Position numbers and translations under genes: made by a program. A DNA stretch of 64,000 nt from Leeuwenhoekiella blandensis MED217 (GTDB lineage: Bacteria; Bacteroidota; Bacteroidia; Flavobacteriales; Flavobacteriaceae). The first letter of the stretch is position 1. The number at the start of each line of letters is the position of its first letter. Where the stretch lies: positions 2,734,461 through 2,798,460 of the forward strand of contig NZ_CH672395.1 of NCBI RefSeq assembly GCF_000152985.1. Direction: 5' to 3'. The notes under the pieces were generated by a model. The model saw only the letters and a program-made list of their open reading frames with translations. It was not told where the DNA came from and did not search any database. Shown one piece after another: positions 1 to 64,000 of this stretch.

Positions 1-1267
1 TGAATAAAGGTCTGTGTCCCATCATGTTATTTACCTCTCCTGCAATTTCTTCAAGCTTCTCATCATCTTGATAATTTACAATTGCAGCATCGATAAGCTC
101 AACCACTTTTTTCATATCCTCTTCTACCAATCCACGAGTCGTTACGGCAGCAACACCAATACGCATTCCTGAAGTTACAAAGGGTGAACGGGTATCAAAC
201 GGTACCATATTTTTATTAACGGTAATATCTGCTTTTCCTAATGCTTCTTCTGCATCTTTACCGGAAATATCTTTATTTCTCAAGTCGATCAACATCATAT
301 GATTGTCGGTTCCGCCGGAAATGATATCATAACCTTTAGCTACAAATTCAGCCGCCATAACCGCAGCATTTTTCTTAACCTGAACCATATAGTGTAAGAA
401 GTCATCAGTAAGCGCTTCACCAAAAGCGATCGCTTTTGCTGCGATGATGTGCTCTAATGGTCCACCTTGATTTCCAGGGAAGATTCCGCTGTCTAATAAA
501 GACGACATCATTCTTAGGTTTCCGTTCTTCAGCTTGATTCCGAATGGATTTTCAAAATCTTTCCCCATCAAGATCAAACCTCCACGTGGTCCTCTTAAGG
601 TTTTATGTGTTGTAGTTGTTACAATATGACAATGTGGTACAGGATCACCTATGATTCCTTTTGCGATCAAACCAGCAGGATGTGCCATATCGCATAATAA
701 AATTGCTCCTACTTTATCTGCGATCTCACGGAAACGCTTATAATCGATCTCACGGCTATATGCTGAAGCACCGGCGATGATCATTTTTGGCTGCTCTTTT
801 ACCGCAAGTTCTTCGATCTTATCATAGTTCAATAAACCGGTTTCCTGATCTACCCCATAAAACACAGGGTTATATAAACGACCAGAAAAATTTACAGGCG
901 AACCGTGCGTCAAGTGACCACCATGTGCAAGGTCAAAACCTAAAAAAGTTTCGCCCGGCTTCATCACTGCATGAAAAACTGCAGTATTTGCCTGCGATCC
1001 TGAGTGTGGCTGTACGTTTGCGTACTCGGCACCAAAAAGTTCTTTAGCGCGGTCGATGGCGATTTGCTCTACCACATCTACCACTTCACAACCTCCATAG
1101 TAGCGCTTTCCGGGATACCCTTCGGCGTATTTATTGGTAAGTACAGAGCCAGCAGCTTCCATCACTTGCTCGCTGACGAAGTTCTCTGATGCAATTAACT
1201 CTAAACCATTAAGTTGACGTTGTTTTTCTTCCTGAATAAGATCAAAGATTTCAGTATCCCGTTGCAT
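1..1267 (-). CDS. glyA: Serine hydroxymethyltransferase, 3' end beyond window
   Basis: PLP-dependent enzyme that interconverts serine and glycine with tetrahydrofolate in the cytosol, the main source of one-carbon units. Read on the minus strand from the CAT at 1265-1267. The product begins [18 protein letters not shown] and carries the family hallmarks: ELIASENF near residue 24, [15 protein letters not shown], the [12 protein letters not shown] stretch, and the PLP-lysine motif [14 protein letters not shown]. The frame stays open to base 1, so the last few residues lie outside the window. It stands alone on the minus strand, divergent from fahA with a 109-base gap. A TAnnTTTG element lies 27 bases upstream. 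Family identification is firm. Confidence 0.97.
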
Positions 1268-1294
1268 GCTTTATAAAGTTTGTTAAATTAGGTG

Positions 1295-1302
1295 CAAAAG
1301 TA
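1295..1302 (-). promoter_or_regulatory. Bacteroidota -7 promoter element upstream of glyA
   Basis: On the minus strand the sequence TACTTTTG matches the Bacteroidota -7 consensus TAnnTTTG exactly and lies 27 bases before the glyA start codon. I see no convincing -33 TTTG/TTG at the usual spacing, so the call rests on the -7 match and its position. Confidence 0.45.
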
Positions 1303-1376
1303 GTGATTCCAATTGGTTGGTACTATTTTAATTCTATATTTGAAATGAGCATTTACTAACATTTTATTAAAAATTT

Positions 1377-2669
1377 ATGCCTTCCAAAGCAAACGACCCC
1401 AAACGTAAAACATGGCTGGAGACTCCCGCCCAGACCGACTTTCCTATACAAAATATTCCTTTTGGGGTATTTCTTACCCGTGATGATATCATCACCATTG
1501 GTACGCGTATAGGAGATTTTGCCATCGATCTAGGTGCGTTACATCAGCTTGGCTATTTTGAAGGAATACCGCTCACCGATGATATCTTTTTACAGGATAC
1601 GCTTAATGATTTTATAGCAGACGGTCGCAAAACCTGGCGCGCCGTGCGTAACCGCATTTCTCATATTTTTGAAGAAAGCAATCCAGACTTGCGTGATAAT
1701 GCAGAGCATCGCGATACGGTGATCTTTGCGCTAGACGAGGTCGAAATGCAACTGCCGGTACAGGTAGGAGATTACACCGATTTTTACAGTAGTAAAGAAC
1801 ACGCAACAAACGTGGGCAAACTCTTCCGTGGAAAGGACAGCGAGTTGATGCCCAACTGGATGCATATGCCTGTAGCTTATCACGGGAGAAGCAGCTCTAT
1901 AATTCCTTCGGGAATCCCGGTACACAGACCACAAGGTCAGAAGTTGCCTAATGGAGCTACCGAACCTATTTTTGGTCCTTCGCGCCAATTAGACTTTGAA
2001 TTGGAGATGGCCTTCATTACCACAGATGCTAACGAATTGGGACAACCGATTCCTGCTGATCAGGCTGAAGAATACATCTTTGGGTTGGTCTTGTTCAATG
2101 ACTGGAGTGCTCGAGATATTCAACGTTGGGAATATGCCCCTTTAGGACCCTTTTTAGGAAAGAACTTTGCATCTTCTGTTTCTCCCTGGATCGTCACTTT
2201 AGACGCTTTGGAGCCGTTTAGAACTACAAGTCCAAAACCGGATAAAGAATTGCTTCCGTATTTAAATTACTCGGGTAAGAAAACCTTCGACATCAAATTA
2301 GAAGTAAGCATCAAACCTGAAAACAAAGAAGAGACCGTAGTTTCTAAATCAAACTTTAAGTACTTATACTGGAATATGAGTCAGCAATTGGCACATCATA
2401 CCATTAATGGATGTCCGGTAAACAGTGGTGATATGATGGGAAGTGGAACGATTTCCGGTCCAACACCAGACGCTTACGGCTCGATGCTCGAACTCAGCTG
2501 GAAGGGTTCTAAACCGGTAAAACTTACCGAAGGCGGTGACCGTAAATATATCGAAGATAAAGATACCGTGATCGTACGCGGGCATTGTGAAAAAAGCGGT
2601 GCTGCTCGAATAGGTTTTGGAGAAGTTTCTACTAAGATTCTTCCGGTATTCAAGCACAAGAAAAAGTAA
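1377..2669 (+). CDS. fahA: Fumarylacetoacetase
   Basis: Last enzyme of tyrosine/phenylalanine catabolism: hydrolyses fumarylacetoacetate to fumarate and acetoacetate, with a divalent metal in the active site. The 430 residues match the usual length. Motifs seen: YTDFYSSKEHATNVGKLFRG (about 141-160), the substrate loop MPVAYHGRSSSI, metal-site residues in FELEMAF and LFNDWSARDIQRWEY, and GKNFASSVSPW. The start ATG is the first in frame. The gene is monocistronic, ending in a strong terminator-like hairpin. No other tyrosine-degradation gene is in the window. Confidence 0.96.
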   Translation: MPSKANDPKRKTWLETPAQTDFPIQNIPFGVFLTRDDIITIGTRIGDFAIDLGALHQLGYFEGIPLTDDIFLQDTLNDFIADGRKTWRAVRNRISHIFEESNPDLRDNAEHRDTVIFALDEVEMQLPVQVGDYTDFYSSKEHATNVGKLFRGKDSELMPNWMHMPVAYHGRSSSIIPSGIPVHRPQGQKLPNGATEPIFGPSRQLDFELEMAFITTDANELGQPIPADQAEEYIFGLVLFNDWSARDIQRWEYAPLGPFLGKNFASSVSPWIVTLDALEPFRTTSPKPDKELLPYLNYSGKKTFDIKLEVSIKPENKEETVVSKSNFKYLYWNMSQQLAHHTINGCPVNSGDMMGSGTISGPTPDAYGSMLELSWKGSKPVKLTEGGDRKYIEDKDTVIVRGHCEKSGAARIGFGEVSTKILPVFKHKKK

Positions 2670-2691
2670 TAATAGAATATACTTCTTATTG

Positions 2692-2731
2692 AAAAACGCG
2701 CTAAATCTCACCGTATTTAGCGCGTTTTTTA
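2692..2731 (+). terminator. Rho-independent terminator after fahA
   Basis: A 14-bp stem (AAAACGCGCTAAAT pairing with ATTTAGCGCGTTTT) with an 8-base loop, followed by a T tract. It separates fahA from the riboswitch unit downstream. Confidence 0.85.
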
Positions 2732-2762
2732 ATTTTAGAACAATACCTTTGTCTTCAGAAAA

Positions 2763-2849
2763 TGGGGTGCTTACACCAATTGTTGTAGGCTGAGATGATA
2801 CCCAGAGGCTTTACCTCACACCTGATCCGGTTAGTACCGGCGTAGGGAT
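2763..2849 (+). promoter_or_regulatory. TPP (THI-box) riboswitch
   Basis: The conserved thiamine-pyrophosphate aptamer strings are present in order: GGGGTGC (2764-2770), GGCTGAGA followed by ATACCC (about 2788-2802), ACCTGATCCGG, and CCGGCGTAGGGA ending about 2848. These correspond to the P2/J2-3 and P4/P5 elements of the THI box. It lies about 90 bases before the PnuC-family transporter, so thiamine pyrophosphate presumably represses that transporter and the gene overlapping it. Confidence 0.95.
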
Positions 2850-2937
2850 TTTGTACTACACTACTTGTGTGCTTCTGCCCGTTGGGCTCATCTCCTCATT
2901 CCATACATTTTAATTGATCACAATGGAGGAGTTTTTT

Positions 2938-3525
2938 ATGAATTTTGTCTGGCTGCAATGGATCGGTACCGCTTTTGGCGTGACACAGGTGTTGCTCGCT
3001 CGCAAAAACAATGTCAACAATTATATTTTTGGGATTATTGGTATTCTTATCGGGATCTGGGTGCTGTATCATTCTAAGCTTTATGCAGATATTTTACTAC
3101 ACCTCTACTATCTCGCTATGAGCATTTACGGCTGGCTGTACTGGAAATTTGGTAAAGAAAAACAAGAAGCTCCAATCGCCTATTCTACAAAAAACGAACA
3201 CCTAAAAGCCGGCGGTATTGTTCTTGGCTGTTTTATATTGATGAGCTATTGGCTTACGCAGCATACCGACTCAGATGTACCGTATCTGGATGCAGTTGTG
3301 AGTGCATTTGCCTGGGCAGGAATGTGGTTGATGGCTAAACGTAAAATAGAAAACTGGGTATACCTCAACATCAGCAATATCATTTCGATCCCGTTGTTGA
3401 TCTATAAAGAATTATACATCTATGCCGGTCTTACCGTGTTTCTCTTTATCGTAGGTACTTCGGGATATTTAAAATGGCGCAAACTCATTAAACAAGAAAG
3501 CTATGAGCAACTTAGCGAAGCTTAA
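2938..3525 (+). CDS. pnuT: PnuC/PnuT-family transporter, probable thiamine uptake
   Basis: Small integral membrane protein of the PnuC family (195 residues from this ATG). The family moves vitamin substrates by facilitated diffusion: PnuC takes nicotinamide riboside, PnuT thiamine. A TPP riboswitch immediately upstream argues for thiamine. Several hydrophobic segments are visible, with WLQWIGTAFGVTQVLLARKNN at the start and the family-typical LLHLYYLAMSIYGWLYW near the middle. The ATG at 2938 is chosen because GGAGGAG lies 6 bases before it; ATG 2923 and TTG 2914 are in-frame alternatives. The 3' end overlaps the next gene by 23 bases, implying co-transcription. Confidence 0.85.
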   Translation: MNFVWLQWIGTAFGVTQVLLARKNNVNNYIFGIIGILIGIWVLYHSKLYADILLHLYYLAMSIYGWLYWKFGKEKQEAPIAYSTKNEHLKAGGIVLGCFILMSYWLTQHTDSDVPYLDAVVSAFAWAGMWLMAKRKIENWVYLNISNIISIPLLIYKELYIYAGLTVFLFIVGTSGYLKWRKLIKQESYEQLSEA

Positions 3526-4507
3526 TAAACAGGATTTTGGTAAATCGGTTTTTGATGCGGAAACCCTAAAATTAATAGCAGAAGAACAACTTTGGAAGAT
3601 CTGGGTGCCTAAAACGTATGACGGACTCGAATTAGCTCTTACTGAAGGTTTAAAGACACTACAACAACTGGCCAGCATTGATGGCAGTCTGGGATGGACG
3701 GTCACGCTTTGTAGCGGCGCCAATTATTTTATAGGGAATCTGCTTCCTACAACGGCTTCGACGATCTTCAAGGCTTCAGCAAATCCTATTTTGGGAGGAA
3801 GCGGCGGACTCTTTGGCACTGCACACAAAGAAGGCGATCATTACCGTCTTAACGGAACCTGGAAATATGCTACCGGTGCGCCATACCTTACGCATTTTAC
3901 GTTGAATGCAAAGATCATTGAAAACGGAAAAGAAACATTCAATGAAGACGGTTCACCTGTTTTTAAATCCTTTGTAATACCTCGTGAGGCGGTACATATC
4001 ATCGACGACTGGCATACGATGGGACTGCAAGCTACAGCAACCCAATCCTTTGCTGTGACTGATCATTTGGTACATCAGGACTTTAGTTTTGTTTACAATG
4101 AATTCTATTTACCGCAAGACATTTTTAAGATCAACTTCAGGGTCTTTGCAGACCTCACCCTTTGGGTAAATTATATCGGGATGGCGCAACATTATCTGGC
4201 GGAAGCTTCAAAACTTCTAGAGCAAAAAACACTAGAACAATCCCATAAAATTACTACCGAAGCCACAAACCAACTGTTTAACTATGCGCAACAAATTGAA
4301 ACGATAACCGCTGATAATGCGGTATTCACAGCGGTTCAGATTGAAGAATTACACACGACAGCAGCTGCTTCGGTAAAAAGACTTTCACAGCTCTTAATTG
4401 AATTGCATCCCCGTTTAGGAATCAAAGCCGCAAGTAGTCAACATCCGCTTAATCTCATCTTTAGAGATTATTTTACAGCTACACAACATCATATTTTCAC
4501 CCGCTAA
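3503..4507 (+). CDS. Acyl-CoA-dehydrogenase-like flavoprotein in the TPP-riboswitch operon
   Basis: 334 residues with the layout of the acyl-CoA dehydrogenase / flavin monooxygenase superfamily: an N-terminal helical part (LQQLASIDGSLGWTVTLCSG), a central beta domain (GGLFGTAHKEGDHYRLNGTWKYATGA, then DDWHTMGLQATATQSFAV), and a shorter C-terminal helical part. It is shorter than a standard acyl-CoA dehydrogenase (about 380), and I see no catalytic glutamate at the usual place, so it may be a DszC/HpaB-type relative. It overlaps pnuT by 23 bases and so lies under the same riboswitch. The substrate is unknown; a link to thiamine or its breakdown products is inference from position. Confidence 0.75.
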   Translation: MSNLAKLNKQDFGKSVFDAETLKLIAEEQLWKIWVPKTYDGLELALTEGLKTLQQLASIDGSLGWTVTLCSGANYFIGNLLPTTASTIFKASANPILGGSGGLFGTAHKEGDHYRLNGTWKYATGAPYLTHFTLNAKIIENGKETFNEDGSPVFKSFVIPREAVHIIDDWHTMGLQATATQSFAVTDHLVHQDFSFVYNEFYLPQDIFKINFRVFADLTLWVNYIGMAQHYLAEASKLLEQKTLEQSHKITTEATNQLFNYAQQIETITADNAVFTAVQIEELHTTAAASVKRLSQLLIELHPRLGIKAASSQHPLNLIFRDYFTATQHHIFTR

Positions 4508-4520
4508 ACCCAATTATACA

Positions 4521-4559
4521 AAACAAAAAAGGAACCAACAGGGTTCCTTTTTTGTTTTG
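4521..4559. terminator. Bidirectional terminator between convergent genes
   Basis: A perfect stem (AAAAAAGGAACC pairing with GGTTCCTTTTTT, loop AACAG) flanked by A and T tracts. It lies between the plus-strand flavoprotein gene and the minus-strand fabH and can serve both. Confidence 0.85.
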
Positions 4560-4575
4560 TATACTCTTAAAATTG

Positions 4576-5583
4576 TTACCATTTAATAATGGCACTCGCC
4601 CAGGTAAATCCGCTACCAAAGGCTGCCAAAACCACTGTATCACCTTCTTTGATCTTACCTTCCTCCCAGGCTTCGGTTAACGCGATAGGAATAGAAGCCG
4701 CAGTAGTATTTCCATATTTCTGAATGTTGTTATACACTATATCGTCATTCAGCTTGAATTGTTTTTGTACAAACTGAGAGATACGCAAATTCGCCTGATG
4801 CGGGATAAGCATATCGATATCTGCAGCGGTGAGTTTGTTCTGTGCCAAACCTTCCTGAATGACTTCAGCAAAACGCACTACAGCATTTTTAAACACAAAC
4901 TGTCCGTTCATATAAGGATAATACGGGATATCTTCCTGTGGATCTTTCTCGATCAACTCCGGCACCCACTCCATCGTACTGGGTCCTTTTAGCGACAACT
5001 CTAGCGCATGTTTTCCTTCACTATGCAGATGGGTAGACAAAATACCTTTGCCGTTATCTTCCTCGCGGGTTAACACAGCCGCTCCTGCCCCATCACCAAA
5101 AATCACAGAAACACTACGCCCACGTGTGGTCATATCAAGACCTCCACTGTGATTTTCAGAACCTATCACGAGGATGTTTTTATACATTCCGGTTTTGATA
5201 AATTGGTCGGCAGTAGAAAGCGCATAAACAAAGCCGCTACACTGGTTACGTACATCAAGCGCGGGTACCGTGCGCATCTCCAGCATTTCTTGTACCTGCA
5301 CCCCACACCCCGGGAAATAATAATCTGGACTCAGGGTCGCAAACACGATCATATCAATATCCTGAGCCGTCATTTTTGCACGTTCTAATGCGATCTTTGC
5401 CGCTTTAACACCCATCACAGCTGTGGTGTTGCCATCACCATCTTTTATGTGACGGCGTTCTTGTATACCGGTACGCTCTTGAATCCACGCATCATTCGTA
5501 TCCATCATTTTCGATAGATCATCATTGGTGACTACATTTTCTGGGACGTAAGCGCCCATTCCGGCAATTCGAGAATTATACAT
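4576..5583 (-). CDS. fabH: 3-oxoacyl-ACP synthase III (KAS III family)
   Basis: Condenses acetyl-CoA (or another acyl-CoA primer) with malonyl-ACP to start fatty acid synthesis. The 335 residues carry the Cys-His-Asn triad: C115 in NQCSGF, H262 in PHQANLRI and N292 in YGNTTAASIP. Other family marks are TNDAWIQERTGIQERR near residues 29-44, IFGDGAGAAV, and the C-terminal LAAFGSGFTW. Flavobacteria often carry more than one KAS III, and this one (EDIPYYPYMNGQFVFK insert) may be a paralogue rather than the operonic fabH. It is a single gene that shares a terminator with its convergent neighbour. Confidence 0.92.
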   Translation of the reverse strand: MYNSRIAGMGAYVPENVVTNDDLSKMMDTNDAWIQERTGIQERRHIKDGDGNTTAVMGVKAAKIALERAKMTAQDIDMIVFATLSPDYYFPGCGVQVQEMLEMRTVPALDVRNQCSGFVYALSTADQFIKTGMYKNILVIGSENHSGGLDMTTRGRSVSVIFGDGAGAAVLTREEDNGKGILSTHLHSEGKHALELSLKGPSTMEWVPELIEKDPQEDIPYYPYMNGQFVFKNAVVRFAEVIQEGLAQNKLTAADIDMLIPHQANLRISQFVQKQFKLNDDIVYNNIQKYGNTTAASIPIALTEAWEEGKIKEGDTVVLAAFGSGFTWASAIIKW

Positions 5584-5814
5584 AATTTATAAAAATCTAG
5601 TTCAATTAAGAATCTGTTAGTAAACAGAATTAATAAGCGTTGTAATATAGTGTTTCTTCAATTTGTAGCGTGTTAGCAGTTTCTTATTTAGCTATGCACG
5701 CATAGCATTAACACAGTGCTTCGGGCTTTTTTCAGTAAATTAGAACAGTATAAAAACTTCCTTTTTGTCTAAATCATAGACATAGAGTTAATTAGATCAA
5801 CAAACACAAAAACT

Positions 5815-8265
5815 ATGAAAAGAATCAACCTGCTAAGCTTGTTTTTACTGCTTACTGCTTCGGTAGTTGCACAGGTAAATCTAGATTATCAAAAACCTCC
5901 GCAAGAGATCTTAGATCTGGTAGATGTGCCACGCGCCCCTTGGGTACTAATGAATACCGAAGGCGACACCATGCTTTTAATGTATCGCGACAGTTATAAA
6001 ACCATCGCCGGACTTTCTGAAGAGGAATTGCGCCTTGGCGGACTGCGTATCAATCCTAAAACCAACATTGGTAGCCGCACCACTTTTTACAACAATATCA
6101 AGATCAAAGGAATTGAAGAGACTGAAGCTCGCGAGATCAATGGCCTGCCCGAAGATGCGCAGCTCAGCAATTTTAACTGGTCGCCCGACGAAAGTAAAAT
6201 GGCGTTTACAAACACCATTGAAAACGGCGTGCAAGTATATATCCTCGATCTGGAAACCGCAACAGCAAAACGGGTCACTGAAGCTTTTGTCAATGCCAAT
6301 ATGGGCAATCCTATCAGCTGGTTTAAAGATGGGAAAAGTTTGCTTGTGAATATGCTGCCGGCTACGCGAAAAGAATTGATCAACACGGCAGAAGCCGTTC
6401 CTACCGGACCAACGATCTCTACCAGCGACGGTTCTAAAGCACAAAACCGTACTTATCAGGATTTGCTTCAGAATCCTAATGATGTTTTCAACTTTGAGCA
6501 ATTAGCGACTTCAGCCTTGGTAAAAGTAAACCTTGACGGAACTTCAACCTTATGGAAAGACGCTGCGATGTATAGCGATGTTTCTTTTTCTCCTGACGGA
6601 ACGTATATCATGACAAGTACTATTCATAAGCCCTTCTCTTACATCGTACCTTATTATCGCTTTCCTGAAACCGTGACCGTTTATGATCAAGACGGTACCG
6701 AAGTGAAGGTGATTAATGAAACCCCACTTCTTGAAGAATTACCACAGGGCTTTATGGCGACACAAACCGGTAAAAGACGTATCTCCTGGCGTGCCGATCA
6801 GCCGGCAACCTTATATTGGGTAGAAGCTTTAGACCAGGGAGATCCTGAGGTTCAAGTTGATTATAGAGATCAGGTATTTATGCAAAAAGCGCCTTTTACC
6901 GGTGCTGCGCAAAAAGTGATCAAAACCATCAACCGTTTTAGCGGAATCACCTGGGGAGACAGTACCACTGCCGTGGCCTACGACCGCTGGTGGAATACAC
7001 GAAATACTAAAACCTATGTATTTAACCCTTCAGACGGGAGTAATATGGGCGAAGTGATTTCAGACCGAAGCTATCAGGACACGTATAGTGATCCCGGTAA
7101 TTTTGTGACTCACGATAATGAATATGGGCGTTCGGTACTCACCTTGGTTGACGGCCACGCCTATTTGATGGGAGATGGATTTAGCGATAAAGGCCAGTTC
7201 CCTTTTATTGATAAGATCAACTTAGCCACTCAGGAAACCGAACGTATTTATGAATCGGCTTACACCGATAAACTTGAAGACCTGCAAAAGGTTTTAGATA
7301 TCGAGAGCGGTAACGTATTAGTTCGTATTGAAGCTCCTACTGAATATCCTAACTATTACATCAGAAACTTAAACGACAATAGTCTGGACCAGATCACCGC
7401 TTTTGAAAATCCTTTTAAGAGTATTCAGGACGTTCACAAAGAATTGATCACCTACAAGCGTGAGGACGGCCTTGAACTTTCAGGAACTTTATACCTTCCT
7501 GTTGGCTATGATATGGAAAAGAAAGAAAAGAAGCCGATGCTGCTCTGGGCGTATCCACGTGAATACAAAGACAAAAACAGTGCTTCACAAACCACCACAA
7601 ATCCTAATGAATTCACCTACCCGTATTACGGGTCTATGGTCTATTGGGTAACCCGTGGTTATGTGGTGCTTGATGATGCCGCTTTCCCAATTGTGGGAGA
7701 AGGCGATGAAGAGCCTAACGATACCTTTAGAAGTCAGCTGGTTGCCAATGCCAAAGCTGCTATTGATGCCGTAGATGCTTTAGGATATATAGACCGCGAC
7801 CGTGTTGCAGTGGGTGGTCACAGCTACGGAGCGTTTATGACCGCTAACCTTTTGAGCCACTCCAATTTATTTGCTGCCGGAATCGCACGAAGCGGTGCTT
7901 ATAACCGTACGCTAACTCCTTTTGGCTTTCAGTCTGAAGAGCGTAGCTACTGGGAAGCTCCGGAAATTTATTATGAGATGAGTCCGTTTATGCATGCCGA
8001 CAAGATGAAAACTCCGCTATTGCTCATACACGGTGTTGCAGACAATAACAGTGGTACGTATCCGCTTCAAAGTGAGCGTTATTTCAATGCGCTTAAAGGT
8101 TTAGGCGCAACGGCACGATTAGTGATGTTACCTAAAGAGAGTCATGGATATGCTGCCAAAGAATCTATTTTACATATGCTTTGGGAACAAGATCAGTGGC
8201 TTGAGCAGTATGTCAAAAATCGTGACGTACAAGAGATCAAAAAACAAGAAGAAGTAAAACAATAA
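5815..8265 (+). CDS. Secreted S9-family serine peptidase (prolyl oligopeptidase-like)
   Basis: Exported peptidase of 816 residues. An N-terminal signal peptide (KRINLLSLFLLLTASVVAQ) is followed by a beta-propeller-type region with repeated WSPDESKM / FSPDGTYIM motifs and a C-terminal alpha/beta hydrolase domain. Catalytic residues can be placed: S670 in GGHSYGAF, D743 in LIHGVADNNSG and H777 in ESHGY. The LIHG..D and NSGTYPLQSERY pattern resembles the glutamyl-endopeptidase/dipeptidyl-peptidase branch of S9. It probably degrades peptides in the periplasm or outside. Monocistronic. Confidence 0.93.
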   Translation: MKRINLLSLFLLLTASVVAQVNLDYQKPPQEILDLVDVPRAPWVLMNTEGDTMLLMYRDSYKTIAGLSEEELRLGGLRINPKTNIGSRTTFYNNIKIKGIEETEAREINGLPEDAQLSNFNWSPDESKMAFTNTIENGVQVYILDLETATAKRVTEAFVNANMGNPISWFKDGKSLLVNMLPATRKELINTAEAVPTGPTISTSDGSKAQNRTYQDLLQNPNDVFNFEQLATSALVKVNLDGTSTLWKDAAMYSDVSFSPDGTYIMTSTIHKPFSYIVPYYRFPETVTVYDQDGTEVKVINETPLLEELPQGFMATQTGKRRISWRADQPATLYWVEALDQGDPEVQVDYRDQVFMQKAPFTGAAQKVIKTINRFSGITWGDSTTAVAYDRWWNTRNTKTYVFNPSDGSNMGEVISDRSYQDTYSDPGNFVTHDNEYGRSVLTLVDGHAYLMGDGFSDKGQFPFIDKINLATQETERIYESAYTDKLEDLQKVLDIESGNVLVRIEAPTEYPNYYIRNLNDNSLDQITAFENPFKSIQDVHKELITYKREDGLELSGTLYLPVGYDMEKKEKKPMLLWAYPREYKDKNSASQTTTNPNEFTYPYYGSMVYWVTRGYVVLDDAAFPIVGEGDEEPNDTFRSQLVANAKAAIDAVDALGYIDRDRVAVGGHSYGAFMTANLLSHSNLFAAGIARSGAYNRTLTPFGFQSEERSYWEAPEIYYEMSPFMHADKMKTPLLLIHGVADNNSGTYPLQSERYFNALKGLGATARLVMLPKESHGYAAKESILHMLWEQDQWLEQYVKNRDVQEIKKQEEVKQ

Positions 8266-8344
8266 TGCAGTAAGTAGGTCGCAGTGAGCAGCGTAAATGA
8301 GTACGTCGGTCCACGTCTGCTCACTGAGACTAAACACTGAACCT

Positions 8345-9013
8345 ATGCATTTTAAACTGAGTATTCCAGAACCTTGTCACGAAGACTGGTCGCAAATGAC
8401 GCCTAGTGGGCAGGGACGCTTTTGTAGCAGTTGCGAAAAAGAAGTGATTGATTTTACAGAACTTTCGCGAAAGCAAATTATAGCTAAAGTGCAGCGCGGT
8501 GAAAAGATCTGTGGGCGGTATCGCAAAGATCAGTTAGATATCCCCTATTTTATTGCGCAGGAAAAACCTGCTTTTAAGCATTTAGGTATTGCTGCAGCTT
8601 TTACATCGCTTTTGGCTTTATGTGAGCCGGTACAGGCACAACAATCAGAGCCTTCTTTAGCATATTATCAAACAGATGCTCGTGTTGATGAGGACAAAAA
8701 AGAAAGCGTTCAAGATTCGATTGCTATTAGAGGCAACGTTACAGACGAGCTAGAGAATCCTATACACAAGGCTCGAGTTACGTTGGCGGGCACCAAAATA
8801 ACTACACTGACGGATAAAGATGGAAACTATTGTATTACAATTCCAAAAAAACCAAATACTGAAAAAGTAGTACTACATTTTGAATACCTCTTTTATGATC
8901 TCAAGAAAGTACAACTAGATAATACGACAAAGCGTATTGATGTTACTCTTGATCAACCTATAGTTGTTGGCGAGGTGGCGGTTGAATATGATCCCAAACC
9001 GGCAAAAAATTGA
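8345..9013 (+). CDS. Carboxypeptidase-regulatory-like (CnaB-type) domain protein
   Basis: 222 residues from this ATG. The N-terminal part contains IPEPCHEDWSQMTPSGQGRFCSSCEKEVIDFTELS, a cysteine-rich segment frequent in Bacteroidota envelope proteins. A hydrophobic stretch (LGIAAAFTSLLALCEPVQAQ, about residues 78-98) follows and could be an internal membrane anchor. The C-terminal part (IRGNVTDELENPIHKARVTLAG..TTLTDKDGNYCITIP) is a carboxypeptidase-regulatory-like beta domain. The start at 8345 is preferred to an upstream GTG/ATG because family members begin MxFxLSIPEPCHEDW. No enzymatic role is visible. Confidence 0.8.
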   Translation: MHFKLSIPEPCHEDWSQMTPSGQGRFCSSCEKEVIDFTELSRKQIIAKVQRGEKICGRYRKDQLDIPYFIAQEKPAFKHLGIAAAFTSLLALCEPVQAQQSEPSLAYYQTDARVDEDKKESVQDSIAIRGNVTDELENPIHKARVTLAGTKITTLTDKDGNYCITIPKKPNTEKVVLHFEYLFYDLKKVQLDNTTKRIDVTLDQPIVVGEVAVEYDPKPAKN

Positions 9014-9029
9014 TCAGCTGAATTAAACT

Positions 9030-9073
9030 AAAAGTCTCGGTATGCAAAAAGATGCCTGCTGAGACTTTTTTTA
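9030..9073 (+). terminator. Rho-independent terminator
   Basis: AAAAGTCTC pairs with GAGACTTTT across a loop containing a second small stem, followed by a T7 tract. It closes the unit ending at 9013. Confidence 0.7.
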
Positions 9074-9274
9074 TACTATTCTAAAAGAAGTAACTCCAAG
9101 ATACTGAATACTAAAACCATACACTTCAGCACCATACAAAGCTATGCGTGCATAGCAAGTGTGCCTTGGAAATAGCAGGCATACCACCTAAAACCGCTAC
9201 CTTTACACACAAGGCTTTGAGTGCTACTATAAAGCTTTGCTTAAACATTAGTTTTTAACTTTTGAATATAAACA

Positions 9275-10252
9275 ATGACCCTAAATAACATCCGTCTTGA
9301 AGTAATGCAAACCGTAGGTAAGTCTATGGATGAGCTTATAGGCAAATACCTGAAATCTGTAGAAGAGAACTGGCAACCCACAGATATGCTACCAGACGCT
9401 ACAAACCCCGAATTTATTGACGACGTACGAGAGATCCAAGAGCTCTGCCGCGAGATGGATTATGACCTGTTTACAGTTTTGGTAGGTGATACTATTACCG
9501 AAGAAGCCCTTCCTACTTACGAATCCTGGTTGATGAGTGTACAGGGAGTGGATCAGGTAAACGGAAACGGCTGGTCAAAATGGGTACGTGCCTGGACGGC
9601 TGAAGAAAACCGTCACGGTGACTTGCTCAACAAATATTTATACCTCTCCGGGCGTGTGAATATGCGCGAGATGGAAGTAAGTACGCAATACCTCATCAGC
9701 GATGGTTTTGATATTGGTACAGGAATGGATCCTTATAAGAACTTTGTATATACCAGTTTTCAAGAATTGGCAACCAACGTTTCACACCGCCGTGTAGCTT
9801 CATTTTCACGTAAAGCAGGAAATAAGCAACTGGCAAAAATATGTAACACGATAGCCAAAGATGAGGCGCGTCACGCTTCAGCTTATATGGATTTTGTACG
9901 CCGTATTTTTGAACTGGACCCTAGTGAAATGATGATGGCTTTTGAAGCCATGATGAAAAACAAGATCGTTATGCCGGCGATGTTCTTACGAGAAAGCGGA
10001 CAACAAATTGGCGAACTCTGGGAACACTTTTCTGATGCAGCACAACGCTCTATGGTATATACCACTCAGGATTACATCACCATCCTAAAATCTTTGATCG
10101 CCGACTGGAATATCAACGATATCAAAGGGCTCAACGACAAAGGAGAGCGCGCTCGCGATTACCTGATGAAGTTACCAGATCGTTTAGAACGTATTTCACA
10201 ACGTATCGTAGTGCCTAAACGCGACCATACCTTTAAATGGATCGCCACCTAA
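9275..10252 (+). CDS. Acyl-ACP desaturase (soluble di-iron)
   Basis: Cytosolic di-iron enzyme that introduces a double bond into acyl-ACP. The 325 residues contain both iron-ligand motifs: EENRHG (E110/E111 to H114) and DEARHA (D196 to H200), separated by the usual 80 or so residues. WVRAWTAEENRHGDLLNKYL and the following helices match the bacterial FAB2/stearoyl-ACP desaturase family. The gene ends just before a strong hairpin terminator and stands alone. Confidence 0.95.
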   Translation: MTLNNIRLEVMQTVGKSMDELIGKYLKSVEENWQPTDMLPDATNPEFIDDVREIQELCREMDYDLFTVLVGDTITEEALPTYESWLMSVQGVDQVNGNGWSKWVRAWTAEENRHGDLLNKYLYLSGRVNMREMEVSTQYLISDGFDIGTGMDPYKNFVYTSFQELATNVSHRRVASFSRKAGNKQLAKICNTIAKDEARHASAYMDFVRRIFELDPSEMMMAFEAMMKNKIVMPAMFLRESGQQIGELWEHFSDAAQRSMVYTTQDYITILKSLIADWNINDIKGLNDKGERARDYLMKLPDRLERISQRIVVPKRDHTFKWIAT

Positions 10253-10272
10253 AAGGCTTTTATACAGCATAC

Positions 10273-10310
10273 TAAAAACCCCGATAAACGTGATTTATCG
10301 GGGTTTTTTA
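10273..10310. terminator. Terminator after the desaturase gene
   Basis: A 14-bp stem (AAAACCCCGATAAA with TTTATCGGGGTTTT, loop CGTGA) plus a T tract. It lies between convergent genes and could act in both directions. Confidence 0.9.
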
Positions 10311-10329
10311 TTAGTTCCGCTAAAGGCCA

Positions 10330-11055
10330 TTATGCACAAATGATCTTCCATTCTTTAGCGTGCGGCAAATTCTTAGCAGAAATAGGATAGCTGAATGAAG
10401 TATATGAACTGATCGATGCTTTGAGCTCATCTAGCGTCTGATGCGAGACATAGCCTATTTTTTGAAGCAAAGCCCCAGCCAAGGCTCGCGTGCGTGCTTG
10501 ATAATTTAAAGCCAACTGCGCCACGGTTTTATGCTCTCTGGAAGACAAGTGGGTCAAGCCTTTAGTAATATGATAGCACAACTCATCTGGCGTGGCAAAG
10601 GCTTGCTTTGATAATGCACCCAACATATCTAAGAGTTGAAAATAAGGGATATGCGCAGGCTTGATGACATTTTTCTGTCTGATAAATGAAACTTTGAAGG
10701 GTCCGCGTTTTATGGGATTTCGCTTTTCGGCAATGCCTACTTCGATCTGCGTGCCGGCCGGTAAATTAAAGCCCAACTCGGTATAACTGCTTTTTCCGGT
10801 AAGGTATCCTATTTGTTTTCCATCTTCAAACAACAGATCTTTTACCACCTCATAAGGCTTCAACTGCGGTGCTCCATCCGCTTTATAGAATTTGTCTTTT
10901 GCCAGTTTATTTATTTTACCGCTTTTGGCGAGTCGGTTCAAGTACCGCTCCACGGCCTGCTCGGTTCCCGGGTTTTCTTCAAAATCGTTGTGTGTAAACA
11001 CGTATCCGTAGGGCAATTCTTCTATTTGTTCTTCAAGATATTCTATATGTTTCAT
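10330..11055 (-). CDS. AbiEi-like / DUF6088 family transcriptional regulator, orphan
   Basis: 241 residues resembling the AbiEi antitoxin group: an N-terminal winged helix (IEELPYGYVFTHNDFEENPGTEQAVERYLNRLAKSGKINKLAKDKFYK, residues about 12-58) followed by the region with TGKSSYTELGFNLPAGTQIEVGIAEKRNPIKRG. In type IV toxin-antitoxin pairs the partner is a nucleotidyltransferase (AbiEii) encoded just downstream. Here the downstream side is the desaturase terminator, and no such gene is visible on either side. It may therefore be an orphan antitoxin or a stand-alone regulator. The family call is by motif only. Confidence 0.65.
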   Translation of the reverse strand: MKHIEYLEEQIEELPYGYVFTHNDFEENPGTEQAVERYLNRLAKSGKINKLAKDKFYKADGAPQLKPYEVVKDLLFEDGKQIGYLTGKSSYTELGFNLPAGTQIEVGIAEKRNPIKRGPFKVSFIRQKNVIKPAHIPYFQLLDMLGALSKQAFATPDELCYHITKGLTHLSSREHKTVAQLALNYQARTRALAGALLQKIGYVSHQTLDELKASISSYTSFSYPISAKNLPHAKEWKIICA

Positions 11056-11442
11056 AAGCGTATGCGTATTCGGCTAACTAAAAGACTAGCGCAATCGATT
11101 GATTGTTACAGTGCTAACGGAATAATTATGTTAAAACGTATATCAAGAGTGCTCTTGTTCTTTTTCACCAATGCCTTAGACGCACAAGTTTTCTAAACGT
11201 TTAAAAGAGATTGAAAAGATTTTAAGGGTGGTTTATAGGATTGAGAAGAATCAGTTGAGTACCAGCGATTCAAAAGAATTATTGGTTCCTAGTTAAATCC
11301 TGCAAGTTACAGGACTGAAAACTATTGACCTCCCTTACATCACCCTGATAAACAGCTATATTTGTGAGGGTAATAGAAGTTCGTAACAAGCTATAGAGAA
11401 AATCAAAAAAAGAACCTATATCTGATACTGATAACAATATAA
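11056..11442. other. Intergenic stretch without recognisable gene
   Basis: 387 bases of AT-rich sequence between the AbiEi-like gene and the first small hypothetical gene. I see no RNA gene, insertion sequence end or long ORF in it. Confidence 0.5.
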
Positions 11443-11739
11443 ATGGAAATTCCGAAAATAAAATTAGTCCCAAAACCAGAAACTGATGAAGGTAAATCTG
11501 TGATTGGTTATAAATATAACGATGTTGCAGGAACAAGACATTTTCTAGGTGGAAAACCAGAAGAATTAAATGAAGAAGATTATCCTAGATGTGAAGATTG
11601 TAATAAACAAATGACTTTCTATTCACAAATAGATCCTATCGGAGATCAATATGATTTAGCAGATTGTATGGTAATTCACACTTTCATTTGCTTTGATTGT
11701 TTAAAAGTAAAATCTGAATTAAATCAACTAAAAGCTTAG
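11443..11739 (+). CDS. Hypothetical protein with two CxxC pairs
   Basis: 98 residues, not assigned to a family. Two cysteine pairs (CEDC near residue 48 and CFDC near 86) could bind zinc. The segment GGKPEELNEEDYPRCEDCNKQMTFYSQID recalls the YwqG/DUF1963 type of zinc-ribbon cap, but the protein is far shorter. It is the first of a run of small plus-strand genes with lower GC than the neighbouring core genes, suggesting acquired DNA. Confidence 0.6.
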   Translation: MEIPKIKLVPKPETDEGKSVIGYKYNDVAGTRHFLGGKPEELNEEDYPRCEDCNKQMTFYSQIDPIGDQYDLADCMVIHTFICFDCLKVKSELNQLKA

Positions 11740-11760
11740 GAGAAATAAAAAGAAAAATCT

Positions 11761-11991
11761 ATGCCTTATGGTTCAGGAATAATTTATAGTGTAACAGGAT
11801 ATCTATATTTATGGATTAGGTATAGAAATAAGAATAAAGTTATGGAAGTTCTCCAGAAAGAATATGACGGTAGATATTATGATGCTGGAGCAAGATTAAT
11901 ATTGAGCATTTTTGGAATAGCCCTAATTGGATTGATAATTTTACTACTAGTAGCAGTAATTGGAAGATTTACATATGATTTAATTTACTAA
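11761..11991 (+). CDS. Small membrane protein, hypothetical
   Basis: 76 residues, with a hydrophobic N-terminal segment (SGIIYSVTGYLYLWI) and a long C-terminal transmembrane segment (LILSIFGIALIGLIILLLVAVIG). It lies 21 bases after the CxxC protein in the same direction, so probably in one unit. Function unknown. Confidence 0.55.
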   Translation: MPYGSGIIYSVTGYLYLWIRYRNKNKVMEVLQKEYDGRYYDAGARLILSIFGIALIGLIILLLVAVIGRFTYDLIY

Positions 11992-11999
11992 TTGCGCCA

Positions 12000-12130
12000 G
12001 TTGCCAACAACGGTTAATAGCCAATAAGCTGCTGCCTTAGAAAGAAAATAATTAATTTGATCAACAAACAAAGACTAAGCCGACAACTCCGCCTCCCTTA
12101 CTCCGCCAAGTGGCGATAACCGGCACCTTT
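12000..12130 (+). repeat. Possible relic attC-like site
   Basis: GCCAACAACGGTTA at 12003-12016 is identical to the left end of the attC-type site at 24709. CGGTTAATAGCC here can pair with GGCGATAACCG near 12112-12122. The right end reads CCGGCACC instead of the CCGTT seen in the array, so it would be degenerate. It lies about 9 kb upstream of the recombinase, after small hypothetical genes of cassette-like character. Confidence 0.35.
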
Positions 12131-12139
12131 ACCATACAT

Positions 12140-12361
12140 TTGAAAAGAACCTCTAAAATAGTACTTAAAATTATCGGATTAATAATGCTATTGATATTTC
12201 TATATTTTTTAGAAATGATTATTTTCTGGATGATTTTTGGAGAAGGTGGTCAAGCAAGTTATATTATGAGCAAATGGTCTACACAGTTTATATTTTATGT
12301 TCTGCCCTTTCTCCTAATCTTCGGGATTGCTTATAAAATATTTAAGAAAAGAATCAATTGA
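12140..12361 (+). CDS. Small two-helix membrane protein, hypothetical
   Basis: About 73 residues from TTG 12140, or 83 from GTG 12110; no ATG start exists. Two strong hydrophobic segments (IVLKIIGLIMLLIFLYFLEMII and FIFYVLPFLLIFGIAYKIF) are joined by a short loop, followed by a lysine/arginine tail. The lack of a clear start and its position over the possible relic site make it uncertain that it is expressed. Function unknown. Confidence 0.4.
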   Translation: MKRTSKIVLKIIGLIMLLIFLYFLEMIIFWMIFGEGGQASYIMSKWSTQFIFYVLPFLLIFGIAYKIFKKRIN

Positions 12362-12388
12362 ACAGATTTTGAGAACTTTAGTAGTTTA

Positions 12389-12832
12389 ATGATCGAGATT
12401 ACCTATAAAATAATTGATGGTGGATGGGCTAATGCCAAAATAGGCAACGGTAGAAAACAGACAAAATTTGCCGTTTCTTACTTAAACGATTCTCTAAAAG
12501 AACTCGCCGAATCTGCAATTGAAATTCGCAGTAAAGATTTCAAAACTGTGGTATTTATGGAAGAACCCGGAGAGCACGTGCTCATCTTACATCGCAATGA
12601 TCAGAATAAAATAGACTACGAACTAAGATGGTACGCAGACTGGTGGAGTTGGAATCTGATTGAAGAAGGCAATTTCAAAACGGTTTTAAAAGGTTCAACA
12701 ACTGTCCCTAAATATATAAACCAAGTTAGAAACATACTGCAAGAGCTCATGACAGCGCTTGGACCGGAAGCATATCGAAAAAAGTGGATTGAACACGATT
12801 TTCCAATTGAGGAATATGAAAAACTGAAATGA
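12389..12832 (+). CDS. Hypothetical protein (147 aa)
   Basis: Soluble, acidic protein of 147 residues with no family I recognise. It is rich in Trp in the centre (LRWYADWWSWNLIEEGNF, about residues 75-92). The stop codon overlaps the ATG of the next gene (ATGA), so the two are translationally coupled. Size, pairing and lack of signal peptide resemble immunity-type genes of polymorphic toxin systems, but no toxin is nearby. Confidence 0.6.
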   Translation: MIEITYKIIDGGWANAKIGNGRKQTKFAVSYLNDSLKELAESAIEIRSKDFKTVVFMEEPGEHVLILHRNDQNKIDYELRWYADWWSWNLIEEGNFKTVLKGSTTVPKYINQVRNILQELMTALGPEAYRKKWIEHDFPIEEYEKLK

Positions 12833-13272
12833 AAATGAAAATGAAAACCAAAATCCAAATAAACGTATTAAGTATTGATGCTAGGGATGATACAATTCAT
12901 TTTCAATCTTATTTTAGTAACGGGCACTGCTCAACTACTTTAGAGACTTATGGATACGCAAATGAATTTCAAGACTTTGCAAAAAAAATAACTGAGTTTC
13001 CCAAATCAATAGATGACGTAGCTATTTATAAACTAGGAGAAAGAGGGATTAAATGGGCTTACTATCTTTTAATAAAAGTTTATTGCAGTCAACCTAATGG
13101 ACGAGCATCCATACGAATAGAAGCCACCAATAATTCTATTAGTCCATACTATCACGAATCAATATTTGAAATTGAGTCTCAAGCTGCTTCGCTAAATCGT
13201 CTCGGAAAAAGCTTATTACACTGGAACCCCAGAGAATCTAAAAAATTTGAGTGGACTCCAAATCAACAATGA
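12829..13272 (+). CDS. Hypothetical protein (147 aa), coupled to the preceding gene
   Basis: 147 residues, coincidentally the same length as the upstream protein, with little visible similarity. The first codons are a tandem ATGAAA repeat (MKMKMKTK), giving several in-frame start choices. The body (INVLSIDARDDTIHFQSYFSNGHCSTTLETYGYANEFQDFAKKI) looks like a small soluble alpha/beta protein. Family not recognised. Confidence 0.55.
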   Translation: MKMKMKTKIQINVLSIDARDDTIHFQSYFSNGHCSTTLETYGYANEFQDFAKKITEFPKSIDDVAIYKLGERGIKWAYYLLIKVYCSQPNGRASIRIEATNNSISPYYHESIFEIESQAASLNRLGKSLLHWNPRESKKFEWTPNQQ

Positions 13273-13444
13273 CGAAAGCACAATACCAACTAAAATTTAC
13301 TACGTCGATAATCTCAGCTCCTTATTTAGAAAACTTTTCTACCCCGTTCTAACAAATACCCAACCCATCCCCGTAAAATCACAGTTCAGAAGGATTAACT
13401 ATCCCAGCCTGTAAAGATGCTCTAGGTTTGCGCAAAATTACGGT

Positions 13445-14380
13445 ATGAACAAAAGCTATCACTTACTGAAAAAGGGAATTCTATACACCTTAAGTGTTTG
13501 CTCCTTATTTACTGTTGCGGGATATGTTTATCTCTATGTGCTTCCCAAAGGACCTGCGATCACGACAACTTCTAAAATCAAGAATGGTAAAGATGCCTTT
13601 GTAATGTATGCCTATACCACTACTAAACGCAAAAGCATCAAGATATGGACGTACAAACCGGAGCGTTGGAAAGATAACGACCAGATAGTGTTTATTATGC
13701 ACGGCGGAGGCCGCAATGCTGAAGACTACTTGGATGCTTGGGTTGAGATCGCCCAAAAGAACAACCTGCTACTCCTCGCTCCTGAGTTTGCCAATACCTT
13801 TGCGAAATACACCACAAACGACTATCAGGAAGGGAATCTCTTTACGTTTTTTGGCACGCCAAACCCAAAAGAGGAATGGGCTTATAGCGTTATTGAAAAT
13901 ACGTTTGACCACATTAAAGCAACCCATAAGATCAGTAACGAGCAGTATGCTATTTTTGGGCATTCAGCGGGTGGACAATTTGTACATAGAATGATGCTCT
14001 TGATGCCCGAAGCACGAATAAGCATTGGCATTGCAGCAAATGCAGGCTTTTACAGCTTTCCGAATGAACAGCTTGAGTTTCCGTACGGTCTCAAAAATAC
14101 AGAGGCAAAGCTTCAGGAAGCCTATAATAAAAAGTTGGTAGTCCTTTTGGGTGCGCTAGACAATGACCCGGCTTTGGGAACGTTTAGAACCACAGCCCAA
14201 GCTATGCAACAAGGACAACATCGATTAGAACGCGGAAGTACGTTTTTTAATGCCAATAAAGAATTAAGCGCCTCCCACCGGTGGAACTTCAATTGGGAGC
14301 TAGACACCATCCCAAATGTAGGGCACGACTATAAAAAGATGTCCTTACAAGCTGCTAAATGGTTAACCCCACAATCCTAG
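13445..14380 (+). CDS. Alpha/beta hydrolase, PHB-depolymerase/LpqC-like
   Basis: 311 residues. An N-terminal membrane anchor or signal (LLKKGILYTLSVCSLFTVAGYVYLYV) is followed by an alpha/beta hydrolase fold. The oxyanion region VFIMHGGGRNAEDYLDAW and nucleophile elbow FGHSAGGQFVHRM are clear. The acid may be in VVLLGALDNDP and the histidine in PNVGHDYKKM near the C-terminus. It is likely an exported esterase; the substrate is unknown. Monocistronic. Confidence 0.85.
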   Translation: MNKSYHLLKKGILYTLSVCSLFTVAGYVYLYVLPKGPAITTTSKIKNGKDAFVMYAYTTTKRKSIKIWTYKPERWKDNDQIVFIMHGGGRNAEDYLDAWVEIAQKNNLLLLAPEFANTFAKYTTNDYQEGNLFTFFGTPNPKEEWAYSVIENTFDHIKATHKISNEQYAIFGHSAGGQFVHRMMLLMPEARISIGIAANAGFYSFPNEQLEFPYGLKNTEAKLQEAYNKKLVVLLGALDNDPALGTFRTTAQAMQQGQHRLERGSTFFNANKELSASHRWNFNWELDTIPNVGHDYKKMSLQAAKWLTPQS

Positions 14381-14521
14381 CCGTTTGTTTTCCTAAAGGT
14401 TGAAGCATACAACTGCCCGAACAACGTGTTAAGGTACCGCTTATACAACAAGCGAAGCAGGTTATACACTATCGTGGGCTACTTAGAAAACAAAGTTTAA
14501 ATTTATACAAATTTGAACGCT

Positions 14522-15256
14522 ATGCTACATTGTATTCTTGTTGATGACGAACCTCGGGCTTTAGAGACCTTAGCCTGGGAACTTGAGCAATTTAAAGAAG
14601 AGATCAGTGTAGTGCAGACCTTTACGCAACCGGAGGAAGCCATCACATACCTTAAAAAGAACCCGATAGACTGTGTGTTTCTCGATATAGAAATGCCTAG
14701 TATGGATGGGTTTCAGTTACTGGAACAGGTAGGACGTATTGACTTTGCGATCGTGTTTACCACAGCCTATAACGAGTATGCCATTCAAGCTTTAAAAAAG
14801 GAGGCCATCGACTACTTGCTCAAACCCATCGACAGTGATGACCTGCGGCAAGCGATTCAAAAGATCAAAAAACATAAGTCCAATACAGAGGACAATAAAA
14901 AATTTGAACACCTGTTGCTGCACTTCAATGAGCGCTTTCAGCATAAGAAAATAGCGATAAACACCGATGGCAAGTTGGTTTTTCTCGATCCCGACGAAAT
15001 TTGCTACGCCGCCTCAGACGGTAACTACACCACGCTGTATCTTGAAGCTGCAAAGAAGATCGTAGTGACCAAAAAGCTCAAAGAAATAAACGCCTTGCTC
15101 CCGGAACATCAGTTTTTTAGAGTGCATCATTCTTACATCATCAATATGCACAAGATCAAAGAATTTTTAAAGAGCGATGGCTATATTATCCTTGAAGATG
15201 GTAGTAAAATTCCGGTATCAAGGCAAAAGAAATCGCAGTTTCTCAATAACTTTTAA
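14522..15256 (+). CDS. LytTR-family response regulator
   Basis: 244 residues from this ATG: a receiver domain (VDDEPRALETLAWELEQF; phospho-acceptor D55 in VFLDIEMPSMDGF; FTTAYNEYA; the conserved lysine in DYLLKPID) and a C-terminal LytTR DNA-binding domain (VFLDPDEICYAASDGNYTTLYLE, FRVHHSYIINMHKIKEF). It precedes the histidine kinase gene by 30 bases in the same direction, forming a LytS/LytR-type two-component pair. A TTG nine bases upstream is a weaker start. Confidence 0.93.
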   Translation: MLHCILVDDEPRALETLAWELEQFKEEISVVQTFTQPEEAITYLKKNPIDCVFLDIEMPSMDGFQLLEQVGRIDFAIVFTTAYNEYAIQALKKEAIDYLLKPIDSDDLRQAIQKIKKHKSNTEDNKKFEHLLLHFNERFQHKKIAINTDGKLVFLDPDEICYAASDGNYTTLYLEAAKKIVVTKKLKEINALLPEHQFFRVHHSYIINMHKIKEFLKSDGYIILEDGSKIPVSRQKKSQFLNNF

Positions 15257-15286
15257 CCCATAATCCAACCTAATTAAACGCTACTT

Positions 15287-16795
15287 TTGGGCAGCAGCCT
15301 TGACGACATATTATACAACAGCACCTCAAACGGTTTGGGGCTGGCCGTATTGGCGGTACTTTCGTATATGGGAGGCTATCACTTGTTTCTATATGCACAA
15401 AACCGCAGAATACATTACCTGTATTACAGTCTTTTTATTCTGATCTCGGTAATTATGTTACTGCCCCGTATAGAGAATGCATTTACGTCGCCATTTTTGC
15501 TTCAGTATAAAGGGATGCTGAACGCCATTCACTTTCCGCTACAGGTAACTTCCTATATGGCATTTGCAGGTTTTATACTCGAGATCTTAAAACTGAAAGA
15601 AGTCAGTCGTAAGTATTACCGCCTAAGCTACGGCTTCATCATCGGTTCGATTGTATTGTTTGTGCTGCTGTATCTCTTTGATGTTCTTTTTGGTACCAAC
15701 TATGACATCCTGATCTATAGTACCGTTTTTGTTCCGGTATTTACGATCCTTACATTTATCGGGATATACTTTATTTTAAAGGCAGACAGTCCGGTGAAGT
15801 ATCCCATTCTTATCGGCTTACTCATTTTACAGATTCTTTCGACTTACGTGTATATTGCCGGAAAAGGCAAAAGCTATGAAGAAACACAAGGCTTGTTGTG
15901 GATCTACTATCTGGCGGTGCTCTTACAAAATCTGGCTTTTGCCATTGCGATAGGAAAGGATCAGGCGCTTTTGTTCAAAGAAAAAAACCACCTGCAAAAG
16001 CAGTATATCCGGCAGCTGGAAGAAAATCAGAAAATAAAAGAAAACATCAACCAGGTCCTTGAACAAGAGATCGAAGCAAAAAAGGAAGAGCTTCTCAATG
16101 CTGCTGCACGCCAGGAACACGAAAAGCAGAAAAACCTGAAGCTGCATTTTGAGAACGAACTGAACGCCCTGCGCCTCCAAAGCTTACGGAGTCAGATGAA
16201 TCCGCATTTTATATTCAATGCGCTCAACAGCATCAAATTATTCCTCATAAACAATCACACCAAAGATGCGGTGTATTACCTGAATAAATTCTCAAAACTC
16301 ATACGGCATGTCTTAGAACATGCCACAACCCCAAGCATCAGCCTTGAGAAAGAACTGGAGATATTACAGATCTACGTTCAGATAGAAAACCTGCGCACGC
16401 AGCTTCCTATTGACTATACGGTCACTATTGACCCGGAGATCAACCCCGCCCAGATCCCCTTTCCTCCTCTTTTATTGCAACCCTTGCTTGAAAATGCCAT
16501 CCTTCACGGTCTGGCACTCAAAGAAACTAACAAATCCCTCAGCCTTCAAATTCAGCGTAAAGCGCAAGCACTTGTCATTACCGTTACCGACAACGGTATA
16601 GGCCGAAAAGCCGCAGCAGCACTCAGAGCGCATAAACACATCAAAAAGAATTCTTTAGGTGTAAAGTTGGTCGAAGAACGCCTGCAGTATTTTTCTAAAA
16701 CCACACAAAAAGAAACAGCGCTGAAGCTTATCGACCTGACTGCAGCAGATGGAAGTCCTGCCGGCACCCAAGTCAAGATCTCGATCGCACTCTAA
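15287..16795 (+). CDS. LytS/YehU-type sensor histidine kinase
   Basis: 502 residues. Seven hydrophobic segments in the first 230 residues resemble a 7TM sensor module. A charged coiled coil follows (FKEKNHLQKQYIRQLEENQKIK, about 230-295), then the HisKA_7TM-type kinase core with H307 in QMNPHFIFNALNSIKLF and the N-box PLLLQPLLENAILHGLAL, and a degenerate G-box (VTDNGIGRK). A TTG start is used since the first in-frame ATG is inside the first membrane segment. Partner of the upstream LytTR regulator; signal unknown. Confidence 0.9.
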   Translation: MGSSLDDILYNSTSNGLGLAVLAVLSYMGGYHLFLYAQNRRIHYLYYSLFILISVIMLLPRIENAFTSPFLLQYKGMLNAIHFPLQVTSYMAFAGFILEILKLKEVSRKYYRLSYGFIIGSIVLFVLLYLFDVLFGTNYDILIYSTVFVPVFTILTFIGIYFILKADSPVKYPILIGLLILQILSTYVYIAGKGKSYEETQGLLWIYYLAVLLQNLAFAIAIGKDQALLFKEKNHLQKQYIRQLEENQKIKENINQVLEQEIEAKKEELLNAAARQEHEKQKNLKLHFENELNALRLQSLRSQMNPHFIFNALNSIKLFLINNHTKDAVYYLNKFSKLIRHVLEHATTPSISLEKELEILQIYVQIENLRTQLPIDYTVTIDPEINPAQIPFPPLLLQPLLENAILHGLALKETNKSLSLQIQRKAQALVITVTDNGIGRKAAAALRAHKHIKKNSLGVKLVEERLQYFSKTTQKETALKLIDLTAADGSPAGTQVKISIAL

Positions 16796-16908
16796 GTCAC
16801 TGGCTCTTACCAGTTATACAAAATTGCGCACCAAGTATACATCTCTGTAGAAACACCTGCTGTTCACTCCCTAGTTTTAGAGTACAGAAGTTTTTTAATA
16901 CTCAAACT

Positions 16909-18162
16909 ATGAACAAAACTACACCGGTCATCATCGCTACAATATGTGCTTTATTTAGCCTTCCGGCGGAAGCACAATTCCTAAAAAAGCTCACCAAAAA
17001 ATTGGAGGATAAAGTCCTCAATAAGGTAGACGAAACCCTGGAAAAACAACCCAAAGAAACTACCGAAACCACTGAAACATATCAGAATGCAACCGTACCT
17101 AAGTTCGCTTCCAACATCAAAGGGGAAATGATCGTGCAAGATGAAGCTTTAGTGTTTGAAGGATTAGACTGGCGGCTTCAGCTCAACAAAATTGACCTAA
17201 GCAACCTGGGCGCTGCGGTAAAAAAGTACGAAGGCGATAGGCTTACCCCTCCTGTAGACGCCTATCCCGCAGGCTACGCGATGCTGAGCAGCCTTACCGA
17301 AGATGGATATTTGCTTCCTGATGCAGCACAAAATACGATGGTGCACATCTATAAATTGAATAAAGACACGCTCAATTTTGCGTTTAGAGGCGTATGGCAT
17401 TTTATAGATCCCGATAAGCAAGACCAGCCGTTGAGTAAAGAGGTTTTTGTACTTACCAAAAATATTATTGATAAACGTCGCGAGGCTTCCGCTGCAAAAC
17501 CTTCGGCAAGTGGTAGTAGTACCAACACATCCACTGCGGCATATCCATTTACACCGGAGCAAGAGGAAAACATCAGCGCGATGAACGGGAACTACTTTTT
17601 TGACCAGTCGATGACGGTTGCCATAAAAAGTGAAGGCGTAGACCCTGTCTTCAGCACCTATTATTTCAGTTCTGATATCCCGGGTATTTTTTGCAATACT
17701 ATTGAAAGCGGAGCGCAAGAAGGTACTATGAAAACCCTGTTTACTCCCGAAGGCTACACCGTGTTGATGGATATGGGTGCTATGAAGATCAAAAAATCGG
17801 TATCCCAAAAACAGATCGACCGTATGGCCGGTGGTTTAAACTTAAAAGAAACCGACCAGAATACCCAAGCAGAACGTACCGGACGCACTAAAAAAATACT
17901 GGACTATACCGCTGAGGAATATAAGATCCTATCAGAAGGAAAACCCATTTATTTCTGGACCACCGAAGAAGAAATCCCGGTGCAAGCTTCTTTTATTCCC
18001 CTGTTTGGCCAAAACCCCAGACTTCCCTTTAGCGGTGCTGTACTCGAGATCAATGCAGAAGGTATCAGTATTACCACGACCGCGTTTGATCCCGCCGCAA
18101 ATTTGAGTGTAGATACCTCAAAATACAAAGCGATGGGAATGAATCCTTTCGGTAATAAGTAA
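16909..18162 (+). CDS. Secreted hypothetical protein (417 aa)
   Basis: Signal peptide (TTPVIIATICALFSLPAEAQ) followed by a lysine-rich helix (FLKKLTKKLEDKVLNKVDETLEKQ), a pattern common in uncharacterised Bacteroidota exported proteins. The middle has a short Ala/Ser/Thr linker (AAKPSASGSSTNTSTAAYPF). No catalytic motif is evident. Ten bases separate it from the T9SS cargo gene downstream, so the two may be co-transcribed. Family not recognised. Confidence 0.75.
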   Translation: MNKTTPVIIATICALFSLPAEAQFLKKLTKKLEDKVLNKVDETLEKQPKETTETTETYQNATVPKFASNIKGEMIVQDEALVFEGLDWRLQLNKIDLSNLGAAVKKYEGDRLTPPVDAYPAGYAMLSSLTEDGYLLPDAAQNTMVHIYKLNKDTLNFAFRGVWHFIDPDKQDQPLSKEVFVLTKNIIDKRREASAAKPSASGSSTNTSTAAYPFTPEQEENISAMNGNYFFDQSMTVAIKSEGVDPVFSTYYFSSDIPGIFCNTIESGAQEGTMKTLFTPEGYTVLMDMGAMKIKKSVSQKQIDRMAGGLNLKETDQNTQAERTGRTKKILDYTAEEYKILSEGKPIYFWTTEEEIPVQASFIPLFGQNPRLPFSGAVLEINAEGISITTTAFDPAANLSVDTSKYKAMGMNPFGNK

Positions 18163-18172
18163 AAGAAAAGCT

Positions 18173-20353
18173 ATGAAGAACTACCTACTCCAAGCACTTC
18201 TTATGCTCGTGCCTTGTATGATCTACAGCCAGTTGCGTCTGGTAAAAGATTATACAGGCTCTGGAAACGGACAAACCTATTCGCTTAATGTAGTGGACAA
18301 CGATCTGGTCTTTGCTATGCAAATCAACAATAGCGGGGCAGATCGCTATGGCGTTTACAGCAGTAACGGTACTGCTGAAGGTACTTTAGACCTAAGCTTG
18401 AATCGCAGCGAACTCGTAACCGGCACGATAAGTACCGTGGCAGAAGGCTACAAAGCTATCTTGAATGAAGACCTAGAGATAGGCAGCGACCTGTTTATGT
18501 ATTTACATCAAAACAGTCCCGGTACCAAAACCCTTTTTAAACTCAACGCTGCCAAAACGGGGATGGACTTTTTTGACAATATCACAGACACCCAGACCAA
18601 TGACCTGGGCAGCCGTGTTATCGCTATGCAAAACGATAAGATCGCGATGTATAAAGTGTCGCTAAGAACAGAAGATACCATTACCGATAGCAGGGACTTT
18701 GACCTTAAGATCCATACCAAAACTGATATTTTAAACTATGCTTTTAACGGCGTGGTGAATCGTGAAGCGCAGGATTACAGTGAATTGTCGGTAGTGGTTG
18801 ATCTTATCAACGTATTTTTCTTTCAAGACGAACTCTGGCTCGAGGCCCGAAATACCCGAGACCGTATCGATCTTTATAAATATTTTAATGGCAATCTGGT
18901 ACGCGTCACGCAAGATTTTACCACGGTGAACGGTGATGGCGTCAATCCGGAATATATGATCCCCACTGAAAATTACATCTACTTCTCGGGGGATTTTGTT
19001 TCCGGCTCGTATCAAGACAACAGCTATGTGGCACACGGGATGGAAGTGTGTTTTACCAATAATGCCTTGGCCGCAACTACACCATTGAACAGTGTGCGGG
19101 GCTACAATATTTTTGAGACCCAACGCAATGCACAAGACGCAGCCAACAGTAGTTTGCTCGCCGTTTCTGAAGATGCGATCTATTACCATAGCAGCGTAAA
19201 CAATACTGTGAGTGCGGTTACCTTTGATGAAAATAACATTGCAGTAGTACAAAGTCTTTTTTCGGTGCCTCCCGGTGGCTATGCAGGCATCAAAGCCTTT
19301 ACCAGAGGCAACACCGCCTATTTTTTGTCGCGTGACCCTACCTCCTATGTCGCCACGATATATATCACGCAAGGGCAGCCGCAGGATGTACAGGAAGTTC
19401 CATTTCCTGATCATCCAGATGGAGCACAACTTAGAGGGTATAACCCGTATTATGATGTGGCGGGAGACAAACTCTACATCAGCGGTTCCTATTACCCTTC
19501 TAGCGGACGCACCTATAACATTCTGTCTTTTGATTTTGAAACCCATACTACAGAAATCGCTGCCGAGTTTCCCGATGCATTTCCCGGAGGAATAGGTAAG
19601 CTTAAATATTACTGCGGTGGATTTGCCGTAAATGCTACCGGAGGCGGTATTTACACGCTTGATACTGAAGTGCGCAGCGGATTTTTGGGACAAAACAGTT
19701 CGCGTGATCTGGGAGACTTGAGCTTAAGTTATGACGGAATCCCATATGAAACGACTTTAGTGGCTACCGATCTAGCTACGACCGACAGTTTAAAAATTCA
19801 GCTGTTAGACACCGGCAGCGTGCACTTTAAGGAGCATATCAACGCGTTACCTTCAAGCGACTATGCTACGAAATATTATAGGCTGAATACACTTACGGAA
19901 GGTTTAAAACACCGTTCTACCCTAACCTTATCATATGCTGATACCGACTTTGAATCGGCACCGCAAAATCTGGAGCTTGTACTTTTTAAAGACGGAGCTT
20001 TTACCGCTTTGACACCCGATGCTGTAAACACTACCGAAAAAACGATCACGATAACCGCCGATTTTGAGGCAGAGTCCATCCTCTTCTTGCGAAGCACGGC
20101 CAGCCTTTCCATGGAACACGTAGCAGAAGTGCAAGTAACGGTATATCCTAATCCTACGACCGATGCGCTTTACCTCGACCTACCACAGGAAACTATTGAA
20201 GAAGTTATGGTATACAATATGCTTGGTCAACGCGTCCTTAAGCCCAAAACATCACAAAGCATCGATGTGAGCATGCTCAAACCTGGCGTGTATCTTCTCA
20301 AACTGAAAGATCAAGATCAACGCATTAGAACGCATAAATTCATTAAGCGCTAG
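18173..20353 (+). CDS. Large secreted protein with T9SS type A sorting domain
   Basis: 726 residues: signal peptide (NYLLQALLMLVPCMIYSQ), a long beta-rich repeat region probably folding as a propeller (ELP-like segments such as GDKLYISGSYYPSSGRTYNILSF), then a C-terminal type IX secretion tail: VTVYPNPTTDALYLDLP, VMVYNMLGQRVL, then LKPGVYLLKLKDQDQRIRTHKFIKR. The protein should cross the outer membrane via the T9SS and be retained at the surface or released. Ligand or activity unknown. Confidence 0.85.
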   Translation: MKNYLLQALLMLVPCMIYSQLRLVKDYTGSGNGQTYSLNVVDNDLVFAMQINNSGADRYGVYSSNGTAEGTLDLSLNRSELVTGTISTVAEGYKAILNEDLEIGSDLFMYLHQNSPGTKTLFKLNAAKTGMDFFDNITDTQTNDLGSRVIAMQNDKIAMYKVSLRTEDTITDSRDFDLKIHTKTDILNYAFNGVVNREAQDYSELSVVVDLINVFFFQDELWLEARNTRDRIDLYKYFNGNLVRVTQDFTTVNGDGVNPEYMIPTENYIYFSGDFVSGSYQDNSYVAHGMEVCFTNNALAATTPLNSVRGYNIFETQRNAQDAANSSLLAVSEDAIYYHSSVNNTVSAVTFDENNIAVVQSLFSVPPGGYAGIKAFTRGNTAYFLSRDPTSYVATIYITQGQPQDVQEVPFPDHPDGAQLRGYNPYYDVAGDKLYISGSYYPSSGRTYNILSFDFETHTTEIAAEFPDAFPGGIGKLKYYCGGFAVNATGGGIYTLDTEVRSGFLGQNSSRDLGDLSLSYDGIPYETTLVATDLATTDSLKIQLLDTGSVHFKEHINALPSSDYATKYYRLNTLTEGLKHRSTLTLSYADTDFESAPQNLELVLFKDGAFTALTPDAVNTTEKTITITADFEAESILFLRSTASLSMEHVAEVQVTVYPNPTTDALYLDLPQETIEEVMVYNMLGQRVLKPKTSQSIDVSMLKPGVYLLKLKDQDQRIRTHKFIKR

Positions 20354-20377
20354 ACCGCATACTACTCCAATCAAACC

Positions 20378-20920
20378 CTAAGGCTTCAGCGCGTTCCAGT
20401 CGGCTTCGCTGGCAGGAGCGCCCTGTAGTTCCATAGTGATCAACCAATGACCTTCCTTTTTTACCAACAAGGCCTGCATATTCACGTAAACCACTTGTTG
20501 TACAGCCCCCTCAGCATTCAATACGCTATAGGCAAACATACCGGTCTCGTGCGCAGTAGTCGCATCACCCAGACGTTTTGAAAACCGAAAGGCCACCTGA
20601 GCACCGGTTTTTCCGCTACGGGTATCTTCAAAACCCTGCTTCCACGCAGCTAATGCTTGTGTTATGGGCATACTGCCCGGCCTGCCGGCATTGTCGATCA
20701 CCAGCACCGCATCTTGATGATACAGCGCAGCATAGCCTTCAAAATCTCCCGTTTGTACCGTTTGCGAAAGCCGATCCCAAAAGGCATTTAAAGCGGCCAC
20801 GCGACCAGTATCTAAAGTAGCTTGTACACGTATTGGGGTAGCCCCATCATAATCCCGGGCGTGCGTTGGAGTGAGACTGAATACAAGTAAAAACGGTAGC
20901 AGGAACAGTGGTGATTTCAT
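20378..20920 (-). CDS. SnoaL/DUF4440-like secreted protein
   Basis: 180 residues from the ATG at 20918-20920, chosen because a clear signal peptide starts there (KSPLFLLPFLLVFSLTPTHA). The mature part has the NTF2-like pattern of DUF4440: VAALNAFWDRLSQTVQTGDFEGYAALYHQDAVLVID, then MPITQALAAWKQGFED, and the end EGHWLITMELQGAP. Such domains are small cone-shaped folds with diverse or no catalysis. Convergent with the T9SS gene across a 24-base gap. Confidence 0.8.
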   Translation of the reverse strand: MKSPLFLLPFLLVFSLTPTHARDYDGATPIRVQATLDTGRVAALNAFWDRLSQTVQTGDFEGYAALYHQDAVLVIDNAGRPGSMPITQALAAWKQGFEDTRSGKTGAQVAFRFSKRLGDATTAHETGMFAYSVLNAEGAVQQVVYVNMQALLVKKEGHWLITMELQGAPASEADWNALKP

Positions 20921-21438
20921 AGTGTAGCTTTTAATGGCACCGCCAAAGGGTTCGATTCCCTGTCCCGATAGCTTACGGGTTGCCACGAAATTAAAATTAG
21001 ATATCCAATAACTACCTCGGCAGCCTGCCTTTGCCGGCAAACAGACTTAGGCCGAGGAAGTCTGCTACAATATACTGAAATACCCACAATTCCTACGGTC
21101 TTGCCGCGGTTAACCCAAATACATTAAGATCCTAATCTTTAAAAATTTCACCTAAACCTTTGCAACTGAAGCACGCTAAAAAGCTTCCTAAACAAGACGG
21201 GTATATAAGGGATGTTTGGCGTGGTTTAGTCGCCCTTCAGGCATAGATTATCCGTTAATTAAGCATTGTTTGCCCATAAACACTGGGGTTTAATGGTAAA
21301 ACAACGGATAAACTATGGATGAATACTGGTTGAAGCCCTATTCAAACCCGAAGTTTTTAAAGATCATTTATGCAAAAAAACACAACGTATGGAGTTGCAA
21401 AAGACACTGTTTTTCAATAGCTTAACTCTAAAAAAGAG
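20921..21438. other. Intergenic region before the recombinase, with palindromes
   Basis: 518 bases without a convincing gene. A large imperfect hairpin at about 21014-21057 has CCTCGGC pairing with GCCGAGG around TTTGCCGGCAAA. A TCCCGATAGCTTACGGG palindrome lies near 20964-20980. A 9-base inverted repeat (TTATCCGTT at 21248, AACGGATAA at 21303) lies closer to the recombinase. These may be dispersed repeats or regulatory sites; the left boundary of the mobile region probably falls here. Confidence 0.4.
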
Positions 21439-22656
21439 ATGTATACCATAAAGCTAGACCGCATAAGACATAAAAATGCCTCGCAAATAGCTGTGCATTT
21501 TGACTATGATGTTTCAGTAAAAGAGCATGTGAAGGCCTTTAAAGACACGCATTGGAGTCAAACCCATAGGTGTTTTTATTTTGAGGACAGCAGCAGTAAG
21601 CTTCGTCAATTTTTTAAACACATTCAGCAGAAATCCTGGTATCTGGATTATGAAGCCTTACGAAAAGCTCCAAAGCAACCTCAAGTCGTGCAAACTTCTA
21701 CAGAGCGTTTACTCCGTAATACCACAGACTTAAAGCAGCAGTATCAACAACTGCCACAAAGCCACAAGGCTCTTTTAAAGCGCTATGTTCACTATTTAAA
21801 AGGACAACGTTTAAGTGAACAAACCCTAAAAGTGTATGGTAATTTTACAGTTCAGTTTTTGAACCACTACAAAAACAAGCCTATAGAAAACCTGAACGTG
21901 CGTGCGTTTAGAGCCTTTATAGAAGAGGTTATTGCCTTTAGAAGGTATAGCATAAGCAGTCACAGGCAATGCATAAGTGCGCTGAAACATCTAAGTATAC
22001 TCCTAGAATTTCCGAAAGCTCATTTTGATGGTTTACAGCGCCCTAAGAAAGACAAAAAACTGCCCGTCGTATTGAGCCGGAAAGAGGTGATCGATTTATT
22101 GCGTGCTACACCAAATCTAAAACATCGCACTATTTTGGCACTGCTGTATAGCGCAGGTTTGCGTATAGGCGAACTACTGGCATTACGCTGTGATGCTATA
22201 GATCTTGACCGCATGCAAGTGCACATCAAAAAAGGAAAAGGCCGCAAAGACCGTACGGTAAAACTTGCACAGGCCGTAGTACCCCTTTTACTGAATTATA
22301 TGGAAAGTTATGCACCTACCCACTATTTGATCCCTGGACGTGATGGGCAAGGCTACAGTGCAGGCGCTATACGCACCTTTTTGAAAAAAAGCTGTACACG
22401 TGCAGGGATTAAAAAAGCGGTAACACCTCATACATTACGCCACAGTTATGCTACGCATATGATGGATCACGGGGTAGCCTTGCGGCATATCCAAGAACTT
22501 CTAGGACACGCCAAACCCGAAACTACGATGATCTATACACACGTCTCGCAACAAGATTTGTTTGAAGTAGCAAACCCCCTAGATGTCACGATATCGCAAA
22601 TAACAAAAAACGCAAAAGAGCAACAAAAAGTGTTGATATCCCGACAAGGACTCTGA
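21439..22656 (+). CDS. Tyrosine recombinase at the head of the cassette array
   Basis: 405 residues. An N-terminal extension of about 90 residues (TIKLDRIRHKNASQIAVHFDYD...) precedes a core-binding SAM-like domain (about 105-195) and a catalytic domain with R242 in SAGLRIGELL, the lysine of KKGKGRKDR, H331 and R334 in HTLRHSYATH, H357 in LLGHAKPETT and Y366 in MIYTHVS. The tail FEVANPLD resembles the SPLD end of IntI/XerC-type enzymes. About 60 residues separate KGRKDR from HTLRH, too few for the extra helix insertion of classical integron integrases. It is transcribed toward the array and ends about 30 bases before the first cassette, so it is the best candidate for the enzyme that inserts cassettes. 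Confidence 0.85.
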   Translation: MYTIKLDRIRHKNASQIAVHFDYDVSVKEHVKAFKDTHWSQTHRCFYFEDSSSKLRQFFKHIQQKSWYLDYEALRKAPKQPQVVQTSTERLLRNTTDLKQQYQQLPQSHKALLKRYVHYLKGQRLSEQTLKVYGNFTVQFLNHYKNKPIENLNVRAFRAFIEEVIAFRRYSISSHRQCISALKHLSILLEFPKAHFDGLQRPKKDKKLPVVLSRKEVIDLLRATPNLKHRTILALLYSAGLRIGELLALRCDAIDLDRMQVHIKKGKGRKDRTVKLAQAVVPLLLNYMESYAPTHYLIPGRDGQGYSAGAIRTFLKKSCTRAGIKKAVTPHTLRHSYATHMMDHGVALRHIQELLGHAKPETTMIYTHVSQQDLFEVANPLDVTISQITKNAKEQQKVLISRQGL

Positions 22657-22690
22657 TAATCAACTATATTTGTGTTGATATAACAAGTTA
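22630..22690 (+). other. Candidate attI-like insertion site with promoter element
   Basis: Between the recombinase 3' end and the first cassette. GTGTTGATAT occurs twice as a direct repeat (22630-22639, 22672-22681), and ATCAAC, the inverse of its core, lies between (22659-22664). Direct repeats of this sort are recombinase-binding sites in known attI sites. The crossover point would be AACAAG|TTAGCACC at 22687/22688. TATATTTG at 22665-22672 matches the Bacteroidota -7 element exactly and could drive the first cassette; no -33 element is evident at normal spacing. Function is inferred from position and repeats. Confidence 0.55.
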
Positions 22691-22728
22691 GCACCAATTT
22701 GAAAAAAAACTCTGACAGACAAAGAAAT

Positions 22729-23823
22729 ATGTCGAACGAATATTTAGAATACTATCCTAACAAACTTGCAAAGGACTTTAAATTTGAAAAGCATTTGAAA
22801 AATGAAAAGAGATTTAAAGAATATTGCAGAGGAAAAGAAGTTCCGTACTATAAAGACGAAGGAAATTGGGGAACGAAACTTGACCTTGGAAATGTACCTG
22901 AAAACGAAGCTGTTAAAAGAGCGTTTCTCTTACAAGAATTTCGCATTTGGAAAGATTGGAAAAACTTGGGAAGAAATATTTTTAGTTTTTCAGAAAACAT
23001 TAGTAAACTTCTTAAAAAAACCGATGTACTTGATATAGATATTTCACTTATAAAATTACCTTATCAAAACTTTTACATTGATTTATCATCTGCCAAAATT
23101 CCATTAGAAGAAAATAGTTCAGAATTTATAGAAGGAGCATTTATAAGAGATGAACACGATGATGGAGATAACGGAGAAACTTTTGAGAGAGCAATAAATA
23201 TTGACTTTGTCAGTAAAGATTATATTGATAAATATTGGATAATAAACAAACACTTGGATTGGGATATGGAAAGAGGTTTCCATTCTTTGCTACTTTTTTT
23301 GGACCGTAAAGACAATTTAACAACAATCGAAGATGCAATTAAATTTGACAAACAGGCATTTGTCGGAGAATATACATTTGACGACAGAGAAGATGATACA
23401 AAAATTGATTTGTATTTAATTCATAAACAATTTGTCGATAGAACTATAAATTTTATTATTAATTGTCTTTTATATCTAACTACAAAAGAAGCTGACATTG
23501 AAGAAAAATATCCTAAAGATTTACCAACCTATTTAAAATCGAAATTAGCAAAAGCTAACACAAAACGAAAAAAAGAAGTTGTTAAAGACGAGATTTACAG
23601 AAACGGATTCACTAAAATCAAATATGTAGGACAAAATATAAAACTGACACATAGCAATAATGGTTCAAATGGAGATGTGGCGACACATTGGAGAAGAGGA
23701 CATTGGAGAAATCAAAAATTCGGACAGAATCTATCCGAATCTAAATTAGTTTGGATTTTACCAACGATTGTCAATAAAGAAAAAGGAGAACCGAAAAAAG
23801 GACATATTTACAAAATTGAGTAG
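22729..23823 (+). CDS. Hypothetical protein with RRGHWR-type C-terminus (cassette 1)
   Basis: 364 residues from ATG 22729; an upstream TTG would add 10. The N-terminal two thirds are charged and helical, and I do not recognise them. The C-terminal end (HWRRGHWRNQKFGQNLSESKLVWILPT) matches a motif I know from mobile-element proteins related to the AcrVA2 group, (R)RGHWRxQxxG...KxxWIxP. That resemblance does not prove anti-CRISPR activity. It is the only gene of the first cassette; the stop is 8 bases before the cassette's R'' sequence. Confidence 0.65.
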   Translation: MSNEYLEYYPNKLAKDFKFEKHLKNEKRFKEYCRGKEVPYYKDEGNWGTKLDLGNVPENEAVKRAFLLQEFRIWKDWKNLGRNIFSFSENISKLLKKTDVLDIDISLIKLPYQNFYIDLSSAKIPLEENSSEFIEGAFIRDEHDDGDNGETFERAINIDFVSKDYIDKYWIINKHLDWDMERGFHSLLLFLDRKDNLTTIEDAIKFDKQAFVGEYTFDDREDDTKIDLYLIHKQFVDRTINFIINCLLYLTTKEADIEEKYPKDLPTYLKSKLAKANTKRKKEVVKDEIYRNGFTKIKYVGQNIKLTHSNNGSNGDVATHWRRGHWRNQKFGQNLSESKLVWILPTIVNKEKGEPKKGHIYKIE

Positions 23824-23830
23824 AAAAAAC

Positions 23831-24016
23831 TGGTGCTAACAACGTGTATAGCTCATTGCTAATCAGTTTCTTAAATCAAAGTTAAGGCATATTTCGAAAG
23901 TCGCCAAATTTTTAAATTTGACGATTTCCAAAAAGTAAAATTTAAAAATCTGGCTTGTGGCAACCGAAAATAATCGCTAATTTGCACGCAACGAGCCATA
24001 CACAAAACCGTTAGGC
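23831..24016 (+). repeat. attC-like site 1
   Basis: R'' TGGTGCTAAC (23831-23840) is the reverse complement of the start of cassette 1. Arms: GTGTATAGCTCATTGC (23844) pairs with GCAACGAGCCATACAC (23988-24003). The right end AACCGTTAGGC gives the crossover G at 24010. About 186 bases, the longest of the set. Confidence 0.8.
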
Positions 24017-24096
24017 AACAATAAACGGCGGATTTTCTCACTCTGCCGGTTAATTTAAAAGCCAAGCAGTACGCTTTATAATTGTCGCTACCGCTC

Positions 24097-24477
24097 CTAA
24101 TTTTTATCTATTAAACTCATATCAAAAACACCCTTTTTAATTTTATGAAGTTTAAAAAAATGCTTAGAGTTCATATCTAAATCAAATAAATCAGAAAACG
24201 TTACACCGAGGGATTTATTTGTAAATCTTGAGTAACTTCGTTTACTTCCTGCTAAATGGTAATTATCATCTTCTTTTTCTTCAATCTCAATTCTTACTTT
24301 TTTATCTTTTTTTGATAAATAGAACATTAAACCTTGCTTTTCTTTATCTATTTTTAGAAGATTCATTGTCGGTTCATAAAAACAAAACTCTCCTAAAGGC
24401 AAGCCTAATCCTATTGTTGGATGGATATGCTTATTACCTCCTTTTCGCTCTTTTCTTATTGCTACAAAATCACTCAT
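24097..24477 (-). CDS. Hypothetical protein, minus-strand cassette 2 gene B
   Basis: 126 residues, basic at the start (SDFVAIRKERKGGNKHIHPTIGLGLPLGEFCFYEP), no recognised domain. Its ATG overlaps the stop region of the small upstream gene (24470-24643), giving a coupled pair. The pair runs against the direction of the array, which would place it beyond the reach of a common upstream promoter, so it needs its own. Two small coupled genes in a reversed cassette resemble toxin-antitoxin cassettes of integrons, but no family supports that here. Confidence 0.6.
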   Translation of the reverse strand: MSDFVAIRKERKGGNKHIHPTIGLGLPLGEFCFYEPTMNLLKIDKEKQGLMFYLSKKDKKVRIEIEEKEDDNYHLAGSKRSYSRFTNKSLGVTFSDLFDLDMNSKHFFKLHKIKKGVFDMSLIDKN

Positions 24478-24643
24478 TTTCTTTTTTATTTATAATTAAA
24501 CATTCGTCTAAAGTTGCCTTTCCTCTTGATTTATCTACTAAATCAACACAAGCTAAAGTTGTTTTTAAAATTTGTTCACTTAACTGAATATTATTAATTC
24601 TTAAAGCACAATCAACGTAATCTAATCTTTCTTTTTTTTTCAT
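24470..24643 (-). CDS. Small hypothetical protein (57 aa), cassette 2 gene A
   Basis: 57 residues starting KKKERLDYVDCALRIN and ending ECLIINKKENE, with the stop overlapping the start of the next gene by 8 bases. It is predicted from the codon-like frame, the ATG and the tight overlap with its partner. No domain recognised. It might be the regulatory or antitoxin partner of the 126-aa protein, which is a guess from gene order. Confidence 0.5.
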   Translation of the reverse strand: MKKKERLDYVDCALRINNIQLSEQILKTTLACVDLVDKSRGKATLDECLIINKKENE

Positions 24644-24705
24644 TTTATAAACATTTGTTCTTACTCATTCTCTAATTTGGCTTTTTCAAAGCCACGCCGT
24701 TTACA

Positions 24706-24841
24706 GTAGCCAACAACGGTTATAAAAAATGCGGGTTGTGAGCTTATCCGATAAGCTTAAGTTTCTCTTACTTTGCCTTTGCAACGGCGGAAACAATCCG
24801 TTAGCCAACCCCGCCCATTTCATAACCAAATCCGTTACCTG
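24706..24841 (+). repeat. attC-like site 2
   Basis: Left end GTAGCCAACAACGG; arms GGTTATAAAAAATG (24719) pair with CATTTCATAACC (24818-24829); right end TCCGTTACCTGC with crossover G at 24834. The left box matches the start of cassette 2 imperfectly: GTTTAxxGTxGCC(T)AAC is shared with one gap and a few mismatches. The cassette end has drifted or was exchanged. Confidence 0.65.
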
Positions 24842-24965
24842 CAAGCTGAAAAAAAGCCACCGCTCGGTCAAGCACATTTGTTTTTTTCCGACACTCATAG
24901 CCAACGCTAAAAAAACAAAAGAGCTTGCCCTTCCCCACCACCACCCGAAAAAAATATTTGATAAC

Positions 24966-24999
24966 TTGATATAAAATTCGCAAATCATTCTTACATTTG
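24966..24999 (+). promoter_or_regulatory. Promoter of the restriction-modification cassette
   Basis: TTG at 24966 and TACATTTG at 24992-24999 fit the Bacteroidota -33/-7 pattern (TTG, about 23 bases, TAnnTTTG). The -7 box lies 25 bases before the regulator start. A multi-gene cassette carrying its own promoter would not depend on array-head transcription. Confidence 0.5.
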
Positions 25000-25023
25000 C
25001 TAAAAATAGGTCAAATCAATAAA

Positions 25024-25347
25024 ATGGCAAGTTTCGGAAATTTTATAAAGACAGAAAGAGAAAAACGAGAATGGACTCAAACTGAATTCGGTGCAAAAAT
25101 CGGAATCAACACTAGTGCAATCAGTCGAATAGAAAACGGAAGTCAAAAATTTAGTAAATCTAAACTAAAGGAACTTTCAGAATTATTTGAAATTCAATTA
25201 CAACAAGTAACTGACTTATTTTTCGCAGACAAATTTGCTAGAGAGGCTTTTAAATATAAATGCTCGGAATCAGTATTTTCTGTTGCAGAAGACACTGCAA
25301 ATTATTATCGCAACACAAATGTTAAACAAGGAAAATTAGAACTATGA
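25024..25347 (+). CDS. XRE-family regulator of the restriction-modification locus
   Basis: 107 residues from ATG 25024. The helix-turn-helix domain fills residues 5-65: FIKTEREKREWTQTEFGAKIGINTSAISRIENGSQKFSKSKLKELSELFEI. It is the first gene of a four-gene unit and overlaps the methyltransferase by four bases (ATGA), as controller (C) proteins of type II restriction systems often do. It probably delays endonuclease expression after transfer. A binding site could not be assigned with confidence. Confidence 0.8.
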   Translation: MASFGNFIKTEREKREWTQTEFGAKIGINTSAISRIENGSQKFSKSKLKELSELFEIQLQQVTDLFFADKFAREAFKYKCSESVFSVAEDTANYYRNTNVKQGKLEL

Positions 25348-26342
25348 GCAGAAGTTTAAAATATATTGACCTGTTCTCTGGTGCTGGAGGCTTTTCGCTT
25401 GGATTTGACAATAAAGGTTTTCAAAATGTCTTTTCAGTAGATATTGAACCTAGTTTTTGTGAAACATATAATCATAATTTCCCAAGTCATAATTTAATAC
25501 ATAAGGATATTTGTGATGTTAAAGATGCCGAATTGAAATACTTAAAAGAATATGATGAAATTGATGTTGTTATAGGTGGTCCACCTTGTCAAGGATTTAG
25601 TATCGCTGGAAATATCGGAAGAAAATTTATTGATGACCCAAGAAACAAACTATTCAAAGAATTTGTTAGGGTAGTTAAAGTTGTTGAGCCTACATACTTT
25701 GTTATGGAAAATGTTGCTCGATTATACAACCATAATAAAGGAAATACTAGAAAAGAAATAATAAATGATTTTGAAAATCTAGGTTATAAAGTTGAATGTA
25801 AAATTCTAAATTCCGCAGACTATGGAGTTCCTCAAGTCAGAAAACGTGTAATCTTCATTGGAACTAAAAACAGTCAAAAAATACTTTTTCCTAAAAAGGA
25901 AGTTGATAAATATGTAACTGTAAAAGAGGCATTATCTTCTTATCCAAAATTGAAGTCTGGTCAAGAATCAAAAATTCCAAATCATATAGCAATGTCTCAT
26001 TCAGAACAAATGTTGCATAAAATGAGCTTTGTATCAGATGGTGGAGATAGAAATGAAATCCCTGAACAAATTAGACCGAAATCAGGTGATGTTAGAAAAT
26101 ATATAAAATATTCAAGTGATAAACCTTCTGTAACAGTTACAGGAGATATGAGAAAAATATTTCATTATGAGCAGAACAGAGCATTGACTGTTCGTGAATT
26201 AGCAAAATTGCAATCTTTCCCAGATGATTTTGAATTTAAAGGCTCAAAAATTTCTCAACAACAACAAGTAGGGAATTCTGTTCCACCAAGAATGGCGGAA
26301 GCTATAGCAAGTGTAATTATTAAAATGAGTGAAAATGTTTAA
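25344..26342 (+). CDS. DNA (cytosine-5) methyltransferase
   Basis: 332 residues with the ordered motifs of C5-methyltransferases: motif I DLFSGAGGFSLGFDNKGF (residues 9-26), motif IV GGPPCQGFSIAG with catalytic C82, motif VI ENV, motif VIII QVRKRVIFIGT, motif IX region RALTVRELAKLQSFPDDF and motif X QVGNSVPPRMAEAI. The target-recognition region between VIII and IX is short. It overlaps the adenine methyltransferase by 14 bases. It presumably protects host DNA from the HNH endonuclease at the end of the unit; recognition site unknown. Confidence 0.94.
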   Translation: MSRSLKYIDLFSGAGGFSLGFDNKGFQNVFSVDIEPSFCETYNHNFPSHNLIHKDICDVKDAELKYLKEYDEIDVVIGGPPCQGFSIAGNIGRKFIDDPRNKLFKEFVRVVKVVEPTYFVMENVARLYNHNKGNTRKEIINDFENLGYKVECKILNSADYGVPQVRKRVIFIGTKNSQKILFPKKEVDKYVTVKEALSSYPKLKSGQESKIPNHIAMSHSEQMLHKMSFVSDGGDRNEIPEQIRPKSGDVRKYIKYSSDKPSVTVTGDMRKIFHYEQNRALTVRELAKLQSFPDDFEFKGSKISQQQQVGNSVPPRMAEAIASVIIKMSENV

Positions 26343-27384
26343 ATATCCTAAAGTCAATTACATAGGAAATAAAGAAAAGATTGCAAAGTGGATATGCGAC
26401 CAATTTCCAACGGATGCAGAAACACTTTTTGACGCTTTTTCTGGAGGTTGTTCATTAAGCTATGAAGCAAAATGTAGAGGTTTAGAAATTTACACAAATG
26501 ATATTCTAAAAATCAATTATCACATTGCTAATGCATTGGTAAAAAACAATAGTACTCTACTTGACAAAAACGATATAGAAATAATTTTTAAAGGAGAACC
26601 TTTTGAAGGGTTTATGTTTAAAAATTATTCAGAAGTCTATTTTTTTCCACAAGAATGCAAAGAACTTGATTTGTATAGACAAAACATTGAACTACTTAAA
26701 TCAGAGGAAAAAAAATCATTAGCATTTGCTTTAATGAGAAGAGCTATGATTCGTAAAATGCCTTACTCTAGATTTACATTAAATTGGGATAAAATAGTCC
26801 AATTAAGAGATGAGGAATACAGCTATAAAAAATACAAACGAAGAAGAGCTTATCACAACCAATCATTTAAACATCATTTTCTTCAAAATTTAAATGAGTA
26901 CAATCAAGCAGTATTCAATAATGATAAAAATAATATTGCTTACAATGATGATATTTTCAATTTGTTAGAAACTGTAAAAGCAGACATTATTTATTTAGAC
27001 CCACCATATACAGGAACAATGAATAATTATTTTGGTTTTTATGGTTTGGTAGACGATTTTATAACATCAGAGGTAACAAAACCATTTGAAAACAACTTTG
27101 TAAATAAAAATTCTGCAATTGAGCTTTTTGATAAATTGTTTTCTAAACTTAATAATTTTAAATATTGGTATTTAAGCTACAATAACTCTTCTTTTCCAAG
27201 CAAGAATGAACTACTTTATCTGTTGGGTAAATATTCAGACAATGTTGAAGTAATTGAGCGTAAACATAACTATCAAATTACTGGTAAAAACAAAAAAGAA
27301 AAGAATAAAGAATTTTTATTCATTGTGAAAAATGAAAATTATAAAGAAACTATTAAAGAAAATTATGCCACAGCAGAACTATGA
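26329..27384 (+). CDS. D12-class (Dam-like) adenine-N6 DNA methyltransferase
   Basis: 351 residues. The N-terminal YPKVNYIGNKEKIAKWI and the AdoMet segment LFDAFSGGCSLSYEAK correspond to motifs X and I of the D12/MboIIA group. Catalytic motif IV is DPPY in DIIYLDPPYTGTMNNYFGFYG. It overlaps genes on both sides. A second methyltransferase of different chemistry in one locus suggests an asymmetric recognition sequence with each strand modified differently, or two specificities; this is inference. Confidence 0.88.
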   Translation: MKMFKYPKVNYIGNKEKIAKWICDQFPTDAETLFDAFSGGCSLSYEAKCRGLEIYTNDILKINYHIANALVKNNSTLLDKNDIEIIFKGEPFEGFMFKNYSEVYFFPQECKELDLYRQNIELLKSEEKKSLAFALMRRAMIRKMPYSRFTLNWDKIVQLRDEEYSYKKYKRRRAYHNQSFKHHFLQNLNEYNQAVFNNDKNNIAYNDDIFNLLETVKADIIYLDPPYTGTMNNYFGFYGLVDDFITSEVTKPFENNFVNKNSAIELFDKLFSKLNNFKYWYLSYNNSSFPSKNELLYLLGKYSDNVEVIERKHNYQITGKNKKEKNKEFLFIVKNENYKETIKENYATAEL

Positions 27385-28435
27385 AGAGTATTGGAAACTG
27401 ACCAATGCCTTTACTGATTATAATGGTACAAAGTTTTTAGATACATTGGCTGTTTGTATCAATTTTATTGATGTCCATAAAAACGAAGAATATTCTGAAG
27501 AAAAATATTCAAAACTTCAGGACGAGATTCATAAAGTAAATCCTATTAACCATATTTCGATTAGAAAGTCTATAAATCAATTGGTTAAAATGGGATTTAT
27601 TAATTCTTTCCTTGTTTCTTATCATCCACAAGCTAAAGAGTATGTTGAAGCTCGAACGAATAAGAAAAGAGAAACACTTTTATCCAAAATTGTTTACTCA
27701 AATTCAAGTTTCAACAGAGCAGTAAATAATGAATCTTCAATAAAACAAATCAATTTCCTAATTCAAACACTAATTGAAAAAGGTAAATTATCTAAAGAAG
27801 AAATAATAGCCTTAATGCTTGTTGATATTGAAGCTTATAAAAAACCATTTATAACTGAAATTGAACTTTCAGAATATGTTAAAGAAGCTAAAGAAATTGG
27901 TTTTCTGGAAAGGAAATATAATCAAATTGGCTATTTGTATAACCTTCTCGGAAAATTAGATGATTTAGTTTTTGTTAAGGAAGATTTATATTTTAAAGAA
28001 GATGCTGAACAGATTTTTGGAGAAGATTTAAAAGCAATTACAAAAAGAAGAGACCCATATTTACATAGATTATATAAAAACCAATTACAAGAGGAATGTG
28101 AAGAAATTTATGGTAATCCTATGTGTGTTTTAGAACATCTTTCTTATCCTGTTTTAATTGCTAGTCATATCAAACCTTTTATTGACTCTGATGAAAATGA
28201 AGCTTATGACCCAAATAACGGATTGTTATTAAGCAGAACAATTGATTCGTTATTTGACTTAAAATACATATCGTTTACAGATGAAGGAACTATGATTTTC
28301 TCAAATAGAATATCAGATGATGTAAAGGAGTTTTGGAAAAATTATAAACTCGAAGAAAATATATTAAACGAAAAGAGAAAAACATATTTGGCTTATCACA
28401 GAAATCTAATGACAGAAATTGATGCCCGAGCTTAA
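27365..28435 (+). CDS. HNH-type restriction endonuclease
   Basis: 356 residues from ATG 27365 (an upstream ATG at 27332 overlaps the previous gene by 53 bases). The C-terminal domain is HNH_2-like: CEEIYGNPMCVLEHLSYPVLIASHIKPFIDS, then DPNNGLLLSRTIDSLFDLKYISF, with the ASHIKP...N-GLLLS-D-LFD pattern of restriction endonucleases. The N-terminal part is unassigned and may recognise DNA. It is the last gene of the cassette, with the stop about 100 bases before the attC. Together with the two methyltransferases it forms a type II-like system. Confidence 0.85.
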   Translation: MPQQNYEEYWKLTNAFTDYNGTKFLDTLAVCINFIDVHKNEEYSEEKYSKLQDEIHKVNPINHISIRKSINQLVKMGFINSFLVSYHPQAKEYVEARTNKKRETLLSKIVYSNSSFNRAVNNESSIKQINFLIQTLIEKGKLSKEEIIALMLVDIEAYKKPFITEIELSEYVKEAKEIGFLERKYNQIGYLYNLLGKLDDLVFVKEDLYFKEDAEQIFGEDLKAITKRRDPYLHRLYKNQLQEECEEIYGNPMCVLEHLSYPVLIASHIKPFIDSDENEAYDPNNGLLLSRTIDSLFDLKYISFTDEGTMIFSNRISDDVKEFWKNYKLEENILNEKRKTYLAYHRNLMTEIDARA

Positions 28436-28539
28436 AGCCATACACATTTGCAATTCGCTCCAGCCAACACGCAAGCCGAAAATTGCAAAAGAGTATGTCT
28501 TTGCCAACGCTGAAAACCAAGCAGAACGGAAGAAAGCCA

Positions 28540-28673
28540 GCAGGTAACAATGTATAAAAATAATAGCGGTTTTATCGCTAAAATGAAAGTAAGTAAATAT
28601 AAAAAGGGTCTGTGTTTAACCGAAAAGTTAGTGCCTGTAAACCCGCTACTATTCTTATACTAGACCGTTAGCC
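28540..28673 (+). repeat. attC-like site 3
   Basis: R'' GCAGGTAAC (28540-28548) is the reverse complement of the cassette 3 start TTACCTGC at 24835. Arms: TGTATAAAAATAATAGCGG pairs with CCGCTACTATTCTTATAC. The right end is TAGACCGTTAGCC, crossover G at 28667. The 105 bases before it resemble the 3' end of cassette 11. Confidence 0.85.
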
Positions 28674-28698
28674 ACAATACGAAACCAAAAAATGAACA

Positions 28699-29271
28699 AT
28701 GAGTAAAATAAACTTAGAAGTCAGGGATAATTATGAATTTCTCCAAGAGTTATCGTATGAAGAAAAGAATCTAAATACTAATACTATCGTTTTAGAACCA
28801 AAAAGGAACAATAGAGATTGGTTAAAGCAATCTTCAAATATAGATCATTCTACTATAGAAGAGAATATTACTTTAATAGTAGAAAAGAAAATATCGTTTT
28901 TCAAATACGGGATAAAATTACATTGTCCAAATTTCACAAGTCAACCTTATTTCAGATTTGATTCCGACGGACCTGCTCATAGAAATAAATCGGAACCGTC
29001 ATTACCTGAACAAAAAATTACAACACCACATTTTAATACTTTTGATGAAAAAGGAAACGAGTTTGCTTATAAGAGCGAAACTTTAAAAAGAGATGAAGAT
29101 GCTCAAGCAATTGCAGAGGATTTAAATTTCGGTATAAGTCATTTCTTTAAAGAAACTAATATAAAAACTAACGGCAAGGAAGAATTTCCTGAGATTAAAA
29201 TTGATGAGCCAGAATTATTTGAAATAGAATTAGACACTGACCCTTTAAATGGAATTGATTTTTTAGATTAG
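28699..29271 (+). CDS. Hypothetical protein (cassette 4, first gene)
   Basis: 190 residues, acidic, no signal peptide. A recognisable block is YFRFDSDGPAHRNKSEPSLPEQKITTPHFNTFDEKG (about residues 91-126), which looks like a conserved family motif although I cannot name the family with confidence. The partner gene starts 5 bases after the stop. The two-gene cassette may be a stress or defence module. Function not assigned. Confidence 0.65.
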   Translation: MSKINLEVRDNYEFLQELSYEEKNLNTNTIVLEPKRNNRDWLKQSSNIDHSTIEENITLIVEKKISFFKYGIKLHCPNFTSQPYFRFDSDGPAHRNKSEPSLPEQKITTPHFNTFDEKGNEFAYKSETLKRDEDAQAIAEDLNFGISHFFKETNIKTNGKEEFPEIKIDEPELFEIELDTDPLNGIDFLD

Positions 29272-29275
29272 CGTA

Positions 29276-30091
29276 ATGGATAAACTGTTAGACATTTTCA
29301 CAACGATTAAAGAGGATTTCTGCTCTCTCACTACTTATAAAGTACGTGGGGAAAGTTTAGAAATAATCACTCCATTTTCTACATTAAATAATAAATTTGT
29401 CTCTGTTTTTATCAAAGAAATAAAAGGAAAATTTGTTATATCAGATGGTGGTTGGACAGATTTAAATTACTATGATGTCAACATAAGTGAGGAATCAGAA
29501 GATATTATTCAACGCATTTTCACTTACTATCAACAAAGTTTTGAAATATCAATAACTTCCGATCAAGCTGGAACTTTGTATTATTTTAAGACGTGTTCTA
29601 ATCCAAGAGATATTCCAACTTATGTATATGATATTGCCAATTTTATAGTTGGTGCTGTAAATTCTTTAGGTATCAAATACAAAGATGACAAAGAAGAAAA
29701 GGAGAAAGAAACTTTTAGAAAAGATGCTAACACATTTTTAAAAGTTCATTATGATGAAAATGTAAAGCTTCAGAAATCATTAGATGATTTTAAAAATATT
29801 AGATTTAATGCTTTGATTACAAAAAACTCTGATATTTTTCTTATCTCATACGTAACAGGTAGTAGCTCATATTACTTTACGAATGATTTAAGAAAGACAA
29901 TTGTAAATTTTGAAATTTCTGAAAAATCGAAATATCGAGATTTTATTAGAGAAAAAGTTTCTATAATTAATGATAATGCAGATGGTTATAGACCGGATAA
30001 ACTAGGTAGTATGTTGGAGTTGTTGAATGAAAAAGTTACAAAAGAGCCTATAAAATGGTCTGAAAAAGAGAAAATATTAGAGTTAATATAA
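29276..30091 (+). CDS. DUF1828-like protein (cassette 4, second gene)
   Basis: 271 residues. The N-terminal part (SLEIITPFSTLNNKFVSVFIKEIKGKFVISDGGWTDLNYYD) matches the pattern of DUF1828: a beta strand ending in TPF, a hydrophobic strand pair, then SDGG. The C-terminal half would correspond to the DUF1829 partner region. The biochemical role is not known. It is co-transcribed with the preceding 190-aa gene, and the stop is 8 bases before R''. Confidence 0.65.
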   Translation: MDKLLDIFTTIKEDFCSLTTYKVRGESLEIITPFSTLNNKFVSVFIKEIKGKFVISDGGWTDLNYYDVNISEESEDIIQRIFTYYQQSFEISITSDQAGTLYYFKTCSNPRDIPTYVYDIANFIVGAVNSLGIKYKDDKEEKEKETFRKDANTFLKVHYDENVKLQKSLDDFKNIRFNALITKNSDIFLISYVTGSSSYYFTNDLRKTIVNFEISEKSKYRDFIREKVSIINDNADGYRPDKLGSMLELLNEKVTKEPIKWSEKEKILELI

Positions 30092-30099
30092 AAAAGTAC

Positions 30100-30229
30100 T
30101 GTGGCTAACACCGTATAACAACAATTGCGGCTTTGTGTTCTGCGGACACAACCGCGCAAGCATAAAAGTCGGTAATTTTAGCTATCTTAGTTTCTGAACA
30201 ATCCGCAACTGATTGTTATACAAGACCGT
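30100..30229 (+). repeat. attC-like site 4, split by IS1182 copy A
   Basis: R'' TGTGGCTAAC matches the cassette 4 start TTAGCCACA (28668). Arms: CGTATAACAACAATTGCGG pairs with CCGCAACTGATTGTTATAC. The site runs to ACCGT (30229), is interrupted by the IS, and resumes as CCGTTGTAGG at 33079. Apart from the R box it is nearly identical to site 9 at 43428. Confidence 0.85.
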
Positions 30230-30915
30230 CAGACTGTCTCAAAACTTAGGATATTTCATTTAAAAAGATTAATTTCATGAATGGAATATCAACAAGGACA
30301 ACCCCGCGAGCAACTTACCCTGTACACCACCTGTTTAGACGATATGATCCCTCAAGATAATAGTGTTCGTCTGATCGATCAATTTGTAAACCTATTAGAT
30401 CTTCAAGCGCTGGGCTTTCAATCCAAAGCCTCACAGGGCAGACCTCCCTATGATCCTGCAGATTTATTGAAGCTTTACATTTACGGCTATATGAACCGGA
30501 TGCGCTCTTCCCGCATCTTAGAAAAAGAATGCCTGCGCAATATCGAGGTCATCTGGTTGATCAAAAACCTACAGCCTGATCATAATACTATTGCCCGATT
30601 TAGAAAAGACAACCCAAAGGCTATTAAGCGCGTGTTCCGCCAGAGCGTGCAACTCGCACGTAACTTCAACCTGATCGGGGCTACGCTCATCGCCGGTGAT
30701 TCTACTAAGCTCAGAGCCCAAAACAGCAAGAAGAATAACTACAACAAAAAGAAGATACAGCGCCATCTGGATTACATTGATAAAAAACTCGAAGAACATA
30801 ACCGGGAACTGGCTAATGCTGATGGAGATCACAAAGAAGAAGTACAACAGCAAATACACACCCGTAAAGCTCAACGTGTAAAATACCAGTGTAAGCTTCC
30901 CCAGACTAGAACTGC

Positions 30916-31713
30916 TTAATCTTCCAAAACTGGTTTAAAATTATTGTTTTTCATTCTCTTGGGGCTAGCCCCAAGAGAATGGAGTTTTGCGTATTGCACT
31001 GGTGCTATTTTGCCCAGTGAGTCATGGGGACGATATTTATTGTAATCTTCCATCCATATTTGAGTTTGTTCCCTTACCTGATCAATGTTTTCAAAGATAT
31101 ATTTATCTAGGACACCTCTGCGATAGGAGCCATTAAAGCGTTCTACAAAAGCATTTTGAGTAGGTTTGCCTGGTTGTATGTATTTAAATTCAATTTCATG
31201 CATTTTACTCCATTCAGCAGTTAGGTTTGCTATGAATTCAGGACCATTGTCCATCCTGATCCTATTTGGCTTACCTCGTCGGTTAATTAGGTGATTAAGT
31301 ACCCAGACTACCCGATTACTGGTTAAAGAAAAGTCTACTTCAATATGTAGTGCCTCTCGATTAAAATCGTCTATTACGTTAAAAGATCTAAAACGTCTCT
31401 TGTTTTCTAGGACATCGCTTACGAAATCAATACTCCAAGTATCATTCAATTCTTCAGGAATCTCCAAAGGCTCCTGTATACGCGCGGGCAGGCGCTTCTT
31501 TGCTTTTCTTCTTAAAGGAAGCCCTAAAGATACATACACCCTGTGTACCCGCTTATGATTCCAAGGCTTTCCTTCGTTACGGATACGCCAGTAGGCTTTC
31601 CAGAAACCCTCTTCTGAATGTTCTTCTGCTTTGTCTCTAAGAGCTTGTTCTATAGGAGTATCATCCTTGGGTAAAGGTTTGTAATAATAAACACTTTTAC
31701 TCATATTAAGCAC
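30916..31713 (-). CDS. IS3-family transposase OrfB (DDE integrase)
   Basis: 265 residues as an open frame. The rve integrase core has D in [27 protein letters not shown] in [14 protein letters not shown] and E in [14 protein letters not shown]. It is normally made as an OrfAB fusion: orfA ends at an A7G run (about 31786-31793), and a -1 shift there continues without stop ([20 protein letters not shown]...) into this frame. The second copy differs by only a few residues. Confidence 0.92.
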
Positions 31714-31778
31714 TCGGCACGCCCTACTGATGCCGTAGCGGATAAGTTCTTTAGCTATGGTGCGTTTACGGCAGGGCT

Positions 31779-32045
31779 TTAGAGCTTTTTTTCAATAATC
31801 TCTTTTGCCATTTGGTGGTCTAGTGCTAAAGAGGCATACATCTGCTTTAGACGGGCGTTTTCAGCTTCGAGCTCCTTAATACGCTTAAGTTCTTTGCTGC
31901 TCATACCAGCGTATTTAGAACGCCATTTATAAAAGGTAGAGGTACTGACACCGTATTCGCGGCTAATTTCTTCAACACTCTTACCGTTGTCGAACTCCTT
32001 TAAAATTTTTGCAATCTGTGTAGGTGTGAATTTGCTTCGTCTCAT
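31779..32045 (-). CDS. IS3-family OrfA (HTH protein)
   Basis: 88 residues: a helix-turn-helix ([39 protein letters not shown]) and a leucine-zipper-like C-terminus ([37 protein letters not shown]). It ends at the slippery A7G that permits -1 frameshifting to OrfB. Identical in the second copy at 59361. Confidence 0.92.
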
Positions 32046-33106
32046 ACTGTTTAAAATTAAGAATTATTACACTTCTAAACAGTTCGGTTTGAAGGGAAGC
32101 TTACACCAGCAGATAAAAAACCAACTCGAGCAGGATACCTCTTCTCCCAATCCGCAACTATCGACCTCTGACCCTGACAGCAGACATCAAATTGTACGCG
32201 GGACCGTTACCGAAGTATGCTACACTGCACAAACCACCGTAGATGCTCAAAATAAAATCCTGATCGATTATAAACTCACCAACGCCAATGATAAAAAAGC
32301 AATGGGCGGTATGCTCGCCAGAGCTAAAACCATCTTACGCACAACCCACTTCACCGCCCTTTATGACAAAGGGTATCACACCGGAAGTGAGTTTCATACA
32401 GCAGATCATTTAGGCATTGCTACCTTGGTTGCCATACCTGCTATTGGAAGAAAAAGTCAGGCACCAAACCCCAGATACAACGCAGAGTATTTTAACTATA
32501 ACTCAGATCCAGACACTTATACCTGTCCGCAGGGACATACACTAACCTCTAACGGGACCCAGTACAAAGCACGTAACTACACTTTTAAACAATACAAAAC
32601 CAAAGCCTGCAAGACCTGTGTGGTGCGGGAGAACTGTACCACTTCAAAAGTCAATGGAAAAGTAATACAGCGCAGTCAGTACACCCAGAACATTCAGGAT
32701 AATGCCAAACGTATTGCTCAAAGCGGTGAACTCTACAAAAGGCGGCAAGCACTAGTTGAGCATCCTTACGGCACCATAAAGCGTCAATGGGGATTTAATC
32801 ATATCTTGACCAAAAAAGGAATACAAGCTGCTTCAGCAGATTTAGGTCTTATGCTGCTAGCTTATAATCTTAAAAGACTGTTCAAGCTAAAAGTATCTCT
32901 TGAGGCAGCGATAAAACATAGTTTTTTAAGTGTTTTAAAGCTATTAGAGGGCTTAGAGAGGCTCAAACCTAAAGTATATCACCAAAATACCCAAAACACC
33001 TCATATGCAGTTTTTGTTGGATATCGCATACACTTCAACTACTTTTAAAACATAAAAAGGTAGTTTTGAGACAGACTGCCGTTGTAGGCAATTAAACCCA
33101 AAACCA

Positions 33107-34471
33107 ATGAACAAACAAATTTTACTGATTTATTTTCTATTATCAAGTGCTTTTTCTATTGCACAAGAAACAATTTATTCGCTCAATAAAGAAAGTATTG
33201 CTGACAAAGGAATTGAATTTTTTGAAATCATTGAAAAGAAAATAACGGCAAAGACTTATGAAAATAAATTAATTGATAATCCTGAACGAGAAAAAGCAAA
33301 AAAAGAAATTGAGAATGCTAAAATCAAAATTGACTCACTTCAAGGTGGCTATCTTACAAATGAGCAAAAACAGTTTTTAGTAAATGCACGTGCAGGCTTA
33401 GAAAGAGCAATTGCAAAAAGAACAAGATGGCAAGATTTAAAGTATGCAAAAGAAGAATTAGATAAATCGGGATTTGACTTCATTCAAACAACAAAAAAAG
33501 ACTATAAACTTGCACTTCAAGAAGCTCAACAAAATCTGAATAAAATAAATGACTTATTCGGTAATTCGGAAACTAAAATTGAGAAAATTAATTCGCTTAG
33601 AGAACGAATGTCTAATTTAAGAAAAGATTTAGGTATTGGTTGTATTGGCTGTGGAGAACCGAAAATCCCACATACAATTAGACAAAATGTACCAATAGGA
33701 GAAATAGAACGAAACATAAGGATTTTAGGTGCAAAAGTGCCTGTTTCTGAAATTCAAGGTAATTTTAGTTTGACAAGTAATTCATATTATCTTATCAAAA
33801 AAAATCATCGTAGATTTTTAGAAAACGAATTGGTTTCTGGAGATGACGTAAGAGAACATATTTATAGATTTGATATTGAAAACGTTGCTGAATTTGTGGC
33901 AAGTAATTCGTACACGCTTGTAATGACGGATAATAACAAAAGATATTTTGTACAAAATGTATCTATTGAGGATTTTGCAACTGATTTAGTCAAAAATCAA
34001 TTCCAAAACATTGTTAACTCTGAAAATCTGGTAATTACAAACTCAAATAGAAAAACGTTTGTATCCAAAAACAACGTCCAATGTGTATTGTCAGATTATG
34101 TAAAAATGCAATTAGCACAAGGAAACATTGATATAATAAAACAGACTTCAAACTCTGTAAATAGTTACAATCAAATTTATGACCAAGCCATAAAACAATT
34201 AGATTTGGTTACAAAACATTATCAAGCATATAGGAATCGGACTATGACGGAAAGTAGGTTATCCACTTGGAAAAACGATATCCGAAAATTAGAAGCGAGC
34301 TATAAAAAACTAAGTGACATTAATTATGGTAAATACAAAAACGATACATCGTCAGATTTAGCATATGAATATTTTAGGAATTTTAGTAAGCAACTAACGA
34401 GAGAACAAGTTCAAGCCAGCTCATTGATGGCTGATATGATAAGAGAAACGAAAATAATAACAGGAATATAA
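33107..34471 (+). CDS. Secreted hypothetical coiled-coil protein (cassette 5)
   Basis: 454 residues. A signal peptide (NKQILLIYFLLSSAFSIAQ) is followed by long charged helices, probably coiled coil (about residues 45-165, e.g. EREKAKKEIENAKIKIDSLQGG and YKLALQEAQQNLNKINDLFG). A central CIGCGEPKI motif may bind metal or form a disulfide, and a middle region repeats the VxxNxxxxNSN(x)KxFVxxxN theme. No family recognised. Sole gene of a cassette bounded by TTGTAGGCA (33082) and TGCCTACAA (34476). Confidence 0.7.
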   Translation: MNKQILLIYFLLSSAFSIAQETIYSLNKESIADKGIEFFEIIEKKITAKTYENKLIDNPEREKAKKEIENAKIKIDSLQGGYLTNEQKQFLVNARAGLERAIAKRTRWQDLKYAKEELDKSGFDFIQTTKKDYKLALQEAQQNLNKINDLFGNSETKIEKINSLRERMSNLRKDLGIGCIGCGEPKIPHTIRQNVPIGEIERNIRILGAKVPVSEIQGNFSLTSNSYYLIKKNHRRFLENELVSGDDVREHIYRFDIENVAEFVASNSYTLVMTDNNKRYFVQNVSIEDFATDLVKNQFQNIVNSENLVITNSNRKTFVSKNNVQCVLSDYVKMQLAQGNIDIIKQTSNSVNSYNQIYDQAIKQLDLVTKHYQAYRNRTMTESRLSTWKNDIRKLEASYKKLSDINYGKYKNDTSSDLAYEYFRNFSKQLTREQVQASSLMADMIRETKIITGI

Positions 34472-34487
34472 TAACTGCCTACAACAA

Positions 34488-35689
34488 AGAACTGAGTTAA
34501 AATCCAAGAGTATTTAGTTCAATTTTGTCGCATAATTTGGGTCATAGGGCAAGCCGCTCTTTGCGATTGCAAAAGCTTGTTTTATTAGTTTATTTATAAC
34601 TGCTATTAGTGCTAGCTTTTTACTTTTGCCTTTTGCTATAATACGTTCATAAATTTTCCTACAGGCAGTATTGTATTTACTTGCAGAGAAGGCACATAAA
34701 AACAAAAGATTTCTGAGTTTTTGGTTACCCATTTTACTGATTCTGCTTTTACCCCTGACACTGCTCCCTGATTGCCGTATGGTGGGCGTTGTGCCTGCAA
34801 AGCTACAAAGCTGCGATGCAGTTTCAAATTTGGTAAAACCATCAGTTAACACGATCAATAAAGCTGCTGTTTTATCTCCTAAACCTGGGATACTCTTTAA
34901 ATTAGTCAACTGTTGCTGGTGCTCTGCTTTAACTAGAGATAATAAGCGCGTTTCTAGGGATTTTATCTCTTTATCCAATATCTTTTTTGATCTGTTCAAT
35001 GATCTAAAAACCGCTTTAGAAGGTATACCTAAAGCTTGCTCTCCGTGAATTTTATTCTTTAGCTGAGTGCGCTGTTTTAAGTACAGCTCTAATAAACGTA
35101 GAAGTTGTAGAGATTCTGCTTGATTCTGATCCTTTCCCGTATATAAAGGCACTGGGTTGATCAAAGCATAGTCACATATGGCTTTAGCATCACTCTTATC
35201 GGTCTTTACTTTAGATAAACGCATCTGTATAAACCTCTTTACAGATAATGGATTTACTACAGAAACCGGTTGGCCAGATTCAAACAGGAATTGTGCTAAA
35301 CAATAATGATAATAACCGGTTGCTTCCATAACGACAATTGCTGATTTTTCAAGCTCTTTAATGAACTTTTTGAACCCGGCAACAGTATTAGGGTATTGAC
35401 GGTAAAAGCCTGTTGTATTTGCTACATCAAAGACATCTTTGCTAATATCTACTCCATAAGTTTCACTATATTTACTCATAACAATTAGATTTTGGAAAGG
35501 ACGATCTACTTGGTGTTCAACAACTTTAAATCGAGGTTAGCGCCTCACAGAACTGATCGAAATCTAAGTAGAAAAGAGCAGTGATTATCAATGTTGACGG
35601 AATCTGAAGTTCCAACGGCTATAGTAACCTTAACCTGCTCTTTTGTTCTTTCTGATTAATGCTATAATTTAAACAGAATCAAACTTAAG
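34488..35689 (-). mobile_element. IS110-family element, copy 1 (1202 bp)
   Basis: Limits set by comparison with copy 2 (39900-41101): shared sequence starts AGAACTGAGTTAAAATCC and ends AATCAAACTTAAG. No target duplication or terminal inverted repeat is apparent, as usual for IS110. The left flank is the attC string ACAACAA and the right flank TTGGCTATAAG. Confidence 0.88.
34514..35479 (-). CDS. IS110-family transposase (DEDD type)
   Basis: 321 residues. N-terminal RuvC-like DEDD domain: YGVDISKDVFDVANTTG, IVVMEATGYYHYCLAQ and VKTDKSDAKAICDYA supply acidic residues. The C-terminal IS116/IS110 domain has LKSIPGLGDKTAALLIVLTDG and the conserved serine region CSFAGTTPTIRQSGSSVRGKSRISKMGNQKLR. 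Such enzymes recognise the target with a bridge RNA from the element's noncoding ends, which fits its repeated use of one site. Copy 2 differs at a few residues (KKI/RTL, KAE/KEE). Confidence 0.93.
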   Translation of the reverse strand: MSKYSETYGVDISKDVFDVANTTGFYRQYPNTVAGFKKFIKELEKSAIVVMEATGYYHYCLAQFLFESGQPVSVVNPLSVKRFIQMRLSKVKTDKSDAKAICDYALINPVPLYTGKDQNQAESLQLLRLLELYLKQRTQLKNKIHGEQALGIPSKAVFRSLNRSKKILDKEIKSLETRLLSLVKAEHQQQLTNLKSIPGLGDKTAALLIVLTDGFTKFETASQLCSFAGTTPTIRQSGSSVRGKSRISKMGNQKLRNLLFLCAFSASKYNTACRKIYERIIAKGKSKKLALIAVINKLIKQAFAIAKSGLPYDPNYATKLN

Positions 35690-35807
35690 TTGGCTATAAG
35701 TAATTGCTTGTTCTCGCCTACTTCTGAAAATCCTCGCGGATTTTCAGTTTGGTGTGTACTTGCAAAGTTAAGTGCTAAACCACGCAACTACTCATAGCCG
35801 AGACCGT

Positions 35808-37436
35808 CAGACTGTCTCAAAACTTAGGATATTTCATTTAAAAAGATTAATTTCATGAATGGAATATCAACAAGGACAACCCCGCGAGCAACTTACCCTG
35901 TACACCACCTGTTTAGACGATATGATCCCTCAAGATAATAGTGTTCGTCTGATCGATCAATTTGTAAACCTATTAGATCTTCAAGCGCTGGGCTTTCAAT
36001 CCAAAGCCTCACAGGGCAGACCTCCCTATGATCCTGCAGATTTATTGAAGCTTTACATTTACGGCTATATGAACCGGATGCGCTCTTCCCGCATCTTAGA
36101 AAAAGAATGCCTGCGCAATATCGAGGTCATCTGGTTGATCAAAAACCTACAGCCTGATCATAATACTATTGCCCGATTTAGAAAAGACAACCCAAAGGCT
36201 ATTAAGCGCGTGTTCCGCCAGAGCGTGCAACTCGCACGTAACTTCAACCTGATCGGGGCTACGCTCATCGCCGGTGATTCTACTAAGCTCAGAGCCCAAA
36301 ACAGCAAGAAGAATAACTACAACAAAAAGAAGATACAGCGCCATCTGGATTACATTGATAAAAAACTCGAAGAACATAACCGGGAACTGGCTAATGCTGA
36401 TGGAGATCACAAAGAAGAAGTACAACAGCAAATACACACCCGTAAAGCTCAACGTGTAAAATACCAGCAGATAAAAAACCAACTGGAGCAGGATACCTCT
36501 TCTCCCAATCCGCAACTATCGACCTCTGACCCTGACAGCAGACATCAAATTGTACGCGGGACCGTTACCGAAGTATGCTACACTGCACAAACCACCGTAG
36601 ATGCTCAAAATAAAATCCTGATCGATTATAAACTCACCAACGCCAATGATAAAAAAGCAATGGGCGGTATGCTCGCCAGAGCTAAAACCATCTTACGCAC
36701 AACCCACTTCACCGCCCTTTATGACAAAGGGTATCACACCGGAAGTGAGTTTCATACAGCAGATCATTTAGGCATTGCTACCTTGGTTGCCATACCTGCT
36801 ATTGGAAGAAAAAGTCAGGCACCAAACCCCAGATACAACGCAGAGTATTTTAACTATAACTCAGATCCAGACACTTATACCTGTCCGCAGGGACATACAC
36901 TAACCTCTAACGGGACCCAGTACAAAGCACGTAACTACACTTTTAAACAATACAAAACCAAAGCCTGCAAGACCTGTGTGGTGCGGGAGAACTGTACCAC
37001 TTCAAAAGTCAATGGAAAAGTAATACAGCGCAGTCAGTACACCCAGAACATTCAGGATAATGCCAAACGTATTGCTCAAAGCGGTGAACTCTACAAAAGG
37101 CGGCAAGCACTAGTTGAGCATCCTTACGGCACCATAAAGCGTCAATGGGGATTTAATCATATCTTGACCAAAAAAGGAATACAAGCTGCTTCAGCAGATT
37201 TAGGTCTTATGCTGCTAGCTTATAATCTTAAAAGACTGTTCAAGCTAAAAGTATCTCTTGAGGCAGCGATAAAACATAGTTTTTTAAGTGTTTTAAAGCT
37301 ATTAGAGGGCTTAGAAAGGCTCAAACCTAAAGTATATCACCAAAATACCCAAAACACCTCATATGCAGTTTTTGTTGGATATCGCATACACTTCAACTAC
37401 TTTTAAAACATAAAAAGGTAGTTTTGAGACAGACTG
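35808..37436 (+). mobile_element. IS1182-family element, copy B (1629 bp)
   Basis: Same ends as copy A (CAGACTGTCTC / GAGACAGACTG). CCGT on both sides (35804-35807, 37437-37440). It sits in the R' box of attC-like site 5. Confidence 0.93.
35859..37406 (+). CDS. IS1182-family transposase
   Basis: 515 residues, intact. The N-terminal DUF772-type region (PREQLTLYTTCLDDMIPQDNSVRLIDQFVN) is followed by a DDE catalytic domain: D in LIAGDSTKLRAQNSKKNNYNKKK, D in LYDKGYHTGSE and E in ALVEHPYGTIKRQWG. A zinc-ribbon-like segment, CPQGH then CKTCVVRENC, lies near residues 340-385. A coiled coil (KIQRHLDYIDKKLEEHNREL) lies before the second D. Identical in frame to copies C, D and E apart from silent or single changes. 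Confidence 0.93.
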   Translation: MEYQQGQPREQLTLYTTCLDDMIPQDNSVRLIDQFVNLLDLQALGFQSKASQGRPPYDPADLLKLYIYGYMNRMRSSRILEKECLRNIEVIWLIKNLQPDHNTIARFRKDNPKAIKRVFRQSVQLARNFNLIGATLIAGDSTKLRAQNSKKNNYNKKKIQRHLDYIDKKLEEHNRELANADGDHKEEVQQQIHTRKAQRVKYQQIKNQLEQDTSSPNPQLSTSDPDSRHQIVRGTVTEVCYTAQTTVDAQNKILIDYKLTNANDKKAMGGMLARAKTILRTTHFTALYDKGYHTGSEFHTADHLGIATLVAIPAIGRKSQAPNPRYNAEYFNYNSDPDTYTCPQGHTLTSNGTQYKARNYTFKQYKTKACKTCVVRENCTTSKVNGKVIQRSQYTQNIQDNAKRIAQSGELYKRRQALVEHPYGTIKRQWGFNHILTKKGIQAASADLGLMLLAYNLKRLFKLKVSLEAAIKHSFLSVLKLLEGLERLKPKVYHQNTQNTSYAVFVGYRIHFNYF

Positions 37437-37469
37437 CCGTTGTAAGCCATTTGACCACACCAGAAACAT

Positions 37470-38231
37470 ATGAAATACATTTTTACTTTATTCCTATTTT
37501 TAAACTCAATTTTTGCCCTTTGTCAAACCGAATTTATAGTAAACACGGAACTTTTAAATGTACGTAGCGGACCAAGTACTGATTACGAAGTGGTCGGTCA
37601 GGTAAAACTGAACCAAAAGGTTTTAGAGATTTCGAAGTCTGGTAATTGGTCAAAAATACAGGTTGACGATTTACAAGGTTATGTATCTGCAAAATACATC
37701 ACAGCCGTTGATGCTAATTCTCAAAGTAAAGATAATGAAGACGGCGATACTTTTATTGGGTGGTTGATAGCTCTCGGGATTATTGGCTACATAATAATTA
37801 AAGCAAAGAACTTTTTGTCCAATCTTTTTGGAGGTAGTAAGTCATCAAGCAGACCAAGCAGAAACTATGCCCCAAGTACACCTAAAAAAGTAACCAATTA
37901 TCACTTATCGATAAAAGACGGTGTAGTTTATTTAGGCAAAGAGAGGAGTACAATGCAATCACCTGTGTTTCGAGGGTTTGAAAAAGCTGTTGACTGTGAT
38001 TTGGAAAACCCAACAAATGAAAGGTCAAGATTTTTAGTTGCAACTGCAAAAGGCGAAGTATTATTATGCCAATTAAAAAGCACAAGTCAAAAAAAGGTTT
38101 TTAGACCTTTTGTATCTTTTGGAAGTGCATACAAGACAAGATTTGCAGATAGCAATTCATTTACTTTTCAGACGGAAAAGGGACTTTTCAAGGGTTATTT
38201 TAATAGTACTAAAATAGACAAACTCGCATAG
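37470..38231 (+). CDS. SH3-domain membrane/secreted protein (cassette 6, first gene)
   Basis: 253 residues: signal peptide (KYIFTLFLFLNSIFALCQ), a bacterial SH3 domain (about 22-80: LNVRSGPSTDYEVVGQVKLNQKVLEISKSGNWSKIQV then GYVSAKYI), one transmembrane helix (FIGWLIALGIIGYIIIKA, about 95-112), a serine-rich linker and a C-terminal soluble domain. Three bases separate it from the nuclease-like gene. SH3b domains often bind cell-wall peptides; its relation to the neighbouring nuclease is unknown. Confidence 0.75.
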   Translation: MKYIFTLFLFLNSIFALCQTEFIVNTELLNVRSGPSTDYEVVGQVKLNQKVLEISKSGNWSKIQVDDLQGYVSAKYITAVDANSQSKDNEDGDTFIGWLIALGIIGYIIIKAKNFLSNLFGGSKSSSRPSRNYAPSTPKKVTNYHLSIKDGVVYLGKERSTMQSPVFRGFEKAVDCDLENPTNERSRFLVATAKGEVLLCQLKSTSQKKVFRPFVSFGSAYKTRFADSNSFTFQTEKGLFKGYFNSTKIDKLA

Positions 38232-38234
38232 CTG

Positions 38235-39269
38235 ATGAAACCAAACATTTTCAATATTGCCACCAAAGAACTAAATCAAGACGCATTTTTGACTTGGTTG
38301 CTAAAATATGCGGATAGAAGTTGTGCTTCAATTAACATTTCGCTTAACAACTGTGGCAAAGAGTTTATTTCAAGTTTGATAAAATCGGTACATCCACAGT
38401 TTAATGATAATATAGAAATAGTTGATGCTGGTAGGCAATGGCACAACATTGACGTTTGGGCAACAATTAACAATAAGTACCTTATTATAATAGAAGATAA
38501 AACCTTTAGTTCCTTTCATTCAAATCAATTGGCTCGGTACAGACAAATCGCAACTGAATGGTGCCAAGAAAAAGAGTATTTTGAGCCAATTTGCGTTTAT
38601 CTCAAAACGGGCAATGAATCAATGCGGAATTTGAGTTTTGTAAAGAAACAAGGCTATTCGATTTTTAAGCGCCAAGACTTTTTGAAAATACTTGAGAAGT
38701 ATAATAAAATTGATAATGATATTTTCATTGACTTTAAAGATAGGCTTGCAAAACTCGAACATTCAAACAATCAATACAAACATAAGCTGATTGGCGAATG
38801 GAATGGTGCGGATTGGCAAGGTTTCTACCAATATTTGGAAAAAGAAATTGGTTTGGTCAATTGGCATTATGTCAACAATCAAAATGGTGGTTTCTGGAAC
38901 GCAGTCTTGAATTGGGATTATTGGAGTATGTTTCCTGTCTACTTACAAATTGAACAAGGAAACCTTTGCTTTAAAATTTCAACTGACCCAGATGAATTGG
39001 AAATGCCCGAAAACGAAACAAGAAGTCAAATAAGAAATAAAATCTATCGCTTAATTCTGAAAAATGCAAAAGAACAAGATTATGTCGAAATCAAACGACC
39101 AAACCGTTTCGGACACGGAAAATATATGACGGTGGCAATCATAAAACAGCAGGATTGGCTTGGGAAAAAAGATGAAAAAATTAACGCTGTACAAATAGCT
39201 GAAAAACTAAATGAATACAAGAAATTTCTCAAACATACCGTAGAAAAAACGGCTTACAACAACGTATAA
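38235..39269 (+). CDS. PD-(D/E)XK nuclease-family protein (cassette 6, second gene)
   Basis: 344 residues. The N-terminal FNIATKELNQDAFLTWLLKYA and the core NIDVWATINNKYLIIIEDKTFSSFHSNQLARYRQIA match the PD-(D/E)XK superfamily layout (D in IDVWA, E-x-K in IIEDK, then H-QL-RY). Such proteins are frequent in defence loci. The last codons lie inside the attC: the tail TAYNNV and the TAA stop are encoded by the R''/L'' boxes. This gives a C-terminus dictated by the recombination site. Confidence 0.78.
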   Translation: MKPNIFNIATKELNQDAFLTWLLKYADRSCASINISLNNCGKEFISSLIKSVHPQFNDNIEIVDAGRQWHNIDVWATINNKYLIIIEDKTFSSFHSNQLARYRQIATEWCQEKEYFEPICVYLKTGNESMRNLSFVKKQGYSIFKRQDFLKILEKYNKIDNDIFIDFKDRLAKLEHSNNQYKHKLIGEWNGADWQGFYQYLEKEIGLVNWHYVNNQNGGFWNAVLNWDYWSMFPVYLQIEQGNLCFKISTDPDELEMPENETRSQIRNKIYRLILKNAKEQDYVEIKRPNRFGHGKYMTVAIIKQQDWLGKKDEKINAVQIAEKLNEYKKFLKHTVEKTAYNNV

Positions 39270-39385
39270 GCGCAATAGCGGGAAAAGTGATAAAACGAAA
39301 CAAAATGTATAAATTTATGGTCAGTTATAAATCGAAAGGTAAGTGCGTTAATACCGCTACTGCGCTTATACAAAACCGTTACCTG
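39250..39385 (+). repeat. attC-like site 6 (intact)
   Basis: R'' GGCTTACAAC (39251) matches the cassette 6 start TTGTAAGCC (37440). Arms: CGTATAAGCGCAATAGCGG pairs with CCGCTACTGCGCTTATAC. The right end is AAAACCGTTACC, crossover G at 39378. It overlaps the 3' end of the nuclease gene. Confidence 0.88.
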
Positions 39386-39563
39386 TAATAAGCTGAATGA
39401 GCTCCGGCGGAATACTGAAAGATCTAAAACCTACTTTAGTTTTTCATTACAAACCTTCTGATTTTCTCACTCGAACTCTCACTGAAATAAAACTTGGCTG
39501 AACTTAACGAACTTTCTCAAAACTTTGAACTGAATACTTCGCGAACGAACTTCTGACTGATTT
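39379..39563 (+). other. Cassette 7, no recognisable gene
   Basis: Cassette start TTACCTGTA (39379) and end TACAGGTAAC (39566-39575) match. The longest plus-strand ATG frame is about 34 codons with no homology I can see. It may be a promoter or RNA cassette or a decayed gene. Confidence 0.6.
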
Positions 39564-39701
39564 ACTACAGGTAACAACGGCTATAGTTCATTGCGGCTGA
39601 ATTCGATACCCGAATTCACCGCTTTTTAGTATATTCGTTATTCATCGGAAAAATCCCAGCGGATTTTTCCGCAACGAAACCATAGCCAAACCCGTTACCA
39701 T
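39564..39701 (+). repeat. attC-like site 7 (intact)
   Basis: R'' TACAGGTAACAACGG; arms CGGCTATAGTTCATTGCGG and CCGCAACGAAACCATAGCC; nested hairpins GAATTCG...CGAATTC and CGGAAAAATCC...GGATTTTTCCG. Right end AACCCGTTACC, crossover G at 39694. Nearly the same as site 8 but with paired changes that keep the inner stem. Confidence 0.88.
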
Positions 39702-39888
39702 TAATAGCGCGGAGTCGCCTATGGCTGATTTTCTTTCTGACAGAGTTTTGATCACAGTCGCTCGTTAACGAGGAAAAGAATTCTCACTTTTGAACATTTC
39801 CGAATCTGACTGATTTTAAAAGCCTATCCGAATGGAATGAATCTGAAAACCATCGTCGGTTCCGGCCCAATGTTTCGGTCGCGCTACA
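39695..39888 (+). other. Cassette 8, no recognisable gene
   Basis: Starts TTACCATTAATAGC (39695) and ends GCTACAAAAGGTAAC (39883-39897). Outer GCTA and GGTAA match as inverted repeats. About 200 bases with no credible ORF. Confidence 0.55.
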
Positions 39889-39899
39889 AAAGGTAACAA

Positions 39900-41101
39900 A
39901 GAACTGAGTTAAAATCCAAGAGTATTTAGTTCAATTTTGTTGCATAATTTGGGTCATAGGGCAAGCCGCTCTTTGCGATTGCAAAAGCTTGTTTTATTAG
40001 TTTATTTATCACTGCTATTAGCGCTAACTTTTTGCTTTTGCCTTTTGCTATAATACGTTCATAGATTTTCCTACAGGCGGTATTGTATTTACTTGCAGAA
40101 AAGGCACATAAAAACAAAAGATTTCTGAGTTTTTGGTTACCCATTTTACTTATTCTGCTTTTACCTCTGACGCTGCTCCCTGATTGCCGTATGGTGGGCG
40201 TTGTTCCTGCAAAGCTACAAAGCTGTGATGCAGTTTCAAATTTGGTAAAACCATCAGTTAACACGATCAATAAAGCTGCTGTTTTATCTCCTAAACCTGG
40301 AATGCTCTTTAAATTAGTCAACTGTTGCTGGTGCTCTTCTTTTACTAGAGATAACAACCGTGTTTCTAAAGATTTTATTTCTTTATCTAATGTCCTTTTT
40401 GATCTGTTTAAAGATCTAAAAACAGCTTTTGAGGGTATACCTAAAGCTTGTTCTCCGTGAATTTTATTCTTTAGCTGAGTGCGCTGTTTTAAGTACAGCT
40501 CTAATAAACGTAGAAGTTGTAGAGATTCTGCTTGATTCTGATCCTTTCCCGTATATAAAGGCACTGGGTTGATCAAAGCATAATCACATATGGCTTTAGC
40601 ATCACTCTTATCTGTCTTTACTTTAGATAAACGCATCTGTATAAACCTCTTTACAGATAATGGATTTACGACAGAAACCGGTTGGCCAGATTCAAACAGG
40701 AATTGTGCTAAACAATAATGATAATAACCGGTTGCTTCCATAACGACAATTGCTGATTTTTCAAGCTCTTTAATGAACTTTTTGAACCCGGCAACAGTAT
40801 TAGGGTATTGACGGTAAAAGCCTGTTGTATTTGCTACATCAAAGACATCTTTGCTAATATCTACTCCATAAGTTTCACTATATTTACTCATAACAATTAG
40901 ATTTTGGAAAGGACGATCTACTTGGTGTTCAACAACTTTAAATCGAGGTTAGCGCCTCACAGAACTGATCGAAATCTAAGTAGAAAAGAGCAGTGATTAT
41001 CAATGTTGACGGAATCTGAAGTTCCAACGGCTATAGTAACCTTAACCTGCTCTTTTGTTCTTTCTGATTAATACTATAATTTAAACAGAATCAAACTTAA
41101 G
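39900..41101 (-). mobile_element. IS110-family element, copy 2 (1202 bp)
   Basis: Same length and ends as copy 1 with scattered base differences. The left flank GGTAACAA and right flank ACGGCTATAG rebuild a complete attC left arm, so it inserted at the same point as copy 1. Confidence 0.88.
39926..40891 (-). CDS. IS110-family transposase (DEDD type), copy 2
   Basis: 321 residues, intact, with all motifs of copy 1 (VDISKDVFDVA, DKSDAKAICDYA, PGLGDKTAALLIV, SSVRGKSRISKMGNQ). More silent and conservative differences from copy 1 than are seen among the IS1182 copies, so these two insertions are probably older or came from different donors. Confidence 0.93.
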   Translation of the reverse strand: MSKYSETYGVDISKDVFDVANTTGFYRQYPNTVAGFKKFIKELEKSAIVVMEATGYYHYCLAQFLFESGQPVSVVNPLSVKRFIQMRLSKVKTDKSDAKAICDYALINPVPLYTGKDQNQAESLQLLRLLELYLKQRTQLKNKIHGEQALGIPSKAVFRSLNRSKRTLDKEIKSLETRLLSLVKEEHQQQLTNLKSIPGLGDKTAALLIVLTDGFTKFETASQLCSFAGTTPTIRQSGSSVRGKSRISKMGNQKLRNLLFLCAFSASKYNTACRKIYERIIAKGKSKKLALIAVINKLIKQAFAIAKSGLPYDPNYATKLN

Positions 41102-41245
41102 ACGGCTATAGTTCATTGCGGCTGAATTCCGTGTTCGGAATTCACCGCTTTTTAGTATATTCGTTCTACATCGGAAAAATCCCGGCGGATTTTTCCGCAA
41201 CAAAACCATAGCCAAACCCGTTGTGCGTAATTAAAACCAACCAAA

Positions 41246-41674
41246 ATGGGAATATTTAACAGAAAAAAAGAGGAGAAATTATCGGGAGAACCAGCATTAT
41301 TTTTAATGGCTGCTTCTTTACTTCAAAATGGCGAACACCAAAAATCACTTGAAGTTTTTGACAAGTTGATTTCTGAATATGTTTCAAATCGAGTAAATTT
41401 TAATGACTCTGAAATTGCTGAACAAGATGCTATGATATATTATAATAGGTCTTTGGCAAAATATTATCTCAATGATATGCAAGGAGCAATAGATGATTTA
41501 AAAATTTCTGTAAGCATAAAAGAATTAAATCAAGCATATTACCAGCTATTTGTGATTTACCACAATCAAGATAAACCACAAGAAGGAATAGACTATTTGG
41601 TAAAATCATATAAACTCGGGAATAAAGAAGCGGAGAACATTTTAAGACAAAACACTAATTATTTTAATCAATAA
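41246..41674 (+). CDS. TPR-like protein (cassette 9, first gene)
   Basis: 142 residues with three or four helical tetratricopeptide-like repeats: ALFLMAASLLQNGEHQKSLEVFDKLI, MIYYNRSLAKYYLNDMQGAIDDLKISVSI and AYYQLFVIYHNQDKPQEGIDYLVKSY. No signal peptide, so cytosolic. The stop overlaps the next ATG by one base (TAATG). First gene of a tightly packed three-gene unit. Confidence 0.75.
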   Translation: MGIFNRKKEEKLSGEPALFLMAASLLQNGEHQKSLEVFDKLISEYVSNRVNFNDSEIAEQDAMIYYNRSLAKYYLNDMQGAIDDLKISVSIKELNQAYYQLFVIYHNQDKPQEGIDYLVKSYKLGNKEAENILRQNTNYFNQ

Positions 41675-42264
41675 TGAGAATAGATTTAAGAAATCAGCTT
41701 GCAGAAGGGATGAACAACTTGCAAACCTGGAGAAGTAGATACAGTAAAGGTGAATATGGGGAGAAAGTGCTTCTAAATGTATTCTACAGAAAGTATTCAA
41801 CTTTTTTTATGTGGGACAAAATTCAAAATTCATTCAATGGTAATGTCCTATGGAATGATTTTAATATAGGGTTTCGAGAAATGATGAACCTGTATCAAAA
41901 TCAAGCAATGCAAACACAACCAATATTACTACAATTACTTTCTGAAAAAAGCAATAATCCAGTTGGCAGTGTTACTTATGCAGGGTTTGCCGATAAAATT
42001 AGGGGAGCAAAACAGGGCAAAAATGAGGACATTGAAGAAATAGAATTTACATATTTACACTACCTATTGAATGACCAACTTATTTTAATGTGGAGTGCGT
42101 TTGGCGGAACAGGACTTTCTAAAATAGATGCTTTGGTTCAAATGTCAGGAGTAATAATTGCGGAAACTGATATGTCAGAATATGGTAAAGTTGAAAATAT
42201 AATTGGTCAATTATGTACAGGTCCATATTTACACGAAAATTATAATCCATTACCACCATTATAA
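41674..42264 (+). CDS. Hypothetical protein (cassette 9, second gene)
   Basis: 196 residues of unknown family. Helical N-terminus (RIDLRNQLAEGMNNLQTWRSRYSKGEYGEKVLLNVFYRKYSTFFMW), a central acidic block (GKNEDIEEIEFTYLHYLLND) and a hydrophobic segment (LILMWSAFGGTGLSKIDALVQM) that may be buried rather than membrane spanning. It overlaps both neighbours by one base, indicating fixed-ratio translation of the three proteins. Confidence 0.6.
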   Translation: MRIDLRNQLAEGMNNLQTWRSRYSKGEYGEKVLLNVFYRKYSTFFMWDKIQNSFNGNVLWNDFNIGFREMMNLYQNQAMQTQPILLQLLSEKSNNPVGSVTYAGFADKIRGAKQGKNEDIEEIEFTYLHYLLNDQLILMWSAFGGTGLSKIDALVQMSGVIIAETDMSEYGKVENIIGQLCTGPYLHENYNPLPPL

Positions 42265-43436
42265 TGGATGAAACAGTTAACAAAGGTCTAAAATCAAGTC
42301 TTGGACTACTCTTCTCAATTACAGAGTTTGAGGATTTCTTCAAAAACTATTCTCAAGAAAAAAAGATTGAAGGTAAAAATGGTTTGTATTTGTTAATTGA
42401 ATCTTTTAGAGAAAATCTATCCCAAAATAGAGAGTTATCGTCAGAAGAAGATATACTGCTAAAACATATTGTTGAATGCACGGAAAATGAAATTTATGCG
42501 AATAGTGCTTTAAAAATTTCAATTGTAAATAAGGTTAAAATACCCAATGAAGAATTTTTAAAAGAATTTCTGACTGATTTTGAAGCAATTAAAACGGGCG
42601 ACTTATCTTTTGAAGAAATAAATAATGGTAAATACAAAACTGTAAAAGAATATATTTCTTTACAAGGTGTTGATGGAAAAGGATTGTCCAAATTATATGA
42701 AAAATACAAGGACTTCAATCACCCATATATTTATGATTTAATTTCAGAACCTATTATTCAAGCAAAAAACTATTCTAATGGAATAGCAATTCTTAAAAAA
42801 TCTCTTAAATACGCTTTACGTTATCCAAATTATTTTTGGCATAGTTTACAGGGTGTAGATGCGTGTGCTACTTCTTTATATCGTATTCAGTTTTTATTGG
42901 GATATGAGGGTTTTAGGGAAATTGAAAAATCAATTGAGAACTTTGAAACTAAATTATTAAAGTTAATCTTCCTATTCCTTTCAAGAGTTATCTATATGAG
43001 TAAAGACAATTTACTCTCTATTGATGCATATTCAAATAGGGCAAGAATTGTAAGAGATTATAAGTACCAATTTATTGGGATTTTTGGAATAGGCGTGATA
43101 CCAGACATTCAATATATTTCAGATAAATATTTAGCTTACACAACGGCAACAAAAAATAATTTAGTCGGACAACCCTTTACTCAACTAATGTGGGACAGTA
43201 TGAAAATGTATAGACACGGTTCACATATTCCAAATAGCTCGGGAGGTTATCAAGAGACAGAAGATGCAACTTGGATGCAATTAGTACAAAGAGGACATTT
43301 GAGAAGTATAAATCTTTCCGAGAAAATTTTGGAAGAATTTGAAAACTACGAACTGAATTTTACAAACTCGGAAATTGATTTAATATGTGAAATCGCATTA
43401 AAAAAGAATATAATAACTACGCACAACAACGTATAA
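42264..43436 (+). CDS. Hypothetical protein (cassette 9, third gene)
   Basis: 390 residues, mostly helical. Possible conserved block near the C-terminus: TQLMWDSMKMYRHGSHIPNSSGGYQETEDATWMQLVQRGHLR. No domain recognised. The C-terminal THNNV and the stop lie within the R''/L'' boxes of the cassette's attC site, as for the nuclease gene of cassette 6. It is likely to work with the TPR-like and 196-aa proteins. Confidence 0.62.
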   Translation: MDETVNKGLKSSLGLLFSITEFEDFFKNYSQEKKIEGKNGLYLLIESFRENLSQNRELSSEEDILLKHIVECTENEIYANSALKISIVNKVKIPNEEFLKEFLTDFEAIKTGDLSFEEINNGKYKTVKEYISLQGVDGKGLSKLYEKYKDFNHPYIYDLISEPIIQAKNYSNGIAILKKSLKYALRYPNYFWHSLQGVDACATSLYRIQFLLGYEGFREIEKSIENFETKLLKLIFLFLSRVIYMSKDNLLSIDAYSNRARIVRDYKYQFIGIFGIGVIPDIQYISDKYLAYTTATKNNLVGQPFTQLMWDSMKMYRHGSHIPNSSGGYQETEDATWMQLVQRGHLRSINLSEKILEEFENYELNFTNSEIDLICEIALKKNIITTHNNV

Positions 43437-43547
43437 CAACAATTGCGGCTTTGTGTCCTGCGGACACAATCGCGCAAACATAAAAGTCGGTAATTTTAGT
43501 TATCTTAGTTTTTAATCAATCCGCAACTGATTGTTATACAAGACCGT
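43428..43547 (+). repeat. attC-like site 9, split by IS1182 copy C
   Basis: R'' TACGCACAAC matches the cassette 9 start TTGTGCGTA (41221). The arms CGTATAACAACAATTGCGG and CCGCAACTGATTGTTATAC are as in site 4. Interrupted after ACCGT; resumes CCGTTGTGC at 45177. Confidence 0.88.
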
Positions 43548-45176
43548 CAGACTGTCTCAAAACTTAGGATATTTCATTTAAAAAGATTAATTTCATGAAT
43601 GGAATATCAACAAGGACAACCCCGCGAGCAACTTACCCTGTACACCACCTGTTTAGACGATATGATCCCTCAAGATAATAGTGTTCGTCTGATCGATCAA
43701 TTTGTAAACCTATTAGATCTTCAAGCGCTGGGCTTTCAATCCAAAGCCTCACAGGGCAGACCTCCCTATGATCCTGCAGATTTATTGAAGCTTTACATTT
43801 ACGGCTATATGAACCGGATGCGCTCTTCCCGCATCTTAGAAAAAGAATGCCTGCGCAATATCGAGGTCATCTGGTTGATCAAAAACCTACAGCCTGATCA
43901 TAATACTATTGCCCGATTTAGAAAAGACAACCCAAAGGCTATTAAGCGCGTGTTCCGCCAGAGCGTGCAACTCGCACGTAACTTCAACCTGATCGGGGCT
44001 ACGCTCATCGCCGGTGATTCTACTAAGCTCAGAGCCCAAAACAGCAAGAAGAATAACTACAACAAAAAGAAGATACAGCGCCATCTGGATTACATTGATA
44101 AAAAACTCGAAGAACATAACCGGGAACTGGCTAATGCTGATGGAGATCACAAAGAAGAAGTACAACAGCAAATACACACCCGTAAAGCTCAACGTGTAAA
44201 ATACCAGCAGATAAAAAACCAACTGGAGCAGGATACCTCTTCTCCCAATCCGCAACTATCGACCTCTGACCCTGACAGCAGACATCAAATTGTACGCGGG
44301 ACCGTTACCGAAGTATGCTACACTGCACAAACCACCGTAGATGCTCAAAATAAAATCCTGATCGATTATAAACTCACCAACGCCAATGATAAAAAAGCAA
44401 TGGGCGGTATGCTCGCCAGAGCTAAAACCATCTTACGCACAACCCACTTCACCGCCCTTTATGACAAAGGGTATCACACCGGAAGTGAGTTTCATACAGC
44501 AGATCATTTAGGCATTGCTACCTTGGTTGCCATACCTGCTATTGGAAGAAAAAGTCAGGCACCAAACCCCAGATACAACGCAGAGTATTTTAACTATAAC
44601 TCAGATCCAGACACTTATACCTGTCCGCAGGGACATACACTAACCTCTAACGGGACCCAGTACAAAGCACGTAACTACACTTTTAAACAATACAAAACCA
44701 AAGCCTGCAAGACCTGTGTGGTGCGGGAGAACTGTACCACTTCAAAAGTCAATGGAAAAGTAATACAGCGCAGTCAGTACACCCAGAACATTCAGGATAA
44801 TGCCAAACGTATTGCTCAAAGCGGTGAACTCTACAAAAGGCGGCAAGCACTAGTTGAGCATCCTTACGGCACCATAAAGCGTCAATGGGGATTTAATCAT
44901 ATCTTGACCAAAAAAGGAATACAAGCTGCTTCAGCAGATTTAGGTCTTATGCTGCTAGCTTATAATCTTAAAAGACTGTTCAAGCTAAAAGTATCTCTTG
45001 AGGCAGCGATAAAACATAGTTTTTTAAGTGTTTTAAAGCTATTAGAGGGCTTAGAGAGGCTCAAACCTAAAGTATATCACCAAAATACCCAAAACACCTC
45101 ATATGCAGTTTTTGTTGGATATCGCATACACTTCAACTACTTTTAAAACATAAAAAGGTAGTTTTGAGACAGACTG
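43548..45176 (+). mobile_element. IS1182-family element, copy C (1629 bp)
   Basis: Same terminal repeats as the other copies; CCGT at 43544-43547 and 45177-45180. Inserted in the R' box of site 9. Confidence 0.93.
43599..45146 (+). CDS. IS1182-family transposase, copy C
   Basis: 515-residue intact frame equal to copy B in protein sequence, including the DDE residues and the CPQGH/CKTC zinc-ribbon-like segment. Near-identity at the DNA level with copies B, D and E indicates a recent burst. Confidence 0.93.
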   Translation: MEYQQGQPREQLTLYTTCLDDMIPQDNSVRLIDQFVNLLDLQALGFQSKASQGRPPYDPADLLKLYIYGYMNRMRSSRILEKECLRNIEVIWLIKNLQPDHNTIARFRKDNPKAIKRVFRQSVQLARNFNLIGATLIAGDSTKLRAQNSKKNNYNKKKIQRHLDYIDKKLEEHNRELANADGDHKEEVQQQIHTRKAQRVKYQQIKNQLEQDTSSPNPQLSTSDPDSRHQIVRGTVTEVCYTAQTTVDAQNKILIDYKLTNANDKKAMGGMLARAKTILRTTHFTALYDKGYHTGSEFHTADHLGIATLVAIPAIGRKSQAPNPRYNAEYFNYNSDPDTYTCPQGHTLTSNGTQYKARNYTFKQYKTKACKTCVVRENCTTSKVNGKVIQRSQYTQNIQDNAKRIAQSGELYKRRQALVEHPYGTIKRQWGFNHILTKKGIQAASADLGLMLLAYNLKRLFKLKVSLEAAIKHSFLSVLKLLEGLERLKPKVYHQNTQNTSYAVFVGYRIHFNYF

Positions 45177-45208
45177 CCGTTGTGCAACATTTGAAAAAAG
45201 CATCGAGA

Positions 45209-45835
45209 ATGAAAAAATATTTGGGAATAGTATTGATGGCTTTGATTATAACTTCCTGTAACGGACAATCTAAATCTGAAAGAAAAGTTGGTGGACCTTG
45301 CCAAGATTGCGAAGCAGTTTTGGATTATAAATTGTTGGAATTAGAACCTAAAACAACTGTTACTTTACCTAAATTCGAAGACAACGAACCGAAAGTAAAA
45401 ATAACAGGAACTGTATATCAAAAAGACGGAAAAACACCTGCTGAAAATGTAATACTGTACGTATATCACACAGACAGAAACGGAATTTATCAACCAAGTG
45501 AAAATCCAATTGGTTGGGAAAAAACTCACGGACAATATCGTGGATGGCTAAAAACAGAAAAAGACGGAAAATTTACTTTTTACACTTTTAGACCAGCACC
45601 CTATCCAAAAGTCCAAGAACCTGAACATATCCATATTTATGTGAAAGAACCGAATACTATTCCATACTATATCGACAGTTATTTTTTTGAAAGTGACACG
45701 AAATTGACGACAGAAAAAAAACAATCCCAGAAAAACAGAGGTGGCTCGGGAATTGTGAAGTTGGAAATGAAAAATGGAATTTGGACAGCAAATAGGAATT
45801 TAATTTTAGGAAAAAATATTCCTAATTATGAATAA
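45209..45835 (+). CDS. Intradiol-dioxygenase-like lipoprotein (cassette 10)
   Basis: 208 residues from ATG 45209; the longer open frame reaches into the IS and is not meaningful. Lipoprotein signal (KKYLGIVLMALIITSCNG, lipobox cysteine 17). The body matches the intradiol ring-cleavage dioxygenase / protocatechuate 3,4-dioxygenase beta fold: ITGTVYQKDGKTPAENVILYVYHTDRNGIY, RGWLKTEKDGKFTFYTFRPAPYP and the ligand motif EHIHIYV. Tyr and His residues for Fe(III) appear present, but exported relatives have not been shown to cleave catechols. It is the only gene of this cassette. Confidence 0.8.
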   Translation: MKKYLGIVLMALIITSCNGQSKSERKVGGPCQDCEAVLDYKLLELEPKTTVTLPKFEDNEPKVKITGTVYQKDGKTPAENVILYVYHTDRNGIYQPSENPIGWEKTHGQYRGWLKTEKDGKFTFYTFRPAPYPKVQEPEHIHIYVKEPNTIPYYIDSYFFESDTKLTTEKKQSQKNRGGSGIVKLEMKNGIWTANRNLILGKNIPNYE

Positions 45836-45840
45836 AAAAC

Positions 45841-45979
45841 GTTGCACAACAATGTATAACCGCAATTACGGCGGATTCGACTACGTCCGAATCCACTCGG
45901 AATTGCTAAGGCTAGTGCTTAAACGGAAAATAATGGCTAATTTATGCCGTAACTGACGGTTATACGAGAACGTTACCCA
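45841..45979 (+). repeat. attC-like site 10 (intact)
   Basis: R'' GTTGCACAAC matches the cassette 10 start TTGTGCAAC (45180). Arms: TATAACCGCAATTACGGC pairs with GCCGTAACTGACGGTTATA; an inner GGATTCG...CGAATCC pair is present. Right end GAACGTTACCC, crossover G at 45972. Confidence 0.87.
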
Positions 45980-46080
45980 CAAGCTGAAAACCAGCCGCAT
46001 ATTTTAGCACTTTCGGTTTTTCCCAACACATAAATCCAACGCTCTAAAAACCAAAAGAGCTAAAACTTTCCCAAAATTCG

Positions 46081-46130
46081 TAATTATGTATTTAAGTATT
46101 TGCTTATATACGTAATTAATTATATGTTTG
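46081..46130 (+). promoter_or_regulatory. mer promoter with ArsR-type operator
   Basis: TTTG at 46099-46102, a 20-base spacer and TATGTTTG at 46123-46130 make a near-ideal Bacteroidota promoter. TAATTATGTATTTAAG (46081-46096) and CTTATATACGTAATTA (46103-46118) form a 16-base dyad with 14 matches that covers the -33 box. That is suited to repression by the ArsR-family protein encoded 40 bases downstream and release by Hg(II). Confidence 0.7.
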
Positions 46131-46170
46131 TACGACAAAGCAAATAACTTTAATAAAAATATATACACAA

Positions 46171-46542
46171 ATGAAATTAGAAATAACCTGTACAAGAGCG
46201 GAAGCCAACCATAAGCAGTTACAAAACTGTATGGAGGCATTGGATAATATGGAAGGGAGTTTTCAAAAAATGACAAAACTTTTATCAATTGCAGGAAGCG
46301 ATGTAAGATTGAGAATTCTTTATTTATTGAATTTAGAAAATGAACTATGTCCTTGTGATTTAGCTGATATACTAAAAATGAGTGTTCCTGCGATCTCACA
46401 ACATATACGTAAAATCAAAGATGCAGGAATAATCAATTCAAGACGAGATGGTCAAACACTTTATTATTCATTAAATAAAGATGAAACAGAGATATTTATT
46501 AGCATTTTTAAATCTATCGAATTAATTAGAAAAACAGCATAA
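46171..46542 (+). CDS. ArsR/SmtB-family mercury-responsive repressor
   Basis: 123 residues with a winged helix: LLSIAGSDVRLRILYLLNLENELCPCDLADILKMSVPAISQHIRKIKDAGIINSRRDGQTLYYSL. ELCPCDLAD in the recognition region corresponds to the ELCVCDL metal-binding motif of ArsR-type sensors (two cysteines), and further cysteines lie at the N-terminus (C7, C20). It heads the mercury cassette and so replaces the MerR regulator of proteobacterial mer operons. It probably represses the dyad at 46081-46118 and perhaps the related one at 47569. Confidence 0.88.
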   Translation: MKLEITCTRAEANHKQLQNCMEALDNMEGSFQKMTKLLSIAGSDVRLRILYLLNLENELCPCDLADILKMSVPAISQHIRKIKDAGIINSRRDGQTLYYSLNKDETEIFISIFKSIELIRKTA

Positions 46543-46553
46543 TTTATAAAGAA

Positions 46554-47150
46554 ATGAAAACAGAAAAAACATCAAAAAATGCAGCATACACAGGTTTATT
46601 TGCTGCTGTAGCAGCATCATCTTGTTGCATACCACCTGTTATAGCATTAATAGCTGGCGTTGGAGGAAGTGCATCTGCACTATCTTGGATGGAACCTTTT
46701 AGACCCTATTTAATAGGTTTAGCTGTAATAGCTATTGGCTATGCTTGGTATGCTTACTTAAAACCCAAAAAAGCCGATGACTGTTGCGAAGTTGATGCAA
46801 AACCAAAATGGTATCAAACCAAAGGCTTTTTAATAGGCATTACATTGTTTGCAGCTATTTCAATTAGCTTTCCTTATTATTCTCATATATTTTATCCAGA
46901 TAACAAAAAAGAGGTTATTGTCGTAAATCAATCAGACATTCAAACTGTAAATTTTGATGTAAAAGGTATGACTTGCGCTTCTTGTGAAGAACACGTTAAG
47001 CACGCTGTTAACGAATTAGAAGGTATTGTTAATGTAGCTGCTTCTTATGAGAAAGCTAATGCCGAAGTGGAGTTTGACAATACAAAAACATCTAAAGAAG
47101 ATATAGAAAAAGCTATAAATTCAACGGGTTATAAAGTTATTAATAAATAA
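46554..47150 (+). CDS. merT: Mercuric transport protein fused to a MerP-like domain
   Basis: 198 residues. MerT part with three membrane helices: AYTGLFAAVAASSCCIPPVIALIAGV with the paired cysteines that take up Hg(II), YLIGLAVIAIGYAWYAYL, and FLIGITLFAAISISFPYY; a DDCC motif lies in the loop. A C-terminal heavy-metal-associated domain follows (about 127-198, GMTCASCEEHVKHAV). The fusion would let the protein capture Hg(II) and pass it to the cytosolic reductase. Eleven bases after the repressor gene. Confidence 0.9.
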   Translation: MKTEKTSKNAAYTGLFAAVAASSCCIPPVIALIAGVGGSASALSWMEPFRPYLIGLAVIAIGYAWYAYLKPKKADDCCEVDAKPKWYQTKGFLIGITLFAAISISFPYYSHIFYPDNKKEVIVVNQSDIQTVNFDVKGMTCASCEEHVKHAVNELEGIVNVAASYEKANAEVEFDNTKTSKEDIEKAINSTGYKVINK

Positions 47151-47161
47151 AAATAAATCTT

Positions 47162-47512
47162 ATGAAAAAATTATTAGTTATATCAGGATTATTCCTTTTA
47201 TTATTTTCATTTAATGCACAAGCACAATCGTGTTGTTTGCCGAAAAATGACAAAAAGGTAGAGAAAGCCAATATCAATATGCAAGAAACTAAAACAGTTA
47301 CTTTAAAAGTTACAGGCATGACTTGTATGTCTTGTTCAAACCATGTAATGAAGGCTTTAGAAAAAGTAGAGGGAGTTATAGAACCGTTGGTCGAGTATAA
47401 AGAGGATAGAGCGGTTGTGACTTTCAATCCAAAGTTAACTACAGTAGAAGCCATTATTGAAGCCATTAATAAAACACCTTATAAGGCAAGTTTGATGGAG
47501 CCAAAAAGCTAG
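47162..47512 (+). CDS. merP: MerP-like periplasmic mercury-binding protein
   Basis: 116 residues: signal peptide (KKLLVISGLFLLLFSFNAQAQ), a CC pair directly after it, then one heavy-metal-associated domain with GMTCMSCSNHVMKALEKVEGV. It probably scavenges Hg(II) in the periplasm and hands it to MerT. Twelve bases after merT; a terminator-like hairpin follows. Confidence 0.88.
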   Translation: MKKLLVISGLFLLLFSFNAQAQSCCLPKNDKKVEKANINMQETKTVTLKVTGMTCMSCSNHVMKALEKVEGVIEPLVEYKEDRAVVTFNPKLTTVEAIIEAINKTPYKASLMEPKS

Positions 47513-47525
47513 GGAAACTAAAGTC

Positions 47526-47560
47526 GCAAAAAAAGTTGGGGTATAATACCTCAATTTTTT
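47526..47560 (+). terminator. Terminator inside the mercury cassette
   Basis: GTTGGGGTAT pairs with ATACCTCAAT (two G-T pairs), flanked by A7 and T7 tracts. It splits the mer genes into two transcription units. Confidence 0.65.
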
Positions 47561-47566
47561 TCAAAC

Positions 47567-47590
47567 TGTATTTAAGTATTTAATTAAATA
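47567..47590 (+). promoter_or_regulatory. Second ArsR-type operator in the mercury cassette
   Basis: TGTATTTAAGTATTT (15 bases) is identical to 46087-46101 in the first operator. With the following AATTAAATA it forms a dyad (TATTTAA/TTAAATA). It precedes the second gene block, suggesting that the same repressor controls both units. I do not see a clear -7 element here. Confidence 0.55.
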
Positions 47591-47599
47591 ATTGTTCTA

Positions 47600-47827
47600 A
47601 TGAAACAGTCAAAGAAGGAAGTTTTCAATCCGGACCACTTGGATTGTTGCATAGAAATTGGAGATTGTGAATTGCAAAATCCACCAAAAGAATTAATTGA
47701 TAAACTTATTGGACAGCCCATCAGTGACTGTAAAAAAATTATTGAAGAGTTTCTTAAACCTCAAGAAAAATTAGTTATAAAATTTAAAAAGAAAATAGGG
47801 TTTAAAACTCAAAATGATAATCGCTAG
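47600..47827 (+). CDS. Small cysteine-containing protein in the mercury cassette
   Basis: 75 residues. Five cysteines: DCCIEIGDC near residues 15-23 and ISDCKK near 43. The C-terminus is lysine rich (KLVIKFKKKIGFK). Not recognised as a named family. Position right after the second operator suggests a role in mercury handling, perhaps as a cytosolic thiol ligand; this is inference. Confidence 0.6.
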   Translation: MKQSKKEVFNPDHLDCCIEIGDCELQNPPKELIDKLIGQPISDCKKIIEEFLKPQEKLVIKFKKKIGFKTQNDNR

Positions 47828-47881
47828 TTAGCTTTTAAATGGACTGAAAATACAGTACTTAATTTAAAAAAAGATATCAAA

Positions 47882-48511
47882 ATGGAAGTTTGTCACACCA
47901 GTAACCCAGCACTTATTCTTATACCAGATATTAGTGGGTTTACCAAATACATTGCCACTTCTGAAATTAGGCATAGTCAGGAAAAAATTGCACTATTGCT
48001 CGAATCAATTTTAGAAAATAATATACTAAATTTTAAAGTGTCTGAAATCGAAGGCGATGCTATTTTATTTTACAGTTATGAATTTCCATATTCAGCAACG
48101 GAAATCATTAATCAATGTCAATTGATGTTCGACAAATTTCATCAAAGAATAGATGAATTTAAACGATCGAAATGTATGTGTGAGTCTTGCCAAAATCTAT
48201 ATAACCTTTCACTAAAATTTGTGCTTCATTTTGGACAACTTGGCTCTGTAATGGTAAAAGACTATTGTAAACTCTTTGGTAAAGATTTAATAATAGCACA
48301 TCGGCTTCTTAAAAACAAAATTAGCTCAAATGAGTACATACTTTTCACGGAAAATTTTAGCAATCAATTTCCACTTATAGGCACTCATCTTGATAACCAT
48401 ACGGAATTGGTCAACGACATTTTCAATTTAGAAGACATCGGTGATATTGGTATTACTTATTTCGATTTGAAGGCATTAAGTTTAAAGAACAGACAAGGTA
48501 CGACTTGTTAA
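47882..48511 (+). CDS. DUF2652-like (nucleotidyl-cyclase-fold) protein
   Basis: 209 residues. LILIPDISGFTKYIATSEIRHSQEKIALLLESILENN and SEIEGDAILFYSYE reproduce the class III cyclase-type pattern (DISGFT, then EGDAILF), as in DUF2652 proteins. A CMCESC cluster near residue 99 could bind metal. It is not a standard mer gene, but it is embedded between the 75-aa protein and merB. Whether it makes a cyclic nucleotide or only binds metal is unknown. Confidence 0.75.
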   Translation: MEVCHTSNPALILIPDISGFTKYIATSEIRHSQEKIALLLESILENNILNFKVSEIEGDAILFYSYEFPYSATEIINQCQLMFDKFHQRIDEFKRSKCMCESCQNLYNLSLKFVLHFGQLGSVMVKDYCKLFGKDLIIAHRLLKNKISSNEYILFTENFSNQFPLIGTHLDNHTELVNDIFNLEDIGDIGITYFDLKALSLKNRQGTTC

Positions 48512-48571
48512 AATGATCAGCATTTTCTTCGTGCGGAAAATGAAATAAACATAATCTAAATTATATACAAA

Positions 48572-49180
48572 ATGAAAACAGCAAAGCAATATTTGGGCAA
48601 ACAATTAAACACCATGTTATCTGAAATTCAACTTGATGATAATAATTTTATCGTGAATGTCCAAAGGGAATTACTTAAAGGCAATCCACTGCCAAAAACA
48701 ACATTTTATGCACTTATCGATGCGACTAAAGAGAAAGCTGATTCACTGTTGGAATTATTAGGAGAGCTAAATGAAAATGATGAAATCACTGCCTTTTCTG
48801 GTTTGTCGATCACACCTACTAACCACAAGTTTATAGTGCAAGGCAAAACACTTTATACTTGGTGTGCATTAGACGCTATATTGTTTACCGAATGGCTGGA
48901 TGTTTCGTCCCAAATTATATCTCAAGACCCAATTGACAATTCTTTAATTGAGTTGAATATTGACTGTGATCATTTGGTATCATCTAATCCGTATCCAATA
49001 TTTCTCTCTTTGGTTGAAAAAATGGACTCTTGCAATATCAGAGGCTCCTTCTGTAATCACGTTTCTTTTTTTGCAAGCGAACAAACCGCAAAACAATGGC
49101 TTGACAGCAATGCAAATGGCAAGATATTAACCTTGGAAGATCTGTTTGAATCGAATAAAATTGGCTTAAAATGTTGTTAA
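48572..49180 (+). CDS. merB: Organomercurial lyase
   Basis: 202 residues. Cleaves carbon-mercury bonds of organomercurials to release Hg(II) for MerA. The catalytic residues line up with the well-studied enzyme at a constant offset of two: C98 and D101 in YTWCALDAILF, and C161 in RGSFCNHVSFF. The fold motifs ALIDATKEKADSLLELLGEL and FSGLSITPTNHKF match the family. The ending LKCC adds a C-terminal cysteine pair. Presence of merB makes this a broad-spectrum resistance locus. Confidence 0.9.
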   Translation: MKTAKQYLGKQLNTMLSEIQLDDNNFIVNVQRELLKGNPLPKTTFYALIDATKEKADSLLELLGELNENDEITAFSGLSITPTNHKFIVQGKTLYTWCALDAILFTEWLDVSSQIISQDPIDNSLIELNIDCDHLVSSNPYPIFLSLVEKMDSCNIRGSFCNHVSFFASEQTAKQWLDSNANGKILTLEDLFESNKIGLKCC

Positions 49181-49232
49181 AAATAATAACCCATATTTAT
49201 TAAGCACCACATAAAAACAAATCATTTTTAAT

Positions 49233-50966
49233 ATGAAGAATTTATTTAAAAAGAAAAACGAGTTATCTCAAAAAACAGAAACTGTTTCATTACAGATAGA
49301 AGGAATGACCTGTAGTGGCTGTTCATTACATATCGAAAAGGATATCAATAAAAAAGATGGTATTCTAATCAGTTCTGTGAACCACGAAACTGGTAAAGGA
49401 GAATTTACTTTTGATACTGCCAAGTTGAATAAAGAGGAATTGATTAACGCTGTAAATAGCATTGGTAAGTATACGGTTGTTAAAGGCAATGAAAAAGAGG
49501 ATTGTTGTGATTCAATTTCGGATAGCACGACAGATAAAGCGTCCAACAAAGGAAAAAATCAATTCGATTTAATCGTAATTGGAGGTGGTTCTGCTGCATT
49601 TTCAGCAGCCATAAAAGCTGAAAGTTTAGGACTCACAACACTAATGGTTAATGGTGGATTAGATTTTGGTGGCACTTGTGTTAATGTTGGCTGTGTACCT
49701 TCCAAAAATTTAATCCGTGCGGCTGAAACGGCTTACCATACAACACATTCTAATTTTGCAGGAATAAAACCAAAAGGTGCTGACATTGATTTTGCTCAAA
49801 TAATAAAAGACAAAAAAGCATTGGTTGCAGCCCTGCAACAGCAAAAGTATATGGATGTTGTGAGTGATTTTGAAAACTTAACGATGCTAAAAGGATGGGC
49901 AGAATTTGTAAATAACAACACCATTATTGTTGATGGTAAAGACACATACACTGCAACAAACGTTGTTATAGCAACAGGTGCAACCACGAATATTCCAAAT
50001 ATTGAAGGATTAAATGAAGTTGGGTATTTAACTAATGTGTCCTTATTCGATTTGGAAGAAAAACCCAAAAGCTTGACCATAATGGGCGCAGGTTATATCG
50101 GATTGGAAATGGCAATGGCATATAATCGTTTAGGAGTAAAAGTACGTATCATAGAATTTACCGATAGGCCTTTACGAAGTCAAACCGAAGACATTACTGA
50201 TGTTTTAGTTGAACAAATGAAAAGTGAAGGCATTGAAATTCTTCCAAATTTTAGAGCTTTTAAATTTGAAAAAGAGGGCAACGATACTATTATTCATTGT
50301 AACTGTCCTGATGGTTCTACAACACAAATTGTTGAAAAAGGACATATTGTTGTTGCTACAGGAACCACGCCAAACACGTCTAAATTAGGTCTAAAAAAAA
50401 TAGACCTAAAATTATCAGAAAGAGGGCATATTGTGGTTAATGAAAAAATGGAAACTAATATTTCCAATATTTATGCAGCTGGTGATGTCACTAATACACC
50501 GCCATTTGTGTATACAGCAGCAACCGAAGGCAGTACAGCCGTTAATAATGCATTTTCATTATCAAAACAAAGTGTAGATTATGCATCATTACCTTGGGTA
50601 GTATTTACAGACCCTCAAATTGCGGGAGCAGGTATGGATGAAATTGAAGCTGAATCAAGAGGCATTCCTTTTGAAGTATCAAAATTAGATCTAACACATG
50701 TACCAAGAGCTTTAGCTGCACAAGATACCAGAGGATTTATAAAGTTGATTCGTAATACGGAAACGGATAAATTAATTGGAGCAAGAGTAATAGCACCAGA
50801 AGGTGGTGAACTCATCCAACAATTAAGTATGGCTATTAAATTTGGAATTACAGTAAAAGATTTGGCTGAAAGTTTTTATCCATATTTGACACTTGGAGAA
50901 GGAATCAAATTAGCAGCAATTACTTTTGGAAAAGATGTTTCTAAATTGAGTTGTTGTGCAAGTTAA
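49233..50966 (+). CDS. merA: Mercury(II) reductase
   Basis: 577 residues. Flavoprotein that reduces Hg(II) to volatile Hg(0) with NADPH. An N-terminal heavy-metal-associated domain has C27 and C30 (GMTCSGC). The FAD-binding region starts VIGGGSAAFSAAIKAE. The redox-active pair is C149/C154 in GGTCVNVGCVPSK. The NADPH-binding MGAGYIGLEMA follows. The C-terminal C574/C575 (KLSCCAS) delivers Hg to the active site. Last gene of the cassette. Confidence 0.95.
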   Translation: MKNLFKKKNELSQKTETVSLQIEGMTCSGCSLHIEKDINKKDGILISSVNHETGKGEFTFDTAKLNKEELINAVNSIGKYTVVKGNEKEDCCDSISDSTTDKASNKGKNQFDLIVIGGGSAAFSAAIKAESLGLTTLMVNGGLDFGGTCVNVGCVPSKNLIRAAETAYHTTHSNFAGIKPKGADIDFAQIIKDKKALVAALQQQKYMDVVSDFENLTMLKGWAEFVNNNTIIVDGKDTYTATNVVIATGATTNIPNIEGLNEVGYLTNVSLFDLEEKPKSLTIMGAGYIGLEMAMAYNRLGVKVRIIEFTDRPLRSQTEDITDVLVEQMKSEGIEILPNFRAFKFEKEGNDTIIHCNCPDGSTTQIVEKGHIVVATGTTPNTSKLGLKKIDLKLSERGHIVVNEKMETNISNIYAAGDVTNTPPFVYTAATEGSTAVNNAFSLSKQSVDYASLPWVVFTDPQIAGAGMDEIEAESRGIPFEVSKLDLTHVPRALAAQDTRGFIKLIRNTETDKLIGARVIAPEGGELIQQLSMAIKFGITVKDLAESFYPYLTLGEGIKLAAITFGKDVSKLSCCAS

Positions 50967-51111
50967 TCCCTACTAAAAGCCATACACATTTGCAATTCGC
51001 TCAAAGCCACCACGCCATCAAAAATTGCAAAAGAGTATGTCTTGCCAACGCTCAATCCGAACATTTAAGAAAATATCGGAATTGAAAAGCAGAACGGAAT
51101 AAAGCCAGTGG

Positions 51112-51235
51112 GTAACAACGTATATAAAAAATAGCAGTTAAGAGCTAAACTAAAAGTTTGGTTCTTTTCTGCTATCTTTGTTTTCAACTGAAAAATTGCA
51201 CATACAAATCTGCTACTTTTCATATACAAGACCGT
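51112..51235 (+). repeat. attC-like site 11, split by IS1182 copy D
   Basis: R'' GTGGGTAAC matches the cassette 11 start TTACCCACA (45973). Arms: GTATATAAAAAATAGCAG pairs with CTGCTACTTTTCATATAC. Interrupted after ACCGT; resumes CCGTTGTGAG at 52865. Confidence 0.85.
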
Positions 51236-52864
51236 CAGACTGTCTCAAAACTTAGGATATTTCATTTAAAAAGATTAATTTCATGAATGGAATATCAACA
51301 AGGACAACCCCGCGAGCAACTTACCCTGTACACCACCTGTTTAGACGATATGATCCCTCAAGATAATAGTGTTCGTCTGATCGATCAATTTGTAAACCTA
51401 TTAGATCTTCAAGCGCTGGGCTTTCAATCCAAAGCCTCACAGGGCAGACCTCCCTATGATCCTGCAGATTTATTGAAGCTTTACATTTACGGCTATATGA
51501 ACCGGATGCGCTCTTCCCGCATCTTAGAAAAAGAATGCCTGCGCAATATCGAGGTCATCTGGTTGATCAAAAACCTACAGCCTGATCATAATACTATTGC
51601 CCGATTTAGAAAAGACAACCCAAAGGCTATTAAGCGCGTGTTCCGCCAGAGCGTGCAACTCGCACGTAACTTCAACCTGATCGGGGCTACGCTCATCGCC
51701 GGTGATTCTACTAAGCTCAGAGCCCAAAACAGCAAGAAGAATAACTACAACAAAAAGAAGATACAGCGCCATCTGGATTACATTGATAAAAAACTCGAAG
51801 AACATAACCGGGAACTGGCTAATGCTGATGGAGATCACAAAGAAGAAGTACAACAGCAAATACACACCCGTAAAGCTCAACGTGTAAAATACCAGCAGAT
51901 AAAAAACCAACTGGAGCAGGATACCTCTTCTCCCAATCCGCAACTATCGACCTCTGACCCTGACAGCAGACATCAAATTGTACGCGGGACCGTTACCGAA
52001 GTATGCTACACTGCACAAACCACCGTAGATGCTCAAAATAAAATCCTGATCGATTATAAACTCACCAACGCCAATGATAAAAAAGCAATGGGCGGTATGC
52101 TCGCCAGAGCTAAAACCATCTTACGCACAACCCACTTCACCGCCCTTTATGACAAAGGGTATCACACCGGAAGTGAGTTTCATACAGCAGATCATTTAGG
52201 CATTGCTACCTTGGTTGCCATACCTGCTATTGGAAGAAAAAGTCAGGCACCAAACCCCAGATACAACGCAGAGTATTTTAACTATAACTCAGATCCAGAC
52301 ACTTATACCTGTCCGCAGGGACATACACTAACCTCTAACGGGACCCAGTACAAAGCACGTAACTACACTTTTAAACAATACAAAACCAAAGCCTGCAAGA
52401 CCTGTGTGGTGCGGGAGAACTGTACCACTTCAAAAGTCAATGGAAAAGTAATACAGCGCAGTCAGTACACCCAGAACATTCAGGATAATGCCAAACGTAT
52501 TGCTCAAAGCGGTGAACTCTACAAAAGGCGGCAAGCACTAGTTGAGCATCCTTACGGCACCATAAAGCGTCAATGGGGATTTAATCATATCTTGACCAAA
52601 AAAGGAATACAAGCTGCTTCAGCAGATTTAGGTCTTATGCTGCTAGCTTATAATCTTAAAAGACTGTTCAAGCTAAAAGTATCTCTTGAGGCAGCGATAA
52701 AACATAGTTTTTTAAGTGTTTTAAAGCTATTAGAGGGCTTAGAAAGGCTCAAACCTAAAGTATATCACCAAAATACCCAAAACACCTCATATGCAGTTTT
52801 TGTTGGATATCGCATACACTTCAACTACTTTTAAAACATAAAAAGGTAGTTTTGAGACAGACTG
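51236..52864 (+). mobile_element. IS1182-family element, copy D (1629 bp)
   Basis: Same termini; CCGT at 51232-51235 and 52865-52868. Inserted in the R' box of site 11. Confidence 0.93.
51287..52834 (+). CDS. IS1182-family transposase, copy D
   Basis: Intact 515-residue frame, same protein as copies B, C and E. It shares the silent A at the GAAAGG position near the 3' end (about 52743) with copies B and E, whereas copies A and C have GAGAGG. These are two sub-lineages within the array. Confidence 0.93.
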   Translation: MEYQQGQPREQLTLYTTCLDDMIPQDNSVRLIDQFVNLLDLQALGFQSKASQGRPPYDPADLLKLYIYGYMNRMRSSRILEKECLRNIEVIWLIKNLQPDHNTIARFRKDNPKAIKRVFRQSVQLARNFNLIGATLIAGDSTKLRAQNSKKNNYNKKKIQRHLDYIDKKLEEHNRELANADGDHKEEVQQQIHTRKAQRVKYQQIKNQLEQDTSSPNPQLSTSDPDSRHQIVRGTVTEVCYTAQTTVDAQNKILIDYKLTNANDKKAMGGMLARAKTILRTTHFTALYDKGYHTGSEFHTADHLGIATLVAIPAIGRKSQAPNPRYNAEYFNYNSDPDTYTCPQGHTLTSNGTQYKARNYTFKQYKTKACKTCVVRENCTTSKVNGKVIQRSQYTQNIQDNAKRIAQSGELYKRRQALVEHPYGTIKRQWGFNHILTKKGIQAASADLGLMLLAYNLKRLFKLKVSLEAAIKHSFLSVLKLLEGLERLKPKVYHQNTQNTSYAVFVGYRIHFNYF

Positions 52865-52882
52865 CCGTTGTGAGTAATTTAA

Positions 52883-53467
52883 ATGAACATCGAAAACTCA
52901 ATAATATCAGAAATTTTTAAAGAAATCTCTTTTTCAAAAAAAGAAGAAAATCTTATTGAAAATAAACTTAAAAAACTCGATTTAAAAAAAGGAGTTACAA
53001 TATTAAAAGCAGACGATAAAGTCCTCAATCAATATTATGTTTACAATGGTTGTTTAAGAACTTACTTTATTGATAAATCTGGCAAAGAACATACTTTGCA
53101 ATTTGCCATTAATGATTGGTGGATAAGTGATTATACAGCTTTCTTCACAACAACTAAAGCAGTAATGTATATTGAAACTATTGAGGAAGCAACGATATAT
53201 CAAATTTCAAAAAAAAGTATGGAAGATTTATTCATAGAGATTCCACAATTAGAAACTTTTTTTAGAAAAAAAATGGAAAAAGCTTTTGCTAGTTTTCAAA
53301 AGAGGATATTAGCAAATTTGGCCCAGTCTGCTAAAGAAAGATATGTTTCGTTTATCAATACTTACCCAAATATTGAACAGACTGTAAAAAATTACCATAT
53401 AGCTTCTTATCTAGGAATTACTACCGAAACCTTAAGTAGAATTAGAAAAGAAATGTCTCTTAATTGA
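52883..53467 (+). CDS. Crp/Fnr-family regulator (cassette 12, first gene)
   Basis: 194 residues: an N-terminal cNMP-binding-like beta roll (GVTILKADDKVLNQYYVYNGCLRTYFIDKSGKEHTLQFAINDWWISDY) and a C-terminal helix-turn-helix (IASYLGITTETLSRIRKEM). The C-terminal domain is short, as in many Bacteroidota Crp-like proteins. It precedes a DJ-1-family gene with its own promoter-like box, so it may control that gene in response to an unknown small molecule or redox signal. Confidence 0.85.
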   Translation: MNIENSIISEIFKEISFSKKEENLIENKLKKLDLKKGVTILKADDKVLNQYYVYNGCLRTYFIDKSGKEHTLQFAINDWWISDYTAFFTTTKAVMYIETIEEATIYQISKKSMEDLFIEIPQLETFFRKKMEKAFASFQKRILANLAQSAKERYVSFINTYPNIEQTVKNYHIASYLGITTETLSRIRKEMSLN

Positions 53468-53509
53468 TTTTATTGACATACATCAATTTTCAGCACTTAA
53501 TTTGACTAT

Positions 53510-53517
53510 AATTTTGC
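53510..53517 (+). promoter_or_regulatory. -7 promoter element before the DJ-1-family gene
   Basis: TAATTTTG matches TAnnTTTG and lies 25 bases before the ATG at 53543. No clear -33 element is visible, which would be compatible with activator dependence on the adjacent Crp-family protein. Confidence 0.4.
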
Positions 53518-53542
53518 CTTTTTAAAACAAAATAATTCTCAA

Positions 53543-54349
53543 ATGAAAAGAATAACAACAATTATAATCGCTTTGGCTTTATTTTCGTCCTGTGGCAAAA
53601 ACACAAAAGAAACTAATTCTAATGAGCAAAAATTAAGTACTAACACAGAAACAGAAAAAAGTAAAACAATGAAAAAAGTATTATTTGTATTAACAAGTCA
53701 CGAAGATTTAGGAGATACTGGGCTCAAAACTGGTTTTTGGATAGAAGAGTTTGCAGCACCTTATTATTTATTAAAAGATAAAGGAATTGAAATTACTTTA
53801 GCATCTCCAAAAGGAGGACAACCTCCAATTGACCCAAAAAGTGCTTCTCCAGACTTTCAAACCCCAGCAACTGTAAGATTTAATGACGATAAAGAAACCC
53901 AAGAAGTCTTATCTAGAACAATAAGATTGGAAACTGCAAACCAAGCAGATTTTGACGCTGTATTTTATCCTGGTGGACACGGTCCTTTATGGGATTTAGC
54001 TGAAGATAAAAATTCAATTGCTTTAATAGAAGATTTTTATAAAAATAATAAACCAGTTGCTGCTGTTTGCCACGCTCCTGCTATTTTTAAACACACAAAA
54101 AATACAAATGGGACTTATTTGGTTAATGGCAAAAAAGTAACTGGATTTACAAACGGAGAAGAAGAAGCTGTTCAACTAACTTCTATTGTTCCATTTTTAG
54201 TAGAAGATATGCTAAAAAGTAATGGTGGAATTTACTCTAAAAAAGCAGATTGGAATCCTTATGCTGTTGAAGATGGTTTATTAATAACTGGACAAAACCC
54301 TGCCTCTTCTGAATTAGTAGCTGAACTTCTACTTAAGAAAATAAAGTAA
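53543..54349 (+). CDS. DJ-1/PfpI-family (Hsp31-like) lipoprotein
   Basis: 268 residues. Lipoprotein-type signal (KRITTIIIALALFSSCG) and then a DJ-1/PfpI domain: VLFVLTSHEDLGDTGLKTGFWIEEFAAPYYLL, the glutamate in FWIEEFAAP, VFYPGGHGPLWDLAED and the nucleophile cysteine in PVAAVCHAPAIF. The pattern is that of the Hsp31/glyoxalase III branch. It probably detoxifies reactive carbonyls or acts as a chaperone; export is suggested by the signal. An internal ATG at 53669 would give a cytosolic form. Confidence 0.87.
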   Translation: MKRITTIIIALALFSSCGKNTKETNSNEQKLSTNTETEKSKTMKKVLFVLTSHEDLGDTGLKTGFWIEEFAAPYYLLKDKGIEITLASPKGGQPPIDPKSASPDFQTPATVRFNDDKETQEVLSRTIRLETANQADFDAVFYPGGHGPLWDLAEDKNSIALIEDFYKNNKPVAAVCHAPAIFKHTKNTNGTYLVNGKKVTGFTNGEEEAVQLTSIVPFLVEDMLKSNGGIYSKKADWNPYAVEDGLLITGQNPASSELVAELLLKKIK

Positions 54350-54353
54350 AAAC

Positions 54354-54483
54354 TACTCACAACATTGTATAAAAGCAATAGCGGTTTGGGTTATAACTCA
54401 AACCGCTATTTTATTTTAATTAAGTATCTTGCTATTCGAATAGTGGAGCGTTTTAATCCGCTACTGCTCTTATACTAGACCGT
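54354..54483 (+). repeat. attC-like site 12, split by IS1182 copy E
   Basis: R'' TACTCACAAC matches the cassette 12 start TTGTGAGTA (52868). Arms: TTGTATAAAAGCAATAGCGG pairs with CCGCTACTGCTCTTATAC. A nested GGTTTGGGTTATAACTCAAACC hairpin (54391-54412) is present. Interrupted after ACCGT; resumes CCGTTGTGC at 56113. Confidence 0.87.
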
Positions 54484-56112
54484 CAGACTGTCTCAAAACT
54501 TAGGATATTTCATTTAAAAAGATTAATTTCATGAATGGAATATCAACAAGGACAACCCCGCGAGCAACTTACCCTGTACACCACCTGTTTAGACGATATG
54601 ATCCCTCAAGATAATAGTGTTCGTCTGATCGATCAATTTGTAAACCTATTAGATCTTCAAGCGCTGGGCTTTCAATCCAAAGCCTCACAGGGCAGACCTC
54701 CCTATGATCCTGCAGATTTATTGAAGCTTTACATTTACGGCTATATGAACCGGATGCGCTCTTCCCGCATCTTAGAAAAAGAATGCCTGCGCAATATCGA
54801 GGTCATCTGGTTGATCAAAAACCTACAGCCTGATCATAATACTATTGCCCGATTTAGAAAAGACAACCCAAAGGCTATTAAGCGCGTGTTCCGCCAGAGC
54901 GTGCAACTCGCACGTAACTTCAACCTGATCGGGGCTACGCTCATCGCCGGTGATTCTACTAAGCTCAGAGCCCAAAACAGCAAGAAGAATAACTACAACA
55001 AAAAGAAGATACAGCGCCATCTGGATTACATTGATAAAAAACTCGAAGAACATAACCGGGAACTGGCTAATGCTGATGGAGATCACAAAGAAGAAGTACA
55101 ACAGCAAATACACACCCGTAAAGCTCAACGTGTAAAATACCAGCAGATAAAAAACCAACTGGAGCAGGATACCTCTTCTCCCAATCCGCAACTATCGACC
55201 TCTGACCCTGACAGCAGACATCAAATTGTACGCGGGACCGTTACCGAAGTATGCTACACTGCACAAACCACCGTAGATGCTCAAAATAAAATCCTGATCG
55301 ATTATAAACTCACCAACGCCAATGATAAAAAAGCAATGGGCGGTATGCTCGCCAGAGCTAAAACCATCTTACGCACAACCCACTTCACCGCCCTTTATGA
55401 CAAAGGGTATCACACCGGAAGTGAGTTTCATACAGCAGATCATTTAGGCATTGCTACCTTGGTTGCCATACCTGCTATTGGAAGAAAAAGTCAGGCACCA
55501 AACCCCAGATACAACGCAGAGTATTTTAACTATAACTCAGATCCAGACACTTATACCTGTCCGCAGGGACATACACTAACCTCTAACGGGACCCAGTACA
55601 AAGCACGTAACTACACTTTTAAACAATACAAAACCAAAGCCTGCAAGACCTGTGTGGTGCGGGAGAACTGTACCACTTCAAAAGTCAATGGAAAAGTAAT
55701 ACAGCGCAGTCAGTACACCCAGAACATTCAGGATAATGCCAAACGTATTGCTCAAAGCGGTGAACTCTACAAAAGGCGGCAAGCACTAGTTGAGCATCCT
55801 TACGGCACCATAAAGCGTCAATGGGGATTTAATCATATCTTGACCAAAAAAGGAATACAAGCTGCTTCAGCAGATTTAGGTCTTATGCTGCTAGCTTATA
55901 ATCTTAAAAGACTGTTCAAGCTAAAAGTATCTCTTGAGGCAGCGATAAAACATAGTTTTTTAAGTGTTTTAAAGCTATTAGAGGGCTTAGAAAGGCTCAA
56001 ACCTAAAGTATATCACCAAAATACCCAAAACACCTCATATGCAGTTTTTGTTGGATATCGCATACACTTCAACTACTTTTAAAACATAAAAAGGTAGTTT
56101 TGAGACAGACTG
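54484..56112 (+). mobile_element. IS1182-family element, copy E (1629 bp)
   Basis: Same termini; CCGT at 54480-54483 and 56113-56116. Inserted in the R' box of site 12. Confidence 0.93.
54535..56082 (+). CDS. IS1182-family transposase, copy E
   Basis: Intact 515-residue frame, identical in motifs to copies B-D. The last of five copies in the same orientation as the array. Confidence 0.93.
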   Translation: MEYQQGQPREQLTLYTTCLDDMIPQDNSVRLIDQFVNLLDLQALGFQSKASQGRPPYDPADLLKLYIYGYMNRMRSSRILEKECLRNIEVIWLIKNLQPDHNTIARFRKDNPKAIKRVFRQSVQLARNFNLIGATLIAGDSTKLRAQNSKKNNYNKKKIQRHLDYIDKKLEEHNRELANADGDHKEEVQQQIHTRKAQRVKYQQIKNQLEQDTSSPNPQLSTSDPDSRHQIVRGTVTEVCYTAQTTVDAQNKILIDYKLTNANDKKAMGGMLARAKTILRTTHFTALYDKGYHTGSEFHTADHLGIATLVAIPAIGRKSQAPNPRYNAEYFNYNSDPDTYTCPQGHTLTSNGTQYKARNYTFKQYKTKACKTCVVRENCTTSKVNGKVIQRSQYTQNIQDNAKRIAQSGELYKRRQALVEHPYGTIKRQWGFNHILTKKGIQAASADLGLMLLAYNLKRLFKLKVSLEAAIKHSFLSVLKLLEGLERLKPKVYHQNTQNTSYAVFVGYRIHFNYF

Positions 56113-56147
56113 CCGTTGTGCGTAAGCTGACCAAACCAAGAAACTTA

Positions 56148-56999
56148 ATGATTAATCAAGAAAATATATATCAGCTTTTACAAAAAGAAAATTGGACTGA
56201 ATTAATCGGAATATTCTACCAAAATAAGGATTTAATAAAAAAAGACCTATTACTTCAAACCGCATCGGAAACTACTATTTCTGTTATGGTTCAAAAAGCA
56301 ATGGAATTAGAGACTGATTCAGATTTTGTTGAAAATTTAGGTCAACTGACTTTGTTGAATGCTGGACATTTTATAAAACTAAAACCCGAACAAGACGAAG
56401 CCATTAATGTCGCAATTGCAAATGCAAAAATTGACAACTTATCTCTTGCTTATAATTATGCCAAAAAATATCCTGACAATGAGGTTTCTAAAAGTATAAT
56501 TACTAAATACCATAAAGAGTTTCCGAAAGAAATTAGCAACAGTTCTAAAAATCGAATTCTAACAACTGAAAATACTCTTGACGAAAACGGAATTGATGCT
56601 CGGAAATCAATGTTTAACTCTTATCAGGAAAGTGAGTTTTTTGTAGCTCTAAAAAGAGTTTTTGACACTTACCAAGTTTATCCAAATGTAGCTTTGAGCA
56701 ATGTAATCGAGTATGATTTAATTAAAAACCAACTAAATCAAACTGAACGGAATTTTTTCTTCAAATCGTCTATCGACTTTGCAGTTTTTGAGCCTTTCAA
56801 AAATTATTATCCAATTTATTTTTTCGAACTCGATAGTATTTATCACGACACAAAAGAACAAAAAGAAAAAGATAAAATGAAAGACAAAATTTTGAGTCTC
56901 TCAAATTCAAAACTTTATCGGATTAGAAAACGAGATAAAACTGTTAGTGAAGCGGAATTTGAAGAAATAATACGAGAAATAAGAAAATTAACGGAATGA
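56148..56999 (+). CDS. Hypothetical protein (cassette 13)
   Basis: 283 residues from ATG 56148; the longer open frame begins inside the IS. All-helical appearance (NIYQLLQKENWTELIGIFYQNKDLIKKDLLLQTAS...), with a stretch SSIDFAVFEPFKNYYPIYFFELDSIYHD that could belong to the DUF2726-type nuclease-like group, but I cannot confirm that. No signal peptide. Bounded by TTGTGCGTA (56116) and TACGCACAA (57008), the same box sequence as cassette 9. Confidence 0.6.
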   Translation: MINQENIYQLLQKENWTELIGIFYQNKDLIKKDLLLQTASETTISVMVQKAMELETDSDFVENLGQLTLLNAGHFIKLKPEQDEAINVAIANAKIDNLSLAYNYAKKYPDNEVSKSIITKYHKEFPKEISNSSKNRILTTENTLDENGIDARKSMFNSYQESEFFVALKRVFDTYQVYPNVALSNVIEYDLIKNQLNQTERNFFFKSSIDFAVFEPFKNYYPIYFFELDSIYHDTKEQKEKDKMKDKILSLSNSKLYRIRKRDKTVSEAEFEEIIREIRKLTE

Positions 57000-57007
57000 A
57001 AAAAGCC

Positions 57008-57030
57008 TACGCACAACAACGTATCCTATG
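57008..57030 (+). repeat. attC-like site 13, truncated
   Basis: R'' TACGCACAACAACGTAT is present and then the sequence departs from the pattern (CCTATGAAAAGCC). The palindrome and the CCGTT end are missing. The array was cut here by later rearrangement. Confidence 0.7.
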
Positions 57031-57327
57031 AAAAGCCCTAGTCCAGTTCTTTAAAGTTAATATTTTATTTTTAATCACTTCATAATGTTGATTTTGGGGT
57101 GTTGAATCGTTGATAATTCCGATAGGATTATCAATCATTCAATACCTATATAACTTGCTCGGCATCCTATATGTGATACGCGCATCTTGGCGGTTCACCA
57201 GCATCTGTATGATTATAAGCTATAATAAACTGGTCACTTGCTAACCGATGTGATCTAAACTCAAGTAGTCACCTACGTTGTTTTGTGATCCAGATTTTGC
57301 TACTTCTATGTGGAATTACTACATTAG
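57031..57327. other. Unassigned sequence between truncated attC and IS3-family element
   Basis: About 300 bases without a gene. AGTCCAGT near 57039 resembles the terminal repeat of the following IS (ACTGGACT inverted), so part of it may be a remnant of a related element. Nothing else recognised. Confidence 0.35.
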
Positions 57328-57378
57328 ACTGGACATAGAGTTGAATGAATATTATTGCAAGTTGTTAACTTAGCAATC

Positions 57379-57693
57379 ATGAGACGTAAAGCCAAACATT
57401 ACACTTTAGAGTTTAAGCAAAAAGCAGTAGAATTAAGTTACGCCAAAGGCAGTGTAGCACAGGTTTGTGAGGACCTGGATATCTTACCTGCTGTTCTTTA
57501 CCGGTGGCGTAAAGAGCAAAAGAATTATGGTAAAAATAGTTTTCCCGGCCGTGGTAACCCTAAAATGACCGATCAACAAAAAGAGATAGCCCGTTTAAAG
57601 AAACAGCTCAAAGAAGCCGAATTAGAACGTGATATCTTAAAAAAGGCGATTGGCATCTTCTCCGCGAGCGACAAGAAAAATACAGGTTCATAA
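57379..57693 (+). CDS. IS3-family OrfA (type 2)
   Basis: 104 residues from ATG 57379: helix-turn-helix (YTLEFKQKAVELSYAKGSVAQVCEDLDILPAVLYRWRKEQ) and a leucine-zipper-like end (EIARLKKQLKEAELERDILKKAIGIF). The TTAAAAAAGG run about 57638-57647 permits a -1 shift that continues open (GDWHLLRERQEKYRFIKQHR) directly into OrfB, the usual way IS3 elements make transposase. Confidence 0.9.
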   Translation: MRRKAKHYTLEFKQKAVELSYAKGSVAQVCEDLDILPAVLYRWRKEQKNYGKNSFPGRGNPKMTDQQKEIARLKKQLKEAELERDILKKAIGIFSASDKKNTGS

Positions 57694-57704
57694 AACAGCA
57701 TCGT

Positions 57705-58559
57705 ATGAAATTTCCTGTTGAGAAGATGTGCACTATGTTAGCCGTGAGTAAAAGCGGTTATTACCACTGGTTGAAATCTGGTCCTAGCACCCTTTGGAAA
57801 GAAAATCAGAAGCTCTCTTCATTAATCAAAGATATATTTGAAGATAGTCACCAAAGCTATGGAGCTCCTAGAATAAAGGCTGAATTGAAAGCTTTGGGCT
57901 TTAAGGTATCAAAGCCTCGGGTAGCCCGTATAATGAAGGCAAACTATTTATACGCTAAGAGGAAGCGTAAGTTTAAAGCCACCACCGATAGTAACCATAA
58001 ATATCCCATAGCACCAAACTTGTTGAACCAATGCTTTAATGTAGCCAGGGCTAATCAAGTATGGGTAAGCGATATTACCTATGTTCAGACCAATCAGGGT
58101 TGGAGTTACCTAACAGTGATCATTGATCTATTCAATAGAAAAGTTATAGGATGGGCTTTAAGTGATACCCTAAATACTGAGGATACTGTTATAAAAGCTT
58201 GGCAGATGGCTATTAAAAATACCACACTAACACAACCTTTGATATTCCATTCAGACCAAGGTATCCAATATGCCAGCCAAAGATTTACTAATCTACTTAA
58301 AAGCTATAATGACCTGGTAAAACAATCGATGAGTAGAAAAGGTAATTGCTGGGACAATGCCGTAGCTGAATCCTTTTTTAAATCTCTGAAAGTAGAATGG
58401 GTATATTGGCATAAATACAAGCTTAAATCACAGGCAGAGTTATCTATCTTTCAGTGGATAGAAACCTGGTACAATACCAGAAGAAGACATTCCTACTTAG
58501 GAAACAGAACTATTAAAGAATTTGAAATAGATATGTATAATCAAAAACTAGCAGCATAG
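57705..58559 (+). CDS. IS3-family transposase OrfB (type 2)
   Basis: 284 residues with an HTH_21-type region (SSLIKDIFEDSHQSYGAPRIKAELKALGFKVSKPRVARIMK) and the rve DDE core: D in VWVSDITYVQTNQGWSYLTVIIDLFNRKVIGW, D in IFHSDQGIQYAS and E in NCWDNAVAESFFKSLKVEWV. Intact and probably active as the frameshifted OrfAB product. Confidence 0.92.
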   Translation: MKFPVEKMCTMLAVSKSGYYHWLKSGPSTLWKENQKLSSLIKDIFEDSHQSYGAPRIKAELKALGFKVSKPRVARIMKANYLYAKRKRKFKATTDSNHKYPIAPNLLNQCFNVARANQVWVSDITYVQTNQGWSYLTVIIDLFNRKVIGWALSDTLNTEDTVIKAWQMAIKNTTLTQPLIFHSDQGIQYASQRFTNLLKSYNDLVKQSMSRKGNCWDNAVAESFFKSLKVEWVYWHKYKLKSQAELSIFQWIETWYNTRRRHSYLGNRTIKEFEIDMYNQKLAA

Positions 58560-58621
58560 TCACTCAACTTAAAGTCCAGTTTTTTGTTGCAAGTCCAATG
58601 TTGAGCTTTGTTATTGGTTTA

Positions 58622-59300
58622 TTATTCTACAATCCCTATCTCATAGGGAATTCCTGTTTTAATTACAGCTAAGGTGCGGCTTAGTAATTTACGAGCTACC
58701 TTAACGATTATTGATTTTACGTTCTTACCTTGATGTTTGCGATAATACTCTTGCATTACCGGGTCTGTCCTGATCGCTTGCCAAGAAGCCTCAATAAAAT
58801 AACTGCGTATCAAGCGGTGTGCTCGCATACTCACACCCGTATGCCTTAGGGTATCACCACTTTGATAAATACCTGGGGCTAAACCTACATAGCCCGCCAG
58901 ATGCTTTATGTTCTTAAAGCGTCGCAGATCTCCAAGCTCACTCAGTATACCACTGGCCACAATAGGACCTATGCCCGGTATACTGCGCAATAGCATATAA
59001 TCGTGTTTAAAATGTGTTTTAGTGTGTCTTCTAAGTAACGTAGATACATCCCGAAACTCTTGATCTATAAACCGAAAACTACGCATACGGCTGCGTAAAA
59101 CTTCTGTGCCTGTATCATATTCAAACTTCAAGTCATCTAACCAATATCTAAAATTATGACTCCAGTGATCATTGTCGTACTCCGGTGGTATTTCTATACC
59201 ATAATACAGCAGTTGCATTTTAATATAACTCTTGATCTGACGCATATCTTTAACCAGATCATTGCGTCGACGAAAGAGGCTGCGCAATTGCTCACGACAT
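58622..59300 (-). pseudogene. IS110-family transposase remnant (C-terminal part)
   Basis: About 226 codons of a second IS110 lineage, different from the array copies: LLRSIPGIGPIVASGILSELGDLRRFKNIKHLAGYVGLAPGIYQSGDTLRHTGVSMRAHRLIR is the IS116/IS110 C-terminal domain. The 5' end, with the DEDD catalytic region, is lost at the IS3 boundary (59301). The ~38 residues read upstream of that point come from IS3 sequence. Confidence 0.82.
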
Positions 59301-59360
59301 TGTATGCTTCCCTTAAAACCGAACTGTTTAGAAGTGTAATAATTCTTAATTTTAAACAGT

Positions 59361-59627
59361 ATGAGACGAAGCAAATTCACACCTACACAGATTGCAAAAA
59401 TTTTAAAGGAGTTCGACAACGGTAAGAGTGTTGAAGAAATTAGCCGCGAATACGGTGTCAGTACCTCTACCTTTTATAAATGGCGTTCTAAATACGCTGG
59501 TATGAGCAGCAAAGAACTTAAGCGTATTAAGGAGCTCGAAGCTGAAAACGCCCGTCTAAAGCAGATGTATGCCTCTTTAGCACTAGACCACCAAATGGCA
59601 AAAGAGATTATTGAAAAAAAGCTCTAA
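59361..59627 (+). CDS. IS3-family OrfA, copy 2
   Basis: 88 residues identical to the copy at 31779-32045, with the helix-turn-helix and leucine-zipper-like tail, and the A7G slippery run before the stop. Confidence 0.92.
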
Positions 59628-59692
59628 AGCCCTGCCGTAAACGCACCATAGCTAAAGAACTTATCCGCTACGGCATCAGTAGGGCGTGCCGA

Positions 59693-60490
59693 GTGCTTAA
59701 TATGAGTAAAAGTGTTTACTATTATAAGCCATTACCCAAGGATGATACTCCTATAGAGAAGGCTCTTAGAGACAAAGCAGAAGAACATTCAGAAGAGGGT
59801 TTCTGGAAAGCCTACTGGCGTATCCGTAACGAAGGAAAGCCTTGGAATCATAAGCGGGTACACAGGGTGTATGTATCTTTAGGGCTTCCTTTAAGAAGAA
59901 AAGCAAAGAAGCGCCTGCCCGCGCGTATACAGGAGCCTTTGGAGATTCCTGAAGAATTGAATGATACTTGGAGTATTGATTTCGTAAGCGATGTCCTAGA
60001 AAACAAGAGACGTTTTAGATCTTTTAACGTAATAGACGATTTTAATCGAGAGGCACTACATATTGAAGTAGACTTTTCATTGACTAGTAATCGGGTAGTC
60101 TGGGTACTCAATCACCTAATCAACCGACGGGGCAAGCCAAACAGGATCAGGATGGACAATGGTCCTGAATTCATAGCAAACCTAACTGCTGAATGGAGTA
60201 AAATGCATGAAATTGAATTTAAATACATACAACCAGGCAAACCTACTCAAAATGCTTTTGTAGAACGCTTTAATGGCTCCTATCGCAGAGGTGTCCTAGA
60301 TAAATATATCTTTGAAAATATTGATCAGGTAAGGGAACAAACTCAAATATGGATGGAAGATTACAATAAATATCGTCCCCATGACTCACTGGGCAAAATA
60401 GCACCAGTGCAATACGCAAAACTCCATTCTCTTGGGGCTAGCCCCAAGAGAATGAATAACAATAATTTTAAACCAGTTTTGGAAAATTAA
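59693..60490 (+). CDS. IS3-family transposase OrfB, copy 2
   Basis: 265 residues, differing from copy 1 at three positions visible by eye (IEKAL for IEQAL, MNNNN for MKNNN, and the last residue N for D). DDE residues are intact. Expressed by -1 frameshift from OrfA. Confidence 0.92.
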
Positions 60491-60516
60491 GCAGTTCTAG
60501 TCTGGGGAAGCTTACA

Positions 60517-60987
60517 CAAGGACAGGTTCTGTCCCCAGGTATGCAGGATGGCGATCATTCCGGGACTAGCCCCTAAAAACTTAGGATTGGAAGCAAACCC
60601 TGTTATAACCTCCCAAGCGGTTTTGAACAGCAAGTCATACAAGAGTCTGGGCTCATACAGGCACAGGCGGTTGAGCTCACAAGGCAGGGTAAAGACCACG
60701 TGGAAGTAAGGCACATTCAAGAGTTCTTCTTCCCGTGCTCTAATCCATTGCTCCCTTTTGTGCCCCTGGCACTTGGGACAATGCCGGTTACGACAACTGT
60801 TATAACTCAGGTGTAAGATATTGCAAGAGGTATTGGTGCAGCGGTCAATGTGACCGCCCAGGGCAGCCGTGCGGCATTTACGCAAGGCGTATAAAGTTCT
60901 TAACTGCCAGCTAGTGGCACAACAGCCAGCTAAGTCTTGTGTATTGCGATTTAATACCTGAGCTACCTCATACGTAGCCCTTGCCAT
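60517..60987 (-). pseudogene. IS91-family transposase, truncated after the zinc finger
   Basis: The N-terminal ~157 residues of an IS91/Y1-type transposase: CTNTSCNILHLSYNSCRNRHCPKCQGHKREQWIRAREEELLNVPYFHVVFTLPCELNRL, where the SCRNRHCPKCQ zinc-binding segment and HVVFTLP are family marks. The frame is cut at 60517 by the IS3 element before the HUH/tyrosine catalytic region. It overlaps the upstream recombinase gene by ATGA, as in Bacteroidota IS91-like elements that carry a tyrosine recombinase. Confidence 0.85.
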
Positions 60988-61829
60988 CAGTCTTGTTTAT
61001 AGAGTTTATCAAGCGGACTGAAGGACTTTTGCCTGCCCAGTTGAGCCACGTGTAAATACGTTAGGGTGGTCTGGATGTCTGCGTGCCCTAAAAGATCCTT
61101 TACACTCATAATATCAAGACCCATCTCCAGAAGGTGGGTAGCATAACTGTGGCGCAGGCTGTGGGTGGTCACTTGTTTTCTTATGCCGCTATGCTTACGG
61201 GCTTCACTTACGATCCAACGCACCCCTTGAGTAGAAAGCGGGACAGCTTTACCTTCGCTATTATTACCGGTAAAGCACCAGATGGAAGGCTGTTCTGCCC
61301 TAAGGTAGGTTTGAAGTCCGCGGATCTGCATCTTTGACAAGGGTACATACCGGTCTTTCCTGCCTTTTCCCTGGCGGATGTGGAGCATCATCCGGTCAAA
61401 GTCCAGATCTTTTAACTGCAGGTTACACAGTTCAAAACACCGAAGACCGCAACCATAAAGCAGTGCCAAGACCAGACGGTGCTTTAATAACTTTGGAGCT
61501 TTTAAGAGTCGCTTTACCTCCCTAAAGCTTAAGACAACCGGAAGCTTTTTGGGACGCTCAATGGAGGGGAGCATCAACTGCATTTCTTTACGGTTAGATA
61601 TCCTGTAAGCATATCTCAAGCCATAAACGGTATGTTTAAAAAAGCTGCTCGAAGGAGTCTTGTTGCGAGATTTTAAAACGTGTAGATAATCCAGCACCTG
61701 TTCTTCATCCAGATCCAGTGGACTACACTTAAAATGCAGGGCTATGTGTGAAAGACAGCGGGCATAATTAGTTAAGGTACTTTGGCTTTTGCCCGATAGT
61801 TCAACAGAACGTTTTAGTTTGAGATACAA
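60987..61829 (-). CDS. IS91-associated tyrosine recombinase
   Basis: 280 residues from a TTG. The catalytic domain has R in YGCGLRCFELCNLQ, K in IRQGKGRKDRYVPLS, H-R in THSLRHSYATHLLEMG, H in LLGHADIQTT and Y in LTYLHVAQ. A better N-terminus exists upstream (MKKSSTLIERACECVPEFQE...) but is separated by one base in an A8 run at about 61882-61889 on the minus strand. It belongs to the IS91-like element and is not an obvious partner of the cassette array, although it is the same enzyme class. Confidence 0.85.
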   Translation of the reverse strand: MYLKLKRSVELSGKSQSTLTNYARCLSHIALHFKCSPLDLDEEQVLDYLHVLKSRNKTPSSSFFKHTVYGLRYAYRISNRKEMQLMLPSIERPKKLPVVLSFREVKRLLKAPKLLKHRLVLALLYGCGLRCFELCNLQLKDLDFDRMMLHIRQGKGRKDRYVPLSKMQIRGLQTYLRAEQPSIWCFTGNNSEGKAVPLSTQGVRWIVSEARKHSGIRKQVTTHSLRHSYATHLLEMGLDIMSVKDLLGHADIQTTLTYLHVAQLGRQKSFSPLDKLYKQD

Positions 61830-61972
61830 TTCCTGAAATTCCGGAACACATTCACAAGCACGTTCAATCAGAGTACTACTTTTTTTTCATAATTTGCTAA
61901 CTATTAGATTTATATATCCTAAAGGTAGTGAATAGAGATTTAGACAACTCTTGAAGCTACCTTTAGGTTTAG

Positions 61973-62101
61973 TTCAACACAGTGTATAGCTCATTGCGGC
62001 TGAATTCCTCATAGTTTATTTGGGCAACTTTACTATCTTTAAGTCGGGCGAAATCCCGATGCTTCGGGACTAGTTGGATTTTTTTGTAAAACCGTTGTGC
62101 A
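61973..62101 (+). repeat. Degenerate attC-like site 14
   Basis: TTCAACACAGTGTATAGC followed by TCATTGCGGCTGAATTC reproduces the left half of sites 1, 7 and 8. The right half is eroded but ends AAAACCGTTGTGC, giving a crossover G at 62094. The match shows that the array once extended past the IS cluster. Confidence 0.65.
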
Positions 62102-62105
62102 CAAT

Positions 62106-62495
62106 ATGCAAAACCTCAAGATGATTAATCAAACTTTCCTATTAGGACTTTTCATTCTGAGCCTGAATTCCTGTACGGAATCGATAAAAAAAACTTCAAA
62201 ATTCATTTATGAGATAGAAGAAAGTAGCGTGCAATTAAAAATCTTGAATGGAAATGACTATCTGACTTATAATACTCCTATCAGAGTAGATTTTGAATGG
62301 AAAAATATTGAACCAGAAACAGTTTCGATCTACGGAGCAGGAATAAAGCTTCTGAGAATAAAGAATGAAGTCACTCAAACTGAAATAAATATAGAAAGGC
62401 ATCACTTGATCTCAGATACCTTGGATATCAAGTTGAGTTTTGAGCTTAATGGTCAAAAAACTAGCACTTATTTTAATATTCCTGTAAAAAATTAA
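62106..62495 (+). CDS. Lipoprotein, hypothetical (last cassette-like gene)
   Basis: 129 residues from ATG 62106, or 124 from ATG 62121. Lipoprotein signal: NQTFLLGLFILSLNSC. The remainder (FIYEIEESSVQLKILNGNDYLTYNTPIRVDFEWKNIEPETVSIYG) looks like an all-beta domain similar to the immunoglobulin-like GldM-C type, but I do not claim it. It starts 12 bases after the site 14 crossover, as cassette genes do. No matching R'' follows, so the 3' end of this cassette has been lost. Confidence 0.6.
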   Translation: MQNLKMINQTFLLGLFILSLNSCTESIKKTSKFIYEIEESSVQLKILNGNDYLTYNTPIRVDFEWKNIEPETVSIYGAGIKLLRIKNEVTQTEINIERHHLISDTLDIKLSFELNGQKTSTYFNIPVKN

Positions 62496-62656
62496 AAACT
62501 AGTTCTCCTCCTAACATCTAGTTGCATCACTCCCTTTCTTCAGCTACTTTTAATAAATAAACAATACCAAAAAAAGCCACACGCATTTAATCTCCAAGAT
62601 GAAGTAGATGATAGGAATTTTAGTCTTAATTAGCATTTCTTGGTTGTTGCTCTATC

Positions 62657-63319
62657 TTGTTGAAAAAAAAGAGCATTCTGGCATTGGGCGTGCTTCCGCC
62701 GGGTAAACGTTTAAAACAATTGGGCTTAGGTTTTTTGGTTACCGCGATACTTTGCGTGCTTGTACAGTATTTAGAAGCCTATCTAAAAAGCTCGTCTTGG
62801 ATCTTGAATGAAAAGATCACTTCTGGCATTGTCCTAAAATCCTTGTGGTGGGATTTTAAATCGGTATTGACTGAAGAACTCCTATTTCGTGGAGCCTTGT
62901 TATACCTGCTTATCCAAAAAATAGGCTCCAAGAAAAGTATCCTAATTTCTGCAATCGCCTTTGGCATATATCACTGGTTCTCCTACGGAGTGTTTGGAAA
63001 TCTAATAGCAATGCTTTTCGTTTTTATCGGAACCGGATTGATGGGATATGCCTGGGCTTGGGCATTTGCAAAAACCAGATCAATGCTGTTAGGTTTCGGC
63101 TTACATTTGGGATGGAATGTCACTTACAATACCCTATTCTCTAAAGGTCCCTTAGGCGAACTCGTTTTCCTTTCAAAAGGTGAAACGGAATTAACCGATT
63201 GGGCTTCATTGCTCAATTTTACAAGTGGGTTAATTCTCGTCCCCATCATTGTCCTGTTGTTTATACGTTACGGTATTAAAAAAGAAGCGGTGCAAGAGGA
63301 CTCTGAGGCAAATCTTTAA
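62657..63319 (+). CDS. CPBP-family intramembrane metalloprotease, probable 5' frameshift
   Basis: 220 residues as open from TTG 62657. Family motifs: EELLFRG (E-E-x3-R), FGIYHW and LHLGWN with metal-binding histidines, within several membrane helices (YRYGIKKEAVQED at the end). The normal start appears to be ATG 62608, whose frame (MIGILVLISISWLLLYLVEKK) is typical for the N-terminus of such proteins. It runs out of frame in the A8 run at 62663-62670; with seven A's the two would join as VEKKSILALGV. Either a frameshift mutation, phase variation or a sequencing error. Confidence 0.8.
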   Translation: MLKKKSILALGVLPPGKRLKQLGLGFLVTAILCVLVQYLEAYLKSSSWILNEKITSGIVLKSLWWDFKSVLTEELLFRGALLYLLIQKIGSKKSILISAIAFGIYHWFSYGVFGNLIAMLFVFIGTGLMGYAWAWAFAKTRSMLLGFGLHLGWNVTYNTLFSKGPLGELVFLSKGETELTDWASLLNFTSGLILVPIIVLLFIRYGIKKEAVQEDSEANL

Positions 63320-63336
63320 ATTGATAATCAAAACTC

Positions 63337-63888
63337 ATGAAAAACATCAAGTATACCTTAATACTAATTGCCGTTTTTATCCTATCTGCTTGTATGCAAC
63401 CGGTAAGTGCGCAGGAAAATGTGTTTATAAAGGAGTATATAGAGCGGCTAGAACAATCAAAGGCCTACTTAATTCTTGTAGCCGAAACGATGCCCGAAGC
63501 GCAATACAAATTCAGAGCAACTGCAGAATCTATGAGTTTTGAAGAGCATTTGATGCATATAGCTTGGGCGATGGACTGGCATAGTCAATCTTTAATTGGT
63601 GGCCGCAAGGCACGCGATTGGAACACCGACACCACACTGAAAGTTGACAACAAATCAAAAAAAGAAATGATCGCTACGATCGCAGAGACTTTTGATACCA
63701 CCATCCATTTCATTGCTAACCTAGATCTCGATATTCTTGATGAAAGACTGGACTACTTTGGAGCAAACCGAACGAAACGACAAATTTTACTCTTACTTGC
63801 AGATCACATCACACACCATAGGGCGCAAATGCTTGTTAATATGCGCCTCAACAAAATCCAACCGCCTCGGTATGTGCTGTATCAGTAA
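63337..63888 (+). CDS. DinB-like protein with lipoprotein signal
   Basis: 183 residues. N-terminal signal with a possible lipobox (LIAVFILSAC) followed by a four-helix DinB/YfiT-like domain. The metal-binding histidines are placed as in the family: FEEHLMHIAWAMDWHSQ (about 69-85) and LLADHITHHRAQMLVNMRL (about 151-170). Some members are thiol-dependent hydrolases or transferases; the substrate is not known. It is 18 bases after the CPBP gene. Confidence 0.82.
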   Translation: MKNIKYTLILIAVFILSACMQPVSAQENVFIKEYIERLEQSKAYLILVAETMPEAQYKFRATAESMSFEEHLMHIAWAMDWHSQSLIGGRKARDWNTDTTLKVDNKSKKEMIATIAETFDTTIHFIANLDLDILDERLDYFGANRTKRQILLLLADHITHHRAQMLVNMRLNKIQPPRYVLYQ

Positions 63889-64000
63889 AGCTTAAATTAA
63901 TAAAACTACTTTCCTGTGCTCTTGAATTCAAGTAAACTACCTTAGGGCAAGCCTGGGAGTATTAAACCCTTTGGCGGCGCCAATAAAAAATCCGTGATCT

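Follow-up and report, generated by a model that had tools for sequence, protein, structure and literature searches.

The question raised by this locus is whether genes that alternate with imperfect palindromes in a flavobacterial chromosome form an integron and, if so, which enzyme moves them. The window, namely the whole 64,000-nucleotide stretch of Leeuwenhoekiella blandensis DNA under analysis, had been described beforehand as carrying an integron-like array of at least 13 consecutive units of one architecture. Thirteen units were indeed located, extending from position 22688 to 57017, and the integron-like reading as a whole was supported. As judged from the sequence, the array is very probably a chromosomal integron in which the neighboring tyrosine recombinase, which has no IntI-specific domain, is likely to take up cassettes at attI and to release them again. 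The components are given below, the first coordinate of each cassette being the start of that unit.

21439..22656, + strand: tyrosine recombinase of 405 aa, immediately upstream of the array (Pfam PF00589 and PF13495), predicted to be the cassette integrase
22628..22687, + strand: putative attI, GTTGATATCCCG...TATATTTG....GATATAACAA, ending at the G of the crossover
22688..24010, + strand: cassette c1, ORF of 374 aa with no Pfam family; attC 23834-24016
24011..24834, + strand: cassette c2, start and end mismatched; attC 24708-24840
24835..28667, + strand: cassette c3, type II restriction-modification (C5 and N6 methyltransferases, HNH endonuclease); attC 28542-28673
28668..33081, + strand: cassette c4, two ORFs; attC split by IS1182, left part 30103-30229
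33082..37439, + strand: cassette c5, ORF of 454 aa; IS110 and IS1182 within attC
37440..39378, + strand: cassette c6, SH3-domain protein and PD-(D/E)XK protein; attC 39254-39384
39379..39694, + strand: cassette c7, no listed ORF of at least 60 aa; attC 39569-39700
39695..41220, + strand: cassette c8, no own ORF listed; IS110 in attC
41221..45179, + strand: cassette c9, three ORFs; IS1182 at the attC crossover
45180..45972, + strand: cassette c10; attC 45844-45978
45973..52867, + strand: cassette c11, mercury resistance (MerA at 49233-50966 and neighbors); IS1182 at the attC crossover
52868..56115, + strand: cassette c12; IS1182 at the attC crossover
56116..57028, + strand: cassette c13, DUF2726 protein; attC cut off after AACAACGTATCC

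As in an integron, the end of each cassette is a palindromic attC containing the R'' and R' boxes, the site of unit 13 having been lost through an insertion. Once the IS elements are removed, there are 12 hairpin sites, 11 of which measure 131-135 nt from R'' to R' and one of which, that of c1, measures 183 nt. The palindromes claimed earlier are present, but their sizes are these rather than 115-190 bases. Over 150 sites, 93.6% of 3341 pair cells are paired versus 74.4% after shuffling, and compensatory cells number 566 versus 171, with the proviso that the pair counts on A5 are biased toward the model fitted to A5. In the circle form, the bottom strand is more stable than the top strand for 12 of 12 window sites and for 92 of 94 sites elsewhere; in the array form this holds for 85 of the 94. 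There are practically no extrahelical bases on the R''-L'' arm, the alignment columns being filled in 3, 1, 1, 1, and 2 of the 150 sites, and an optional T is found on the other arm in 36. The sites bear a near-invariant G.T wobble, a central spacer of unequal length (5 versus 2 nt), and a private end box of 10+1+3 nt. Hairpins elsewhere in the same genome are not scattered independently of cassette boundaries. Apart from two single sites, they lie in three further clusters that obey the same boundary rule, and no such recombinase was found beside these three clusters.

According to the preliminary description, a unit starts with the reverse complement of its own end and not with that of its neighbor. 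In 11 of the 13 units the inverted match to the own end does extend over 9-10 nt, versus 3-7 nt when the same ends are compared with the start of the next unit; the exceptions are c8 (6 nt) and c2 (3 nt), the latter perhaps a fusion of two cassettes. The agreement goes further than had been reported, for the ten nucleotides are followed by a fixed mismatch, A in the start and G in the reverse-complemented end, and then by three more matched bases. Statistics for the relatives were derived from 120 cassettes at 23 loci, excluding the window, after 10 of 130 candidate pairs without GTT or AAC had been dropped (three of the 10 read GTCA, as left by IS1182 insertion). Own-end agreement at positions 4-10 is.97,.97,.89,.93,.93,.94, and.71, falls to.04 at position 11 (A/G in 104 of the 120), returns to.89,.95, and.80 at positions 12-14, and is.07-.28 beyond. 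Comparison with the following cassette, for which there were 97 pairs, gives.62,.35,.27,.35,.27,.33, and.37 at positions 4-10. At least six of the seven variable bases are matched in 111 of 120 own pairs versus 47 of 1226 other pairs from the same locus. The consensus for integron cassette starts is GTTRRRY, from which the boxes had been said to deviate. Such starts are indeed limited to one of 13 in the window and four of 120 in the relatives, but the canonical IntI array of G077, with 12 cassettes, deviates as well (3/12 fit). Likewise, a match of more than seven bases does not by itself set these sites apart, since that array also displays a private match of ∼10 nt; it is the +1+3 extension that is lacking there. 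By chance, c9 and c13 carry one common box.

The position of attI was established through the match of its private box to that of the first attC. Of 26 loci, 17 carry the first attC's box a second time, at 31-48 nt past the recombinase match, and many display a shared motif. Location next to the recombinase gene, this motif, and related cassettes found at attI or attC all point to attI as the probable insertion point. The TATATTTG element, present in the attI of several genera, fits the Bacteroidota -7 motif, TAnnTTTG, and may belong to a promoter Pc directed into the cassettes.

Cassettes are also shared between genomes. The mercury cassette c11 is common to G008, a genome of another species, and the G|TT crossover delimits the similarity on both sides. 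A relative of c8 (203 bp, 93% identical) lies directly at attI in G417, which belongs to another genus. Both cassettes begin at precisely the position at which their counterparts do. Two arrays of G008 contain the same 787-bp cassette; identity covers 909 bases, from the crossover G through the attC to GTTG, and to the left of the crossover a single base agrees. In two further pairs, of 680 and 654 bp, the cassettes themselves are 100% identical. Single cassettes are found in different neighborhoods rather than in a fixed gene order without gain or loss. It could be argued, nevertheless, that the array is a relic, and that recent movement was by homologous recombination or IS elements instead of site-specific recombination. 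The sites of the window do contain seven IS elements, five of the IS1182 and two of the IS110 type:

30230..33078, + strand: IS1182 copy 1, in the attC of c4, with CCGT flanks on both sides, interrupted by other transposon genes
34488..35689, - strand: IS110-family element, in the AACAA spacer of the c5 attC
35808..37436, + strand: IS1182 copy 2, at the crossover of the c5 attC
39900..41101, - strand: IS110-family element, in the AACAA spacer of the c8 attC
43548-45176: IS1182, at the crossover of the c9 attC
51236-52864: IS1182, at the crossover of the c11 attC
54484-56112: IS1182, at the crossover of the c12 attC

Some genomes, in addition, have sites but no such recombinase, and one of 28 similar cassette pairs also has the left flank in common (39 of the 40 nt left of the crossover). 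The other 27 pairs, however, agree at just 13-26 of these 40 positions. Moreover, cassettes common to two genomes stop at G|TT, and the left neighbor of one of them is attI in one genome and attC in the second. Homologous exchange, by contrast, would leave ragged ends. That the array is a relic is thus considered very unlikely.

The most unusual part of the locus is the upstream recombinase, from which the additional domain of IntI is absent. A predicted N-terminal XPB-DRD/HARP-like domain precedes the core-binding and catalytic domains, and Arg 242, Lys 267, His 331, Arg 334, His 357, and Tyr 366 are retained in all 69 aligned relatives. The score against the IntI profile TIGR02249 is 183 bits, below the cut-off of 265, with the matches breaking at about 180/239, and that against NF040815 is 211.5, below the cut-off of 220; in none of the 13 genus genomes does TIGR02249 exceed its cut-off. 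Among solved structures, XerA-type enzymes come nearest, whether judged by sequence or by Foldseek E-value; TM-scores place the model closer to IntI4 (2a3v; 0.55/0.70) than to XerA (0.37/0.53).

An ordinary IntI integron, the integrase of which has merely diverged or lost its additional domain and which follows the known mechanism, would share with the canonical array its private match, bottom-strand preference, and cassette anatomy, as is observed. In the tree, the recombinases and IntI do fall into one 59-row clade apart from XerC/XerD (100/99), within which the tree gives IntI no firm position, and PMC8138268 describes the catalytic-domain insertion as not fully conserved in the integron-like subgroup. 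Still, the 12 canonical IntI rows (two of them identical) form their own clade (100/100), which no array-heading recombinase enters. The stretch from KGRKDR to TPHTLRH has a uniform length of 56-57 residues among the family rows, L067 (61) and the misaligned L061 apart, versus 98 in 17 canonical IntI rows, two of which are one gene. The extrahelical bases that are read by the IntI-specific domain are also practically absent from the sites. An IntI integron of the ordinary kind is accordingly thought improbable.

The recombinase and the sites are linked in position. Among its 34 nearest relatives (L036-L069), 24 have at least 700 bp behind the match, the contigs of the other 10 ending within 700 bp. 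R1 sites lie behind the recombinase in 22 of these 24 at E ≤ 0.1 and in 19 at E ≤ 1e-5; the better-scoring strand is always the expected one, and none lies upstream. Two of the 46 more distant recombinases (L070-L115) have a site, and none was detected for L045 and L069, both with long downstream sequence. Within the genus, arrays directly follow such recombinases, complete or partial, in G001, G002, G005, G006, G008 (two), and G009. Other genomes count against the proposal: in G003 a recombinase of 79% identity is followed at 5 kb by a single weak match (25 bits), G007 has a recombinase fragment and its stronger site on the upstream side, and in G017 four such sites lie less than 10 kb from a canonical IntI.

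Sites of this type occur in 130 of 149 family genomes (129 of 148 genera), and in 42 of the 130 the recombinase was not found at E ≤ 1e-70, the threshold used to call its presence. When six of the 42 were re-examined, only enzymes of ∼300 aa (E 1e-27 to 1e-44), taken for XerC/XerD, and partial matches were observed. Two accounts of such genomes can be given: loss of the gene, which would leave the arrays as relics, or the use of another enzyme. These genomes lend some weight to the idea that cassettes are moved in trans by another recombinase, for example the host XerC/XerD, and that the neighboring one is incidental. Opposed to it are the facts that gene and sites are neighbors across genera, that their orientation does not vary, and that an attI motif recurs behind the gene, as well as the association in the family sample, in which 88 genomes contain both, five the recombinase only, 42 the sites only, and 14 neither (Fisher p 0.0008). 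The XerC/D-like proteins of the present genome are encoded by separate genes and belong to a different clade. Movement in trans is extremely unlikely.

If the adjacent recombinase is the integrase, the bottom strand of each site would fold, and the enzyme would cut at the R' box and join it to attI or to another attC. In the circular cassette the two private boxes would pair as an outer stem, and replication would resolve the junction. Strand choice could depend upon the conserved G.T wobbles, which are A.C mismatches in the top strand, and upon the unequal central spacer. The N-terminal domain may help to hold the hairpin, although two array-heading ORFs (L124 and L125) seem to lack it.

As in the IntI integrons (the Vibrio superintegron, class 1), the cassettes have one orientation, a 3' hairpin site each, a G|TT crossover, and an attI beside the recombinase gene, along with the bottom-strand preference and the private end match of ∼10 nt. 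The differences lie in the recombinase, which is without the additional domain and usually has an extra N-terminal domain, and in the sites, with their 10+1+3-nt box and near absence of extrahelical bases on the R''-L'' arm. Recombinase gene and array share one direction; since "reverse" integrases have been reported for Spirochaetota (PMC9668308), this arrangement alone is not new. Simple recombinases near Xer also make up the integron-like subgroup of tyrosine recombinases, and for its members without the insertion no cassette arrays are named in the available text of PMC8138268. The three further clusters, and the arrays of some relatives without such a recombinase beside them, resemble CALINs, the IntegronFinder term for attC clusters without an integrase (PMC9024848). 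The main array, unlike a CALIN, has a recombinase, and the clusters have its type of site. Catalytic residues are held in common with archaeal XerA and bacterial XerC/XerD, which function in chromosome dimer resolution (PMC8138268). Integration of the CTXphi type via XerCD likewise employs a hairpin site without extrahelical bases and a recombinase without I2, but CTXphi encodes no recombinase, and no cassette array is described for it in the available text of PMC4792948.

The array is rated here as a new, widespread integron variant. On balance, we favor the view that it belongs to a second integron class, widespread in Flavobacteriaceae and overlooked because integrase searches use the IntI-specific domain. 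In it, a XerA-like recombinase would shuffle hairpin cassettes without I2 or extrahelical bases, the strand being read from G.T wobbles and spacer asymmetry. This class would be either an intermediate from which the IntI integrons arose or an independent solution. The additional domain is regarded as a defining characteristic of the integron integrase, and IntegronFinder searches for it (PMC9668308); in the available text of PMC9024848, Salinibacter alone is named as having a complete integron within Bacteroidetes proper. If the proposal is correct, much of a large phylum has a gene-shuffling platform outside the surveys that define integrons by IntI. In known integrons, it is the extrahelical bases and the I2 helix that decide the strand. 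Their origin has been called a chicken-egg paradox that functional intermediary forms help to understand (PMC4792948). The two have been treated as a coevolved pair that enables cassette recombination, and, should the recombinase prove active, they would not be prerequisites for it. Both are missing here, and yet arrays, an attI, and signs of recent movement are present, so that the paradox becomes testable in a natural system.

The preliminary description is silent on the upstream recombinase. Beyond the coordinates that it covered, a remnant of one more site was identified in the sequence, and right after it, at 62095, there is one further cassette start, TTGTGCACAATATGC.

61977..62094, + strand: attC remnant without R''

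The host genome is closed and 4.24 Mb in length. From position 22688, 13 units (c1 to c13) follow one another in the same orientation, every one of them starting with TT after a G. The array is headed by a gene for a tyrosine recombinase, the predicted cassette integrase, whose end lies 31 bp from the first crossover. This gene and the insertion elements carried by the hairpin sites (attC) are as follows.

21439-22656, forward strand: tyrosine recombinase, 405 amino acids, same direction as the array
30230, 35808, 43548, 51236, and 54484: copies of an IS1182-family element
34488-35689: IS110-family (RNA-guided) element, NCBIfam name IS110, first copy
39900-41101: the same IS110-family element, second copy

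In 11 of the 13 units, the start matches the reverse-complemented end of the same unit over 9-10 exact bases, and these ends match the start of the next unit over 3-7 bases. The box consists of GTT plus seven private bases, one fixed mismatch (A in the start and C in the end, on the same strand), and three further matched bases. This 10+1+3 profile, with its sharp end past position 14, was also observed in 120 cassettes from 23 other loci. In a canonical IntI array, that of genome G077 (12 cassettes, located with a finder that requires agreement at positions 4-9), the private match covers ∼10 bases and lacks the +1+3 part. Agreement at positions 10-14 is.86,.59,.45,.36, and.32 for the canonical rows (22 in all, including two from genome G017 that display the present pattern in reverse), and.64,.07,.71,.93, and.71 for 14 rows from two family loci treated with the same finder. 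Private ends thus seem to be general among integron cassettes, and the 10+1+3 box is special to the present system.

With the insertion elements IS1182 and IS110 left out, the hairpins between units measure 131-135 nt, with one of 183 nt. In the circular-cassette form, the bottom strand is predicted to fold into an outer stem of 14 bp and an inner stem of ∼18 bp, with an unequal spacer between them. In this form the bottom strand is more stable than the top in 12 of 12 window sites (means of -30.3 versus -26.0 kcal/mol) and in 92 of 94 sites elsewhere (-28.0 versus -23.5 kcal/mol); for the canonical G077 sites the count is 11 of 12 (-28.7 versus -27.2 kcal/mol). In an alignment of 150 sites, itself fitted to the model, 93.6% of cells are paired, compared with 74.4% after shuffling and 25-58% after sliding, and compensatory cells number 566 versus 171 when shuffled. 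G.T wobbles occupy one stem pair in 145 of 146 rows and another in 136 of 144 (counting rows with a letter at both positions). On the R''-L'' arm, the 150-site alignment shows practically no extrahelical bases. Known attC sites are described as having two or three such bases, the first of which has the main part in strand choice (PMC2727003).

A covariance model, R1, was built from the 12 window sites, all belonging to this genome. Searched against its own genome, it identified 34 places with E-values of 1 or less (0.7 for the last), arranged in four clusters and two singles, and none in 14 other 20-kb samples of that genome. All 13 of 13 genus genomes have matches at E≤1e-4, and 130 of 149 family genomes do at E≤1e-6; up to 22 candidates were scored per family genome, which caps the per-genome counts. 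At locus L144 of G017, a genome of the same phylum and another class, four sites of the present type (13503-16174) lie no more than 10 kb from a canonical IntI gene, a neighborhood that mixes both types of site and enzyme.

Linkage of the recombinase to the sites was assessed with 80 relatives from named genomes, 34 nearest and 46 more distant. The nearest include Winogradskyella, Bizionia, Xanthomarina, Zunongwangia, Christiangramia, Hanstruepera, Lutibacter, Polaribacter, Algibacter, Marixanthomonas, and MAGs labelled Crocinitomicaceae and Bacteroidales. Linkage could be counted in the 24 of these 34 with at least 700 bp of sequence behind the match: R1 sites follow the recombinase in 22 at E≤0.1 (19 at E≤1e-5), and none lies upstream. 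The other 10 contigs end less than 700 bp behind the match, which is what repeat arrays would cause. Among the 46 more distant recombinases, L076 is flanked by sites on both sides and L070 has one site, upstream. In the family sample, the recombinase is found at E≤1e-70 in 93 of 149 genomes, 88 of which carry sites, as do 42 of the 56 genomes without it at that threshold (Fisher p 0.0008). Six of those 42, upon re-examination, contained only presumed XerC/D enzymes and partial matches, and were taken as clusters without such an integrase.

For the attI site, the region behind the recombinase was searched at 26 loci for the box private to the first attC. The box starts 31-48 nt past the protein match in 17 and 75-940 nt past it in nine, the match ending at the stop codon in the window and possibly short of it elsewhere; the box matches in L122, L123, and L037 are weaker. 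Many loci share a candidate attI motif, GTTATCC(C)GA ... TATATTTG ... GATATAAC nn|GTT. A palindrome like GGATATAACACAAC-TT-GTTGTGTTATCC occurs in L120, L124, and L125, with a variant in L123.

The genome contains 13 right ends of the IS1182-family element, five in the window and eight elsewhere. Since 12 of these are followed by CCGTT and a cassette-start-like box (the 13th by CCGTAGGCACCCATTTG), the element appears to target the crossover of these hairpin sites. CCGT is duplicated at all five window copies. Each of the two IS110 copies is inserted in a hairpin site, in its AACAA spacer. Targeting of attC has been described among IS1111 relatives (PMC11187229).

Cassette c11, the eleventh in the window array, is a mercury cassette of 5.1 kb. 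It is found in genome G008 behind a different recombinase, with blastn identities of 99.0% (bases 1-1849) and 94.8% (bases 1906-5144) and ∼1.5 kb extra internally in the G008 copy. In the ends displayed, identity begins at the left crossover and, with the insertion element left out, extends through attC as far as the right crossover; the flanks beyond differ, with another attC to the left (agreement at 23 of 40 nt) and another cassette to the right. In genome G417, a relative of c8 with 93% identity across 203 bp is placed immediately at attI, and the window copy follows an attC, the two having a common start at one G|TT. The third pair that crosses species, between G008 and G001 (cassettes of 1.9-2.3 kb), is 94% identical over ∼1.35 kb. 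Within G008, a 787-bp cassette has one copy in the array headed by the recombinase and another ∼185 kb away in a cluster: 909 bases are identical from the crossover G through attC, followed by divergence, with one identical base to the left. Two further G008 pairs (680 and 654 bp) are identical across the whole cassette, the identity stopping inside the following attC, and a 236-bp cassette is present in seven copies (93-97% identity) across two arrays (L116 and L119). Of the 28 listed pairs, 27 have left flanks that are alike at 13-26 of 40 nt, and one has flanks alike at 39. As read from these sequences, the shared cassettes are the products expected from site-specific cassette recombination. 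Part of the cargo, within 24835-39269, looks like defense: c3 carries a type II restriction-modification set, and proteins of c4 and c6 resemble the PADLOC candidates PDC-M24B and PDC-S26, respectively.

The recombinase, like 69 of 69 aligned relatives, has the residues R, K, H, R, H, and Y of the tyrosine recombinases. Its nearest named relative is P0002 (80%, Leeuwenhoekiella). The stretch that in IntI holds the additional domain is shorter by 42 residues; it spans 56-57 residues in family rows (exceptions being L067, with 61, and L061, which is misaligned), compared with 98 in the 17 canonical rows and with 62-64 for XerC/D. The TIGR02249 score is 183 bits, below the cut-off of 265, which nothing in the 13 genus genomes exceeded. 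Of 395 sampled phylum genomes, 105 had a match over the cut-off, one from the same class and none from the same family (the class share of the 395 is not listed). In a 77-row tree the 12 IntI rows group as a single clade (100/100), distinct from the array-heading recombinases; XerC/D lies apart from both. The N-terminal domain is predicted with a pLDDT of ∼90 over residues 1-70, and the best structural matches of this domain are XPB damage-recognition domains.

Judged by its sequence, the system works like an integron, with a recombinase, an attI, a one-way array, hairpin sites, and exact mobile units. When examined for IntI-family membership, both the defining domain and the extrahelical bases were found wanting. 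The I2 domain and the extrahelical bases of IntI integrons have been described as coevolved, with a chicken-and-egg origin (PMC4792948). In the present system, the two are absent together. Given this integron-like working, yet with both features missing, we call the system a new variant of integron. It may be ancestral, derived by loss, or independent.

Within the genus, locus L010 (genome G003) holds a 79% identical recombinase with a single weak site match behind it, and L014 (genome G007) a recombinase fragment, which suggests loss of array or enzyme. In the window, at 60487-61829, a protein with an IS91-type zinc-binding transposase domain adjoins a tyrosine recombinase of 280 residues, which is the closest of the genome's other recombinases. 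This stretch is rich in inserts, and the array breaks off there.
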